Source: Phytophthora colocasiae
Lineage: Eukaryota > Oomycota > Peronosporomycetes > Peronosporales > Peronosporaceae
Direction: 5' to 3'
DNA length: 64,000 bases
Assembly (NCBI GenBank): GCA_018806915.1
Contig: JAGKQI010000090.1
Coordinates: forward strand, 2,542,001 to 2,606,000
Part shown: positions 1 through 64,000 of the stretch, one piece after another
Layout: every line of letters begins with the position of its first letter
How positions within the stretch are numbered: position 1 is the first letter of the stretch
Position numbers and translations under genes: made by a program
The notes under the pieces: generated by a model
What the model was told of the DNA's origin: nothing
What the model saw: only the letters and a program-made list of their open reading frames with translations
The model's database searches: none

Positions 1-205
1 CTTCGACTCGTCGAGATCTTCCCTGGGTTTCCTTGCGAGCGGGTTTCTTGCCCTTGCTTCGAGTGGCTTGGCCCGCATTTGCAGGTGGTCTTGCCACCGT
101 CGTTCCTGACCGCAATACACGTCCGGTTCCTGCAGCAGGCTGTGCCACATTGGTTGTAGCACCAGCGTCAGCAGTCGCGTCCGTCGGTGCAATTCCGTTG
201 TCCAT
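1..205 (-). CDS. Retroelement gag N-terminus, cut by window edge
   Basis: An open frame starts at 205 and runs off the left edge (68 codons visible). It is rich in Ala, Thr and Gly and contains an LRSG motif followed by a basic KGKK stretch, which is usual for the start of an oomycete LTR-retrotransposon gag. Just upstream on the same strand lies an LTR-like end (236-480), so the order LTR, leader, gag is as expected. No zinc knuckle or pol is visible because the rest lies outside the window. The gag identity is inferred from context and composition. Confidence 0.4.
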   Translation of the reverse strand, partial: MDNGIAPTDATADAGATTNVAQPAAGTGRVLRSGTTVARPPANAGQATRSKGKKPARKETQGRSRRVE

Positions 206-235
206 GTCGTTTCCGTCGACACTAAAGTTAACTTT

Positions 236-480
236 GTAGTGGGATCCGAATGAACACACTCACGAAGGAAGCTGGCGCTTCCTTAGAAACCTTGCTTGTA
301 TTGTACTTTTGCAAATTCCAAAATGAGGTTGGCTAAACCACTCGACAGATACTCGTACACGCTGTTGCATCCACACCTGCTCTAGTCTACCAACCTCGGA
401 GTCTTACCCTACGCCAGCCTTAACTGAGGTCGTCCTCGACCACCAGCACAGTGCGTGGTCAGGTCCTGAAGGCCTTCGCC
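236..480 (-). repeat. LTR-like fragment upstream of a gag
   Basis: On the minus strand this stretch ends with a GGAAGCGCCAGCTTCC block and a CCCACTAC block immediately before the gag start at 205. A diverged copy of the same end, with both blocks in the same order, occurs on the plus strand near 31985-32075. That supports a shared LTR family. The outer boundary and any second LTR cannot be seen. Confidence 0.4.
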
Positions 481-490
481 CCACTACACA

Positions 491-1331
491 TTGATAACCT
501 TTCTGAAGTTCGGAACCCTGTTGGTGATCATAAATCAAAGACATTTGCATATCTGTAGCAACTCCATGACAAGACTAGTGGTTTATGAGGAAGACGTCGT
601 CAACGCTAAGGAAGATTTGACTTCGAGATTGGAACACCTAGCTCCCTTCATTGATGGAGATGGAGCGTCGTTTGTGCTGCCACCAGTTAGGAAGACTTCA
701 AGCGATGGCTCGACGTTAACGAAGGACAGTTGGGGCGGTGGGACTTTGAGCCTCTGAATGACGACCCGGACAGGGGGGGGGGTGATCTACAACCTGTTGT
801 CAAAGGTCCATGAGGATGTGGTAGTATCGTATAATCCGTTTTCAAGCAGGTACAGATCGCGGGGAAGAGCATTAACCTCATCGTCACTGTAATAAGTTAC
901 GAGATGGACTGGAGATCGAGGCCAAGAACCAGATGCAAGTGTTACCCCTGTGGATCTGGAGATTGGTGAAGGAGTGTTGGCGGCTGCACACAATACCCCG
1001 TTCGCAAATGTTATCATCGAAGTTGCTGACAAGAACAGAAGTTTACGGATGCTACAAGACAAACTCCAGCGTTGGATGAGCGTTCATACGTCTGAACAAG
1101 TGGCTGTCGGGATCAAGCTTTTCGCCGGACTAGTGACAAACGTGTCGAGTTGCTAACTTGCATCAGCGTGGTCAGTCGACTCAAGAAGTGGAATTTGAAT
1201 TTGGTTGTCCTATCCCACCTCCACCGACGTTTGGTGTCGCTTTACCCGCTGGTTTGAACGGGAACCACCTCATCTCAATCGACTTGAGAAATTGCATCAA
1301 TGGAAGAGTTCAACGCGAACTCGACGATTGA
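491..1331 (+). pseudogene. Degraded Uma2-like (PD-(D/E)XK type) ORF
   Basis: Three plus-strand stretches in different frames read as parts of one protein. The first is 491-757. The second is 950-1156, with IIEVADKN and VAVGIKLF. The third, about 1178-1331, contains VEFEFG and a proline run and ends at a TGA near 1331. The order of an IEV motif, a VxxGIKxF motif and a VEFxFG motif with PPPP resembles the Uma2/DUF820-like proteins repeated in oomycete genomes. Stops and frame changes between the parts mean it is not functional. The family assignment comes from motif memory only. The role is unknown. Confidence 0.33.
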
Positions 1332-1520
1332 GACTGCAGTAGCACGAGTCTCAACTACCAGGGTTCGCATATGTTTCAGCATGACGATTGGATCTTTATC
1401 ATTATTAATGAATTTCATTAAAACCGTGGTGGAATGAAATTAACTTGGTTCTTTGAACAGATACGATACAAACAGTGGCTTCAACTACGCTACCGTAGTT
1501 TTCTTACTGCGAGTTCTGTG

Positions 1521-2050
1521 TTACTCTTCGTCTAGCTGGAGCCAGGTAACGATCTCCAAGATGAGACCGATGGTGAGCAGAAGGAGGAAGTTGCTGGTAT
1601 CCTGCATTGTCGCCAAACCGATGGGGAGGTTTCCGCCGGCCAAGTTGGTGTCACCGTCGATTTCGTGCTCCAATTCTCCATGACTGGTGGAACTTGCGCC
1701 AACGTCTTGATCCAAGGAGATCGACGAATTCTCATCGTCAATTGCCGAGCTCAATTCTGTAGTGAAGTTGCTGTCGAAGTCTTCGAACACATCGCCGTCG
1801 CTGGACCGATTGTCGTTCCTCGACGACGCATTTGCCGCCAGAGCGTCGATAAAAGCCGCGAAATCCTCGTCTATGTCACTAGAGCAGCGGCAGAGACTTG
1901 GACCAGAAAGGGAATTGTTACTGGGTCGGATTCGTCCTTGTCACGTTGGAGAAGGCGATGGATCGAGTTGATGTGATCCTCGTCGACAAGTTTGGCAGCT
2001 TCCAACGACACTAGACAGAGTAGAAGGAGGATTTGGACCACGTCGTTCAT
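1521..2050 (-). pseudogene. Small secreted/membrane protein pseudogene, copy 1
   Basis: The start codon at 2050 opens a frame with a clear signal peptide (MNDVVQILLLLCLVSLEAA) and a short charged region that ends at a TAG. A second frame continues with an acidic Asp/Ser-rich ectodomain, then a hydrophobic segment (FLLLLTIGLILEIVTWL) near the C-terminus. Together these describe a type I single-pass protein broken by one frameshift. Relative to copy 2, a T-to-A change makes TTA a TAA and removes the last 12 residues. I do not recognise the family. An unrecognised short intron at the frame change is possible, but no donor/acceptor pair fits well. Confidence 0.5.
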
Positions 2051-2111
2051 GGTAAAGTTGGATTTTCTTGGTTGGAGGTGATTTTGTCGGAACTCTTGCT
2101 GGCTACAGGGT

Positions 2112-2125
2112 GGATTGGAGAATGA
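2112..2125 (-). promoter_or_regulatory. Oomycete initiator-like element, copy 1
   Basis: Minus-strand TCATTCTCCAATCC lies about 62 bp upstream of the start at 2050. It fits the oomycete Inr (YCAYTYY) followed by a CAAT-like flanking block. The equivalent site in copy 2 is 3295-3308. Confidence 0.5.
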
Positions 2126-2270
2126 ACGGTGTGGTGAATTGTCAGATTTGCTAAAGTGAGAAAGTGCTGCTGTTGTTTAAATCTCGGTCGGTTCTTTGGA
2201 TAGTGGAGATTATTCGAAAAATACCAGAAGGGTGGAAATTTCTATAGGCTAGAGACTCTGGCTACTTCAA

Positions 2271-2509
2271 TTACGGGAGCTGCACGATGATCTTGCCGAT
2301 GTTCTTGTGCGCGTACATGTGATCGATGGCGTCCGGGACCTGTTCCAGTCCGTGGAACTCCGCCAGCGACCAGTTTCCCCTCCTTGATGAGCTTGAAGAG
2401 GTTTTCCATGTGCGTCGGGATGATGTCGCTGTACGTCCGCAAACAAGAACCCACGCACTGTAATGGCTTTCATGAGCAGAACCCCATTCATCGCGCTAAC
2501 AGTGAAAGG
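2271..2509 (-). pseudogene. Zinc-binding NADP oxidoreductase (ZADH2/PTGR3-like), 3' end
   Basis: The minus strand encodes the C-terminal part of a medium-chain dehydrogenase/reductase: the NGVLLMKAI motif, a THMENLFKLIKEGKL stretch, then HMYAHKNIGKIIVQLP and a stop at 2271. Two single-base insertions break the frame, one near a TTGTTTGCGG stretch and one near GTTCCACGG. Both are also present in the longer copy at 50372-50820, so the copies share a broken ancestor. This copy keeps the 3' end that the other lost to a Copia insertion. The parent family acts in the cytosol or peroxisome on enone-type substrates; no activity is expected here. Confidence 0.7.
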
Positions 2510-2667
2510 ATTGAGACTGCAGTAGCACGAGTCTCAACTACCAGGGTTCGCATATGTTTCAGCATGACGATTGGATCTTTATCATTATTAATGAATTTCA
2601 TTAAAACCGTGGTGGAATGAAATTAACTTGGTTCTTTGAACAGATACGATACAAACGGTGGCTTCAA

Positions 2668-3233
2668 CTACGCTACCGTAGTTTTCTTACTGCGAGTTCT
2701 GTGTAACTCTTCGTCTAGCTGGAGCCAGGTAACGATCTCCAAGATGAGACCGATGGTGAGCAGAAGGAGGAAGTTGCTGGTATCCTGCATTGTCGCCAAA
2801 CCGATGGGGAGGTTTCCGCCGGCCAAGTTGGTGTCACCGTCGATTTCGTGCTCCAATTCTCCATGACTGGTGGAACTTGCGCCAACGTCTTGATCCAAGG
2901 AGATCGACGAATTCTCATCGTCAATTGCCGAGCTCAATTCTGTAGTGAAGTTGCTGTCGAAGTCTTCGAACACATCGCCGTCGCTGGACCGATTGTCGTT
3001 CCTCGACGACGCATTTGCCGCCAGAGCGTCGATAAAAGCCGCGAAATCCTCGTCTATGTCACTAGAGCAGCGGCAGAGACTTGGACCAGAAAGGGAATTG
3101 TTACTGGGTCGGATTCGTCCTTGTCACGTTGGAGAAGGCGATGAATCGAGTTGATGTGATCCTCGTCGACAAGTTTGGCAGCTTCCAACGACACTAGACA
3201 GAGTAGAAGGAGGATTTGGACCACGTCGTTCAT
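2668..3233 (-). pseudogene. Small secreted/membrane protein pseudogene, copy 2
   Basis: Same architecture as the copy at 1521-2050: signal peptide from the start at 3233, frame break near 3054, acidic ectodomain, C-terminal membrane segment and a basic tail ending RSKKTTVA. Copy 2 reads through the position where copy 1 has a stop, so its C-terminus is complete. The frame break is shared by both copies, so either it predates the duplication or it is a real feature I cannot model. Function unknown. Confidence 0.5.
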
Positions 3234-3294
3234 GGTAAAGTTGGATTTTCTTGGTTGGAGGTGGTTTTGTCGGAACTCTTGCTGGCTATAGGGT

Positions 3295-3308
3295 AGATTG
3301 GAAAATGA
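3295..3308 (-). promoter_or_regulatory. Oomycete initiator-like element, copy 2
   Basis: Minus-strand TCATTTTCCAATCT, 62 bp upstream of the start at 3233. It is a good match to the oomycete Inr plus flanking promoter region. The short predicted 5' leader is typical of these organisms. Confidence 0.55.
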
Positions 3309-3380
3309 ACGGTGTGGCGAATTGTCAGATTTGCGAAAGCAAGAAAGTCTGCTGTTGTTTAAATCTTGGTCGGTTCGCAA

Positions 3381-4169
3381 GAATGGTCCGAAGCAGCCAA
3401 GAAGTCTGTGCTATCCATTTTCCTATCCGACACCGCGCGCCGTTGGCTCAAGATATTCCGAACAGGCCACCCAACAGCAACGTTTGAGGAGACGGGAAAC
3501 GCCCTTGTGAAGAAGTTCCGCCCCAATTTAACTGACCAAGAAATTACTGCCCTAATCTACTCGGAAGGCAAACGAGCGTCGGAGACGTACCAGGAATATG
3601 CAGACCGACTGCTCCGAATGGCGGACGGGCTCTCCGGAGGAATTGCCAACGTGGCGAATGCTCAACACGCGCTGGGTACGTTTCTGCGATTGGCGTGGCC
3701 TCAACGAAAGGACGTTGTTCATTCCCATATTCATGGACAACAAGGCTCGCCTACCACTCTAATACACGCTGCCGTGGAGTTCCTGAGCGAGCTGGCTCAA
3801 TCGGATGGCCGCCTGGAGGACTATAAGAGACGTAAGTTGGCGGATGGGTCGCGGGGACAGCGCATTGATGCTAAACTCAAGGCAGATGGCACGAGGCATG
3901 TTGCAAAGACTAATGGCGCCAGTGGGAAGGCTCATTCCGCCGTCGTTGAGCGCAAAAGAAAACCGACGAAAATGCCTCGCCGCGGAGGTATTGTCTGCTA
4001 TATATGCAACGAGGAAGGTCACACCGCTAAATACCACCGTCAACACCTTTCCAAGGCCTCCAGCGACGACAACGAGACTAATGCGCGTGGAAATATGGCC
4101 ACAACTGAAGATGGTGTGGATGAACCTGCGGGAAGCTCAGTTGCGAACTCGGAAGAGGACTCAGAGTGA
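3381..4169 (+). pseudogene. Copia-A gag, 5'-truncated
   Basis: The frame is open from the truncation point to a TGA at 4167-4169. It covers the capsid-like region and a zinc knuckle near 4000 (CYICNEEGHTAKYH). The last ligand is His rather than Cys (CX2CX4HX4H), as in the other copy. The frame continues past the TGA directly into the protease, so gag and pol are in the same frame, separated by one stop. The N-terminal ~125 residues present in the full copy are missing. Confidence 0.8.
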
Positions 4170-6127
4170 AGGTCAGACGTCAGGTGGAGCCCGATCCTAG
4201 TGGATTCGGGCGCGTCGCACCACCAGACCAGTCAGTATACAGGCTTTGAGGCTACAGACGACAACGTGGCACTTGCTATTAAGATAGCAGACGGACGGAC
4301 GGTGGTTGCCAGGGCAAAAGGACGGCTACACGTGAAAGTTCTGGTCCAGAACAGCAGAAGTTACGAAGAAGAACAGGATTTCGTGGTGGAGAATGTGTAT
4401 TATGTTCCTGAGCTGCCGCACACATTATTGCCCGTATCAGCATTGTGGCACGCTGGATATACAGTAAGTTTTGGTCCTCGGAGTTGCACGATTGCGAAAG
4501 GATCCAGTACCAAGTGCATCGCTCGATTAGAAGGAGGTGTCTACTCTGTGGTGACAGGTTCTCGTTGTAGAGGGGCTCATAAGGCATGCGGGTTTACGGC
4601 AGCAGCACTCGGACGGTCCTTGGAGATGTGGCACAGACGACTCGGCCATGTCAATTATGAAACCTTGCAGAGGATGGCGAAAAGCGGCACCGTAAACGGC
4701 ATTCGTATTGCTGCAGGAGCGAAGCCCAAGATGTGTACAGTGTGCACACTAACAAAGGCCACACGCCAACCAGTGCCGAAAGGGAGATCAAGCCCAGACA
4801 AGTTTGCGGACGGTATATGTCACGTTGACCTTGCAGGCCCGATGGCAGCATCGATCAATGGAAACAGGTACTTCATGGTGGCGGTTTGGCGAGATTACGT
4901 ACAAACTTACGCCCTTAAGCACAAGAATGATGCCACCAACATGACCAAGCGTTTCCTCACCATGATAGAGAGACAAGCAGAGGTACCCGCAACGGCTATC
5001 AAGGTGCTTCGGACGGATGGGGGTACAGAGTTTCTAAATAAGGACTTCAGGAAGCTGGCGCATGACCAAGGAATACTACTGCAACACACGACACCTTACA
5101 CCTCGTTTCAAACTGGCGTGGCTGAGCGCAGCATCCGGACGGTGATAGAAACGGCGGCGGCCATGCTCGTCGCCTCAGGTTTGCCACATCGACTCTGGGA
5201 ATATGCCTTGCAGCACGCCACGTACGTACGCAACAGAATCCCTCGGCAAGATGCAACGATTACCCCACATGAGCGCATCTTCGGGAGGCGTCCAGACGTG
5301 AGCACACTGCCCATATTCGGCCAAGCTGTCGTTGCGCGAGTACCTGATCAGCTACGCCGCAAGCTAAAGCGTTTTCTCAACACTCGAGGACGGCTCGGTG
5401 CGTTTATCGGATGTGCTGAGGATATCAAGGGATTCTATGTCTATGCGAAGGGGTCACAACGCTCGATATTTGCTTCCCGCGATGTCACTGTAGTGGACAG
5501 AATGCTGTTTGAGGTCGACCCAGATGTCGAAGATGACGACGTTAACAGCGAGGAACCCATGATAAATAGCTCGGACGATGAAAGTGAGGAGACCGCACAA
5601 TCTCAAGATGATCGTGAAGGAGCTTTCCTTCAGAACTTGCGGCTGTTCGACGCTCACAACGGATTGCACGTCGAACTATTGCAGAGGCTCAAGCTTTTGT
5701 CGTGCTGGGCGAAATTATTAAGGAGCCACTAAATCTTGCCGAAGCCAAGCGCTCGCCTGAATGGGCACAATGGAAGCAGGCAATCGATGATGAGGTGAAG
5801 TCACTTTTCGAGAATGGGACGTTTGAATGGGTGGATGCCCCAGATGGTGTGCGCGTGCTGGATCACACTCTTCAATTTCGACTCAAGACAGGAACAGACG
5901 GAAGTGTGGAGCGTTTTAAGGCGAGGCTTTGCGCGCGTGGAGACAAACAGCAATGGATCGTGCATTTCGTCGAAACTTACGCACCCGTAGCTGGACTAGT
6001 GACGGTCCGAATTTTCTTCGTGCTAGTTGTGGTGTGTGCGCCAAGGTGACGTTCCGGCCGCGTACGTTAAAGCGGACCTTCTCGAAGAAATATACATGAA
6101 GCCAGTGCCGGGATATGCGAAAGTAAG
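4170..6127 (+). pseudogene. Copia-A pol, interrupted
   Basis: Domains in order: aspartic protease with the active-site triplet DSG (VDSGASHH); GAG-pre-integrase; integrase with HLGHV-like zinc ligands, RTDGGTEF and VAERS; then the start of the reverse transcriptase ([11 protein letters not shown]). Compared with the copy at 51103-54216, there is a 1-bp deletion near 5627 (CCC to CC) and a small net deletion near 6028, so the frame breaks twice. The Asn before GVAERS is Thr here. The element ends abruptly after KPVPGYAKV at the inversion junction. Confidence 0.85.
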
Positions 6128-6128
6128 C
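6127..6128. other. Left inversion breakpoint
   Basis: Copia-A sequence ends with ..GCGAAAGTAAG at 6127. Minus-strand gypsy-1 protease sequence begins at 6128. The matching right breakpoint is 56850|56851. Reversing 6128-56850 rejoins Copia-A as GTAAG|CGACAGG, identical to the intact copy near 52246, and rejoins gypsy-1 as CTGGAG|GACGTG, in frame. Confidence 0.85.
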
Positions 6129-6678
6129 CTCCAGAACCGAAGAACGATAAAGTATCTGCGCACCACCCGCTACTTGAACTTTCACTGGTGGCGATAACAC
6201 ACGGACTTTAACCCGATCAGAGAGCTCGACCAGCTCATCCACAATTGCCCTCGAGACAATGTTGCTGTCCGCTCCCGTATCTGGGCAAAACGGGACGTCC
6301 AGTACCCCGTTGATACACATGCGTCGTCCGTGCTCGGACGACCCCGAGTACTTCACAGTCTGAGCAAGTCAACTCCATCCTTTCGTTTCTTGTCATCAAA
6401 GGCTTGAAGAGCAGTCTTCAGTTCCTCCGTCGCTGTGGGGCAGTCCCGCATCCAGTGACTCCCCTTGCACACCAAACAGCCCGCGGTCGGCGGTATAACT
6501 GTTTTTTTTGGCTGATCGGGTTTCTTGCGAGTTTCCGTAGGCGTAGCAGCCGCTGGTTTGCCACTCTTGTTCGCAATAGTTTTGGGCTTCTCCGGAACAG
6601 CCTTCTTCACCTTCTGTTGCATCCGGTGATAACGACGCTCTAGTCACAATCAGTTTGTAAACAGCGCCGTCGTCTTGC
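6128..6678 (-). pseudogene. Gypsy-1 gag C-terminus and protease start
   Basis: The minus strand reads the end of a Ty3/gypsy gag with a basic linker and a zinc knuckle (CLVCKGSHWMRDC). It then overlaps into the protease frame with the active site DTGA (PFCPDTGADSNIV), a spacing usual for oomycete gypsy elements. The protein stops matching at 6128, where Copia-A begins. Its continuation is at 56851 on the plus strand. Upstream, the gag frame continues across the piggyBac insertion at 6679-8808 into 8805-9407. Confidence 0.75.
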
Positions 6679-6682
6679 TTAA
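6679..6682. repeat. TTAA target site, left of piggyBac-1
   Basis: TTAA directly flanks the CCCCTCTAACCCGG terminal repeat. The second copy is at 8805-8808. Confidence 0.8.
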
Positions 6683-6956
6683 CCCCTCTAACCCGGTATT
6701 CTGTATCCTACAGAATAATATATTGTACAGGATTTAATATCCAGCAAACTCATCAGCGCTCCAAAACTCCGCATGAAGATTATTGTATGGTGTCTGGATC
6801 AGTCCACTTTCCTAACAGATCGGCGATGGGATGATAGACGGGTATTATTCAAGGAGGATAGAAAGACGCATATAAATCCCCAACAGGTTTGAAAATTCTG
6901 TCGAAAGCCCATCGGTTCACGTGTCAGAAGCTACCTCACATTGTCATTCGAAAAAA

Positions 6957-7125
6957 TGAACGGCCCAGCAGAGATGCCGTTCAAGCAACTATGGCGCGAG
7001 ATCTGCGAGGAAGGCTGGAAGGCTCGTAAGCCGACAGGGATGACCTAGAATCAACGCTACGTGAAGCCGGGGTGAAGGGCCGTCTCGACGAAGCCAGACG
7101 TGGCATAAACTTCTTTGAAGGTTAG
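6957..7125 (+). pseudogene. PiggyBac-type transposase N-terminal remnant
   Basis: From the ATG at 6957 the frame reads an FKQLW..GW..RKPTG stretch, a stop, then RYVKPGVKGRLDEARRG and NFFEG. The order GW-K-P, YVKPG, then G-FF resembles the N-terminal domain repeated in oomycete piggyBac transposases. A premature TAG after GMT and a later stop end it. No DDD catalytic core is recognisable in the element. The assignment rests on a weak pattern plus the TTAA context. Confidence 0.5.
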
Positions 7126-7646
7126 TGGCCTTATTTTTTGTGCCACCACAGTTGTCGACACAGAGGAGGTGGGCGCTACAGGTGAACTACCAGCAGCTAT
7201 ACCGGATGATACGGAGCAAGACGGCGCGACCAATGCCTTTTTCCGGATGATCCAGAATTCGATTCAAGTGAGTGCATGGCTGCTGATGAAGAAGCAAAGA
7301 GCGAGACCGATGAACCAAACGGAGCCGACGGCCTCATCGACTCGGACGTGTTTGGTAGCGACAATTTCATGGAGAGGCTCCGAAAGCGAGCGACTGTTTG
7401 GCTTCTACAGCTATCGATGACGTGAATCTCGTGGAGACCGCTGATGTCAGCGATTCCGATTCCAACGCCGACGAAGAAGACATTATGGCAGACAACGAGG
7501 TGGTCCACTTGAGGAAAGTGTAGAAGAAGATGTAGAAGACCTGGAAATAAATGACAACGTTCCGGAAACTAGTAACTTTGACTTGACAGGTGATCTCTGC
7601 GATATCCCAGAGTATGGATAGATCACATACAATGAGGAGCACAGCT

Positions 7647-8012
7647 GTAAGCCGGGATGCTACAGAATAACTCAAGTGGTGCTTACTAATTCTGGATGTT
7701 GCGTGTGCACACGGAATTTCCCATAGCCGTAAGTCAGGGATGCTGCAGAATAACTCGAGTGGTGCTTTACTAGTTCTGGATGTTGCGTGTGCACACGGAA
7801 TTTCCCGTAGCCGTAAGTCAGGATGCTACAGAATAACTCGAGTGGTGCTTTACTAATTATGGATGTTGCCCCTGAATTGTGTGCACAGGGAATTTCCCTG
7901 TAGCCGTAAGTCAGGATGCTACAGAATAACTCGAGTGGTGCTTTACTAATTCTGGATGTTGCTCCGCACAGGGAATTTCCCACAGCCGTATGTCGGGATG
8001 CTACAGAATAAT
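7647..8012. repeat. Tandem array, five units of about 83 bp
   Basis: GATGCTRCAGAATAA recurs at 7656, 7739, 7822, 7915 and 7997 (spacings 83, 83, 93, 82), each followed by a CTCRAGTGGTGC..ACTAAT block and a GGAATTTCCC block. The repeated CTACAGAATAA is the same motif found just inside both ends of the enclosing piggyBac-like element. Confidence 0.9.
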
Positions 8013-8415
8013 TCTGACACATCCAGCTACTGGCGCTGCGCAGAATCAACTTTTTAGACTCATATCAACGCCGAGGACCTGGTGTTTGTCATATCACGCT
8101 AGAAGCACACGTTAGGTGAACACATCGGATCACCAAGCAGAACAAACGCAGGCAGTACTTGTGTAAGGTGCGTTCCGCCTTTGAGCACCTTCTGTCAGCA
8201 ATGGTTTAGGCGGTCGTACCGCTCTGCCACGTTCACGCTCACGTGCTATCAGAAATGGCACGATACCTCGGGTGACGGGAAGAGCATTCCACCGAGCCTA
8301 AAAGATGATTAGATTCCGCAAACGTAAGAGAGAAAGTAAAGACGAGGAATAAGAAGGACAACTAGTTAGCACCACGTACTTTGCAGTAGGTCTTGCTGGA
8401 GCCTGCAGAGAAGTT

Positions 8416-8462
8416 ATTTGCCCAGTTCCTCCTCACTACCCGTTAGTTAGAACTGGGCAAAT
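8416..8462. repeat. 13-bp inverted repeat with T-run
   Basis: ATTTGCCCAGTTC (8416-8428) and its perfect complement (8450-8462) enclose a 21-nt loop and are followed by a T-rich run. It could form a hairpin in RNA or DNA. No linked gene is apparent. Confidence 0.7.
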
Positions 8463-8804
8463 TTTTTCCTCTTCGCGCGCTTTGCACTTCGCGCGCTTTT
8501 GGCGGATGGTTGGTTGGCGCCAAGAGTGCCGCACAGTACAGAGTCGTTTCAAATTTGACGGGGTTGCCGAGTGAGAGGTTTTGAACATGTTTTGTCCGCC
8601 AGAGCCAATAGGAGATCGCCAGTTTCGCAGATGTTGATACATTGTGCATGCTATAGCCGATGATGTACACTTTATGTACAGAATATGCCTCGCCGAGCAC
8701 GAAAGGGCTTCCAACGGCATACTTTTCGCAGGTTATCGTTCATACTTTAATCAAGATAATTGCTTATTCTGTAGAATACAGAATAACGGCTCGGGTTAGA
8801 AGGG

Positions 8805-9407
8805 TTAAGATGGCGGTGTGTCACTTCAGCGAGCCGCTGAATGTCCACACGCAGCATTGCTGGGGCGCGGTTTGCCATCATAAGTCTTCATTCGCTGCTG
8901 GCCAGCGGCATCCGTTACCTCGGCCCGACCGACCCAGGACGTCAGTCCATTGTCACCAACCAGCTTGTCGAAGCTGATGAAGTAGTTCGCAACGCGAGCG
9001 TGGACGTCCTTTTCCGACGTGTCCATTCTCAGCCGCTCATCAAACAACTTCTCCACATCTGGGACGTGATTATTGATGAGGCTGCCCACTTTCCTCTTGA
9101 CCTCCTCACGAAGACTCTCTTCGGACAGCGCGAACACTTCGATCTTGAACACATATCGCGCGAGATGCTCTAGAATTTGCGGCTTGATGGAGCTCTTGAC
9201 GCTGACCAGCACGTTTTCGGGTGCTTCGCCGGTGGCCAGGCATCGCTCCCAAATCTTGCATTCGTGCTGTCTGCGATCGCTCAGGAACACCACCAAGCTG
9301 GGCTGGCTTCACTTGGTCCATTTCGGCGCCTTAATGAACCCGAACACCGGTGGAGCTGCAGCCATATCAATGTCGCCTTCAGCATCACGTCTGTCGTCGT
9401 GCGCCAT
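8805..9407 (-). pseudogene. Gypsy-1 gag N-terminal part
   Basis: The start codon at 9407 opens MAHDDRRDAEGDID followed by a PPVFGFIKAPKW stretch. After a frameshift near 9310 the frame continues through FLSDRRQHECKIWERC, a VSVKSSIKPQILEHLARY stretch, DVEKLFDERLRMD and DNGLTSWVG. This matches the capsid-like gag of common oomycete gypsy elements. A second frame change near the end restores continuity with 6678 once piggyBac-1 is removed. No LTR is obvious upstream; a palindromic TTACCTATAGGTAA overlaps the start codon. Confidence 0.7.
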
Positions 9408-9569
9408 TACCTATAGGTAACTAAAGAATTCTTTATAGCAATTAAGCTCTGTGGAGTAAACAAACGAAATACCATGTAGCAAGTTAGACCTCGAACAGCA
9501 CTACCCTACAAGTCCTCGATCCAACGCCCTTCATCTGATCGCCGTCGTCCTCCGCCGGCGTGGCAGCGT

Positions 9570-10420
9570 GTGCCATCGTCCACTGCTGTTGTATACGCGC
9601 GTGTCATCGTTCACTGCTACCTTGCCCGCGCGTGCCGCTACGCCACTGCCGTCGAGCTGCTTGGCTTCGTGGATCGATGGCATGCGGGCTGCACAGGACT
9701 CGTCCGAGACTCACGTTCCTTCCCGCCGTGGATTCGCAACTGGGATTGTGCTCGAGAGGCGCAGCGTGGATGGATGCCGCCAACGGACGGGGTGACTGGA
9801 AAGGGCGCACCTTGCCCACGGCCGCAGTGTCGTCTGGAATCATGGTGCCCCACGCACTACATGAAAAAAAAAAACAATTTCTGTGATGGTAGCACAGTCA
9901 CAATGGGCAAGCTTCATCTCTTTTTATCGGAGCAGGTCTTTGGGAGAGAACCAAAGATATCGAAAGCCAAGATTGTTGGCAGTTCAACAGTTTGTGGATA
10001 CGTCAATGCAGTGGTAGATTTATACAATCAGCAAGTCAGCCTGCGAACTAACTCCAACGAGCATCCTCGATCAGCACAAGTCAAGCAACTCATTAAAAAC
10101 GTTCAAGCTGCAGCTACGGAAACGAGAAAAAAAAACTATCAAGACCGGGGTATCGGTTCGTCGCTAGACGGATATCATTCAGCTGGTCAATGTCGAGAAA
10201 TTTGTGATGTTTTTCTTACGTTAGATGACCTTCGAGGCCGAGCTGCCATTTTAGTGTCTCACCATGGTTTACTACGTGGTGAAAACGTGCGTGATCTATA
10301 GCTGGCAGATGTGTTTTCGCAGCTCCTTGATAAACGAGGGCTTTCAGCAGTGTACTGATCTAGTTTTGTTAATTCAACACGGCAAGACGAGCATTTAAGG
10401 CAAACTTCAGCACGTGGGAT
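9570..10420 (+). pseudogene. Crypton-like tyrosine recombinase, N-terminal half
   Basis: From about 9868 the frame carries TMGKLHLFL, a YVNAVVDLYNQQV stretch, a YQDRGIG block and a SHHGLLRGENVRDL block, ending at a TAG. Further in-frame similarity (LIQHGKTS) extends to about 10400. The HHGLLRG-N-R block and the QHGKT block are those of the oomycete Crypton recombinases, which use a tyrosine nuclease to cut and rejoin DNA. The preceding 100 codons (9570-9867) look unrelated. The catalytic C-terminal half is missing here but lies inverted next door (10429-10905). Confidence 0.6.
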
Positions 10421-10428
10421 TTACGCGA

Positions 10429-10905
10429 AACAAAGAAATGCTGCATCTTGTTGTAGGACGACTCGTAAGTATTCCAGTAATTCGATGAAGCCACGTGCAG
10501 CCAAATTGCGCTCCCAAGTTTCATCTAATATTTTTTGTTTGTATGTCTCTATGCCAGGAAAAATCAATGCTTTTAATTCTGCAGGTGGATCAATGACAGC
10601 GCGTTCAAGGTAGTAAAGTCATGAGCGTGGCGAATGTTCAGAGATTGCTCGAATGACCCGTGCCTGTGTGTCTGCGAGAAATTCACATCAGCACTTTCGA
10701 GCTGGCGAACGCCTTGTTGCCTATTGACGTGAGTTTTTTTTTATTGAAGGTCAACCCGAGATGTTGGAATATAGTATCATACCTTTCTTTGAGGGTTTTG
10801 TAGGAAATGGATTTATTGCGATCACGACCCCGCAGAAACTTTACACCATACCAATCTTGAGCTTGTCGAAATGATGCAAAATACTCCAAGTCCACATGAA
10901 AACGT
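10429..10905 (-). pseudogene. Crypton-like recombinase, C-terminal half, inverted
   Basis: The minus strand reads DWYGVKFLRGRDRNKSISY near 10840, then a stretch resembling the His-Arg block but degenerate (SIGNKAFASS). In another frame follow a RAVIDPP block, IFPGIE and EYLRVVLQQDAAFL near 10440. These are in the expected order for the C-terminal half of a Crypton recombinase, so this is the complement of the plus-strand half at 9570-10420. Frame changes show decay. Confidence 0.55.
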
Positions 10906-11117
10906 TCTAAAAAAAAAGAAGGTAATAGCTCCGACCGGGCAACGTGAACATTAAATTTTGTCAGCCCCTCCTCTCGATATTAAAATGCACTCCAAAGGAT
11001 CTATCACACTACGTAGCACAAACCGTTAAATACAAAATACACACAACTGTGAGCATTTGCTTGCTTGCGTTCGATCACTTACCGCAGAGAAACTTTGTAG
11101 CAATACTTTCTCCCTAA

Positions 11118-11807
11118 TCAGGTCGGCTCCACCGCCCAATCTCGGCGTCGTCGGGTTGGACAGCAACACCACTGGCTGGTCCCGCAGTGTGGGGAAGTCC
11201 ATGTCGTCCTAGCTGTACTATTAGCCCTGGCTGGACATCGCCATACCTGGCGTGTAACACTGATTGGGCGTGGGCGGGAGCCCGCAGAAGCGCACGGGCG
11301 TGTGCGCAGGCTCCAGGCCCGGCTCGCAGCCTGTAACGTAGATATTCTAGGGCATGGAGCGCGACCGCCCTGATCGCTCCTCGCTGCTCTCGTCGTCCAT
11401 AACGTCGCAGTCAATTTTCTTTGACCACGTCTGGCGTTGCGAACACGGGCTCCGCTTCGGCTGCCAAAGTTCGGCAGCTAAATGGGTGTGGGAGAAAACA
11501 GACTTTAGGTTCCGCCAATGGGCCAAAGTATTTAAGTCGTGACACAACTTCGTGATATCTACAAGTCTAACATGAGCAGCAGCTGTTATCTCGAGATACC
11601 AGGTCTCTGGGTCAGGACCTGACCGCGACCTTTCGCCCATTTACTTTCATGTACAACCTGGGGTACATGTACGTTCAGTTTCGAGTGCATGATCCACTCC
11701 TGAAATACAAAAATACATGTGCAGCGATAGAACACGCGCTTACCGCCGCGTCCTTTAACTACCAGAGATTTCTTGGAGGTCAGCGGCGGGCCTTTTAATT
11801 TAGCCAA
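11118..11807 (-). pseudogene. Unrecognised minus-strand coding-like region
   Basis: Several overlapping open frames lie here. One begins at 11807 (MAKLKGPPLTSKKSL) and meets a GTAAGC donor and a TTTCAG acceptor that would define a 44-nt intron, short for these organisms. A second (11347-11640) is rich in His and Ser and ends after a basic run. A third (11118-11414) is Arg/Ala/Pro-rich and partly mirrors GC composition. No motif is recognised, and the frames cannot be joined with confidence. It may be one decayed gene or only GC-rich open frames. Confidence 0.2.
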
Positions 11808-11918
11808 TGAGAGAAGTGATAATCGAATTATTCAGCCAGTCACAAGTACTTTTACAGCCACGTGGAGCTGCAGGTGTACACCACAAAACTGCCTCCAGTT
11901 TGAAAATAAAAAAAGCGC

Positions 11919-12157
11919 ATGGCGCGCCCCACAGCAGTGTGTAGCTACTGCGGTGACGCTCCTTGCGAGTTGCAGCGGTACAACAAGGACATTATCGGCA
12001 GCTGACGCCCACGCATAAGAGGCGCACTCCACGAAACGTCAAGCGCACACTCTCGTATCTGTATTACTATCTTAATCACGGTTACTACGACGGTCACCAT
12101 TCCGGTCTGCGCCGAGAAGTAGATCGACAATCTGAACGAGATTATAAGGTACTGTGA
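11919..12157 (+). pseudogene. Small CxxC-type ORF remnant
   Basis: From the ATG at 11919 the frame reads MARPTAVCSYCGDAPCELQ with four Cys, then stops near 12003. Another frame continues with KRRTPRN..LSYLYYYLNHG to 12157. The order CxYCG-xxPC followed by KRR and an aromatic-HG block resembles a small domain repeated in oomycete hypothetical proteins. One frame change separates the two halves. Function unknown; the family resemblance is from memory. Confidence 0.3.
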
Positions 12158-12561
12158 GTTCGTTGTTGTGTTTACCTATGGGAGCTCTAGCTTATCGAGG
12201 TATGTAACTGTTCTGTTCTTCTTTAGGCGTGTCTGCACATCTGCATCTCCAGACGCCGCTGGAGTGCTGACCGAACACTGAGTGAGCTGAACGTAAGTGT
12301 GTCCCGGTAATGAAACGCCGTAAAGTAGGTTAGTGGAATGATGCTCATCACAATTTCTAGGCCTATATATGCGTCAATTTCAAACACCCTTGCCTCCGAC
12401 TTGCCCCTTTCTTTGAGCAGTAGGTAGGTCCAGCTCTGTAAAGAGTCGCAAAACTCACGGGTAAAGAATAGCGAGAAGAGTACAAGCTCACCGCGCTCCT
12501 TGTAGGCTCGATCTACCTAGACCACTTTCACCAATTATTCCATCCACGTAGCCGTTACCGG
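12158..12561. other. No gene seen
   Basis: About 400 bp between small coding remnants. No open frame of note, repeat or promoter motif was recognised. Confidence 0.5.
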
Positions 12562-12741
12562 TCAGCTTTCGTTGAGCCGCTGGACGCGCCGCTGCAGCTT
12601 CAGACGTTGTATCGGCTCCGTCTCTGTCCCTTCCTCACAGTCTGCACTCTCATTGGTATCCTCCTCCTCCTCCTCGTCCACGTCGGACTCAAACTCCCAT
12701 TCCTCATCGCCAGCATTGTTCAGGAGGTCATGTATGTCCAT
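12562..12741 (-). CDS. Short acidic hypothetical ORF
   Basis: A start at 12741 opens a 59-codon frame that is very acidic in the middle (Glu/Asp run near residues 15-40) and ends with a basic Arg/Gln/Leu-rich tail before a TGA at 12562. Composition alone allows an open frame, and the Glu run comes from a CTC-rich plus strand. It may be the N-terminal exon of a decayed gene. No family recognised. Confidence 0.25.
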   Translation of the reverse strand: MDIHDLLNNAGDEEWEFESDVDEEEEEDTNESADCEEGTETEPIQRLKLQRRVQRLNES

Positions 12742-12843
12742 CGTTGATACGGAAGATCTCAAAATAACGAAACGACTGCAACATCAGCATCGAACTATTG
12801 TGGGCTTTACGGTTCTGTCATATTTATAGACCTACTCACCTTG

Positions 12844-12851
12844 GTGGTGAT
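12844..12851. repeat. hAT target duplication, left (GTGGTGAT)
   Basis: Eight bases identical to 16348-16355, directly abutting the CAGGGATTGATAGTT terminal repeats on both sides. Confidence 0.95.
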
Positions 12852-15800
12852 CAGGGATTGATAGTTGTGCATATTTTAGGAAGTTAATATTCGTATTCAG
12901 CAGAAACTGGAGTTCTGCTGTTCATATTCACAGGTAAAGTTGGCAGTTGATTGATATTCATAGTCATCTACTGTTTATGGATATCGTACGATAAGTAAAA
13001 TTCAAAGAGCGTCTCACTTAAAAAAAGTGTCTTAAAGCGACTCAGCGCTTAAGAAGATGCGTGCGGGTAGTTCCTACGTAGCATTCGAAATACTGATTTT
13101 GCTGTCTGGGAACTACACCGTAACAAAGCTCGATAAACCTTGGCGTCATTTTCAGACGAAGCAACTGCTTGGAATTCACGCACTGCTTACCCGAGGACGA
13201 GGCTGCGATCCGTGTGCAATATTTCGATCCTCTCCATTGCGCCGCTGTTATGTTTGAGCAATAACTGTTTTTCGGCGCGATCATTGTCTGTACGCGTGCG
13301 CAGGTTACTCATGACGATGCTTCCTGACGAAAACACACGCTCCTGAAAGGCAGTAGTTGAGCTTCTGCCAAGCCATATTCGTGCTAGTAGAGCAACAGAC
13401 GGAAACACACTTGCTCCTTCTTCACGAAACCACTGACAGACATCAACGCTGTTGATAACTTCGTGAATTTTCCAAAACCCGCGTCCATTTACTTGCACAG
13501 ACAATTTTCGAGCCAATTCGTCTTCTGACAAGCCTCGTCGATTTTGTTTTACTGCGACAGTCAGCCAGTTGGGTGTATAAGAGCGCCATTTGCGCAGAAT
13601 TTCATCTGCGGCTTGATCGTCTGCACTAAATTCTCCAAACGTATCGTCGTCAACCTGAATCGGCACTAAGTTGCTCTGCATCAAGTCAAACTGGGCATCC
13701 GTGACGAACTCTGCGGCGCTGGTGGGACTCTCTATGATGGTGCTTGTTTGGCCTCGACGAGTTGCTTGAAGTTGCTTGAAAACCATACGATGCTCCTCCT
13801 CTAAAAATCGCTCACCTCGCGCGAAAATATCGTCTACCTTTTTCTTTTTCGCTGCAGTTTTAGAGTCATCTTTGGCATCGACCACTTCAGCAATCTGTAG
13901 TCGCGCGGCACCTTTTGTCCGCGGGTCAAGCAAAAGCGGCATAATTGTCTCCTGGGTTAGTTCTGGCTGTCGTTGATCGAGCTGCCCTAGCGTCCGGGCG
14001 ATACAGGTTTTCCCACCATCCGATATATCTTCGATTGACTTCGAAACTCGTGGCAAATTGCGCTCATTTGTTTTGACGGAGCGTTGGGCGGTTAGATCAT
14101 AGCACAAAAACTCACGTGACGCCAAATTGTCACGTGCTGCCTTAATGAGTACCATAGTTTCAGATGAGAGGAGGTGTTCCTGTTGGATTTCCACCGAAGC
14201 CAAATGAGCAACAGAGTTGAGAATTGCTTCTAACTCCATAATTAACTTCCAGTCGTCCTTTGTAAGTGCGTTAAAATAAGTTGGATCGTCATCTTCATTG
14301 TCACCGCCAAAATATTTCTGGTACGCTTTGTAGTTCACGATGGTCCGTTGGAAAAGTGAGACTGTTGATGAAACACGAACCTCAATGTCCAGAAATGATT
14401 TTAGGACCGGGTAATGGTAGAACCTCTGCACCTCCTCCAGGCGGTTAATGCGTGCAGTAGTACTGAAATAATTATTCAGTCTGCGGACTTTTTTCACTAA
14501 AATCCCGCCTTCCGGAAATGCACCACCGGCAGTAACAATTATTTTTTTCTTCTCAAGCTTCTTCGTCACTGGATTCATCACTTTAACCGTGCGTTTACTT
14601 TCACGAAGTCCCATTCCGTAAAGGATGCACAGGTTCAGTACGTGCATGGTGCAGTCCGTTGCTAGTGTAGTATCAAACTCCTTCGACACCTTTCTAGCAG
14701 CGGCAGCCGTGTCTGAAATAGTATACTTCACGAACGATTCAATTTCCAGGTCAAACCGTTCCTTGACACGAGACTCAATCAGTTTCTTGAGCTGCACGGA
14801 TTCGTGTCCGTCATTTTTTACCGTGGCCAGAACAGCAACGTGATGAATGAACCACCTCTGATCGATAAACGCCAGTGATGCTCCAACAACGCCGTCCTTA
14901 GAAACGTTAGTCCACGAGTCGTGCATTAAAGTTACGAACGGCAATTCTTGGATAGCGTCAAGCTCCGACTTGATAAAGTGTTGCAAGAGTTCACAAAACA
15001 TGTCGAATTCTGCGTCCAAAAGATCGTTAAATGTCGGTGCGGCCAATACAGAAAACTCTGGATTTCCAGAGGCACATTTCATGAAGTCCTTAAAAACGTG
15101 AGATTGCACAATGTTGTACGGAAGTCCTGTACCAATAACGTTGTTAGCTTGCTGAGAACTCATGCCATTCACAGAGAATACTACCTTCTTTCATTAGCCA
15201 CAGCGCCATGTGCGTATTGATGTCTTTTGAGCTTGACGCCCAATGACTCTCTAGTGTCGATGTTCTCATTTGTGGAGCTGGTTTCTTTTTTTGAGTGTCA
15301 CTATCCAGTGGGATTGGTTGGTATTTTGCCGATTTAGAAGCCCGCGTGATAGAACCAGCTTTTGCATCAAGAATTCGCTTTTTCCCATGTCTGATCGTGT
15401 CCTGGTTTGCCACTTTGACTAACTCGTGTTCAGGATGGTTGTGCTTCATGTGGTCCATGGCGTTCGATGACGTCATGCAGTGACATAGTGCTCCTTCCCA
15501 AGAAGATGAAGAACGCTCTTCTTGCCAGAGAGCTTTTGCACAAACAAGGCAGATTGACCCGCATACTCTCTGATTACCGTTCGCAACGACGGTAATCGGC
15601 TTATCCAAAAGGTGGATGACTCCCCACCAAACACTGCGGCCATTTGATGGTTTGCCATGACTTATAGTCTTTGGTATCCCATTTTCGTCAAAGTCCGCTG
15701 CCACAAGATTACTTGAGCTGGGACTGTCATCTTCTGTGTCTTCGAGCACCAAACTTATTACAGTGGTGTCCTGTTCTGCCGTTGCCGGCTTACTTCGCCG

Positions 15801-16347
15801 CTGGGAGTTGACGCCGCTAGAAGACGTCCCAGAGGCTGTGTTCGGTTGTGCGGATGTGTATTTGTCAACACATCGCTCGCTGCAAAACCTGCAGCACAGC
15901 AATGCCCATACGACGATAGTTAACGCGCCACAATAGTAGTTTAGCTTTAGCCAAAACGATAAACGTGCCTAACAGTAAGTGGAGCGTCTTCTGGATGTTT
16001 GAAGTCGTTCGCGCATATGTGGTGCACTAAACTCCCACACGTTGTGCACTTGGCGGCTACGTCGATCTCTGGATTTCTGCAGGTTGCTGCAGCACACCTC
16101 ATCGCTGCTTTCCCGCCTGGTGAGCGGAAAGGAAATTGATGCTCGAAAGGAAAGGAAAGCAAGTGTCGATCTTCTGCCGTTTGGGTACATTCGATATGCC
16201 TTTGAATAGTCATATGTGCCTGTCCGAACGGACACAAGTGATATCTGTATTCATGACAAGCATTGGTCCTACGTGAGTATGCCTATCCGAACAAATATTC
16301 AATTGGTATTCAAACAAACGAATATATGAATCAACTATCAATCCCTG
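12852..16347 (-). mobile_element. hAT DNA transposon (3,496 bp)
   Basis: Ends are perfect 15-bp terminal inverted repeats (CAGGGATTGATAGTT), flanked by an exact 8-bp duplication GTGGTGAT, the hallmark of hAT. The single gene inside is a minus-strand hAT transposase. Identical target duplications and clean ends suggest a fairly young insertion. The transposase frame has at least one break. Confidence 0.95.
13187..16102 (-). pseudogene. hAT transposase (frameshifted or intron-bearing)
   Basis: A DDE-type transposase acting in the nucleus on the hAT ends. The N-terminal part (15144-16102) has Cys/His-rich zinc-binding stretches: CTTCGSLVHHIC, then LCCRFCSERC after a probable intron or frame change near 15945, then a BED-like CLVC..H..NHPEH. 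The core begins near 15172, with TLMHDSWTN, then DCTMHVLNLCI. The C-terminal dimerisation block (FPSVALLARIWLG..FQERVFSSGS) lies near 13350-13300. Between core and N-terminus one base is out of frame near 15180. Other than that the 661-codon core is open. It may be inactive by that single lesion. Confidence 0.85.
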
Positions 16348-16355
16348 GTGGTGAT
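16348..16355. repeat. hAT target duplication, right (GTGGTGAT)
   Basis: Right-hand copy of the 8-bp duplication at 12844-12851. Confidence 0.95.
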
Positions 16356-16390
16356 CCCTACACCAAACCCACGGTGCTTGAGTTTTGACC

Positions 16391-16445
16391 AACCACAGAC
16401 GTCCATGAGCCAAGTTAGTAACTTGGCTCATGGACGTCTGTGGTT
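16391..16445. repeat. 55-bp perfect palindrome
   Basis: Arms 16391-16417 and 16419-16445 are perfect 27-bp complements around a single G. No gene is adjacent. Confidence 0.95.
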
Positions 16446-16527
16446 CTATGGAATGGTTTTTTATAATTATTTCCTTTTTAAATCCAACAAGTTAGTTATT
16501 CTTTCTCATGGCTGTATCCCGCAAATA

Positions 16528-16811
16528 CAGTCCTGCACCTCCAATTCGGCACCGATGTCACATCATAACCTGTACGACCTAATGGCGGTCCAGACCAAGG
16601 GGGATGGACGGTGATGGGCGGGTAGGACGCAATGAACTGATTTATGAGGTTTTATTGTGGTGGTCGACGTTCACCATTCGAGCGGTGTTCGCTTCATCCT
16701 GAGCTAATTAACCAAATCAGTACATTTTGTATTGAGTCGGGTGCCTGAACACATGTAATAAGCCTTGCTTCTTGATATGTCCCACTCTGCCGAATTGGAG
16801 GTGCAGGACTG
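16528..16811. mobile_element. Tc1/mariner-type MITE (284 bp)
   Basis: Perfect 24-bp terminal inverted repeats beginning CAGTCCTGCACC (16528-16551 and 16788-16811), flanked by TA on both sides (16526-16527 and 16812-16813). CAGT ends with TA duplication are typical of Tc1/mariner. There is no coding capacity. Confidence 0.85.
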
Positions 16812-17049
16812 TATCTAAATAGTATGGCTCAACTCGAAAAATTGACGCAGCTACAGCAACTTTTGTAGGTGTCCGATCTAATCTGTCGCGCAGTGTATAC
16901 GACAACTTCCCTGGTACAGAGCGCTGCGCACGATGTGCAAGAAATCTTGACCGATCAGGTTGCCTTTCCGCAGTACAGACTTTACACTCGTACTTATCAT
17001 AGGCAATACAAAAATCACGATTACACTGTCCTTAACATGTAGTATTATA

Positions 17050-18544
17050 CACTCAGCGACAAAACCTTTGGGACAGTGACATTTTGGGCCATAACTTAGC
17101 TTCTAGGACGAGTTAGACGATGCTATTTAGATATGTTTCGGCGGTTTGATAGGTGAATAAGGGCTTGTGATGCTGACCTGGATTTCAAAGAACTACGGGT
17201 GGCTGGCATACAACGACCTGCTATCGCCACCGCGACAAAACTTTGTGACAACACGTTGACTTGGTTTCACTATAGTTAGGAATTGGAGAACTGGCTTCAT
17301 CGTACTATTTTCACTATGGGGCGGGGTACACCCATTACCGACGAAGAGCGCGGGCGCATGAAGGGCCTCCACGAGAGCGGCCGCAGCGTCCGCGGGATTG
17401 CCCAGCATCTTAAGCGCTCCCCCAATGGAATTAGCTACGCCCTGAAGAGTTCTAGAAAGAAGGAGAAGAAAGGCGGCCGTCCACCAACGCTCTCCGAGCG
17501 ACAGGTCCGACAGATCGTTCGAGCTGCTGCGACGGGGAACTTTCCTGCTGCTGAGCTAAAGGCTGAGTACAAGCTAGAGTTCTCGGTACGTACTGTGCAG
17601 AGACTTCTGTCTCGAACGGACTTCCTCTCCTACTCTAAAATGGACCGTACACTGCCACTGACTAAGGAGCACAAGACTGCTCGCCTTGAGTTCGCTGAGA
17701 GGCTCTCAACAGCGGCCCAGAAGGAGGTGGTCTGGCCGTTGATCATCTTTTCCGACGAAAAGAAGTTCAACTTAGACGGGCCCGACTGGTTCAAGAACTA
17801 CTGGAGAGATCTAAGGAGCCCTCCCCGACGTTGCATGCGACGCCAAAAACGGAGGAGGGTCTCTAATGATGTGGGGAGCGTTTGGGGTCAAGGGGAAATC
17901 CGATCTCGTGGTCCTAAAGGGACGACAAAACTCTCTGAGCTACATCTACACTATCTCTGAGCATCTGCTCCCGTTTGTGCACCGCAATTACGGTACTGAC
18001 TTCGCCTTCATGCAGGACAACGGCTCTATTCATGCGTCGGATGAAACCAAGTCGTTTTTCAAAGAGATTGGGGTGCGGCTACTAGACTGGCCCGCTCGCT
18101 CCCCCGACCTCAATCCCATTGAAAATGTTTGGTCAATTTTGGCGCGAAAGGTCTACGCCCACGGCAAGCAGTACAGCTCTGTGCCTGAGCTTACTGCTGC
18201 AGTGATGTCGGCGTGGGAATCAGTAACGATGAAGGAGCTGCTTTATCTGATGGAGAGCATGCCAGCAAGATGCTTCAAGGTCGGGATCAAGAAAGTGGAC
18301 GCAATCCCATATTAGGCCCATAGTGAAACTAAGTCAAAAGTTTGTCCTAAAGTTTTGTCGCGGTGCTGTCTGCGGTTCCTTGTATGGTAGCCTATCGTAG
18401 TTCTGCAAAACCTAGGTCAGCGTCACAAACTCCGTATTACTCTATCTACCAGCGGGAACATATCTAAATAGCATCGTCTAACTCGTCCTAGAAGCTAAGT
18501 TATGGCCCAAAATGTCACTGTCCCAAAGGTTTTGTCGCTGAGTG
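17050..18544 (+). mobile_element. Tc1/mariner transposon (1,495 bp) with IR/DR ends
   Basis: TA duplications at 17048-17049 and 18545-18546. The first 88 bp of each end are perfect inverted repeats (from CACTCAGCGACAAAACC). Similarity continues weakly for about 190 bp to a second copy of the GCGACAAAACYTT motif at 17232-17249 (left) and 18344-18362 (right, inverted). One transposase gene lies inside. Confidence 0.95.
17316..18315 (+). pseudogene. Tc1/mariner transposase (DD34E), one frameshift
   Basis: From the ATG at 17316 (MGRGTPITDEERG) an N-terminal paired helix-turn-helix region (HESGRSVRGIAQHL, then KKGGRPPTLSERQ) precedes the catalytic core: first Asp in IIFSDEKKF, second in FMQDNGSIHAS, and Glu 34 residues later in DLNPIENVW, i.e. 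DD34E. A surplus A in the run at 17847-17851 shifts the frame before the MMWGAF motif; otherwise the gene is full length (about 333 residues). It would bind the repeated GCGACAAAAC sites in the ends. The single lesion makes this copy non-autonomous unless it is a sequencing error. Confidence 0.93.
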
Positions 18545-18702
18545 TAAAACATGTTAAAGACTTGCCAGGGGATCAAAATAGAAGAAAATCCGATTAAGTC
18601 CGAATAATTTTGTGGACAGTGCTACTTTTGTAATTTCTGGAAAGAACGTTCGTGATTATCGGTATTAGCAGGGAAATACGCTCTTGGTTTTAGTAAACAG
18701 TA

Positions 18703-18717
18703 CCATTCTACAAGTTT
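18703..18717 (+). promoter_or_regulatory. Oomycete initiator of the Crinkler gene
   Basis: CCATTCTACAAGTTT fits the oomycete Inr (YCAYTYY) plus flanking region and ends 8 bp before the ATG at 18726. It makes 18726 the likely start rather than the in-frame codon at 18684, which lies upstream of the initiator. Confidence 0.6.
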
Positions 18718-18725
18718 CGAGAGAG

Positions 18726-20993
18726 ATGGAAGACGCGAAGATGGAAGAAGACGCGATGGCAGCTCAAGAGAACCGCATTGTGGTAAACTGTATCGTCGTT
18801 GGCGTACGCGGACAGCCGGTCAGCATAAGCACCAAGTTGAATGCATGGGTAAATACTTTGAACAAGCCAATAATGGCGAAGTACTCCAATCGACTGAAGG
18901 GCGTCGATGAAGGCGAGCTGCTGCTCTTCCTGGCCAAGAAGGCGGATGGCACGTGGCTGTCTGCTGATCCTGCTTTTAAAGAAACCCTGCAGGCTATGCT
19001 AAGTGGCGATGCTCCTGCCGAGATCAAGGACATCATTGGAGACGACAGGACGTCATTTACGGGACTGGAAACAATCGCAGACGCTCTCAGTACAGACATC
19101 CCATCAGGTTACTTGCACCTTCTAGTGAAGCCCCCTTTGCTAGTGCAGCAGCGTCGAGCGGCTATTACCATCGATATACCGCAAGTCAACTGGTCCGATC
19201 CTGAACCGTGCTCTCAACTCGTCGTTACAGATGACGATCAACTGATTGAATTGCCACCATCTTGCGTCAGTGGTACCGGCATTGGTCGCCCTCAGGGCGG
19301 TCCTGATCAGGCGCTGATTGGTCGCCCTCAGGGCGGTCCTGATCAGACGCTGATCCTCTATCGTCGGCCACCTCTGGTGAAGCAATGGAATGAGATCAAC
19401 AGGTGTTCAATCCAAACGTATGCGCGTCTTTGGATTGTTGGTCCACCTGGAACGGGAAAGTCGTGCGCAGCGCTCGCCTTTGCATGGTCTTTGAATCGAT
19501 CGCTCTGGGACGTGATTTGGATTCACTACTCGCGAGGTGACAAGCATTTTAATTGTATGTGGCTTCAGGGTAACGAGAAAGCGGTTTGCATTGTGAAGGA
19601 GGAAGTGATAGAGCGTGATCTGTCAGCAATCTTGAATACGACGTCGCAGACAAGGAAAACGATTGTATTTCTGGATGGGTATGTCAAGTCATCTGCAGCT
19701 GGAGAGGCAGCTCATCTCAAGTGCCTACGTTGGCATCAAGAAGACGTAAAGCGGCATCGACTAGTGTGTGTTTGCTCGATGGTTACTATCGGAAAAGAAT
19801 ATCGACCAGAACTTTACAATCAGATTCCGGCGAAAGTGGATAAGGAGCTCCTGGACTCTGAAATGGAGGATGTGGAGATGTCGGCTGGAGAATTACACAA
19901 TCTAGAAGAGGCGCAGACGAGCGAATTGCAGCATGCCATGCAGGCAGTGGATCGGCCAGTCAAGACGCAGATGCTCTTCAAACTGACATCGTGGCGCTTT
20001 GAGGATTACAAGAAGGCAATCACGAACCAAAAGTTTTTCGAGAGTGTAATGAGCAAGTTTCCAGCGTATTCAAAACAAGATGATCCAGACAAGGAAAACA
20101 AGAAGAGAACCCAGTTGCTGCGAGCAAAGTACTTTGTGGCCGGTGGAAGCGCGAGGCTCATGTTCGATGAGTCGACAGAAGGAGCGATCGATGCACTCGA
20201 CAAAGTACTTGACGAGGCACCAAACATCGAGCCGTACCTCAAAGGGTTTGTTGGCGATTCCTCTTCTAGTGCTGTCAACCGTTTACTTGCTCGGTATGAG
20301 AGCCCCAATGGTTACGAGGTTCAATTGGTGAGCGAATACGTCGTGCGTCGCTATGCAACGGTGATGGGTCCGCATCTAGTAAAGAATTTGGCGAGGGCTT
20401 GCAACGTGAATCCATCCATGGATGGTTTTATCCTCGAAGCTTGGTTTTTTGCTCAGCTCAGCCATAATGGCCTAACGTGGAGCGTGTATGTGGAATCGAA
20501 ATTACAAGGTGGCGAATGGGAGAGATCAAGCGTCGTATTTTTCGATCCAGAGAAGTATCCGATTGGTATTTCATTGGATGTTCCGAAGTGGATGGCTCCA
20601 AAGAAGTGGAACCAAGGCGGATACGATGCTGTTTTTGTCGACAAAGCAGTACAACTAGTCCGATTTGTTCAAGTGACGCGTGCTGAGCGCCATACGTTTG
20701 ATGAGACATACTTCATCGACCTCTTGAACAGACTCATCGCTGGCGATCTGAACCAAGTTGCTGTGGTTGAATTATGTTTTGTCGTCCCAATGGCTAGGCT
20801 GGAAACGTTCAGTTTACCAGTGAGCACGGAAGACTTCAAGAAGAGAGTTGTGGAAGTTGCTTCGTCGCCATCGCGAGCTACTCGGAGTCATCCCGATCAA
20901 ACATTCAAAGCTTGCAGTGCAAACGTCATTGCCATCGGAGTTGACTATGAAATTACCAACCGCAGTTCAGTCGAAGGATCCCAAGTTGGCTAG
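18726..20993 (+). CDS. Crinkler (CRN)/RHS-type effector with P-loop NTPase
   Basis: An intact 755-residue frame. The N-terminal header has the translocation motif LFLAK at residues 67-71 (LLLFLAKKADGTWL) and ends with HLLVKPP, matching the LFLAK and HVLVxxP landmarks of Crinkler proteins. A P-loop NTPase follows: Walker A GPPGTGKS at residues 239-246 and Walker B IVFLD with Asp317. The C-terminal region has a conserved Glu (ILEAWFF, about 571), Asp (GGYDAV, about 634) and VRFVQVT (Gln about 649), in the order of a PD-(D/E)XK nuclease-like fold as in CR/RHS proteins. No classical signal peptide is seen. In the family, such proteins act in host nuclei. A 36-bp tandem duplication lies at 19281-19352. 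Confidence 0.8.
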   Translation: MEDAKMEEDAMAAQENRIVVNCIVVGVRGQPVSISTKLNAWVNTLNKPIMAKYSNRLKGVDEGELLLFLAKKADGTWLSADPAFKETLQAMLSGDAPAEIKDIIGDDRTSFTGLETIADALSTDIPSGYLHLLVKPPLLVQQRRAAITIDIPQVNWSDPEPCSQLVVTDDDQLIELPPSCVSGTGIGRPQGGPDQALIGRPQGGPDQTLILYRRPPLVKQWNEINRCSIQTYARLWIVGPPGTGKSCAALAFAWSLNRSLWDVIWIHYSRGDKHFNCMWLQGNEKAVCIVKEEVIERDLSAILNTTSQTRKTIVFLDGYVKSSAAGEAAHLKCLRWHQEDVKRHRLVCVCSMVTIGKEYRPELYNQIPAKVDKELLDSEMEDVEMSAGELHNLEEAQTSELQHAMQAVDRPVKTQMLFKLTSWRFEDYKKAITNQKFFESVMSKFPAYSKQDDPDKENKKRTQLLRAKYFVAGGSARLMFDESTEGAIDALDKVLDEAPNIEPYLKGFVGDSSSSAVNRLLARYESPNGYEVQLVSEYVVRRYATVMGPHLVKNLARACNVNPSMDGFILEAWFFAQLSHNGLTWSVYVESKLQGGEWERSSVVFFDPEKYPIGISLDVPKWMAPKKWNQGGYDAVFVDKAVQLVRFVQVTRAERHTFDETYFIDLLNRLIAGDLNQVAVVELCFVVPMARLETFSLPVSTEDFKKRVVEVASSPSRATRSHPDQTFKACSANVIAIGVDYEITNRSSVEGSQVG
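19281..19352 (+). repeat. 36-bp in-frame tandem duplication in the CRN gene
   Basis: Two copies (19281-19316, 19317-19352) encode IGRPQGGPDQxL twice in the linker between header and NTPase. Two bases differ between them. Confidence 0.95.
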
Positions 20994-21162
20994 AACCGCA
21001 AGTCGACAATGCAACGTTTGTCGGCAAAATCTATTCCGAGTGCCCTGCATATTTTTAGCCAATCAGATCACACCAATGGAATTATCTTCATTTCTTTAAA
21101 TTCCTCAAGTATAAATAAAAGGTGAGTTCATCTTGAGCGATAAAAAATAAATATATAGAACA

Positions 21163-22038
21163 GTGTGCAAGTACATTTTCCCAGAGAACCACCCGAAGGC
21201 GAACCAACAGTGCGGCTCAAAAGGCGATTGGTGCCGACACCACGCGAAGTATCAGCCAGCAGTTGCTGAACCAGTGATTGCTGAACCTGTAATTGCTAAA
21301 CCTGCAGTTGATGAACCAACAACGTCTGACTGGATTGAAGAAATGTACGGAGAGCACTGCATTCAGCACGTCAAGTCTGTTGATAAATATGATCAACCCA
21401 AGTTGGTCACCAGGTGATTCGATCAAGTCGAAAATGCACGTACTTAAAGTAGTTAGTGATTCCATCGACTACAAGCATAATGATGATGTTACACCTGACT
21501 TTGGAAACGACGGATACACGTATCTGTTGCAATATCAATTCGAAGAGAGCGATCCGTTTCTTGATAACTTCTTCTTCAAGTCTAGTGAAGACCGCGAATC
21601 ATTCGAGCAAGCAAACATTGAATGCGGGATGGAATACGTCATGACAGGTTGTATCAATTATGTATGATGATTCGTGGTACCAAAACCTGTGGAATCTCGC
21701 CGGATCTCGTCAACCTCATCTGATGATGATTGATGCGCAAGACCTATCTTTGTGTGCTGAAACAAAAAGTCGAGCGTTTCAACAGGAGTTTGCTACAAAA
21801 GATTTCGATGGTTGGTCTGATTCAAAGTATAACCCATCAAGGAAAACTAAAGGGAATTACCGCTGGTTGTGATTTTGCCGCATACAAGCAATGGAAGGAT
21901 GAATATGAAGTGAAGGAGCCAAGCAAAACTCCCAGTTCAAAGTCTTTTGAGCGATCTACACTTGATCAAGACTTCGAATTGACATTCAACTCAGCGCGGA
22001 AGTTGGCAACACTAACAGATAACGGGCCGAACAATTGA
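21163..22038 (+). pseudogene. Decayed unknown genes downstream of the CRN gene
   Basis: At 21163 a frame opens with MCKYIF..KANQQCG..GDWCRHH, a compact Cys/His cluster, then a PVIAEPVIAKP repeat, and stops at 21417. A frame change leads to an acidic stretch (SDSIDYKHNDD, FGNDGYTYLLQYQF) ending at 21667. Two overlapping frames from 21660 and 21730 run to 21872 and 22038. CxYIF..G..C..YC-like clusters are common in giant DNA virus proteins, but this one is short and the match is weak. No function is assigned. Confidence 0.25.
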
Positions 22039-22183
22039 TGACTGCGTTTAGCTATATTTGATACATACATTGTAAGGTAGTGAGGAAGCGTAGCGTCACG
22101 AAGGCAAATTTGAAAGTGAATTAATGTTTAAACTTGCTCCTACAGACTAGTAAATCCTACAAGTTGAAGTAGCATAGTTTTAA

Positions 22184-22252
22184 CCAATCAAAACTCAGAA
22201 CATGACGCCTTCATCCAATCAGCATGCAGGGATCGTGGCGTTAAGCCAATCA
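22184..22252 (+). promoter_or_regulatory. Three CCAATCA boxes at 31-bp intervals
   Basis: CCAATCA at 22184-22190, 22215-22221 and 22246-22252, each exactly 31 bp apart, 208-276 bp upstream of the ATG at 22460. They are followed by an inverted repeat (CGTGCCTCC / GGAGGCACG, 22265-22298). They are probably NF-Y-type promoter boxes. Confidence 0.5.
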
Positions 22253-22447
22253 CGGCTTAGGCTGCGTGCCTCCTCGTGTGCAACACGCTGGAGGCACGAG
22301 CCTTGACGTAGAATACGTCACATACATGAGGTGCGGACGAAGGAAGGAAATTGAAGTTGATTAACTGGTTATTCCTGGTTGCTACTACTTGGCTTGGCTA
22401 TTGAATTCTGAAGGTTTGATTGTGATTGTGAATTGTTTGAATGCTAA

Positions 22448-22459
22448 TCATTTCTTATC
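22448..22459 (+). promoter_or_regulatory. Oomycete initiator-like element
   Basis: TCATTTCTTATC immediately upstream of the ATG at 22460 matches the oomycete Inr. With the CCAAT boxes it marks a plausible promoter. Confidence 0.45.
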
Positions 22460-22681
22460 ATGACGAGGAGTTCGTCCACTGGACTCCAGCGACGTAAGCG
22501 AGCCGAGTTGCAGTTTCTACGAGCTCAAGTGATTGTAGACAGCTACACCGTAAAAGCAGCTCGTTCAGACGTCTGTCTGGGCTTCATTCGTCACGCAGTA
22601 GTGGCTTGTCCTGACGAGCTTGCACCTGCACTGGATTCAGTGACGCAGGTAGTTGTAAATGTGCAAATGATCTTGTTTTAG
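22460..22681 (+). CDS. Short hypothetical gene start (73 codons)
   Basis: The frame starts MTRSSSTGLQRRKRAELQ and continues with a mixed hydrophilic/Val-rich stretch to a TAG at 22681. It has its own initiator and CCAAT boxes, so it may be the first exon of a real gene. A possible donor (CAG|GTAGTT near 22649) and acceptor (CCAG near 22694) would give a 46-nt intron, but the continuation soon stops. No family recognised. Confidence 0.35.
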   Translation: MTRSSSTGLQRRKRAELQFLRAQVIVDSYTVKAARSDVCLGFIRHAVVACPDELAPALDSVTQVVVNVQMILF

Positions 22682-22716
22682 CTGACAAATCCAGGTATTC
22701 CGGTGCTTTAATTCAT

Positions 22717-23004
22717 TTACTTTTGAGTTGAGCGAGAATTCACAACGTAAAGGATACAATTAGCTACTTTTGTTTTCAGCATGTTGCTGGCAAGTGTCAA
22801 GTTGCCCACGATATTTTTGAGGATACGATTGGCCTCTTCCGACTTCTTTCGCTCAATGAATTCGTTTAGACGTTGCCTCTCTCGTGCACTGGTCGGTTTG
22901 GAGCGTTGTCCACTGTGTTGAAGAATGCCTTCTCCGTCTTCTTCTTTTTCCATTTCGTCCACGATCCAATTCTTAACGATAACGGCGCTACTACGTAGAA
23001 GCAC
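22717..23004 (-). pseudogene. Charged helical fragment of unknown gene
   Basis: A 95-codon minus-strand frame is rich in Glu, Lys and Arg in the middle (ERQRLNEFIERKKSEEANR), suggesting a helical or coiled-coil segment. The frame upstream continues in another phase toward 23051. It lies back to back with the GAF remnant at 23050. Whether it belongs to the same broken gene is unknown. Confidence 0.3.
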
Positions 23005-23049
23005 TTGTTGGAAAAGTCCCTCGCTGGTAGGAGCTCGAAGCTTTTGGTC

Positions 23050-23854
23050 AAGTCACTACCGAGAGCTTTCGAGACTGAGTTCCTAGCGTCGGAATGAAGC
23101 TCATACTTGTCCCTCGACTGTCTGTACCTAAATGGAGATTTGTACTGGAACTGTGCGATATCGCTCGAGTTGAGAGTTCTGTGGCAGCTTGTGGGCAGAT
23201 TTTAGACGACCACAAGTGTCGTTCTCGGTCTTTACTGGCCGGCTGGGCGTTTTCTTCCCATACAAAGAGTTGAGCGATTGTATCAGCATCGAAAATGCTC
23301 ACACAGGCGTTGTAGTCGGCGTTGATGACGCTCACGACGCTCATTTCCTTAAAGAACGACATGGACGCGTACTTCAAAAACCGCCAAAATATAATTTACT
23401 CGAAGTTTCCCTGAAATTTACTCGAAGATAAGCCGCACCCCGGAATCTGCTTACGCTGGGTCGTTGATGGAGGAAGCTGTACGGTCGCAGAAGCTTACGA
23501 TCGCGAACGATATCGCCAAGGCTGGTTCGTTCAATGCTTTTGTCGACAGCCTCGGTGGGATTCCAGCGCGCAACGTGGTATTTGCTCCATTGGTGGTTGA
23601 AGACGTGGAGGGGATCATCCCGGACATGAAGAAGCTTGAGAGTGAAGGTCTCTCTGTCTTCTGACTCCGGAATGAAGCTCCTGGGTTTACTGCAACTTGT
23701 GAACATCAAAGGCCGTAAAACCCACTTTGACGAGCACGATTTGTTCCTGTCCATCGTTCAGAGTCAAAGCTGCAGTGTTTTAGCTGCAATTCTCGAGAAG
23801 CAGCGGATGATACGGCAGAAGGAGCAAATAACCTTGTTACTAAAATTTAACTGA
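23050..23854 (+). pseudogene. GAF-domain gene remnant
   Basis: Plus-strand frames contain a KWRFVLELCDIARVES segment near 23140 (a region that often precedes a GAF domain), then a RNVVFAPLVVEDVEG block and, after a frameshift near 23660, KLLGLLQLVNIKGRKTHF, which is the end of a GAF fold. Frequent stops and frame changes show decay. A better-preserved coiled-coil/GAF gene lies on the opposite strand at 32582-34194. The two could be pieces of one gene, but I cannot show a join. Confidence 0.45.
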
Positions 23855-24024
23855 AAAAGATTAATTTCGAGTAGTTGGTTGAAAGGAGACAATGGAAGTA
23901 AGTTTAAAGTGGTTGGCTGGAAGGCGTTCGTATATGCATCCATTTGCGTTTTGATGACCCAATACACCGTTGGGAGCGGAGCCAGTGACTTCGCGGCTTC
24001 TTCTGAAGAGGATGATTTCCAAGC

Positions 24025-24029
24025 GAATG
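24025..24029. repeat. Gypsy-2 target duplication, left (GAATG)
   Basis: Identical to 30900-30904, directly outside the LTRs. Confidence 0.93.
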
Positions 24030-24224
24030 TATATCTTGACAGGGAAGCTTTGGGGGAGGGCGCGCTAAAGTAGAAGTGCCGCCCCCGCAGTTCAGACGGA
24101 TGGAAGCTTCTAGAAGCTTCCACAGCCGTCCTACATCTGCTTGTATATTAATTACTATACTAATACATTCCCTAGTACTAACCGCCCATTGCAATAAAAT
24201 AGTAATATCACCCAATCAGATACA
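24030..24224 (-). repeat. Gypsy-2 3' LTR
   Basis: 195 bp; on the minus strand it starts TGTATCTGATTGG and ends CAAGATATA. Identical to 30705-30899. Confidence 0.93.
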
Positions 24225-24263
24225 CTCACCCTCCCTTTGGCAACCGCCGCCTCTTCATAGTCT

Positions 24264-24270
24264 TCATTCT
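24264..24270 (+). promoter_or_regulatory. Initiator-like TCATTCT for the antisense ORF
   Basis: TCATTCT followed by CGAAAAA lies just inside the 3' LTR, 124 bp upstream of the ATG at 24394 and in the same direction. It could start the antisense transcript. Confidence 0.3.
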
Positions 24271-24393
24271 CGAAAAAGCGCAGCAGACGGCGAAGTCGGC
24301 CGTCTCAACAGGGACTCGCTTGAACCGGTGTCATCTTCGCCTGCGGGCCTGGCTGCACTGGAATTGAGTGGGTTCCAGCCCGAGGCGGTCACC

Positions 24394-25761
24394 ATGGCTT
24401 CATTACGCTCGTCTGCTTCTTCTCGTACTCTCTTGGTCGAGCTTCAGTCTTCTGCTGGGCTTCGTGCGACTCAGTCTCGGCTGGCACGCGCCTCGTTGGC
24501 CCGGCCATCATCGGAAACGGCCGCCAACCAACCACAGGCTGCACCACAGTCCGCTTCACCATCAACACCGTCAACACCTCCATCGCCGCTGCCGCTGTCT
24601 CCTGTTGGTTCTCCTGCGGCTTCGCCTGCGCCATCATCACCCTTGGACGACGCTTCGGTGGCGTCAGATGAGTCTGGAGAATCTGTTTTGAACCGCTTGA
24701 AGGAGCTGTACTGTGGTTCGCTCTTCGGTAGCTCAAGTGAGGAATCGGAGGACGACGACTCGGAGAATCTGCAGGCGGCACGTCCAGCATCTCCTACCCC
24801 ATCAACGAGTGGTCTATTCGACGATAGCGACGAGGAAACCGAGCCTGTAGGTGGACTCAATCGCTTGAAGCGTGGGACGGACTCTGGTGACTGGCATCCG
24901 TACGCGTTGCCTTCTGCTCCGGCAAAACATCCTGCGAACGGCCGAGTAAACCACTACGACCCTTCTGCTCCGTGGGATTACTCCGTTCCCGTCAACATTG
25001 AGCAGCTACACGACGTCCGCGGCGAATATCCGCATCGGTGTTTTCTCGTGGAATGGCAAGTTTCGCCGCTTCAGCTGAGCTGGGTTTGGGAGGAGCAACT
25101 TGTCCAACGATTCGCTCGCCGAATGGATCAGGTGATGCAGTGGTGTGACGATCTGCGCCCTGATACGTTTGCCAGTTATTACAAGAAGAATTTCGCGCGT
25201 CGTGACCAGGCTTCTCCTGCCGGTGGCTGCTTCATGGACGCTTTTCGCGCAGCGCTTTTCCACCTTGGTGACCCTGGGCTCGCCTCTACGGCTACTGAAC
25301 TTTGGGTGGGCTTCGAGCGTGAACATCCGGGTACTGTCGATGGAGTTTCTCGTGCGGAAGCTACGGAGTTCTTTCGCGTACTTCAACGCAGCCATTTTCC
25401 GTTGGATTACGATCTTCTCTTCCACAGTCCACTTGACGCTTCATACACGAATGTGGAACTGTTCCAGACGTTTGTCCAAACACTGCGTGAGAGAGTGTAT
25501 CTCACGAGTATTGGTGATGGCCTCGTCGGACACTGCATTGATGTTCTCGCGAAGGGTTCAGACACTGCTGTCTCTGTACTGGATGGAGTCGAACCGCCTG
25601 TGACCCCGGAACCATTGACCAACTTGGAGTATCTCGACAAGGTCAAATGGATGGGATTGATGAAGCTGAATCCAGGTTACCGTTGCCGCCGCGGTAAACG
25701 CAAGGCCAGGCCGAATCGAAAGAAAGCTCGCCGCGAGAAGAAGAAGCAGCAGAAGTTGTAG
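24394..25761 (+). CDS. Antisense ORF of gypsy-2, cysteine-protease-like
   Basis: An intact 455-residue frame opposite to gag-pol, starting at an ATG in a strong context (GTCACCATGG) just inside the 3' LTR. Residues 1-170 are low-complexity Ser/Pro/Ala and acidic, with an SSSEESEDDD run. A middle block has FLVEWQ and WVWEEQL, reminiscent of a chromodomain strand and helix. Then GGCFMDAFRAALFHLG (Cys279), GLVGHCIDVL (His380) and LDG (Asp397) are spaced like a papain/OTU-type catalytic triad. The tail is strongly basic (RRGKRKARPNRKK). This fold resembles an ORF linked to oomycete gypsy elements. Any protease activity is inferred. Confidence 0.6.
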   Translation: MASLRSSASSRTLLVELQSSAGLRATQSRLARASLARPSSETAANQPQAAPQSASPSTPSTPPSPLPLSPVGSPAASPAPSSPLDDASVASDESGESVLNRLKELYCGSLFGSSSEESEDDDSENLQAARPASPTPSTSGLFDDSDEETEPVGGLNRLKRGTDSGDWHPYALPSAPAKHPANGRVNHYDPSAPWDYSVPVNIEQLHDVRGEYPHRCFLVEWQVSPLQLSWVWEEQLVQRFARRMDQVMQWCDDLRPDTFASYYKKNFARRDQASPAGGCFMDAFRAALFHLGDPGLASTATELWVGFEREHPGTVDGVSRAEATEFFRVLQRSHFPLDYDLLFHSPLDASYTNVELFQTFVQTLRERVYLTSIGDGLVGHCIDVLAKGSDTAVSVLDGVEPPVTPEPLTNLEYLDKVKWMGLMKLNPGYRCRRGKRKARPNRKKARREKKKQQKL

Positions 25762-25820
25762 GGGATGTAATCGGGAATACATGTAGGCTCTCGGGCCCCC
25801 TTTACTCTTGACTTTGCCGT

Positions 25821-27258
25821 TTATCTTCTTCGCCGTTTCCTTCTCCTGGATGCTTCAAAGTCTGCAATGAGGTCTGGGACCTGTGAGAGATTCTCGATCA
25901 GCTCCCAGGTGGGTTTCTCCTCACCCACCCACTCCACAAGAAATTGGGTTCGTCGCTTTTGCGTTCGCTTGCCGAGGAGTCTTTGGATGAGTTGTCCAAC
26001 TGTGCCGTCGGCTAGAACGACATCATGGGGCTTCGACATCCGAGTGGCGTCCTTGTATGGCTTCAAAGACCCGGTATTGAAGACTGGATGAAGTTTGTTC
26101 CCGGCTTGGATGTTCAGCTCGTATGCATGATTGTGGATCCTCTTCACCACCGTATAGGGACCTATCCACTTCGGACCAAGCTTGCTTGAGTTTGGTAACC
26201 CTGTATGTCTGCGATCCAAGTGTTTTGTGCTCAAGTACACTCGGTCCCCAACTTCAACGACTTGTTCCTCTCGGTTTCTGTCGTACACATCGCGCATTCT
26301 TTCTTGCGCTTCCGCCAGTGCTTCCTGACATTGACGAAGAAGAGCTGCTTGTCGTTCGTGGAACTCAGCGCCACGTCGACTTGTTGGGACCTTGCCACGA
26401 CTTTCAGCCGTGAGCTGTAGAGGATTGAGAGGGATGTATCCGAGATCAGCCTCGAAAGGCGCCATCTTGATACTGCTGTTCACGGTCGAGTTTACTGCGA
26501 ACTCAGCATTGGCGAGATGGATGTCCCAGTCGTCTTGAACTGGCCCAACGTAGCACCTCAGGTATTCTTCGAGTGTTCTGTTCATCCGCTCCGTTTGGCC
26601 GTCTCCCTGAGCACGATGAGCTACTGTCATCTTCAGTGTTGTTCCGATTGATTTGAAGACGTGTTGCCAGAACGTCGAAACGAACTTCCTGTCTCTATCG
26701 GATACGATGCTTGTTGGCATCCCATGAAGTTTCCAGATATGGTCGATGAAGAGACGGGCAACGCCTTCGGCATCTACCTTCTTCGTAGTCGGCACAAAGT
26801 GACAACGCTTTGTCAGTCGGTCCACGACGACCCAAATGGAATCGACCTCTCGCTTTGTTCGTGGCAAGTCGGTGATGAAGTCCATCGAAATCGATCTCCA
26901 CCGTTCGTCGGGAACACGCAGTGGCTCTAGCAGTCCCGGTGGCTTCGTTAGCCTTGGTTTGTTCCGTCGACAAGGCTCACAGTCAGCAATGTACGCTTGG
27001 ATTGACTTCAACATCTTGGTCCAGTACCACCTCCTAGCGAGGGTCAAGTACGTTCGCTCCGCCCCTGGATGACCTCCGTAGTTGGAATTGTGACACTCAC
27101 CGATGATCACCTGCCGCAACTTCACATCGTTGGGCACTACGACACGTGGCTCATCGTCGGATGGAGTCTGGTACCACAGCAACCCGTTGTCTTCCGAAAA
27201 GTAGCGATACTGTTTCTTCTGTTGTTGGTTGGCTATCTGCGCGCCGCTGGATTGCTGT
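25821..27258 (-). pseudogene. Gypsy-2 integrase and chromodomain
   Basis: The frame covers the integrase zinc-binding HHCC (HNSNYGGHPG..C..C), the catalytic triad in MDFITDL, VSDRDRKF and DGQTERMN, and the C-terminal SH3-like region (KLGPKWIGPYTV). It ends with a chromodomain (TQFLVEWVGEEKPTWELIENL) and a basic tail. Chromodomains direct insertion toward marked chromatin. The frame is one base off from the upstream RNase H frame, with the slip at the A-run (minus-strand T5) 27259-27263. Confidence 0.93.
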
Positions 27259-29901
27259 AAAAACCGCTTTTGCTTCTCGGTCTTTCGTGTACGCCGTTTT
27301 GATCTTGGTTATCAATTTGCTGTCTGTGGTCACCTCGCTGACTGCCAAACTAAAGGACGCATCATTGAAACTGGTCACCCTCAAGTCATGGAAGTACTTC
27401 GTTTCTGGTTGCAAGTCTGGTCTTCGGCTAAGCGCGTCTGCAATCCCGTTCTTCGCACCTGGAAGGTATGAGAACGTAGGCTGATACTCCGCGAGGATAT
27501 CATACCAGCGTGCAAGACGACGATTCGCCATTTTCTGAGTAAAAAGACCTTCAAGACTCTTGTGATCCGTCTCCACGATTGGTGGCTTGTCCAAGCAGTA
27601 AATCCGAAAAGCTGCAAGCGCGTGAACAATTGCCAAAAGTTCTTGCTGCTGCGTCGGGTAATTGAGTTCTGCTGATTTCATCTTCCTACTGGTGTAAGCA
27701 ATGGGTAGCTCAACACCATCGACAACCTGGAACAGGACTCCTCCGACGGCAAACTTGCTAGCGTCCGTACGCAAATGCATAGGATGATTGAAGTCGGGCA
27801 AATGCAACACTGGTGGATTGCACAACCGTTTCTTCAGTTCCTTGAAGTTCTTCGACTGCTCTTCGTCGAAACGAATCTTTGCGTTGCGCTTGGACTTCTT
27901 CTTGAGCAAAGTAAATGTACTTGCTGTCAGCTCCGCGTAGTCTGGGCAGAATCGTTGGACGTATCCAGTTAAACCGAGGAAGCTGTGAAGCTCCTGTTGC
28001 GTTCTTGGTATTGGCCAGTCCTTGATGGTCTGCACCTTATCTGGATCCATCCGCACGCCGTTTCTTCCAACAAAATCTCCAAGGCATGGGATCTCGTCAG
28101 CGCAGAAGACGCACTTGGACAGCTTCACGTATAACTTGTTATCTCGCAAGATGTCCAAAGTTTTGCGGAGAGCGTCTAAGTGATCTTCAATCTTCTGCGA
28201 CTTCGTGAAGATGTAGATGTCATCGTAGAACGACTTCGTGTTTTCCAGATCGCGAAAAAGTTTTGACGTTAACCGATGCATCGTCGCTGGCGCGTTGCAG
28301 ACACCCATGGGCAGCACCAGATACTCCCAGAGTCCGTTTGGCGCCTGGAACGCTGTGAACTTGATATCTTCCGCCCGCATGCGGACTTGATAATATGCGG
28401 ACATCAAATCCATCGTCGAAAACCAGTACCCTCCGGCCATGGCGTCCAGTATGTCCTCTTTCCTCGTCATCGGTATACTTTGTCGTATCGTATTGGAGTT
28501 CAAGTACCGATAATCGTGTACGATCCGCCATCCAACTGGTTTCCGGACGCAGAAGGTTGGCGCAGCGTGTGGACTGATACTTGGTCGGATAAGTTTCTTC
28601 TTCACCATGTCTTCAACCCAGAGCACGATCTCGCGTTGTTGCTCAGGTGACTGCCGCCACTGTTGCCGATACATCGCAAGGTTGGGATCTTTCACGTCGA
28701 TCCTGTGCTCGATTTCACGCTTCTCCGGAAGACCTTCAGGGAGTTCAGGTCGAAACACCGTGTCCTTGTACTCCGTCAGCAAGTCAAAGGCAGGGTTCGC
28801 CCGGAAACTTTGCCAGTCTGTCTCCAGATAATGTTGAGCTTTAGCAGTTCCGACATTGTCGGGCTGGTCGCGCCGCTCCAAGGATCGGGCGACGTTTTTG
28901 ATCGTTTCGTTTGTCAGAACCAACATGAAGTCTGGTTCATCGATCGACTTGGTCTTGATTCTCAGGAACTTTCGCAGTTTCTTTCTCGTGATGAACTTGG
29001 TCTGTACACCAGCGTCATCTGTGACACCCATCGTGAACATCTTCTCCACGACGGACTCTCTTCCCTTGGTATCGCTGCTCCCAGGAGCAGTACCGTTGTG
29101 TCCCGACGACTTCCTCTCGTCTTCGCTTGCTGAACCCTTGCCAGCGGACACATCTTCTAGTTGCTCGCAAGCAACTCGTTGGGTCTCACTCTGCTCTGAG
29201 TCGTGAACGGGGTTCACCGCGGACCTCACATCCGTTTCCAGCGCGGCACCTCGACAGGAATCGGGTCTTTTCGCCGATAGGCCTTTCGCCCCGACAGATC
29301 TCCGAAGCCCGGAGGCAATCACCGGTCCGCCTTCCTCGATTGGCCCACAGGTTTCCCCCGCTCGTTCCCAGCGCAAAGTTCTCTCTTTTGTTCCCTCGAC
29401 TCGTCGACTTCTCCAGTCGATCTGTGGTTGCATGTCCTCGAAGAACGGTATGCCAAGAATGCAGTCAAATTCTTCAGGTATCGCGTAGACAACTGCGACA
29501 CACTCATACGGATCATCTAACCCAGAGACCACGATACTTAGCGGTAGCACCTCTAGCTGGGCCTCCACAATCTGGTTGTCTCCTAACTTGACTCGAATGT
29601 TCTTGTCGCTGAACCTTGTTGTTTTTAGCTGGTGTTCTTCTACCTACCGCTTCGACACGTAGATTGTGGTTGCACCACAGTCTAGAAGCATCTTTGATGT
29701 TTGCTTCACCTTACCGGCCGCACTGATATCACCGCTGACGGCGAATAGTGGACGGGACTTGTATACTAGAGGGTTCTCACTCAGAACATTAAGACTGATA
29801 TTATCAAACTTAACTGCTCCGGTTGCTTTCTCCTCCACGACAGGACCCTCTTTCACTGACGTGGCTTCTCGTTTCCCTGCTTCCCTTGCTCCTTCTTCCA
29901 C
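27151..29901 (-). pseudogene. Gypsy-2 protease, reverse transcriptase and RNase H
   Basis: The protease has DCGATT as active site (Ser/Thr replaced by Cys) near 29667. A TAG at 29644-29646 replaces the expected Trp codon just after YVSKR. The frame then stays open through CILGIPF, the reverse transcriptase (SPHAAPTFCVRKP, LPMGVCNAPATM, SFYDDIYIF as the catalytic YDD) and RNase H (LRTDASKFAVGG, ELLAIVHAL, YLPGAKNGIADALSRR). A long acidic linker separates protease and RT. Pol lies in the -1 frame relative to gag, with the overlap at 29855-29901. Confidence 0.93.
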
Positions 29902-30668
29902 GCGAAGCAGTTGGCCTTGATATGACCAGGTTTGTTGCAGAAGTGGCAGGTACGAGTCTCCTTGCTCTTGGAGTTCGACCTCGGTTTGAATCGTCCCTTT
30001 CCTCGGAAGGATTTTCCCTTGGACGTTTTCTTGTTGTCTTGGGCATGTTCATCAGAGGTCTTATTCTTTTCATGACGAACCTTGCGCTTACTTGCGTCCT
30101 CCACAAAGTGGGTTACTTCAAACTTGACAGCTAAGTCCATGGCGTCACTCAGCGTCTCAGGATTCTCGAGCTTCACGTAGCTCCGCGTGCGAGGCTTGAG
30201 ACCGTTTGCGTAGAACAGAACTTGGTCAAGCACGCTCATGCCTTCGACTCGGAAGATGAGGGCTGAGTACTCGCCGTTGTAGGTCTCGATATCCGCTGTC
30301 TGCTTCAGACGCTGGAGCTTCTCTCGTAGCACTGACTGGTAGTTCGACGCCTCGAAGTGTTGGAGCACATGCTCACGGAAAATCCCCCACGTGTGCTCTT
30401 CCACTCGCGTCGTCGAAGCCCAGTGCAGGAACCATCCCGAAGCTGGCTTCTCCATCGCCGACCCGGCGATTCCTGGTATCCGCGGGTTCGCGTCGTCGAT
30501 CGCGATCCCGTTAATGCGGCAGGCGTTCTCTATCTGGAACAGCCATTCGCGCACGTCTTCCCCCCTCTTGCCGGTGAACTTGGGCAGGTTGCTGGGCACT
30601 CGCGTGCGTTCCGCCATCGCTTGGTTGAGCCGGTCGATCTCGGCTTGAAGTTGTGCGTTCGTCGGCAT
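29853..30668 (-). CDS. Gypsy-2 gag
   Basis: A 271-residue frame from the ATG at 30668. The capsid-like region includes KFTGKRGEDVREWLFQIE and TYNGEYSALIFRVE; a basic region and one zinc knuckle (CHFCNKPGHIKANC) follow. It assembles the particle and binds RNA. Fifteen bases before the TGA (29853-29855) is the heptamer GGGAAAC, in the right phase for a -1 shift into pol. Confidence 0.9.
   Translation of the reverse strand: MPTNAQLQAEIDRLNQAMAERTRVPSNLPKFTGKRGEDVREWLFQIENACRINGIAIDDANPRIPGIAGSAMEKPASGWFLHWASTTRVEEHTWGIFREHVLQHFEASNYQSVLREKLQRLKQTADIETYNGEYSALIFRVEGMSVLDQVLFYANGLKPRTRSYVKLENPETLSDAMDLAVKFEVTHFVEDASKRKVRHEKNKTSDEHAQDNKKTSKGKSFRGKGRFKPRSNSKSKETRTCHFCNKPGHIKANCFAWKKEQGKQGNEKPRQ
29871..29877 (-). 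promoter_or_regulatory. Putative -1 ribosomal frameshift site GGGAAAC
   Basis: In the gag frame the codons are CAG GGA AAC, so the heptamer has the canonical X XXY YYZ phase. After a 6-nt spacer, CCACG can pair with CGTGG about 20 nt further on. The pol frame is exactly -1 and overlaps gag here. Confidence 0.6.
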
Positions 30669-30704
30669 GGTTTTCAGGTTGCTGGGACCAACAAGTGCTA
30701 CCAG

Positions 30705-30899
30705 TATATCTTGACAGGGAAGCTTTGGGGGAGGGCGCGCTAAAGTAGAAGTGCCGCCCCCGCAGTTCAGACGGATGGAAGCTTCTAGAAGCTTCCACAG
30801 CCGTCCTACATCTGCTTGTATATTAATTACTATACTAATACATTCCCTAGTACTAACCGCCCATTGCAATAAAATAGTAATATCACCCAATCAGATACA
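30705..30899 (-). repeat. Gypsy-2 5' LTR
   Basis: 195 bp, identical to 24030-24224. It is followed on the minus strand by CTGGTAGCACTTGTTGG, where a primer-binding site would lie. Confidence 0.93.
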
Positions 30900-30904
30900 G
30901 AATG
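30900..30904. repeat. Gypsy-2 target duplication, right (GAATG)
   Basis: Right-hand copy of 24025-24029. Confidence 0.93.
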
Positions 30905-31984
30905 CGTTTTGAGGCGTGTGAGACGTTCTCGTCGCTAGATTACGCGAAAGTCGCAATAGACCTGCTGGATGGCTCAATGTATGCACAAATACGCGGTGCG
31001 AAAAATATAATTTATCACTGCGTCCCACACAGATTGTCCGAAGCGCCAGTTTCCAAGGCAACGGAATGAGCAACATGTTAATCAGTTCTGGCTATTCTAT
31101 CTGACAATTGCAATCCATAAGAAATATATTTCCGACTGTGCGAAGTTTGTTCATACAAGTTGGCAATGCACCCATGTGGTGGCATCTATAACTCTACAAC
31201 GTGACATCAGCGTTGAAAGAATTCTCAAGGCCTTGCCTGTCATAAAGTTGAGCGGTGGTCAGCGCAAGCGACCTGGTCCGTTAGCAGCAGTGAAGTGAAC
31301 TAAATTGATTAACTGGTGAGTGGACAACTCGTTGGACTTCAGATATTCTGTCTTAATCTTCAGCTTGTCTAGATTGACGCTTGAGCAATCCATAGATGAG
31401 GAGTTTGTTCCAGGTGAGCATCTTTTTGGCGGGTCAAAGCAAAGTTGTCGGATCAATAATGTAATGGTTGTACCATCACAGTTGAGCTCGTTGGCATACT
31501 GGTAGATATACTGGTAGAGCCTCTTAAACGACGACAGTACGTTTGCTATGTTGGTAGTTGCGCCTCCGTTTTTCGAAAGTGAATGTCATTCCGAAGTCTC
31601 CATGTTGCATGAAAGGCTACGGCAATCTGAACTCTCGATAGGAGTAATATCTCTTGTTGATACTTCCTCCAATTTTTGGGTACGTCCTGCGGCTTTCGGG
31701 AAGAGCAATACTTTCCAAGTCAATTCAGCTCTAAAGAATCGTGACTTGAATGATCATATCTGGAGCCAGAGCGGTTGTAAAGCAGGGCACAAGAAAAAGC
31801 AATGTTCCGTCGTTGTAGTGGCTGGTTGAATCCAAGCCATGCCCACTGCACTGGGCTGCACAGATGGCGAGGTCGAGCTGCCGCACAGACTGTGAAGCCG
31901 AGCTGGCATAGAAGTCAGAGGACGAGTAGATCGAAGCTGTGGCAAGCATAACGATGAGATTAGTCAGATTACACTCTACCTTAG
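30905..31984. other. No gene recognised
   Basis: About 1.1 kb of short open frames without recognisable domains. A plus-strand frame at 31548-31829 (93 codons) has ordinary composition but no motif, start signal or continuation. It probably held the sequence into which gypsy-2 inserted. Confidence 0.4.
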
Positions 31985-32075
31985 AGCGAGCAAGCAATAG
32001 ACCAAGGTTGACAGGAAGCGCCAGCTTCCCTCGCGTGTGTTCGTGTTATCGAGACCCACTACAGTCGTCTCTAAT
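31985..32075 (+). repeat. LTR-end fragment, diverged
   Basis: Contains GGAAGCGCCAGCTTCC and CCCACTAC in the same order and spacing as the minus-strand LTR end at 236-300. Probably a solo or truncated LTR of that family. Confidence 0.4.
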
Positions 32076-32114
32076 GCTTGGCATGTTGGTCGAACACACT
32101 GCTGAATTGTTGGA

Positions 32115-32384
32115 TTGAGCGATGTCAGAAAGTATAACCGTAAACCCACGGGTCCGTTACCAGAAGGAGGCGACAATACTCGAGAGTTTACGCTCGCTGC
32201 AGATGATGGTGGTGAAGACGAGCAGTTTCTTCTCGCCAAAGTCGTCTCCTGGGGGGAGAAAGACGGCTGTTACTTCTGGGTGACCACGATTTCGCACGGT
32301 GCTCAAGTGAAGATGGAGTACCAGGAGCTAGCCGAGTGTCTTAATCGAGCCTATACTCACGGGGCAGACGTTGTGGCTTACTAG
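32115..32384 (+). CDS. Hypothetical ORF (89 codons)
   Basis: A complete frame with ordinary amino-acid composition, acidic in the middle (ADDGGEDEQF), ending in an AYTHGADVVAY stretch. It ends 198 bp before the convergent GAF gene's stop. No family recognised. It may be a fragment. Confidence 0.25.
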   Translation: MSDVRKYNRKPTGPLPEGGDNTREFTLAADDGGEDEQFLLAKVVSWGEKDGCYFWVTTISHGAQVKMEYQELAECLNRAYTHGADVVAY

Positions 32385-32581
32385 GTCTCGATTGGGCTGC
32401 CACAAGCGGTTTCTCAAGGATGCGCTAGTGAGAAGGCTTTAGAAGCTGAAGAGTTGGTGCACAGTTAAAGCTACCAGGTTAACTCTGTGACTGCAATACA
32501 CTTCTGTGTTGATGTACTTTAAATGTATCTTTTTTAGTTTTACTCGCAAATGCGCTTTTAGCGATCTCGATTACTCGAGGT

Positions 32582-34198
32582 TCATCCTTTTGAAGGATTA
32601 CTTGAATTGACTCCGATTTTACTCGTGTTTAAGCCCGTTCGCAGATTCCGACAGAGCAATGCGATACACTCACACCTCTCCAACGCGATAGACAGCCCCA
32701 AAGCCTTCACTGGAGTCAGCTTCCCAGATACCTGAACGACTGCTAGCTCCCGGTTCTCGTGTAAAACCGGCACTACCAGTGTCGACGCGAACGGGTGCTG
32801 AACTAACCGATCTGCATTGTCTGTGGCCCCAGAGTAGCTCGAGTGTCGAGTCATTTGCCCTGCAGACAGGAGCAGTGGTCGTTTGGTGTGGTAGACGAAA
32901 GCTGCCAAGCCACACGGATTTCCATGGCTCATATGGGGTAAAACCGAGCGTACCGTGCTTAACTGAGGTTTTAGATCCGCTAACTCGTTCTCTGGAAGAC
33001 GCGAGGGCATGCGACACCAGAATTCCTGCCCGGATTTGTCCACAACTAGCACCAGCACTTGTTCAGTCTGCATTAGCTCGCGACATTCGTCCGTTAACGT
33101 CTCTGCGAGCTCGTATAAGTGAGTGCTCTCTGCAACACGTTGAAGTGATCGGGCCATGACCTGAAAAGAGTGGTGCAAGTGAGCATCTGCGAGCCACACT
33201 GCTTCACTTCTAGGAGCCAATCTCGAGTGCTGCGGTCCAGCGTATTGTCGTGTAATGTTACGAGCTGGTGGCTTAGTAGCTGCTCGAACGCTTGGCCCAC
33301 ATGTGAAGTAAACGAAGTCGTACCTGAAGAACCGGCGACTTCACGTGGTTTCTCGATGGTCTCACTTGCTGGAGTTAAAGGCAATAACCCTTTCCAGATA
33401 TCGTCCGAGAAAACGTTTTTAACCTGTAAAATCTCCCGTCGACCGGCAGTAGGGACAGCACTGCCTGAATTACTGTTCCTTCGACGCAGAGCTGGTGAAC
33501 TTGTTGGTGTAGTAGGTGTACTGCAGTAGAGCTGGCGAGTTCGCTGGAGTACCAATTCGTTCTCCTTCTCTTGGACGATAATGTGCGCTTTTTCTAGCAG
33601 CCGTTCGAGACGCGAAAGCTCATGTGAATAGCTAGCCAATTGATGCGCGTGCCGCTGCTGTAGGTCTCTTCGTTCTTCCTTGCTTTCTCCAGTTTCGTGG
33701 CGTACATTTGAACGTCTTGGGAAGCGGATTTTCCCCCACAAGTGCACGTTTGATCAGCTGAAAGTGTTAATGGAGTCTTCAACCGAGGACTTTTCCGTGG
33801 GTTTTGCCTAGGAGGTGACAATGGCCGTCAAAGTGCCGTTTTCCTATCTTCTCTGTCTTCAGTTTTAGGTGGCCTTGGTACAGCTGGTAGCACTACTTCG
33901 TGAGCTTTTGAAGTCGGGTAAAGAGCTCGAAGGGTCTGTTTGTGCATGTGAACTTCAATGCGTAAACTCTCGATCAACTGCAAGTGCTGCTTTTTTTCTT
34001 CCGCCATCGTCATCACTCGTTTCTTCTGCTGCTCCAATTGCTGACTCAGATGTTTGTTCACAGCTCGAAGTCGAGAAATCACAGTGTACGTGTGCTGGTC
34101 GTAGTAAATCAGGCTTTGTCTCTCCCGCTTCCTTTTCATTTTCAATTGACATTCCGTTGTCAAATTTACCAAATTTCATCTTCTGCGTTTTCCTTATT
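32582..34198 (-). pseudogene. Coiled-coil/GAF-domain gene, main part
   Basis: Minus-strand frames in order: a coiled coil (VNKHLSQQLEQQKKRV, then KKQHLQLIESLRIEV), a linker with CTCGGK, a second coiled coil (SYSHELSRLERLLEKAH), a Ser/Thr/Pro linker, and a GAF domain (LVLVVDKSGQEFW, HPFASTLVVPVLHENRELAVVQVSGK) ending at 32582. GAF domains bind small ligands or mediate dimers. Frame changes near 33830-33780, 33650 and 33215 may be introns or lesions. The N-terminal exon (50107-50243) is separated by gypsy-3, inserted in coding sequence, so the gene is disrupted. Introns and lesions cannot be told apart here. Confidence 0.5.
34194..34198. repeat. Gypsy-3 target duplication, left (TTATT)
   Basis: Differs in one base from TTATC at 50107-50111. 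The LTR begins TGTGACGG at 34199. Confidence 0.6.
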
Positions 34199-34356
34199 TG
34201 TGACGGGCTTCTGTCACACGGCCGCCGTGGTACACGGCGACCAATTAGATTAGCTTGTGTTTTGTTGGTTCACGGCGCCCGACCCGGGCGCCACACAGAT
34301 TGAATAGATAGAGTTACATTTACCACAAACAAGGAGCACCGCCCCGTCCGTCCACA
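34199..34356 (+). repeat. Gypsy-3 5' LTR
   Basis: Starts TGTGACGGGC and shares about 148 bp with the LTR at 49954. The last few bases differ (CCGTCCACA here, CCGTTACA there). Confidence 0.85.
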
Positions 34357-34361
34357 CGACC

Positions 34362-35498
34362 ATGAACGACGCTTCCTATTTCACTGAAGGGGCTGGTGCT
34401 GCCCTCGAGCATGCCAGCTTCCCCCACTTGTCCGCCTTCGAGTGGGAGGCGCTACACCGCCTTGCCGCGGTGTCCGGAGAAGGAGTCATCAAGACCTTGC
34501 TGACTGCCGGAACGGAAGAAGATCAACGGCTGGCTGCTCACGAGTTCATGGCGCGTGAGCTCGCCGACCAAGAACAAGACTGATATCGTGAAGCTCGATG
34601 TCTCCTGTTACAGTGGCGATGGCGCCGCTCGCCTCCAGCTGAACCGCTGGTTCTGTGAGATACAGGTGTTGGACATCGCGATCGAAGCTCGGCAGCTGTC
34701 TACCGAGTTCGCTCGTATCCGGTTCCGTCCAAGTTAACGGGGAAGGCCAAGGAGTGGGCTCTCGGCAAGGTAGCCGACCCCTCCTGCTTTACGACGATGG
34801 AATCACTGAAAAGCGATCTCCGCCTGGCCTTTGAGCCCTCTCAAGACGAGAGTGTTCAACGCTCGGCGTTCCTCTCGCTAAAGCAGGTACGGATGTCCAT
34901 GCTCGAGTACATCCAACGGGCTCGTCACTTGGTGTCGTGCATCACGACAAATCCGGTGGACATGGCGACTCAAGTCCATGTCTTTATCTCTGGCATGAAC
35001 GCTGGTTACCAGCGCTTCTATCTGACTCGGAAGACGCCCGAGTCGCTGGAGGAAGCGTTTGAGACGCTGCGAGAAGAGTACAGCGAGTCCGCCTCCGAGG
35101 CATTCTCTCTCACCAGACCCCCAACTACGGAGCCCGAGCCGATGGAGATTGACGCCATCCAAGATTATCGTGGTCGTCGGCGTGACAGCTCGCCGACGAC
35201 ATCTGCTCGTCCAGCTCCGAATACTGGTCGCGGTTCACGTCCTCTTCGTTGCTTCCACTGTCGGAAACTCGGACACCGCGCGGCTGTGTGCCGCGCCCCT
35301 GCTCCGGTACTCGCACACGTTGTTGCCGACGATGCGGATGATATGGTCGCCGACCAAAAACACGGCGACAACCAGTTGGTGCGGGGCGCCCTACTGGATG
35401 TGATGAGGAAGACGGATCTCTGGTGGCAGATCATCCTCCCAGCCCCCCTGTGCTTCATGCGCAATTCTTTGCCACCACCTCCGGCAGTTCCATCTCAG
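34362..35498 (+). pseudogene. Gypsy-3 gag
   Basis: The ATG at 34362 (MNDASYFTEGAG) follows the LTR closely. After frameshifts near 34575 and 34735 the capsid-like region continues ([28 protein letters not shown]) to a zinc knuckle ([14 protein letters not shown]) near 35250. Sequence matching gypsy ends about 35498, where Harbinger sequence begins. The protease continues at 44671. Confidence 0.8.
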
Positions 35499-35677
35499 GT
35501 AAAGTCACCTCGAGTAGATCAAATGATAAACATACCAGCAGACGATCGAGATCAACAAATTCACGCAGCTCTTCAATAATGTCAAAGACCCAAGCAGGGT
35601 TATCAATAAAAAATTTCAACAACATCGTGTCGCGCTTGGCTGGAACGTTGCCACATAGGAGTTATAAGGTGTAGGAA

Positions 35678-36661
35678 GTGAGTGGAGAAGATCCCATCTC
35701 GGCTCCAATTATGCTCATGACTACCCTGCGCTATCTCGCCGGAGGATCATACCTTGATATCCGCCGTACCGTTGGAATTAGTAGGTCCTCGTACTATCGA
35801 GTCATCACCGCTACAATGAATGTCATTCTCTGTATTCGTGAACTGCGGATTGAGTTCCCTAGCAACGACACAGATCGCGAGATAGCAATGAAGGATTTTA
35901 GAGACATCAGTTCTGGTGGGGTGATACGGGGGTGTATTGGTTGCGTGGACGGTTGGCTATGTGTTATCAAGTCTCCAAGTGCCGACGACGCGGGAGACGT
36001 GGGTGCCGGACGCTACTACAGCGGGCAGTACGCGTGTCCCGGTATTAATGTTCAGGCCGTATGCGATGCACACTGTCGGTTCACAGCGGTCGATGCGAGT
36101 TTTCCCGGCAGCACAAATGACGCGCGCGCTTTTCGCGATACTGGAGTGGCTCGGATGCTTGATTCGCTTCCGACAGGCATGTACATCATAGGTGACAATG
36201 CGTATCCGGTAGGCGAACACCTACTCACTCCATTCACTCGCAACCAAATTGTTGATGAGTATCATGACTCCTTCAACTTTCACGCGAGTCAACTTCGTAT
36301 AAGGATTGAGATGGCCTTTGCGCTCCTAACGACTAAGTGGAGAATTTTTCGTGCCCCGCTTGAGCGTAACCTGATGAATACTTCGAAGACTATATACACC
36401 GCTATGATGCTTCATAACTTTGTCATCAATAGGCGCATGATTACCGACAACGACTTCAGCATTTTTGATGAGCGTATTCGCCCGCTCCGCGTAGGCGAGC
36501 AATCTCGACACGTCAACGACGTGGCCAATCTTATGGGTTATACGTCCAGCGACATTGGTGTCGAACATGGCCAAAGCTATACAAGAGACTACATCGTTCA
36601 ACTACTCCGTGCTAACAACACTTTGAGACCACAATCAAACCTTAGACGCAATCAACTGTAG
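35678..36661 (+). CDS. Harbinger transposase
   Basis: An intact 327-residue frame. Helix-turn-helix-like start (DIRRTVGISRSSYYRVI), then the DDE core: Asp in GCVDGW, Asp in IIGDNAYP, Glu in RIRIEMAFALLTTKWRIF. In-frame coding similarity appears to extend upstream beyond the start (FNNIVSRLAG near 35620), interrupted by a TAG at about 35672, so this ORF may lack its N-terminal ~60 residues. It would cut the element ends together with the Myb-like partner. Confidence 0.88.
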   Translation: MSGEDPISAPIMLMTTLRYLAGGSYLDIRRTVGISRSSYYRVITATMNVILCIRELRIEFPSNDTDREIAMKDFRDISSGGVIRGCIGCVDGWLCVIKSPSADDAGDVGAGRYYSGQYACPGINVQAVCDAHCRFTAVDASFPGSTNDARAFRDTGVARMLDSLPTGMYIIGDNAYPVGEHLLTPFTRNQIVDEYHDSFNFHASQLRIRIEMAFALLTTKWRIFRAPLERNLMNTSKTIYTAMMLHNFVINRRMITDNDFSIFDERIRPLRVGEQSRHVNDVANLMGYTSSDIGVEHGQSYTRDYIVQLLRANNTLRPQSNLRRNQL

Positions 36662-36698
36662 ATTTCTTGATCTTAAGTCATTCAGGACCCACTAGTGC

Positions 36699-37950
36699 TT
36701 AATATAGCTTTCTTTTTAGCTCGCACGTGAGCAATGTCTGCGTTAACTCCTCCAGATCTGCTGCAGTGTAGATGCCTTGGAGGTCAGATAACATTCGCTC
36801 TCGTAGTGCCATCAGCGAGCTTAACGAAGCAACAAGCTGTGCAAATCGGCAATCCTGTTCAAATGCTTCGGCTGTGGAGTTGTTCGAACGGAGGGTATCC
36901 AAAATACCGACAATTAACTCGCGGTCGACCTTGGTAGGGCTCTTCGTAGAGCGATGCTTCTTTGATTTCGGCTGGTCGTCACTTTCGCTGTCGCTTTCTG
37001 TCTGCATGGTATTTAGCCGTGCTCGTTTTGGTAGTTTCCCTTCGACAGCCTCTAAGAGGCCTGGTTTGGTCTCAAGCCACTCGTGCATGTACAATACATC
37101 GATCTTTCCTGAACAGTAAGCGAAGAAGTCGTTATCGTGCATTCCAGATACGCGAGAGTTTGCGAGGGCAAGAGCATATCGAGATGAAACGTCCTTCCAC
37201 ATTTCGCGAAGCTTGGAGGCGTCATGGCGAACAATGAACCCTGGATGGCACTTCGAGAAAGCAGCGAGATTCGACGCGAGTTTATCTAGATCCGCTCTTG
37301 GCTTCACGAAAATGGCATGGAAGTCCGTCCAGAAGGAGGAGTTAGCATGGATTTCGTTGGAATCTAGCTCTGCACGAGTCGGTCTGCGATCGATTTCGTC
37401 TATTCGGCTGACGAACTCGTCGGAAAACATGACATTCAACAGTCGTAGCATGCAATGACGAGTGCGACGCCTAGCACCTTCCGCTGGTAAAGCCAAAGCC
37501 TTGTTCGGTCCTTCTTCAACTGCTAGCCGCTGCATTTCAGCAAAAGCGCACTTCTGTTGCATCAGAAGCGCAATGTAGCTTGTGATCATTGGCGTCTGGT
37601 CCTTTCTTGATGATGCGAAGCTGCCGCAAGTAGCATTCCGTTCGCAATTGCTTGGCGCCAAGTGTCGCCAATCTTGATTCCGTCTCCTCTGCTGACATCG
37701 CGTCGCAAAAGAGAAGATCTCCGATATTCATAGCTGGGGTAGGATGAGCTTCAACGGTTCCTTTGACGACCGTGCTGGTTGTAGAAGGTGTAGAGTGATC
37801 GGCAGACATTCTGGCAGACGACGGTGGTTGAGCTGTGACTGGGACAGGTGAGACCTGTTGGGAGAAAATCGGAATGATCATGGGAGCTCGTCTTTGTCTT
37901 GCTAAAGATACGATTTTATCCCATCGATAGCTATACCATTGAAGTGGCAC
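36699..37950 (-). pseudogene. Harbinger-associated Myb/SANT-like protein
   Basis: Two minus-strand frames overlap. The first (37537-37950) starts MPLQWYSYRWDKI and is Ser/Thr/Pro-rich. The second (36699-37661) has SSFWTDFHAIFV, KLREMWKDVSSRYALALANS and DNDFFAYCSGKIDVLYMHEW, a pattern repeated in oomycete proteins and typical of trihelix/Myb-like DNA binding. A basic KSKKHRSTKSPTK stretch is a likely nuclear signal. One frameshift near 37600 separates the parts. The partner binds element ends and helps nuclear import of the transposase. Confidence 0.6.
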
Positions 37951-38138
37951 ACCTCATGAGGTGGGTCATCCTTCCGGCCACTCTCCGTCCACGTCCACTA
38001 CCCCTAATTTTGCGCTGTGGACGTGGATCTGATTCCAACAAGCGGACACATGTGGCGTCTACCACCATCTGCAAGGACGAGATTCTATTGGGCCCCAGGA
38101 GGCAAATCCACCGTTATTTTTTTTGCTAGGACCGACCC

Positions 38139-38218
38139 TTAACTTGAATATACTTATCTAATCTTTTGTATATTACACCACAGCCTCTGCCTCCACTGGC
38201 TTGTGGCTCATTCTAACA
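38139..38218 (-). repeat. Copia-B 3' LTR, truncated
   Basis: 80 bp matching the outer end of the 44377-44669 LTR (TGTTAGAATGAGCC on the minus strand). It breaks off at TTA where Harbinger begins. Confidence 0.85.
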
Positions 38219-38271
38219 CTCCCACTAAGTGTACACTTATGTGGAGACGTCTTTCACTCCAATCTTATCTC

Positions 38272-38275
38272 TTAA
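38272..38275. repeat. TTAA target site, left of piggyBac-2
   Basis: Flanks CCCCTCCAGCCCGG; second copy at 39824-39827. Confidence 0.85.
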
Positions 38276-38381
38276 CCCCTCCAGCCCGGAGTGCTGCATA
38301 ATGCAGCTTAGGCCTTTTTATTAAGCTGCATTATGCAGCGTAACGCTGAATTTATCTTGATGTTTGTATGTGAAAAAAAAT

Positions 38382-39080
38382 CACACGAATCGACGCATAC
38401 TGAAATCAAGATACAAAAATGATGGGCAAATATCTTGCACCGAAAAAGCTTCACGATTTGCCAGACATAAACGCTGTCTTTCATTTTTCAAAATATGCTA
38501 TTCAACAGGATAGATATGCTCATGAACAGGTAAATGTTGCAACGGTGGCGCCCGCCAACCATCCGTTTCATTTGAGAACTGAGAAAACGCCTACACCAAG
38601 AAAAAACGGAGGACACATACAGCTTCGGAAAATAATGAGTAGTCTACCTTGCTAGTCACTTTATGTCGTATTATGCAGCGAACTTATGTGTGGACAACAG
38701 CGGAACCGACTCCTTGATCAGCTGTTTCTCGACGTAACGCTGTAAAATAGTATATAGGACTTTGTATGAACAGATTTTCATCTGTTTGCGGTAATCATCT
38801 GATTGCGGTACCGGTTTCTTTTCGTATGCCTTCTCATTTTCTAAAAATTCGAGTTTGGTTTCTCGATATTTGACTGGTCTCTGGCCAATTGCACATGGTC
38901 TTTGTGCAACACTGTACGGTCCTTCTGCAGCATTATGCAGCTTTGCATGGGGCACCTGGATACAATTTGTTCTGCAACATGCAGCTTTAGCGGGAAGTGT
39001 CCTGTCCATCGCCGAGCGTGTGCACACTTCCCAAATCCTTTAAGCGACGTTCTATACAAATTCCTAGTATAACTGTGCTG
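38382..39080. repeat. 699-bp tandem unit 1 in piggyBac-2
   Basis: Identical by eye to 39081-39779. Each unit encodes one 78-codon (+) and one 118-codon (-) frame of unknown meaning. Confidence 0.93.
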
Positions 39081-39779
39081 CACACGAATCGACGCATACT
39101 GAAATCAAGATACAAAAATGATGGGCAAATATCTTGCACCGAAAAAGCTTCACGATTTGCCAGACATAAACGCTGTCTTTCATTTTTCAAAATATGCTAT
39201 TCAACAGGATAGATATGCTCATGAACAGGTAAATGTTGCAACGGTGGCGCCCGCCAACCATCCGTTTCATTTGAGAACTGAGAAAACGCCTACACCAAGA
39301 AAAAACGGAGGACACATACAGCTTCGGAAAATAATGAGTAGTCTACCTTGCTAGTCACTTTATGTCGTATTATGCAGCGAACTTATGTGTGGACAACAGC
39401 GGAACCGACTCCTTGATCAGCTGTTTCTCGACGTAACGCTGTAAAATAGTATATAGGACTTTGTATGAACAGATTTTCATCTGTTTGCGGTAATCATCTG
39501 ATTGCGGTACCGGTTTCTTTTCGTATGCCTTCTCATTTTCTAAAAATTCGAGTTTGGTTTCTCGATATTTGACTGGTCTCTGGCCAATTGCACATGGTCT
39601 TTGTGCAACACTGTACGGTCCTTCTGCAGCATTATGCAGCTTTGCATGGGGCACCTGGATACAATTTGTTCTGCAACATGCAGCTTTAGCGGGAAGTGTC
39701 CTGTCCATCGCCGAGCGTGTGCACACTTCCCAAATCCTTTAAGCGACGTTCTATACAAATTCCTAGTATAACTGTGCTG
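39081..39779. repeat. 699-bp tandem unit 2 in piggyBac-2
   Basis: Second unit, directly adjacent to unit 1. Confidence 0.93.
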
Positions 39780-39827
39780 CATAATTCAGCGTAAGAAGGT
39801 CAAAATCAGCCGGGCTGGAGGGGTTAA

Positions 39828-40682
39828 AACTGTAAACTGTTTAGTAGGAAGTGCCTTTGTCAAAATATCCGCTGCCATGCTGGCAGTTGGACAGTACTCA
39901 ATAACTAGGCGTCCTTCTTCTACTAAGTCTCTAGTAAACAGGTATTTTATCTCAATGTGCTTGCTAGCCTTATGGTTTCCTGGATTCTTTGTGATGCTTA
40001 TTGCTGATCTGCTATCACACCAAACTTGCACAGGTTTCTCTTGACGAAATCCCATTTCCGATAGCAAGTGCCACAACCATTCGCTTTCTTTAGCACCTTC
40101 ACTTAATGCGATTAGTTCAGCCTCCGCAGTAGAAAGAGACACGCATCCTTGTTTGCTACTACACCATGAGATGCTGCACCCTGCCATCTGAATCACATAG
40201 CCCGTGATAGATTTACGTTCTTTTGATTGACACGCGAAGCTTGCGTCTGTGTACACTTCATACGTTACCTCCATTGACTTTCCATCAAGAAGTAGACCGT
40301 ACGTCGACGTCCCTTTCAAGTATTTTAGCACTCTCCTAGCTGCTTCCCAATGTGTCCGATTGTAACATGACAGATACTTACTCAATTCTCTTACTGCGTT
40401 TGCTATATCAGGTCGTGTACCTCTTACCAAATATTGCAGCGACCCTACTAAACCTCTGTAGTCAAATTTCTGCGCGCTGATTTGCTCCGCAGACATTTTT
40501 GTTTCAGGCTCTAACTCAAAGCCAGTGACTTGAGGTGTCGCTACAGCTGAGCTGTTCTCAATGTTGTACTTCTTAATCAAATCCAATATGTACTGGTGTT
40601 GCGATATTGACATCGTCTTTTGCTCTCTGTTTCTCCGGACTTCCATTTTCAGGATATAGTGAATATCTCCTAAGTCCTTCAT
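39828..40682 (-). pseudogene. Copia-B RT end and RNase H
   Basis: From MKDLGDIHYILKMEV the frame includes the end of the RT connection, GSLQYLVRGTRPDI, and RNase H (YTDASFACQ, STAEAELIALSEGAKE, IEIKYLFTRD, DILTKALPTKQF). An extra T at about 40687 separates it from the preceding RT frame. PiggyBac-2 interrupts the last codons; the true stop lies at about 38230 beyond it. Confidence 0.9.
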
Positions 40683-40683
40683 C

Positions 40684-43340
40684 TTAAAACCTCAAGGATA
40701 GTTCTCTTTTGATTTTGTTGATGAGCTGTAGGCTTTTTGACATGATTGTCAAATCATCAACGAATACTACAATGATTATCCATTCAACTCCCACTTTTTG
40801 CACATATATGCAATATTCCTTGTTGCATCGTTTAAAACCCAAGGATGAAAGGAATGTGTGGAGGACACTGTACCAAATTCTGGGTGCTTGTTTGAGCCCG
40901 TAGATACTCTTTAAAAGCTCACAGACATACCCTTCCTTTCCCACGGTATGACATCCTGGTGGTTGGCGCATGTAAATGCGTTGATCACCGTCCATTGACC
41001 CATTTAGGAATGCTGTATGTACATCCATCTGATGAATGTGGCAATCTAGTATGGTTCCAATTGCTAGTACTAGTCGAAGTGACTCAAATCTAGCAACTGG
41101 TGCATATACCTCATCGCAATCAACACCAAACTCTTGGTGGTTTCCTTGCGCAACTAGTCTAGCCTTAAATCGCTCGACTACTCCGTTAGCGTGATACTTT
41201 ACCACTAGTACCCAATGACATGGTAGAGCCTTTCGTCCCTGTGGTAGTTTGACTAAACGCCACGTTTCATTATCCATTAATGACTCAAACTCAAGGTCCA
41301 GTGCCTGACGCCACTGTTTTCGATATGGACCACTTAGAGCATCCCTTAAAGTGCGAGGAATTGGTACTTTGGTTTGCTGGATATCATCTTTATTAGCAGT
41401 ATCTAGCAGTGCCTGATAGCACTTGTAGTCACCAAACCGAGCAGGAGGCTTTCTCTCCCTACGTGACCGCTTTGGTACTGGTGTAGGTACTCCCACTGCT
41501 TCAACTAACCCCCGTTTTTCTTTACCGGTCTGGCTTGTAGCCGTGATCGATTGGTCGTTAGCTCCCACTGATTGGTTCGACCTATCATTTCCAATGTCTT
41601 CTGCGGGATTTTTACCAAATGCCCGCGAGACTATCTCTACACTGTGTTGAGTGTCAAACATAACATGCCGTGAATAAATAAACTTATTGGAGTACACCTC
41701 TAAGAGGCGATATGCCTTGTACTCTTCAGATATCCCCAAAAATCGGCACTTAGTCGCACGTGCCGAAAGTTTCGAATCTTTTCGTCGTGCTTCAGGAACA
41801 TGTGCAAAGCATATTCCTCCCCAAATATGTATGTCACTCACATCAGGAGCTTTTCCATATACTTTTTCGTATGGTGTCATGTTGCCTAGCCGACTCATTG
41901 GTGTTCTATTTTGCACATAAGTCATGTACATGAGGGCTTCCGGCCACCACCTTTCTGGCATTTCAGCATCTTTTAGTGCGCATCTAACTTTGCTCATTTT
42001 TGTTTGATGGTCTCTTTCTGCTGCACCATTTTCTTCTGGGCAGTATGCATTCGACTTTTGAAACACAATGCCCTTATCCTTACAGAAGTTATTGAACGCT
42101 TGATTGACGAACTCCGTTCCGCCATCTGATCTAATGCGTCTAATTGTGAACTTTCCGTCACGTTCCAGTTGCATGAGTAGCGTTTTAACTTTGTCGTTTA
42201 CTTCTGTCTTATTCCGGAGAACAAATGTCCAACGCCATGATGATTGATCGTCAATTATGCTCAAGAAATATCTTATAGTTCCAACAGTGCCATAGACTCC
42301 CATTGTTTTCATCGGCCCGTTCGTATCCATGTGGATCGTACTAATTGGGCGGGTGTCTCTCGTGCCGTGCAAATTCCGATATAACATTCTTCTCATCTTC
42401 ATCTCCGCACATGTGGAGCAAAAGAAGTTTACTTGACTCAGCTTGCTTCGCTCCGCATACGGAATACCTTTGACAAGCTGCTTACTCATTATGTCTATCA
42501 GCTTTTCTTTATTTACATGCCCAAGTCTCACATGCCATTCCTTCATTAGACTCTCAAGTTTAGTCTGGTTAGGTAAAGCGAGTGGCTTGCAAGGCTTTGT
42601 TTTGATGGCATTGCACATCACTTGCCTTTCCTTTAGTGAGCAGGTTTGAATATAATATGCTCCATTGAATGTCTTTGCTACAAACACCAATTTGTGCTTC
42701 TAGAGTACACACTTGTACAATCCTGTATAGCTCTCTATAAGCTGATAGCCTGTCCTTTTAAGCCAATACTCACTTAGTATATTTGATGTTGCGTTTGGCA
42801 CCAGTGCTATGTTGCTGAACTGTACCGGTTTGGTACCAGTTGGACTCAAGACATGCAACTTAATTGTACCAACAAATGTATTTCTCGGTTTAGAGCCCTG
42901 TCCAAATGTAAATACGTAGTCGTCGTTTGGGCTCTTGGTCACAAAAGCCGACGCCCGCCCAGTCAGTCCATGCTCGCATCCTGTATCCAAAACCCAAGAA
43001 TTTTCTGTTAACTCGCGCAGAGGTTCCAACAGAAAGGGATACAAGCGACTTACCGTATCTTCCAGGCTCTTTGCCTTTTCTTCGATCTCTGCGGTTGCAG
43101 ATGTGACCGACGCATTGTTGACGGGGATCCCACCGTTGTCGTCAAATTTATCCATATCCTCGTCACTGTCCGCGATGCTGGACACAACAGGTGAGTTGGG
43201 CGTACCAAATCCACCGGGTGTCACCGGCACATCTGCCGAAGCAGTCGCAGGAGGCGTACTTGTCCCACTCTCTGCAATGCTGAGCCTTTCGAGGCACGCA
43301 GCATCAACAGGGATCTCGACGCGCGGGGCAGACTGGGCAG
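40684..43340 (-). pseudogene. Copia-B protease, integrase and reverse transcriptase
   Basis: Protease active site WVLDTGC near 43000. A TAG near 42700 (after CVL) interrupts the frame, which otherwise continues. Then HVRLGHV zinc ligands, integrase (IHMDTNGP, RSDGGTEF, NGAAERDH), RT (VYAPVARFESLR, MDVHTAFLNG, FVDDLTI) up to a frameshift at about 40686. Lesions are few, so the element is moderately old. Confidence 0.9.
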
Positions 43341-43341
43341 G

Positions 43342-44354
43342 TTACACCTTCTGCACTCGAGCGTGATCGGTCTTTCGAATTCGCAGGCGCTTTGGCTCGC
43401 TGTAGATGTTCTTGCGGCCAACACCATTCGCAATGTCCCTTTTTCTAACAGGGCAGTCCCGTTTGAAGTGGGGACCGATTCCATTCATGTCATTGTGAAC
43501 GCCATTGCAATAGAAGCAGGCGTTCACGCGCTCATCGTCCATGGGTAAGGGCGTGGCCTTACGCTTCCCCTATTTCTTGGACTGGACCTTCTTCCCACCA
43601 GCTGTAGCCGAGGCAGCATAGTTGACCGGAACAGGCGTGTCAGTTTTCCCCATTGCCTGTATCTCCGCCTTGCTCTTGTTCCCGAAGATACTCCTCATCT
43701 TCTTCTCCACCTTTTCCAACGTGAACTCGTCGGGCGTAAACGTGACACTTGGCCCCCAAAGGTGGCTCGGTATGAGCGACAGAACCTTCCCAATCATCAG
43801 TTGACTAGGGAGAAGGTACACCCTCAATGTATCTTGGCCCTGCCTGTTCAGCCGATTGCGCACCGCACGCAGACGCTGAAAAAGCTCACCAATCGAGCTG
43901 AAATCCATAGGGTGTGCTCAAACTCTTGGATCATCTCCACCATCCCCATTGCGTTGTTCTGCCCAAAACCAGCCTCAAGTTGCTGCCAGAACTGCGGGAC
44001 CGGCTGTGACGCAAGCGGTGTGCTCAATTGCGCCATATAGCCGTGCGGGAGCGTCTGATTGAACAGATCCCGCAGGTACGATTCCTGCTCTTGCAAAAAG
44101 GCCGTCTCTAGCGCATGTCCATTACGCTGGGCCTCAGTCGCTTGGTCACTCAAAGCCGGTACAGGGGCCGGATTCGTGAGCAAATCCAGGTACCCTAGAG
44201 TCGGTGCAGATCGACCGGCTTGAATCTCGGTGACACGACGACGGTTGGTCATCTGCGTCAGATGCGCCAACACCGCATCCTTCCATCGCTGAAAGTCGCT
44301 TGGCTTGCCGTTGAACTTCAGCCCCGAAAAGTCCTTCTTGTTTTCCTTGGCCAT
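43342..44354 (-). pseudogene. Copia-B gag
   Basis: The ATG at 44354 (MAKENKKDFSGLKFNG) starts a copia gag with QRWKDAVLAHL; frame changes fall near 43900 and 43560. Later parts include the GPSVTFTPDEFTLEKVEKKM block and a zinc knuckle with an extended spacing (CFYCNG..GPHFKRDC) near 43500. Decayed by at least two frameshifts. Confidence 0.8.
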
Positions 44355-44376
44355 CTTCAGTACTCCATACTTGAAA

Positions 44377-44669
44377 TGTTGAACACGAAAACTTTGTTGT
44401 TGTTTTAATCTCAATTTATTATTCTCTACTTAATTGCCCTCAAATAGACCAATGTGCTCAGTCGTTGGCGAAAGGATAAGTGAGCTCCTTTCGCCGGTTT
44501 GACCATCATCGCACGAGTGAATTGTTGCCGTCGGCAGAAGCGCCGAGGCAGTTACAGACGCCGCCTTTCCACACTTGGACAGTGCTCACTTAATTTGAAT
44601 ATACTTATCTAATCTTTTGTATACTACACCACAGCCTCTGCCTCCACTGGCTTGTGGCTCATTCTAACA
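44377..44669 (-). repeat. Copia-B 5' LTR
   Basis: 293 bp; ends TGTT..AACA on both strands. Its outer 80 bp are repeated at 38139-38218. The gypsy-3 flank GAGAC follows. Confidence 0.8.
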
Positions 44670-44670
44670 G

Positions 44671-45871
44671 AGACTGATCATCCTCAGTATACACGTCAAT
44701 GGCGCAAAGCGTCCGCTTTGCGCCCTGCTGGATTCAGGCGCGACGAACAACTTCGTTCGCGCCGAGAGTTTGTCGGTGTTACCGGCGGACACGCGAGTTA
44801 GGGACGGCCCCGGTCACATGGTTGTAAAGTATGCTAACGGGAAGCCGCGGCGTGTCCCGCGGCGTTCTGCCACCTTCCCTTACGAGTTCGTCGGTTTCCA
44901 TGGGTCCGATGACTTTCTGGTGATCGAGTTGAGCGGAACCTTCGACTGTGTCTTCGGTATCCCGTGGCATGCTCGTCACCAGCCTCATATTGACTGGTGG
45001 CTCAAACTGTCCGTCCGCGCGACATTGATGTGAATGCGGCATTGACATCTCTGCGCGGGACGCCCAACTGATGGCCGCACGTTGCAGTCATGGACCCCAA
45101 CTCCATGACTCTCGCTGTATCCGAAGTGAGCGATGGCCTTCGGGTGCTCGCGAACCTGTGACGTGTGCCGGTCTTGAGCAGGCTCAAGACATGTCTGACG
45201 TGGTCGAGCATGAGTTCCCACGTCCCGATGAGCAGCGGCTCTCGGCAGCAGACAACACCGTGGTAGAACAGGGGTTCCCACGCCCGGATGAGCAGCGGCT
45301 CTCCGTTGGCGATGAACAAGAAGATGTGGTTGAGCGTGGTCTCCCATGCGCGGTCGAGCAGGGGCTCCCGCATGTGGTTGAGCAGGGGCTCCCTGATAGA
45401 ATCGACGCCGATGTCGTGTCCCGGCGTCTGAGTAAAGCAGCCTTGGTCGAGCGTGGTCTCCCACTGCCTGCTACGGAAAAGTTCATCCGGTCAGTCCGTC
45501 GCCGTGGTCGCCGCCAGCCCCGGCGACCCCGCGCTCCTCGAAATGAGTCAGACGGGTCTGACTCCGAGGTTATCTCCGTTCTGATAGGGGATGACGCGGC
45601 TTCGATCCCGCAAATGCACAACGTCGAGGTCGCACGCCCGCCGTGCGATGCGTCTGAGATCACTAAGTTGCCTGGCCTGTCTTGGAAACACTTTCTCCGC
45701 GACTTAAAACATGGTGAGATCGAGCAGGTTTGCATGATCGTCGCGGACAACACCGCGACGATCGCGGTTGTCGATGTAGATGCTGATGACCCCGCGTCCA
45801 ATACCCAGGAACGCCCGACAGGCGCTGAGCCTAAGTCTGCCCGCGAGGCTCGCTACTTGGCTCAGTCGTAG
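44671..45871 (+). pseudogene. Gypsy-3 protease and repetitive linker
   Basis: The protease (RLIILSIHVNGAKRP, LLDSGATNNF as active site, FGIPWHARHQPHIDW) is open from the Copia-B junction to about 45030, then shifts frame. The linker to the RT (45071-45871) contains a degenerate run of VVEqGxPRPDEQRLS-like units at 45190-45450 and a basic RRRGRRQPRRP block. A TAG at 45869 replaces an expected Trp codon; the frame continues into the RT. Confidence 0.82.
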
Positions 45872-47550
45872 CCGGCACTCGAAGCCGCCGGCAACCCAGT
45901 CGCCCCACTTGTTCGCGAGTTCATCGACATCTTCCCTGATAAGGTGCCAGCCGCCCTTCCACCAGACCGCGGAGTCCGACACGAGATCGACCTCGTGCCT
46001 GGTGCGAAGTATTGCGAGACGAGACAGTGGCCGCTTCCCCGTGATCAAGTCGAAGCAATCGACGCCTTCTTCGAGGGTCGCCGACAAGCCGGCCACGTCC
46101 GTGAGAGTTTGTCCCCGCACCCCAGTCCGACATTCTGCGTGAAGAAAGCAACCGGTGGATGGCGGATCGTCCACGCCTTCAATACGCTCAACGATGCCAC
46201 CATCCCGGCGCAGACGCCGATCCCGAGGAAAGACATGGTGCTCGACACCATGTCGGGCAGCACCAAATACAGTGCGATTGATCTGATGGACGGCTTCTAT
46301 CAGATCTTGATGCGGGAGGATGATGTACCGCTAACTGCAGTCAGCACGCCCAGTGGAATGCTTTGGGGATGGCTTGTGATGCCACAGGGGCTAAAGAATG
46401 CTCCTGCTACCTTCAACCGCATGGTGTCGAACTTGCTCCGCCCGTACCGAGACTTCGCGCCCAGCTACTTCGATGACATTTTCATCCACAGCCGTGCTGA
46501 ACGAGGCTTGACGGACGTCGAGGTGCATCTGCAACACCTGCGGCAGGTGTTCGAAGTGATGCGAGAGAACAAGCTGTACGCCAACTTGAAGAAGTGTATC
46601 TTCTGCGCTCCCGAGATCCCAGTGCTCGGGAGCTACGTCAGCAAGGAAGGTGTCCGTGCTGACCCCGAGAAGATTGAAGCCATCTGCGCTTGGCCCATGC
46701 CTCAGGATCAGAAGCAGCTCCGGCAGTGGCTGGGGCTCGCGACGTATCTTCACCATTACTCGAAGCACTTCGCGCTGACCATCCAACCGCTGTCTCAGCT
46801 CCTGAAGGCAGACGCCATGTGGTTATGGCGCCCCGAGCACCAAACAGCCTTCGACGCGGTGAAGACGAGTTTGTCAACCGCGCCCGTCTTGATGCTTCCA
46901 GATCACTCCAAGCCGTTCCACGTTGTATGCGACGCGAGTGACTTCGCGATCGGATGCAGTTTGACGACGAGGGCCGCGAGCGAGTGGTGAGTTACCAGTC
47001 GCGCCAACTGAAGCAGGCGGAACTGAATTTGTCCGGTCCATGATAAAGAGCTGCTTGCCATGCGCTACACACTTATCAAGTTCCGTGTGTATCTCCTAGG
47101 CGAGAATCCTTCGCAATCTACACAGATCACGCGTCGATGAGGACAGCGACGAAGAGCCCCCACTTGTTCCAGCGCATGGCACGCTGGTTACCGCTCTTCT
47201 CCGAGTACAATTTCGTCGAACATTACGAACCGGGCAAGTCCAACATCCTCGCCGACACGCTTTCATGCCGGCCGGATTACGTGCAGCGCGGTCGCCACGC
47301 AGTTGGCGACGAGGATGATGGCGACTGTGCCGTCTGTATCGCCGAAAGCGTCGCTGCCGTTGAAGTCACGGCGACCACACCGCTACGTGACCTGATCGTC
47401 GACGCGTATAAAGATGACGCATCCTGTTCCGAGATGATCGACTTCCTGCGCAACCCCAGTGGCTCAGCCGAGCGCAAGCTGTCCTCACGAACACGCGCTC
47501 GTGTCGGCCGCTATTCACTTGAAGGCGCGCTGCTGACTTACCGCGTCGAC
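45872..47550 (+). pseudogene. Gypsy-3 reverse transcriptase and RNase H
   Basis: Contains FIDIFPDKVPAALPP, SPHPSPTFCVKK, VMPQGLKNAPATF and the catalytic YFDDIFIHS near 46470, then the connection and RNase H (HVVCDASDFAIG, FVEHYEPGKSNILAD). Small deletions near 46960 and 47030 break the RNase H frame. The last codon before the integrase is a TAA (47551) where GAA is expected. Confidence 0.88.
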
Positions 47551-49415
47551 TAAGAAGATTGCCCCCGCGTCGTCGTCCCGCTTGACGACGACCCCCGAGC
47601 TCGGTTTATCCACGAGTTCCATGACACCCCAAGTGGCGGCCACCTCGGTCGCGAGAAGACCTTTGCATCTCTCTCTCGCGACTTTTATTGGCCGCACATG
47701 TACAAGTGGGTGAGGAAGTGGGTGCGCTCGTGTGAAGTGTGCCAGCGCGTGAAACCGGCCCCGTCAAAGCAGGCCCCGCTCCGACTGCTCCCAGTCGCCA
47801 CTGATGCGTGGTCGTCTGTGAGCATGGATTTCGTCTTCGGCCTACCTCGAGATTCTCGAGGACGTACGGGTATTCTGGTCTTCGTCGACCGCATCAGTAA
47901 GATTGTTCATCTCACTCCGGTAGCAGCCTCGATCACTGCGCAACAGTCTGCTGCGCTCTTCGTCGACGTGGTGTATCGCCACCACGGTCTTCCGTCCTCG
48001 ATTGTGTCGGACAGGGACCCTCGATTCACGTCCGCCTTCTGGAGGGAACTCTTCAAGCTGTTGGGGACGCGGCTGAGTATGTCCACCGAGTCGCATCCAG
48101 AGACGGACGGCCAAACCGAGCGCGCTAACCGAGTCGTCGAAGATGTACTACGCAGCTTTGCCACGTCGTTCAAGTCATGGAGCTCTTTCGTGCCGATGGT
48201 GGAGTTCGCCATCAATAATGCCGTGCACGCGTCAACTGGCTTGACGCCGTCTTCGTAAATTTCGGCCGTCATCCGCGCGTTCCGGCGCTCCTTGGGCTGG
48301 AGCGCCCCCTTCCAGTTCAACTGTCAGATAATCACGACGCTGCAACTGCTACCCCCACTGGTGGTGCCTCCATCGCGACGCACGAGTTGGCCGCTGACCC
48401 GAATGTGAACGCGGTGAGCCCGAGGTCTTCCACGCGGATCCCAAGCCAGCGTCCTCTTACACGGGCCGCCGCGCGAGCGGCGACTGCTTCTCCACGGGAC
48501 GTTGCCGCTTGGACCAGTCGGACGCTAATCAACCCGCGTCCACGTCGCCTAGCCGAGCTTCACGCTGCCCCCGATCCGGTTGCGCCTACTGAGCCCCCGC
48601 CAGCAAACTTTGCACCCAACGCGGCACCGCAGCGAAGCGACGCTGCGGCTGTCCACGAGTTCGTGCAACAGCGCGAGTCAATTGTCCGCTACATCCGCGA
48701 TGCGATTGCTGCAGCCGTCGACCGCCAGAAGGAGAATGCGGACCGCCGCGGGCGCCGTAACGTGGAAACATTCCACGTTGGAGACCAAGTCCTATTATCT
48801 ACCAATGGGATTTCCCCAACGCTCGTCACGAACTTGGGTGCGAGTAAGCTCGCGCCGGGATTCATTGGACCGTTCAAGGTGTCGAAAGTCATTGGAGATG
48901 CTTATCGGCTACAGCTACCGCCTACAATCAAGCTACACCCTACATTTTACGTCGGTCGACTTCGTCGCTACCACCCAGCGTCGCTTCCTAGCGATAATCC
49001 GGTACCGCGTGACGCGGTACCTACAGCTCCTGCTGCAAGACCCGATTCTCATGCTCCAGCTGGTCCACGCGATGCTCCAGGCGCTCCAGGCAAATTTCCA
49101 TCGCCCACTCGCGCTCGGTTCCTTCGCGACGGTCCGCCCCCCCCCCCCCCCCTTGTTGATCGTGATGGTGACGTTCGTCACATCGTGGAGGCCATTCTTG
49201 ACCACGATGACTCGACCAGTGGTCGCAGCGCTCATCACTGCGACGGGGATATCCCGAGCTTTCGCCGGTGCCTGGTACGGTGGATAAGTCCGCTGGACGA
49301 CAGCTGGGAGCCTCGCTCCACCCTCCTCGAAGACGTTCCGGGGTTCGTTGAGGCGTACGAGTCGGCTCTGTTGGCGCGGGATGATCCTCAGGGCGCGGTA
49401 GCGAACCGCGCCTAG
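47551..49415 (+). pseudogene. Gypsy-3 integrase with chromodomain
   Basis: Zinc-binding HHCC (HEFHDTPSGGHLG, C..C in SCEVCQRVK), catalytic motifs MDFVFGL, VSDRDPRF and DGQTERAN, then a 1-bp deletion near 48252 that makes a TAA after GLTPS. The second part (48257-49415) holds a Pro/Ala-rich insertion, the LAPGFIGPFKV SH3-like region and a chromodomain (FRRCLVRWISPLDDSWEP) near 49280. Confidence 0.88.
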
Positions 49416-49419
49416 CCTC

Positions 49420-49895
49420 GTACAGCGATAAAGCTCGATCCACTGCTTCTCTTCCTCAGTCTTTGGATATTCTTTCACGATTTGCGCCCAGTCAGCGTCG
49501 CCCGGTCGCGGCGTTCCAAAGCGGCGACAGCCGGCGCAGCCTTCAAGGTGATGGACGTAACAGCAAGGACTATCCTCGTCCTAGGACAGCGAGCACACGC
49601 GCGCCACTAGCTCTCCCAGCGCGTTGCGCTGATGGGTCTTCTCCCGGCCTTCTATCGTCGCTATGAAACGTCGCGCACCCTCTGCGTTCTAGCGTCGGAC
49701 GAAGGCCGTCCACGCGGCATCAAGCGAGCGCTGAGTCACCGCGAGCGTCGCGGTGACGGGCTTGCCCCGCGTCGAACGCCAGCATCGGAACAACTCTCGC
49801 ATCTCGTCGGGACTCAGCGGGGCCTCGAAGCCACTGCAGTCATGCAGCGGCCACTCTCGGAGAGTCTGTGCGTAGGTGTGACTTGTGGTGTTCAT
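49420..49895 (-). pseudogene. Antisense ORF inside the gypsy-3 3' end
   Basis: A minus-strand frame starts at 49895 (MNTTSHTYAQTLREWPLHD), 59 bp inside the 3' LTR. It reads PLSPDEMRELFRCWRS and AVTQRSLDAAWTAFVRR to a TAG at 49689. In the same frame it resumes with a GARRFIATIEGREKTHQRN stretch, and after further breaks DADWAQIVKEYPKTEEEKQW near 49480. Composition is protein-like, unlike a shadow frame. Position and orientation mirror the antisense ORF of gypsy-2, but I see no sequence similarity. Confidence 0.4.
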
Positions 49896-49953
49896 CGTGA
49901 AGCAATTTGAAGATTGAGAAGCTCTTCAGCCTTCTTTCTAAGGTGGGGGATGG

Positions 49954-50106
49954 TGTGACGGGCTTCTGTCACACGGCCGCCGTGGTACACAGCGACCAAT
50001 TAGATTAGCTTGTGTTTTGTTGGTTCACGGCGCCCGACCCGGGCGCCACACAGATTGAATAGATAGAGTTACATTTACCACAAACAAGGAGCACCGCCCC
50101 GTTACA
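49954..50106 (+). repeat. Gypsy-3 3' LTR
   Basis: Starts TGTGACGGGC after a purine tract and ends GTTACA. TTATC (50107-50111) follows as the target duplication. Confidence 0.85.
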
Positions 50107-50243
50107 TTATCTTTGATGTCTTCGTCTGGGTCGGATTCCACAGACTCAGCGTATGACTCAGTGTCCTCGCCCCCAGTTAAAATCTGGCACCTTGACTGCT
50201 TTCTACGGCCACCGAAAGCTGGGAGAGGCGCAACTGGAGCCAT
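50107..50243 (-). pseudogene. Coiled-coil/GAF gene, exon 1 cut off by gypsy-3
   Basis: The ATG at 50243 opens MAPVAPLPAFGGRRKQSR, then an acidic stretch (ESDPDEDIKD), and meets the gypsy-3 LTR. If gypsy-3 and one TTAT(C/T) are removed, the frame continues at 34193 as KENAEDEIW and reaches a GTAAAT donor. This makes it the N-terminal exon of the gene at 32582-34198. The join is inferred from frame and target duplication. Confidence 0.55.
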
Positions 50244-50371
50244 ATCCTGCGCCGCATCGTAAGAAGGTGGAGACTCCAGTCGGTGGTAATTTCTTGGGAG
50301 ATTTCAACCGGAACGCTATTACCATCCGTGTCTAATGCTCATACGTGAACTGCTGTGCACCAAACTGTCCA

Positions 50372-50820
50372 CCAATTTCCGTGAGGCCACGGAAAGCTGA
50401 ATACCTCAAGAAAATCGGCTGTGATCGGGTGATCAACTACAACAAGGAGAGTTTCGATGAAGTCCTAAAGCATGAGTACCCGAAGGGCATCGACATCGCT
50501 TTTGAGACCATCGGTGATCAGATGTTCAAGACAGTGTTCGACAACATGGCCATTCGAATCATTGTCGTCGGACACATCTCAGAGTACAGAGGAGATACCC
50601 CACGCTCACCTTTCACTGTTAGCGCGATGAATGGGGTTCTGCTCATGAAAGCCATTACAGTGCGTGGGTTCTTGTTTGCGGACGTACAGCGACATCATCC
50701 CGACGCACATGGAAAACCTCTTCAAGCTCATCAAGGAGGGGAAACTGGTCGCTGGCGGCGTTCCACGGACTGGAACAGGTCCCGGACGCCATCGATCACA
50801 TGTACGCGCACAAGAACAGT
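50372..50820 (+). pseudogene. Zinc-binding NADP oxidoreductase (ZADH2/PTGR3-like) fragment
   Basis: Encodes KAEYLKKIGCDRVINYNKES, IDIAFETIGDQMF, IIVVGHISEYRG and NGVLLMKAI, the nucleotide-binding half of a medium-chain dehydrogenase, then the C-terminal region with the same two single-base insertions as the copy at 2271-2509. It ends at HMYAHKN, where the Copia-A LTR begins at 50821. The N-terminal half is absent. Confidence 0.75.
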
Positions 50821-51064
50821 TGAGAGTGGGGAAGTAGTAGTAGTGTTTTGGATGCAAATTGCAAAGTGAGGTTCATTAGAACGTTAAAAGACAAACCCAC
50901 TGGGTCAGCCTCCCAGGGCTGCCCACCACTAGAAAACTAGCGCCATCAGAGATATCAGATGCTCTCAGGGATGCTCACCGCTAGAAGTCTAGTGCCATCA
51001 GATGTCTGATGCTCCACTAAGGTCACGGTGGCTTGTGCCACTTGTACCTACATCGTGAAATGCA
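50821..51064 (-). repeat. Copia-A 3' LTR
   Basis: 244 bp, TGAGAG..TGCA on the plus strand. A G-rich purine tract (minus-strand TGTGGGGGGCGAG) abuts its inner edge. Near-identical to 55425-55668. Confidence 0.9.
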
Positions 51065-51102
51065 ACTCGCCCCCCACAAGTGGTGCAAGGGTAACTACGG
51101 AG

Positions 51103-54100
51103 TCATCCCGTCGTATCAACCAAGCAGCACATTGCTCGCTTGCGACGGAACTCCGTTCTTACCAGGGCCTTAGTGAGTAGATCCGCTGACATTTCGCCAG
51201 TCGGAGTATAGTCCGCTGTCAATTCACCTTTGTGAATCAGGTCCTTAACCGCGTGATACTTCACGTCCACAGTCTATTGAGTCTCGCTGTGCCCACTGCG
51301 TTGGAGGCGCTTGATTGCTGGCTGGCTATCCATTATCAGTCTTAGAGGAAGCTCCTTTTGCAGTACTTCATTCGCAATGGCTTGTATCATCAGCGCGTCT
51401 TCAATGCCAATGTCCGCCGCAATATACTCAGCGGCCGTGCTTGATTTTGCTACGATAGTTTGTTTCTTGCTCGCCCATGCGACCGGGCATCCGAACAAAT
51501 ACACCACTGATCCTGATACGCTTTTTCGGTCTGCTCGATCGTTAGCCCAGTCAGCGTCCGTGGCCACCACGATATCGTCACTAGTTGGCTGGAACTTCAT
51601 TTTCAAACCCGTTGTTGCACGAAGGTGCCGGAGTAGATACTTGACAGCATCCCATGCCATCTTCCGTGGCGCGGCCGCGTGTCTTGCGAGTTGGCCTACC
51701 GTGAATAGGATATCGGGTCTGGTTACTCTTGCCAAGTATAGTAATGCGCCAACTGCCTGTCGATAAGGCATCCTTCCCATGTACTTTTGTTCCTCATCGG
51801 TCGGGCCGTCGTCCGTGAAGTCCAAGCGAGTGTTCGCCACCATTGGCAATTGTGTGGGCCGTGTTGCATCCATCGCAAAGCGGTGCAGGACCTCCTCAAT
51901 ATAACTCCCCTGGCTGAGTAGTACCGTGTCGTCAGCCACGCGGTCAACCTTCATTCCCAGAAACTGGTGTGGCTTACCCAAGTCCTTCACTTGGTAGCGG
52001 CCGGGGAGAGTAGTCAGTAGGCGCAGGCATTGGTCCTCATTCTTGTGAGCAACAAGAATGTCGTCGACATACACGCATACTAATAGCAGTGAGCCATCCG
52101 TGTACGCGAAATAGAGACACTGGTCGCCACGCGTTGGAGTAAGCCCATAGTCAACTAGGAAGTTGTTGATCTCGCGATTCCATTGTCGCCCCGCTTGGCG
52201 CAAACCGTTTAGTGCCTTACGTAGACGCCACACCTTCCCCCTGTCGCTTACTTTCGCATATCCCGGCACTGGCTTCATGTATATTTCTTCGAGAAGGTCC
52301 GCTTTAACGTACGCGGCCGGAACGTCACCTTGGCGCACACACAGTTGGAAATACACCACTAGCACGAAGAAAATTCGGACCGTCACTAGTCCAGCTACGG
52401 GTACGTAAGTTTCGACGAAATGCACGATCCATTGCTGTTTGTCTCCACGCGCGCAAAGCCTCGCCTTAAAACGCACCACACTTCCGTCTGTTCCTGTCTT
52501 GAGTCGAAATTGAAGAGTGTGATCCAGCACGCGCACACCATCTGGGGCATCCACCCATTCAAACGTCCCATTCTCGAAAAGTGACTTCACCTCATCATCG
52601 ATTGCCTGCTTCCATTGTGCCCATTCAGGCGAGCGCTTGGCTTCGGCAAGATTTAGTGGCTCCTTAATAATTTCGCCCAGCACGACAAAAGCTTGAGCCT
52701 CTGCAATAGTTCGACGTGCAATCCGTTGTGAGCGTCGAACAGCCGCAAGTTCTGAAGGGAAAGCTCCTTCACGATCATCTTGAGATTGTGCGGTCTCCTC
52801 ACTTTCATCGTCCGAGCTATTTATCATGGGTTCCTCGCTGTTAACGTCGTCATCTTCGACATCTGGGTCGACCTCAAACAGCATTCTGTCCACTACAGTG
52901 ACATCGCGGGAAGCAAATATCGAGCGTTGTGACCCCTTCGCATAGACATAGAATCCCTTGATATCCTCAGCACATCCGATAAACGCACCGAGCCGTCCTC
53001 GAGTGTTGAGAAAACGCTTTAGCTTGCGGCGTAGCTGATCAGGTACTCGCGCAACGACAGCTTGGCCGAATATGGGCAGTGTGCTCACGTCTGGACGCCT
53101 CCCGAAGATGCGCTCATGTGGGGTAATCGTTGCATCTTGCCGAGGGATTCTGTTGCGTACGTACGTGGCGTGCTGCAAGGCATATTCCCAGAGTCGATGT
53201 GGCAAACCTGAGGCGACGAGCATGGCCGCCGCCGTTTCTATCACCGTCCGGATGCTGCGCTCAGCCACGCCATTTTGAAACGAGGTGTAAGGTGTCGTGT
53301 GTTGCAGTAGTATTCCTTGGTCATGCGCCAGCTTCCTGAAGTCCTTATTTAGAAACTCTGTACCCCCATCCGTCCGAAGCACCTTGATAGCCGTTGCGGG
53401 TACCTCTGCTTGTCTCTCTATCATGGTGAGGAAACGCTTGGTCATGTTGGTGGCATCATTCTTGTGCTTAAGGGCGTAAGTTTGTACGTAATCTCGCCAA
53501 ACCGCCACCATGAAGTACCTGTTTCCATTGATCGATGCTGCCATCGGGCCTGCAAGGTCAACGTGACATATACCGTCCGCAAACTTGTCTGGGCTTGATC
53601 TCCCTTTCGGCACTGGTTGGCGTGTGGCCTTTGTTAGTGTGCACACGGTACACATCTTGGGCTTCGCTCCTGCAGCAATACGAATGCCGTTTACGGTGCC
53701 GCTTTTCGCCATCCTCTGCAAGGTTTCATAATTGACATGGCCGAGTCGTCTGTGCCACATCTCCAAGGACCGTCCGAGTGCTGCTGCCGTAAACCCGCAT
53801 GCCTTATGAGCCCCTCTACAACGAGAACCTGTCACCACAGAGTAGACACCTCCTTCTAATCGAGCGATGCACTTGGTACTGGATCCTTTCGCAATCGTGC
53901 AACTCCGAGGACCAAAACTTACTGTATATCCAGCGTGCCACAATGCTGATACGGGCAATAATGTGTGCGGCAGCTCAGGAACATAATACACATTCTCCAC
54001 CACGAAATCCTGTTCTTCTTCGTAACTTCTGCTGTTCTGGACCAGAACTTTCACGTGTAGCCGTCCTTTTGCCCTGGCAACCACCGTCCGTCCGTCTGCT

Positions 54101-54216
54101 ATCTTAATAGCAAGTGCCACGTTGTCGTCTGTAGCCTCAAAGCCTGTATACTGACTGGTCAGGTGGTGCGACGCGCCCAAATCCACTAGGATCGGGCTCC
54201 ACCTGACGTCTGACCT
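51103..54216 (-). pseudogene. Copia-A pol, full length with lesions
   Basis: The frame continues from gag after a TGA. Protease site VDLGASHH has Leu in place of Ser/Thr. Integrase: [54 protein letters not shown], catalytic YVDDILVA near 52060. RNase [30 protein letters not shown] stop at 51274-51276 (AAG to TAG, compared with 55878 in the partial copy) removes the last ~57 codons. The remainder to 51103 keeps the frame. Confidence 0.92.
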
Positions 54217-55398
54217 TCACGCTGAGTCCTCTTCCGAGTTCGCAACTGAGCTTCCCGCAGGTTCATCCACACCATCTTCAGTTGTGGTCATATTTCCACG
54301 CGCATTAGTCTCGTTGTCGTCGCTGGAGGCCTTGGAAAGGTGTTGACGGTGGTATTTAGCGGTGTGACCTTCCTCGTTGCATATATAGCAGACAATACCT
54401 CCGCGGCGAGGCATTTTCGTCGGTTTTCTTTTGCGCTCAACGACGGCGGAATGAGCCTTCCCACTGGCGCCATTAGTCTTTGCAACATGCCTCGTGCCAT
54501 CTGCCTTGAGTTTAGCATCAATGCGCTGTCCCCGCGACCCATCCGCCAACTTACGTCTCTTATAGTCCTCCAGGCGGCCATCCGATTGAGCCAGCTCGCT
54601 CAGGAACTCCACGGCAGCGTGTATTAGAGTGGTAGGCGAGCCTTGTTGTCCATGAATATGGGAATGAACAACGTCCTTTCGTTGAGGCCACGCCAATCGC
54701 AGAAACGTACCCAGCGCGTGTTGAGCATTCGCCACGTTGGCAATTCCTCCGGAGAACCCGTCCGCCATTCGGAGCAGTCGGTCTGCATATTCCTGGTACG
54801 TCTCCGACGCTCGTTTGCCTTCCGAGTAGATTCGGGCAGTAATTTCTTGGTCAGTTAAATTGGGGCGGAACTTCTTCACAAGGGCGTTTCCCGTCTCCTC
54901 AAACGTTGCTGTTGGGTGGCCTGTTCGGAATATCTTGAGCCAACGGCGCGCGGTGTCGGATAGGAAAATGGATAGCACAGACTTCTTGGCTGCTTCGGAC
55001 CATTCTTGCCCCGCCAAAATTTGGGCATCACCCACCTGGTCTGCAAACTGATCCCACCAATCGCGAACTCCCGAATCATAAGCTCCATGCGGAACAGCGC
55101 CAGAAAACTTTTCCATCCTCACGTTTCGAATGTCAATCTTCTCACCTCTCTTCTCAACACCGTCACCAACGGTGTTCCTTTCACCGACCCGTGCGTGCCC
55201 GGGATTCGGCTCATCGTCCGGCTCGGTCGCACCTTCAACAGCTTGGGGACCGGCGGTCCCTGGTGTCGGTGGGTTCACGAGTGCATCAGCAGCGTCATTT
55301 TCCACACCGGGAACTGGCCGTGGTCCATCTTGTGCGCCGGTGCCATCTGGTGCACCTACGGGAGCGCCTTGGTTGCGGTTGGTGCGACGAGTCGACAT
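54217..55398 (-). CDS. Copia-A gag
   Basis: 393 residues from the ATG at 55398 (MSTRRTNRNQG), the first start after the LTR. An acidic/Pro-rich leader, then the capsid-like region (FSGAVPHGAYDSGVRDWWDQ, ETYQEYADRLLRMADG), a basic segment and one zinc knuckle with a final His (CYICNEEGHTAKYH). It ends at TGA 54217-54219. The protease follows in the same frame, so readthrough would give gag-pol. Confidence 0.9.
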   Translation of the reverse strand: MSTRRTNRNQGAPVGAPDGTGAQDGPRPVPGVENDAADALVNPPTPGTAGPQAVEGATEPDDEPNPGHARVGERNTVGDGVEKRGEKIDIRNVRMEKFSGAVPHGAYDSGVRDWWDQFADQVGDAQILAGQEWSEAAKKSVLSIFLSDTARRWLKIFRTGHPTATFEETGNALVKKFRPNLTDQEITARIYSEGKRASETYQEYADRLLRMADGFSGGIANVANAQHALGTFLRLAWPQRKDVVHSHIHGQQGSPTTLIHAAVEFLSELAQSDGRLEDYKRRKLADGSRGQRIDAKLKADGTRHVAKTNGASGKAHSAVVERKRKPTKMPRRGGIVCYICNEEGHTAKYHRQHLSKASSDDNETNARGNMTTTEDGVDEPAGSSVANSEEDSA

Positions 55399-55424
55399 CG
55401 ACCGAATAGCGGCTGTTAACCAGT

Positions 55425-55668
55425 TGAGAGTGGGGAAGTAGTAGTAGTGTTTTGGATGCAAATTGCAAAGTGAGGTTCATTAGAACGTTAAAAGACAAAC
55501 CCACTGGGTCAGCCTCCCAGGGCTGCCCACCACTAGAAAACTAGCGCCATCAGAGATATCAGATGCTCTCAGGGATGCTCACCGCTAGAAGTCTAGTGCC
55601 ATCAGATGTCTGATGCTCCACTAAGGTCACGGTGGCTTGTGCCACTTGTACCTACATCGTGAAATGCA
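55425..55668 (-). repeat. Copia-A LTR shared between two copies
   Basis: 244 bp. It serves as 5' LTR of the complete copy to the left and 3' LTR of the partial copy to the right. Confidence 0.9.
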
Positions 55669-56850
55669 ACTCGCCCCCCACAAGTGGTGCAAGGGTAACT
55701 ACGGAGTCATCCCGTCGTATCAACCAAGCAGCACATTGCTCGCTTGCGACGGAACTCCGTTCTTACCAGGGCCTTAGTGAGTAGATCCGCTGACATTTCG
55801 CCAGTCGGAGTATAGTCCGCTGTCAATTCACCTTTGTGAATCAGGTCCTTAACCGCGTGATACTTCACGTCCACAGTCTTTTGAGTCTCGCTGTGCCCAC
55901 TGCGTTGGAGGCGCTTGATTGCTGGCTGGCTATCCATTATCAGTCTTAGAGGAAGCTCCTTTTGCAGTACTTCATTCGCAATGGCTTGTATCATCAGCGC
56001 GTCTTCAATGCCAATGTCCGCCGCAATATACTCAGCGGCCGTGCTTGATTTTGCTACGATAGTTTGTTTCTTGCTCGCCCATGCGACCGGGCATCCGAAC
56101 AAATACACCACTGATCCTGATACGCTTTTTCGGTCTGCTCGATCGTTAGCCCAGTCAGCGTCCGTGGCCACCACGATATCGTCACTAGTTGGCTGGAACT
56201 TCATTTTCAAACCCGTTGTTGCACGAAGGTGCCGGAGTAGATACTTGACAGCATCCCATGCCATCTTCCGTGGCGCGGCCGCGTGTCTTGCGAGTTGGCC
56301 TACCGTGAATAGGATATCGGGTCTGGTTACTCTTGCCAAGTATAGTAATGCGCCAACTGCCTGTCGATAAGGCATCCTTCCCATGTACTTTTGTTCCTCA
56401 TCGGTCGGGCCGTCGTCCGTGAAGTCCAAGCGAGTGTTCGCCACCATTGGCAATTGTGTGGGCCGTGTTGCATCCATCGCAAAGCGGTGCAGGACCTCCT
56501 CAATATAACTCCCCTGGCTGAGTAGTACCGTGTCGTCAGCCACGCGGTCAACCTTCATTCCCAGAAACTGGTGTGGCTTACCCAAGTCCTTCACTTGGTA
56601 GCGGCCGGGGAGAGTAGTCAGTAGGCGCAGGCATTGGTCCTCATTCTTGTGAGCAACAAGAATGTCGTCGACATACACGCATACTAATAGCAGTGAGCCA
56701 TCCGTGTACGCGAAATAGAGACACTGGTCGCCACGCGTTGGAGTAAGCCCATAGTCAACTAGGAAGTTGTTGATCTCGCGATTCCATTGTCGTCCCGCTT
56801 GGCGCAAACCGTATAGTGCCTTACGTAGACGCCACACCTTCCCCCTGTCG
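55669..56850 (-). pseudogene. Copia-A pol C-terminus (3' part of the broken copy)
   Basis: Encodes RT from [12 protein letters not shown] through YVDDILVA and the whole RNase H to a stop at 55707 (ending CCLVDTTG). It has neither the K-to-stop nor the Tyr-to-Asn change of the full copy. It is cut at 56850|56851. With the block 6128-56850 reversed it continues the plus-strand copy 3381-6127 without a gap, so the two are halves of one element. Confidence 0.92.
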
Positions 56851-56851
56851 A
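56850..56851. other. Right inversion breakpoint
   Basis: Copia-A ends at 56850 (..CCCCCTGTCG) and plus-strand gypsy-1 protease begins at 56851 (ACGTGCGG). Partner of 6127|6128. Confidence 0.85.
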
Positions 56852-58119
56852 CGTGCGGATCAACACTGCTGCCGGTCCGGTAAATCTGCGGGGAGTCTCT
56901 GCCTCGAGCTTGATGGGAACGAAAACGAGTTCTTGCTAGGCCGCAAAACCATGCAGGATATCGGGATTGATATCGATCGGCTCATTGAACAGTTGGCCGA
57001 TGGAGGATGCGTTAGCGAAGCTGAAGGAGACGATGTTACAAGCAGTTATGTTGAGCTGGAATTTCAGGTGGATATGGTGGAAATCCACGCGCATTTAGAC
57101 CGGATGTTAGGTGATGCTAAGCGTGCTGACTTCGCTCCTGCTTTACTTGGCAAGCTGAGGACGTTGGTGGATAAGTACGCTGATGTCTGGCGCGTTCATA
57201 TCGGGGCTGATCTGCCCGCCGATGTCGATCCGCTCAAGGTGAGGCTCCAGCCTAATGCTCAACCTTACAGGAGGGGAACTCGAAAGTACCCTGAGTCGAA
57301 GCGGAAGTTCCTGCGTGAGTTCGTCCAAGAGCTGGAGCGCAATGGCCTTGTGCGCCGTAACAACACCAGTAGGTTGGCGTGCCCTGCACCCCCAGTGGTG
57401 AAACCTCGCAGTGAGGACTTTCGTTGTACTATCGACTATCGACCCGTGAACAGAATTACCATTGCTCTGGCTGGAGCCACGCCCAACTTTCTGTCGGTGA
57501 TCCAGAGTGTCAAGGGTGCTTAAGGCTTTGGTCGAAGCTTTAGTCGGTCTACAACTACCGCCAACGGCTGCGGCTCTGCAGCAGTTCCTCTGTGTAGCCA
57601 ATTGGCTCAGGACTCTCTTGTAGACTACGCTCGGACCATCCAGCGATTGCAGGCCAAACTCGAGCAGGTGATGGCGCGTCGTGGTCGGCGCAAGAGCCAG
57701 CTAACGGCCGTCGATCTCGAGTGGCCACGGCTTTCCAAGCAGCGGTGGGTCTGATTGCCACGTCCAACAAGCAGCACTTTATCGACCATGATGCCAATGT
57801 TTGCCAGTTCACGGACCCTTCAAACACGGGTTGGTCCATGGTGGTCTCTCATGTGGATGAAGCTGTGCCAGTGACGGAACAAGCACGTCAATTGTTAGTG
57901 TGTCACGGTGGGCAGTTCACGGGAGCGCAATTGAACTGGTCGATCGTCGAAAAGGAGGCGTACCCCGTGGTCAGGGCATGCGCCGATCTTGCCTACTTAC
58001 TGGAGCGGGAGAAAGGTATCCATATATACTGCGACCACGCGAATCTGGTGTTCATCTTCTCTCCTGACAAGACTGTAAAACCCCACCTGCAAGGGAAGTT
58101 CCTGCGGTGGGCGTTGCAA
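56851..58119 (+). pseudogene. Gypsy-1 protease end, RT fragments and RNase H
   Basis: Reads [15 protein letters not shown] (end of protease), then after a 1-bp slip [14 protein letters not shown]. The RT N-terminus follows (PYRRGTRKYPESKR, CTIDYRPVNRIT, VIQSVKGA near 57520). The catalytic palm is missing: the sequence jumps at about 57522 to the connection (ALVEALVGLQLP, QQFLCVANWLR) and RNase H-like part (FTDPSNTGWSMVV, WSIVEKEAYPVVRACADL, YCDHANLVFIF, FLRWALQ). It stops where the foldback element begins. Confidence 0.8.
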
Positions 58120-58401
58120 CTTTCTGTAGTCCGCCATGGGGACGATGATTAAACGCAGTTGCAGTAGTTAGTGGTAGTTCACGGGTGGCACGACCGCGCA
58201 GAAGCCGCCCGGAAAAATTGACCGTTTTGAAGTTGTTGCTAGAACTTCACAGCCGGCTACGCAAGCGCATTCAGGGACGTGGACACCCACGTTGAAGCTC
58301 CCAGTCCGGCTCGGCGTGGCTTTAGTGTCATAGACCTCTATCGATGATACCGCAGCCAAGACTGCTGCCTCATGTTGTGAGGATGTTTAACTTTATTGAT
58401 G
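58120..58401 (-). repeat. Foldback arm, left
   Basis: Inverted copy of 60199-60480 with a few mismatches. Both arms keep the same 63-codon frame (VSSIEVYDTKATPSRTGSFN), here at 58168-58359. Confidence 0.93.
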
Positions 58402-59213
58402 TTCATACACAGTCGCCTTGCACCTATGCTACTACGTTTGTATCAATTCTAACTTCGCGGAAATCCATATGCGTTGTCTTCGAAGGTTTGCGTTCGGGCT
58501 CAAAACCCAAACACGTAAGCACTTGATTAACCGCTTCGCCGTCAATGTTCCAATCCGATGAGTGTCGAAACAAGACTTGATAATGGCTTCAAAAGGAAGC
58601 CTGCATATTCGGGATACTTGGCGCCACCGCTTGTTTCGCCGAAGTAAATGTCGTTGTGCAGCCTCCACGTTGCGTGGTCGCAGTGTGTATTTTTCCAGTG
58701 TATCAACAAGATCTCGTGATCTTCTCTCCGGCCTCTGGCAATATCGCTGTTGCCACAGAGAATACCACAGAGAATAGAGGCGCAATTCAACTACGACATC
58801 GACTAAGACAAAGACAATTCGCAATGTGACACAACGACAGCGTTATGACCATGGCAACACCTAGACGTGATGAGGTATATTGAGTTACTTCCAAAGAGTC
58901 CTACAGACCTAGACTGGTCTAAGGACCGGTACAAGTCCAACCTTGGATGGCCGAGCCGTCTAATTTCCGACCGGGGAGATCCAGGACAAACTCTACAACG
59001 AAATAGCGACAGCGACTACGACTACGACTACGACGATACGGACCTTCGTGCATTCGCCGAAAGCTTAAGATGGCCGGAGGATCTGCTGCGCTGTTACCAA
59101 AGCCTCTCGGACGTCTCAGTGTATCAGATGATGACCCGGCGGCCTTCGGCGTCGCTTGCGTACGCTGTCTGTGTTCGCTGACCTTCAGTGTCAGTACTCG
59201 CAGTTTTGACGTA

Positions 59214-59600
59214 TGCTCTGTGTCATTATGGGTATCGAAAGCCCTAGCACTGCGAGAGGTTGGCTCTGGAACCATTTTCGACGTGGTTCCATGAAACCCA
59301 ACACTGGTATAAATACAGTCCCGGACCTAGTGGAGCTAGGCGGTTTTTTTTTTAAGGACGTAAGCTCGGAGAGCTAGTACTCGGTGGCTGACGCAGGACT
59401 TGCGGGTAACATGCTGCTACCAAGCCAGCTTCCACTTCCACTGGTAAGGATACGTCTAGTGACAAGATGTCGTCCTCGACGGAGATATACGCTGCGGTCA
59501 CAGTCTTCTCTTAAGATCAAGAGTAGTTCGGTAACCCCAAATACTCAGTTGTGACAGTCTAGTCTTATATTTCTCCAAGAACACAAAGCCTTACAAAAAC
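59214..59600 (+). repeat. Possible LTR fragment inside the foldback
   Basis: A TATAAATA box (59310) followed by CCTAGTGGAGCTAGG and a CGTAAGCTCGGAGAGCTAGTA stretch resembles oomycete gypsy LTRs. No partner LTR is visible in the window. Confidence 0.3.
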
Positions 59601-60198
59601 ATTTGACGCAACTACAACCTCCAGCAGGCTCGCAATCTGCCTCGCTGAGTGACCGGCTTCATTCTACTCATCATATCCCTGAATCTACCACTGGTTCGTG
59701 AGCCGTTGCTGAAAAAAATGAAACGACATTTCCAACACTAGCGCGTTAGATAGATGAATGCGCATCCAAAGTCATATTGGGACATTGGGCATCGAAAACC
59801 CAACGCTGTTAGCCTAAAACAGCATGTACGTGGCGAACCCTCGTTATCATAGTTGTTTGGGCCAGCGTGCAGTTTAGTCATTGAACCACAGCACCGCATC
59901 AAAACCTTTCACCATCTTTAGCATACACATCCACTTACAAATTTTGTATTCTTGTGAACGTCACGAGAATACACAAACCTTGATTCAACGTGGAGAACGC
60001 GACTAAAACGCAAGGATGATTACGTCCCCGCAAAAAGTTAATCAACTTCTCTCTTCTTCTCTGTGGTAGATTCCGGACTATGATTAATATGGTATAAGCT
60101 GGTTTAAAAGCAGAAGATCTTCAGCGGCATGTTGTCTTTCTGTACCAGCACTACTAATGAAATTCATACGACGCACTCTGCAGAATGGACAGGGCGTC

Positions 60199-60480
60199 CA
60201 TCGATAAAGTTAAACATCCTCACAGCATGAGGCAGCAGTCTTGGCTGCGGTATCATCGATAGAGGTCTATGACACTAAAGCCACGCCGAGCCGGACTGGG
60301 AGCTTCAACGTGGGTGTCCACGTCCCTGAATGCGCTTTCGTAGCCGGCTGTGAAGTTCTAGCAACAACTTCAAAACGGTCAATTTTTCCGGGCGGCTTCT
60401 GCACGGTCGTGCCACCCGTGAACTACCACTAACTACTGCAACTGCGTTTAATCATCGTCCCCATGGCGGACTACAGAAAG
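60199..60480 (+). repeat. Foldback arm, right
   Basis: Complement of 58120-58401. The shared frame lies at 60241-60432. Confidence 0.93.
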
Positions 60481-60869
60481 TGAGTGAAATGCAGACCATC
60501 GCTGATAATTGAAATCTCAAGTCGACGTTTCTTCGCAGTTGACATTTTATTGTCAGGGTTCATACTATCGCAAGTACAAACGCACTCTTCGCCACGTATA
60601 GTAATATCAATAGTATAGTGTGAGTATTATAGTAATCATATGTTGAGGTTGAACTTGAAGCCAACATGATTCCTACGCGGTCGCAAGGCCCACTATACGT
60701 GTTTCCGCGCGCTTTTCCAAGCCAAGCTTTTCCCCGGCGGGTTCGTTCTGACGATTCCGCCAATAAGAGGCGCTAGCGTAAAAATGATGAGTGCTAATTG
60801 GCCAGCAAGTTGAAGCTCTAGTCAACCTCATGTGCGCGATCCTCGCGGTAAGAATCGCAAAGCGGAGCC

Positions 60870-60883
60870 TCATTTTCAATTTC
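60870..60883 (+). promoter_or_regulatory. Strong oomycete initiator without an obvious gene
   Basis: TCATTTTCAATTTC is a near-consensus Inr plus flanking promoter region. The first downstream ATG gives only a few codons, and a minisatellite follows. Confidence 0.45.
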
Positions 60884-60949
60884 ACCAAGCCCCCCTCAAG
60901 TCCCCCATTACCCAATGTCCTGACGCCCTGCTCGACGTGCACTACACGA

Positions 60950-61230
60950 AATTGCTGACTACGCTGCTCGACCTTTGCTGGCTGCTACGCTACTCGACGT
61001 TCTACTGGCTGCTACGCTACCTGTTACGCTGCTTGAGCCCTACTGGTCACAATGCTGCTATAACCTGCTACGCTACTCGAACCTGGTCGCAATGCTGCTA
61101 TAACCTGCTACGCTGCCCTACCTACTAGGATGTTCTACGCTGGTCGACGATCTGCTACGCTACCCGTTACGCCGCTTGAGCCCTACTGGTCACAACGCTG
61201 ATATTACCTGCTATGCTGCTCGACGTTAGC
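60950..61230. repeat. Degenerate minisatellite (GCTGCTACGCTAC-type)
   Basis: About ten imperfect repeats of CTGCTACGCTRCYCG with spacers, and a longer repeated block (TTGAGCCCTACTGGTCACAA at about 61033 and 61179). No coding capacity is supported. Confidence 0.75.
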
Positions 61231-61510
61231 AGTGGTAACTTTTCCTTGTCAGCGACTGGTAACTGTTGTGTTTACCTTGAGTTTAGTATTTTACAGGTTA
61301 ATGATAAACTTTCTTGAGTACTGAGTATTGGCCAGGTCAATGGTAAACCATCGTTGACATTTGTAGTTGGTAGATGCGTTAGCACAGACAGTACTGACAC
61401 AGGCTGCGTCTGACTTGTGCCTGACGGTGAGCCCACGGTCAGTATCTTTCGAAAAAAAAAGTTAGTGGCACTTTCGAGCAGCTGCCAAAATCTTTAGCAT
61501 GGGACGCCTT

Positions 61511-61524
61511 TCATTCTTCGTTTT
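61511..61524 (+). promoter_or_regulatory. Oomycete initiator of the five-exon gene
   Basis: TCATTCTTCGTTTT, 15 bp upstream of the ATG at 61539, fits Inr plus flanking region. It supports this start. Confidence 0.6.
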
Positions 61525-61538
61525 GCTGTTGAGGAGCC

Positions 61539-62550
61539 ATGCGTGACTTTCGACCGAAAGCAGAGCAGTTTGAAGTATGCACTCACTTCAATTTGCATAA
61601 TCTGCAATTGGGTAACCCCTGGTATCATTTGTTGCTGTCGACAGATACAAGACCCATCAAGATCCTCTGCTTCTGATGGCAAGCGCCTGTACAACAACTT
61701 CCGCGAAAAGGACGAGTTTAGAACCGAGGTAAATTGTACATATTCAGCTTTTAAAGCATTTATCTAACTTGTTTGAAACGATAGGCTCTTTCGTTCTTTA
61801 GTAGCACCGACGAGATCTCGTTCGACGCGTTGTATCCTGTTTACTTCAAGGAACCTGCCGAAGGACGTGTACGTGCATGATTGGAGACGTTAATGTTATC
61901 GCTGTTTTTGGTAACGCTTTGTCTGATAAATAGGCACAAAACTCCAGCGACATCGACGACTTCGTTACTTCATTGCCCGTCAAGCAAATGTATGATGTGT
62001 ATGTTGGGGTATGGAACTTGTACGCATTCGACGAGCATGATTACCTTTGGATGCTGCAGTGGTTGGACACATCAATGAGTTTGTCGAAGGTATTCCCTGT
62101 ATGTTCTTACAATTTGACGGTTTACTAACTACTGAATGAAAAAAATAGATAACTCGAGAGCAGATTAAAACTCGGTTGAGGTTTCTAAACGACTATATCG
62201 ACCAAGAAAGACAGGAACTGGACGCTCATGTCGAGCATTATATTCGCATGCAGGCAGACATTTTCGTGGATGCAGAAGAGATTGATGAACATCGCCGGGA
62301 GGGACGTCAGCTGGAGAGAGAACACAATTTGATTTGTTTCTTGATGGAAGCTATGAACGTTGTGGATATCATCGCATACGAGCTATCAAAAGCCGAGTTC
62401 CAAGGGCTGTGCAAATGCGAAAAGTGCAAGAACTTCCCAACGCAAGATTACCCGACGGAGTCAGTGTGGCACGAATTGCCTCCCAAGACCTTTTATTGCG
62501 AGGACAGTGGCGAGATTTGCATCGGGGAGAACTATAGGCGCTATGACTAG
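61539..62550 (+). CDS. Five-exon gene of unknown function (253 aa)
   Basis: Exons 61539-61574, 61645-61728, 61785-61868, 61934-62089 and 62149-62550. The four introns (70, 56, 65, 59 nt) all lie between codons and have GTATGC/CAG, GTAAAT/TAG, GTACGT/TAG and GTATTC/TAG borders. The protein starts MRDFRPKAEQFE, has a Ser/Asp-rich part, an aromatic block (YDVYVGVWNLYAF, YLWMLQWLD), a charged helix (DQERQELDAHVEHYIRMQ) and a Cys cluster (CKCEKCKNF) before the end. No domain is recognised and no signal peptide is seen. It is the clearest host gene in the window besides its neighbour. Confidence 0.8.
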
Positions 62551-62667
62551 TTACAGCTCGTCGCTTGAATCGTATCGCACATGGATTGCAGCTACGTAGT
62601 AGTTTTATTGTTGCAGATTGTAGCCGACATATAAACTTTTACATTTATGGACGGCCACGAGCCACTA

Positions 62668-62777
62668 TAGTGAAACTAGTATATTCACCTCTCTCAAAGA
62701 GTCCACGTCGATAGAGGTAAATATACTAGTTTCACTATTGGATTGTTTTCTTTAGTGAAACTAGTATATTTGCCTCT
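62668..62777. repeat. Three copies of a 25-bp motif, two inverted
   Basis: TAGTGAAACTAGTATATT plus RCCTCT at 62668-62692, inverted at 62713-62737, and direct again at 62753-62777. It lies between two host genes, 141 bp upstream of the ATG at 62918. Confidence 0.9.
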
Positions 62778-62917
62778 AATGCTGACGTCGATTACTGGTA
62801 TACCAGTATAGTTACGCCGTATCCGGATATTTTGGATCTCATTACGTGATTGTAAGTGTAAGTGCAAAAACACCGTCCGGATACCACTTGCATTCAATTC
62901 AGGATTCTAAGGTGGTC

Positions 62918-64000
62918 ATGCCGCGCAAGCGCAAGGAGAGAGAAAGAGATCCCCAGTCGTCTCGCACGAGCCGGCGGAGAGCTACTCGGCCCGATGAAAT
63001 ATCTGGTACGCAGACACAACTCTTGCGTCGTTGGCAGTTCTAATCGAATGCTTGTTCGTAGATGAAGAGTACGAAGTGGAACGTATTATCGATATGAAAA
63101 TCGTGTCGGGAAAGCCAAAGTATCATGTTAAATGGAAGGGTTGCAATGACACTACATGGGAGCCGGAATCCAATCTTACGTGCCCCAGGCTTCTGCAACA
63201 ATTTAACGAAGAGCAGCTAAAACGTGCCCGTGCTTCCAAGAAGAGAGCTGCGAGCCCGAAAGCGACAGCAAGCTCCGAGAGCTCCGTGAAACGGAAAGCG
63301 TCAAAAGGTAGCTAATGATATTGTCTTCGAGTGCATTATTCTCTGACTGAACTGTTGGTCACCGGTGATAATGTACAGGTACTTCTCAGGAGAAAGAGTA
63401 CGAAGTGGAAGCAATCCTTCGAGAGAGATTTCGTTTTGGATTACCTCATTACCTAGTCAAATGGAAAGGGTATACGGAGTGCAGTTGGATCGTTGGATCA
63501 AACATGAACTGTCCCGAAGTCCTGGCGGTATTTCGACGTCGTCAACAGAAAGCTCATCCAGCGGCAAGTATACAGGTTTCTGTTGCCAATGTCACAGAAA
63601 ACCACAGTACAACCAATTCTACAACTGTCCCGGTGGCCACCCCAACTGATATAAACCAAGACGCACGGACATTAGATCCCTCTCCAAACAGAATCGACAG
63701 ATCTCAACGGATTGTCAGCAATGCAGACGAATTACGGGGAGTTCAAGAAAACTCGAACCCCAATTATGAATTTGATTTTCCTGATTATCGGGAGGAAAAC
63801 ACCAACGACGAGGAGACCAAGGTAGACGAAGAAGCGAGGAGTGAAACTAATTCGAGCAACCTTTTTCGGAAGAAAAGACCAACGGTCAGCCACAGTAGGC
63901 CGAAATCGCTGTTGAAGGCGCCACGGACCCGTCCATTTCGTATCGATGTAGCAAATGAAGGCCTTGACGACAATCATGAGTTTTTAGCCTCTGATTATTG
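62918..64000 (+). CDS. HP1-like protein with two chromodomains (3' end off window)
   Basis: Exons 62918-63005, 63062-63307 and 63379 to beyond the window. Introns of 56 and 71 nt start GTACGC and GTAGCT and end TAG and CAG; both interrupt a codon after its first base. A basic N-terminus ([11 protein letters not shown]) precedes chromodomain 1 (residues 33-82, [25 protein letters not shown]) and chromodomain 2 (119-168, [23 protein letters not shown]), then an Asn/Asp/Ser-rich region. Chromodomains read methylated histone tails, as in heterochromatin protein 1. In the first, the KWKGY aromatic is Cys; in the second, the WEP is WIV. No shadow domain is visible before the edge. Confidence 0.88.

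Follow-up and report, generated by a model that had tools for sequence, protein, structure and literature searches.

A probable blunt two-break inversion of 50.7 kb with both ends in retroelements of Phytophthora colocasiae

Organization of the locus

The window considered here is the whole 64,000-nucleotide stretch that was analysed, corresponding to C57:2542001-2606000 in a Phytophthora colocasiae assembly of 92.5 Mb and 105 contigs. The homologues named in two protein comparisons are all from Phytophthora (22 of 22 at 29-87% identity and 5 of 5 at 63-82%), and these names, together with a Crinkler domain, point to this genus or its vicinity. Two retroelements, Copia-A and gypsy-1, are each found in two parts at the opposite ends of a block of about 51 kb, and pieces of a zinc-binding oxidoreductase gene lie on its two sides. 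The features relevant to this arrangement, in window coordinates, are the following.

1326..3376 (+): local tandem duplication, with 1326-2194 repeated at 2509-3376 (98.5%)
2271..2509 (-): left-flank copy of the 3' end of a gene for a zinc-binding oxidoreductase
2301..2305 (+): apparently unoccupied Copia target site of 5 bp; the same 5 bp stand directly 3' of the Copia array, at 50813-50817 (-)
3377..6127 (+): 5' piece of Copia-A unit 1, lacking the initial 662 bp and with them the LTR
6127..6128: junction A, Copia-A (+, 5' side) against gypsy-1 (-); junction sequence and 600-bp probe
6128..9861 (-): 5' part of gypsy-1, 5' LTR included; a multicopy element splits it at about 6683-8805
6128..56850: presumed inverted block of 50,723 bp, in the opposite orientation to its flanks
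18684..20993 (+): gene with a Crinkler N-terminal domain, a candidate effector, inside the block
32582-33220 (-): GAF domain, inside the block
50336..50817 (+): main part of an oxidoreductase gene of the same kind (ADH_zinc_N), interrupted by the inserted Copia
50818..55671 (-): complete Copia-A unit 2 of 4854 bp, with LTRs at 50818-51067 and 55422-55671
55422..56850 (-): 3' piece of Copia-A unit 1, with the LTR that also belongs to unit 2 at its end
56850..56851: junction B, Copia-A (-, 3' side) against gypsy-1 (+); junction sequence and 600-bp probe
56851..58121 (+): continuation of gypsy-1, from the protease to the reverse transcriptase

The assignment of Copia-A to the Ty1/copia elements relies on its 250-bp LTRs, its short target duplications and domain profiles, which place an integrase region before RVT_2 (158.7 bits); the rve match (27.5 bits, E 4e-6) falls under the curated cut-off of 32.6, while gag_pre-integrs and SH3_retrovirus lie above theirs. 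The protease and reverse transcriptase parts of gypsy-1, a putative Ty3/gypsy element, were recognised via homologues, and its 235-aa open reading frame in the window has no Pfam match. The best 40 of 319 candidates included no 3' remainder of gypsy-1 on the contig of the window, and its integrase part was not seen. The oxidoreductase carries PF00107 (44.6 bits), and its best matches among solved structures are zinc-binding alcohol dehydrogenase domain-containing protein 2 and prostaglandin reductase 3. As for the cargo of the block, the initial annotation had proposed that it includes a Crinkler effector and a split GAF gene, and a Crinkler N-terminal domain and a GAF domain are now recognised in it.

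The surroundings are rich in repeats, and the segments 6400-10400, 57500-60600 and 60400-63900 mostly match multicopy elements. A second haplotype of the region was also sought in the assembly and set aside: among the best 39 of 311 candidates, 21000-24600 gave nothing but partial matches besides itself, and the nearest relatives of gypsy-1 are at most 94% alike.

The two junctions

The composition and the strands of both joints are as initially described, and the breaks correspond to contig positions 2,548,127 and 2,598,850. The 600-bp probes laid over junctions A and B gave 18 and 19 matches in the genome, respectively, and all first-look candidates were scored. The window's own match aside, no match extends past the joint for more than 4 bases (0 of 17 for A and 0 of 18 for B). 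Other genomic copies of the Copia-gypsy chimeras, which had been named as the observation that would speak for separate origins of the junctions, were therefore not found with these probes in the assembly. Instead, the probe halves abut in all six close Copia-A copies (95-99% alike; on C4, C5, C11, C14 and C58, together with the complete copy in the window) and in all three close gypsy relatives (91-94%; two on C75 and one on C97). The remaining 8 (A) and 9 (B) matches are distant relatives, 69-81% alike on one side only, and were excluded from the base-level work.

Both halves of Copia, 3377-6127 (+) and 55422-56850 (-), align with the uninterrupted copy at 50818-55671 (-), within which they adjoin at 52246/52247. 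Reversing 6128-56850 had been predicted to restore an intact Copia sequence, and the restored site, GTAAGCGACAGG, is exactly what is read in 6/6 Copia-A copies. At the gypsy joint the three close copies all agree with the restored site in length, with 3 substitutions in 8 bases. The proposal that no base was lost or gained thus holds on both sides, with identity in 6/6 copies for Copia and the same length in 3/3 for gypsy. The junctions are reciprocal, in that one reversal restores both ancestral sites.

The reading frame of gypsy-1 was followed by comparison with a P. megakarya gypsy protein (P0024), of which residues 99-175 match 6365-6135 (-) and residues 195-399 match 56900-57514 (+). The residues between these matches fit both half-ends in one frame, and the halves share this frame up to the joint, so that the protease frame is kept across the restored site, as had been claimed. 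A frame shift lies deeper in the right gypsy half of the window, away from the joint, and represents a separate decay event.

The positions of the two breaks can slide jointly by 1 bp, in keeping with the original estimate that they share at most one base. As 44% of 200,000 pairs of positions drawn at random slide by 1 bp or more, this gives no sign of microhomology. Beyond this slide, no homologous repeat is found at the two breaks of the 50.7-kb block. As to the inverted duplications by which staggered breaks are recognised, no base is duplicated at either joint.

A tandem pair of Copia-A units

The two LTRs of unit 2 (250 bp each) show zero differences; 251 positions were compared, one of which belongs to the flank. 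One of these LTRs, at 55422-55671, serves the cut unit as its 3' LTR as well, and the two units therefore form a tandem pair sharing an LTR, with two internal regions, one LTR between them and the outer 5' LTR of the pair lost. Over the two stretches in which they can be aligned, the units differ by 11 substitutions in 2751 positions plus two deletions, and by 3 in 1430. Five substitutions and both deletions are private to the cut unit, and six substitutions to the complete one. Their distances to the four other copies spanning the same two stretches amount to 20-32 and 12-26 substitutions, and the partial copy on C11, which holds an insertion, differs from them at 22-23 of about 1490 and 8-10 of 619 positions. 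The two units in the window are thus nearer to each other than to any other copy, so that the pair most likely goes back to a single element that was duplicated. The inversion, in turn, is most likely younger than this duplication.

Continuity of the oxidoreductase gene and the Copia target site

Target duplications of 5 bp flank each of the four other Copia-A copies that are complete at both ends (C4, C5, C14 and C58). In the window, the 3' flank of the Copia array opens with GTTCT and then continues like the unoccupied site at 2301. Indeed, 50609-50817 repeats 2301-2509 in inverse orientation (210 bp, 99.5%, one chance base included), and the left flank, on the opposite strand at a distance of 48 kb, therefore reads as holding the empty form of the Copia target. 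The target duplication of the array itself is deduced from this empty site, because its 5' side has been lost.

The oxidoreductase pieces likewise lie on opposite strands of the window, 48 kb apart. L062 and L063, two paralogous loci that are located on this contig as well, run continuously from 1431-2509 or 1415-2509 into 50454-50608 or 50393-50608, joining window segments that are now on opposite strands. The search coordinates of a third paralogue (C57:2.401 Mb) agree with this continuity. In a fourth (C57:2.644 Mb, 77-85%), the gene part alone is continuous, and the upstream part has the other orientation. Once the block is reversed, the oxidoreductase parts share a strand and follow one another as they do in the paralogues. 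The continuity of the paralogues and the apparent empty Copia target provide independent support for an inversion.

Additional traces of the history of the locus are found at the left flank, where Copia position 663 directly follows the repeat at 2509-3376. Together with the matching repeat at 1326-2194, this arrangement fits a tandem duplication, a Copia insertion in its second copy and a subsequent loss of the 5' end.

Origin of the rearrangement

The best reading of the locus is a blunt two-break inversion of 6128-56850, to which we assign a probability of about 0.7. A blunt, reciprocal event of this kind is the simplest account and is supported by the continuity of the gene and of the target site, as well as by the failure to find a second copy of either chimera. 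The sequence of events would begin with a partial tandem duplication of the oxidoreductase gene, followed by the insertion of Copia-A into the second copy and its conversion into a tandem pair sharing one LTR. The outer 5' end of the array (662 bp) would then have been lost along with about 110 bp of flank. Finally, double-strand breaks would have occurred in the upstream Copia unit and, about 51 kb from it, in a gypsy element, after which end joining would have reattached the intervening block in reverse, with zero bases lost or gained.

The initial annotation had offered a blunt inversion or a precise assembly flip. The former stands and the latter keeps a minor place, and what has to be added is that the cut Copia is one of an LTR-sharing tandem pair, which opens another route. 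The segment 52247-56850 is exactly one permuted one-LTR unit of 4604 bp, that is, the element length minus one LTR, and it is because of this that the same joints could be explained by a one-LTR circle of Copia that was opened where the element is now cut and captured bluntly in gypsy-1. Recombination between the captured unit and the left-flank Copia, as inverted repeats, would then have flipped the intervening 46 kb. One-LTR circles are a product of retrotransposons, as outlined in a work on tandem elements (PMC11899658), and the required repeats exist at 3377-6128 and 52246-55009 (2.76 kb, 99.2%, with a longest exact match of 515 bp). However, this route needs a blunt capture with no target duplication plus a second event, an additional step judged to be the rarer one, whereas the tandem route would need LTR-LTR recombination and one inversion. 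No paper on permuted-circle integrations was found in the open-access literature. The differences between the units were also considered as a discriminator and proved uninformative, as all of them are private and give no crossover tract for or against. Overall, capture followed by a homologous flip appears unlikely. By either route, the inner DNA at 6128-50817 would be inverted with respect to the left flank.

It is unlikely that the flip took place in silico, during scaffolding or contig editing, even if lossless reciprocal joints are precisely what software would produce and the inverted order was the only one among the matches scored in the assembly. The window contains no N, neither the break positions nor the block length are round bin sizes, and the joints share at most 1 bp and nothing more that could mislead an assembler, all of which makes a software flip less likely. 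The density of nested elements in the region might suggest separate origins for the two chimeric junctions, through nested insertion or truncations unrelated to each other. This would require four truncation points to pair to the base in two unrelated elements and in matching orientation, and the flank gene and the target site fit an inversion. Given that neither chimera was found elsewhere in the assembly, a separate origin was rejected as extremely improbable.

Consequences of the inversion

If the two-break inversion is accepted, a further property of the locus follows from the tandem array. Because the cut Copia had one LTR in common with a second unit, the event converted Copia repeats in direct orientation into the 2.76-kb inverted-repeat pair described above, which brackets 46 kb including the Crinkler gene. 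Repeats suited to ectopic recombination are absent from the breaks of the 50.7-kb block and present for the 46-kb variant. It is conceivable, if quite doubtful, that the block flips repeatedly by homologous recombination, in which case the orientation of the effector segment would vary among nuclei or isolates and the present order might be one state of a switch.

On a more general level, small inversions in repeat-rich, effector-bearing regions of Phytophthora genomes are hard to resolve. In this case a single assembly gives both the ancestral and the derived state at base resolution, because the breaks fall in multicopy elements with uncut relatives. The locus points to inversion by the joining of unrelated sequences rather than by repeat recombination, and an inversion of this sort gives rise to inverted repeats that were not there before and might promote additional flips.

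Comparison with known inversions

Among the matches listed in the open-access literature (titles and abstract openings), there was no report of this particular inversion. Its kind is already known, and what is new is a well-resolved example. Simple two-break inversions, of the cut-and-paste, end-joining type, are known from Drosophila, and the present case resembles them in having two reciprocal breaks with no homology between the sites. It differs in that both breaks lie in multicopy retroelements and the ancestral joints can be checked within one genome. The Galileo transposon of Drosophila, on the other hand, reportedly generates inversions through ectopic recombination between its copies. 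A similar origin, ectopic recombination between tandem elements, is described for hAT MITEs in cod (PMC12368964). The breakpoints of the P. colocasiae block also lie in transposable elements, but these are unrelated to each other and the junctions have at most 1 bp in common.

Within the genus, strain 1306 of P. infestans has been described to carry a 4.3-kb inverted block upstream of gene 07733 (PMC9584435). It is likewise a small inversion in a Phytophthora genome and was obtained by strain comparison, whereas the 50.7-kb block was characterized with base-level joints from one assembly. Rearrangements in Verticillium have been attributed to stretches of sequence similarity (PMC4971763), and the joints described here, which share at most 1 bp, contrast with them. 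Tandem LTR retrotransposons, in turn, are presented as widespread in plant genomes (PMC11899658), and the two Copia-A units with one LTR between them conform to this arrangement, with the difference that one of the units would later have been cut by the inversion.

Repeated Elements in the Inverted Block and Its Flank

Two minus-strand features lie within the inverted block (6128-56850):
24029-30899, minus strand, gypsy element
32582-33220, minus strand, frame with a GAF domain

The LTRs of the gypsy element, 196 bp each (24029-24224 and 30704-30899), are identical. On its opposite strand the element seems to carry an additional open frame of 561 aa (24076-25761), which has 22 homologues, all of them in Phytophthora, and no Pfam match. 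Elsewhere in the block, two head-to-tail copies of a 701-bp stretch, 100% identical, lie at 38382-39781 next to a Copia-type frame.

The 5′ part of gypsy-1, the gypsy element cut at the two block junctions, is interrupted at 6683-8805 by a 2.1-kb multicopy element containing tandem repeats. Beyond the block, gypsy-1 gives way to multicopy DNA (58119-64000) that includes an inverted repeat pair (58119-58401 and 60199-60481), and near-full matches to 58119-60600 are found at 22 other places. On another contig of the same assembly (C52:1362652-1372346), a piece of this type is flanked by two inverted arms, while all that remains of the arms in the window is 283 bp from the left one.

The LTRs of the complete Copia-A element (50818-55671) start with AGTTG and finish with CAACT, as opposed to TG...CA, and the same boundaries, together with 5-bp target duplications, are present in all four other Copia-A copies complete at both ends.
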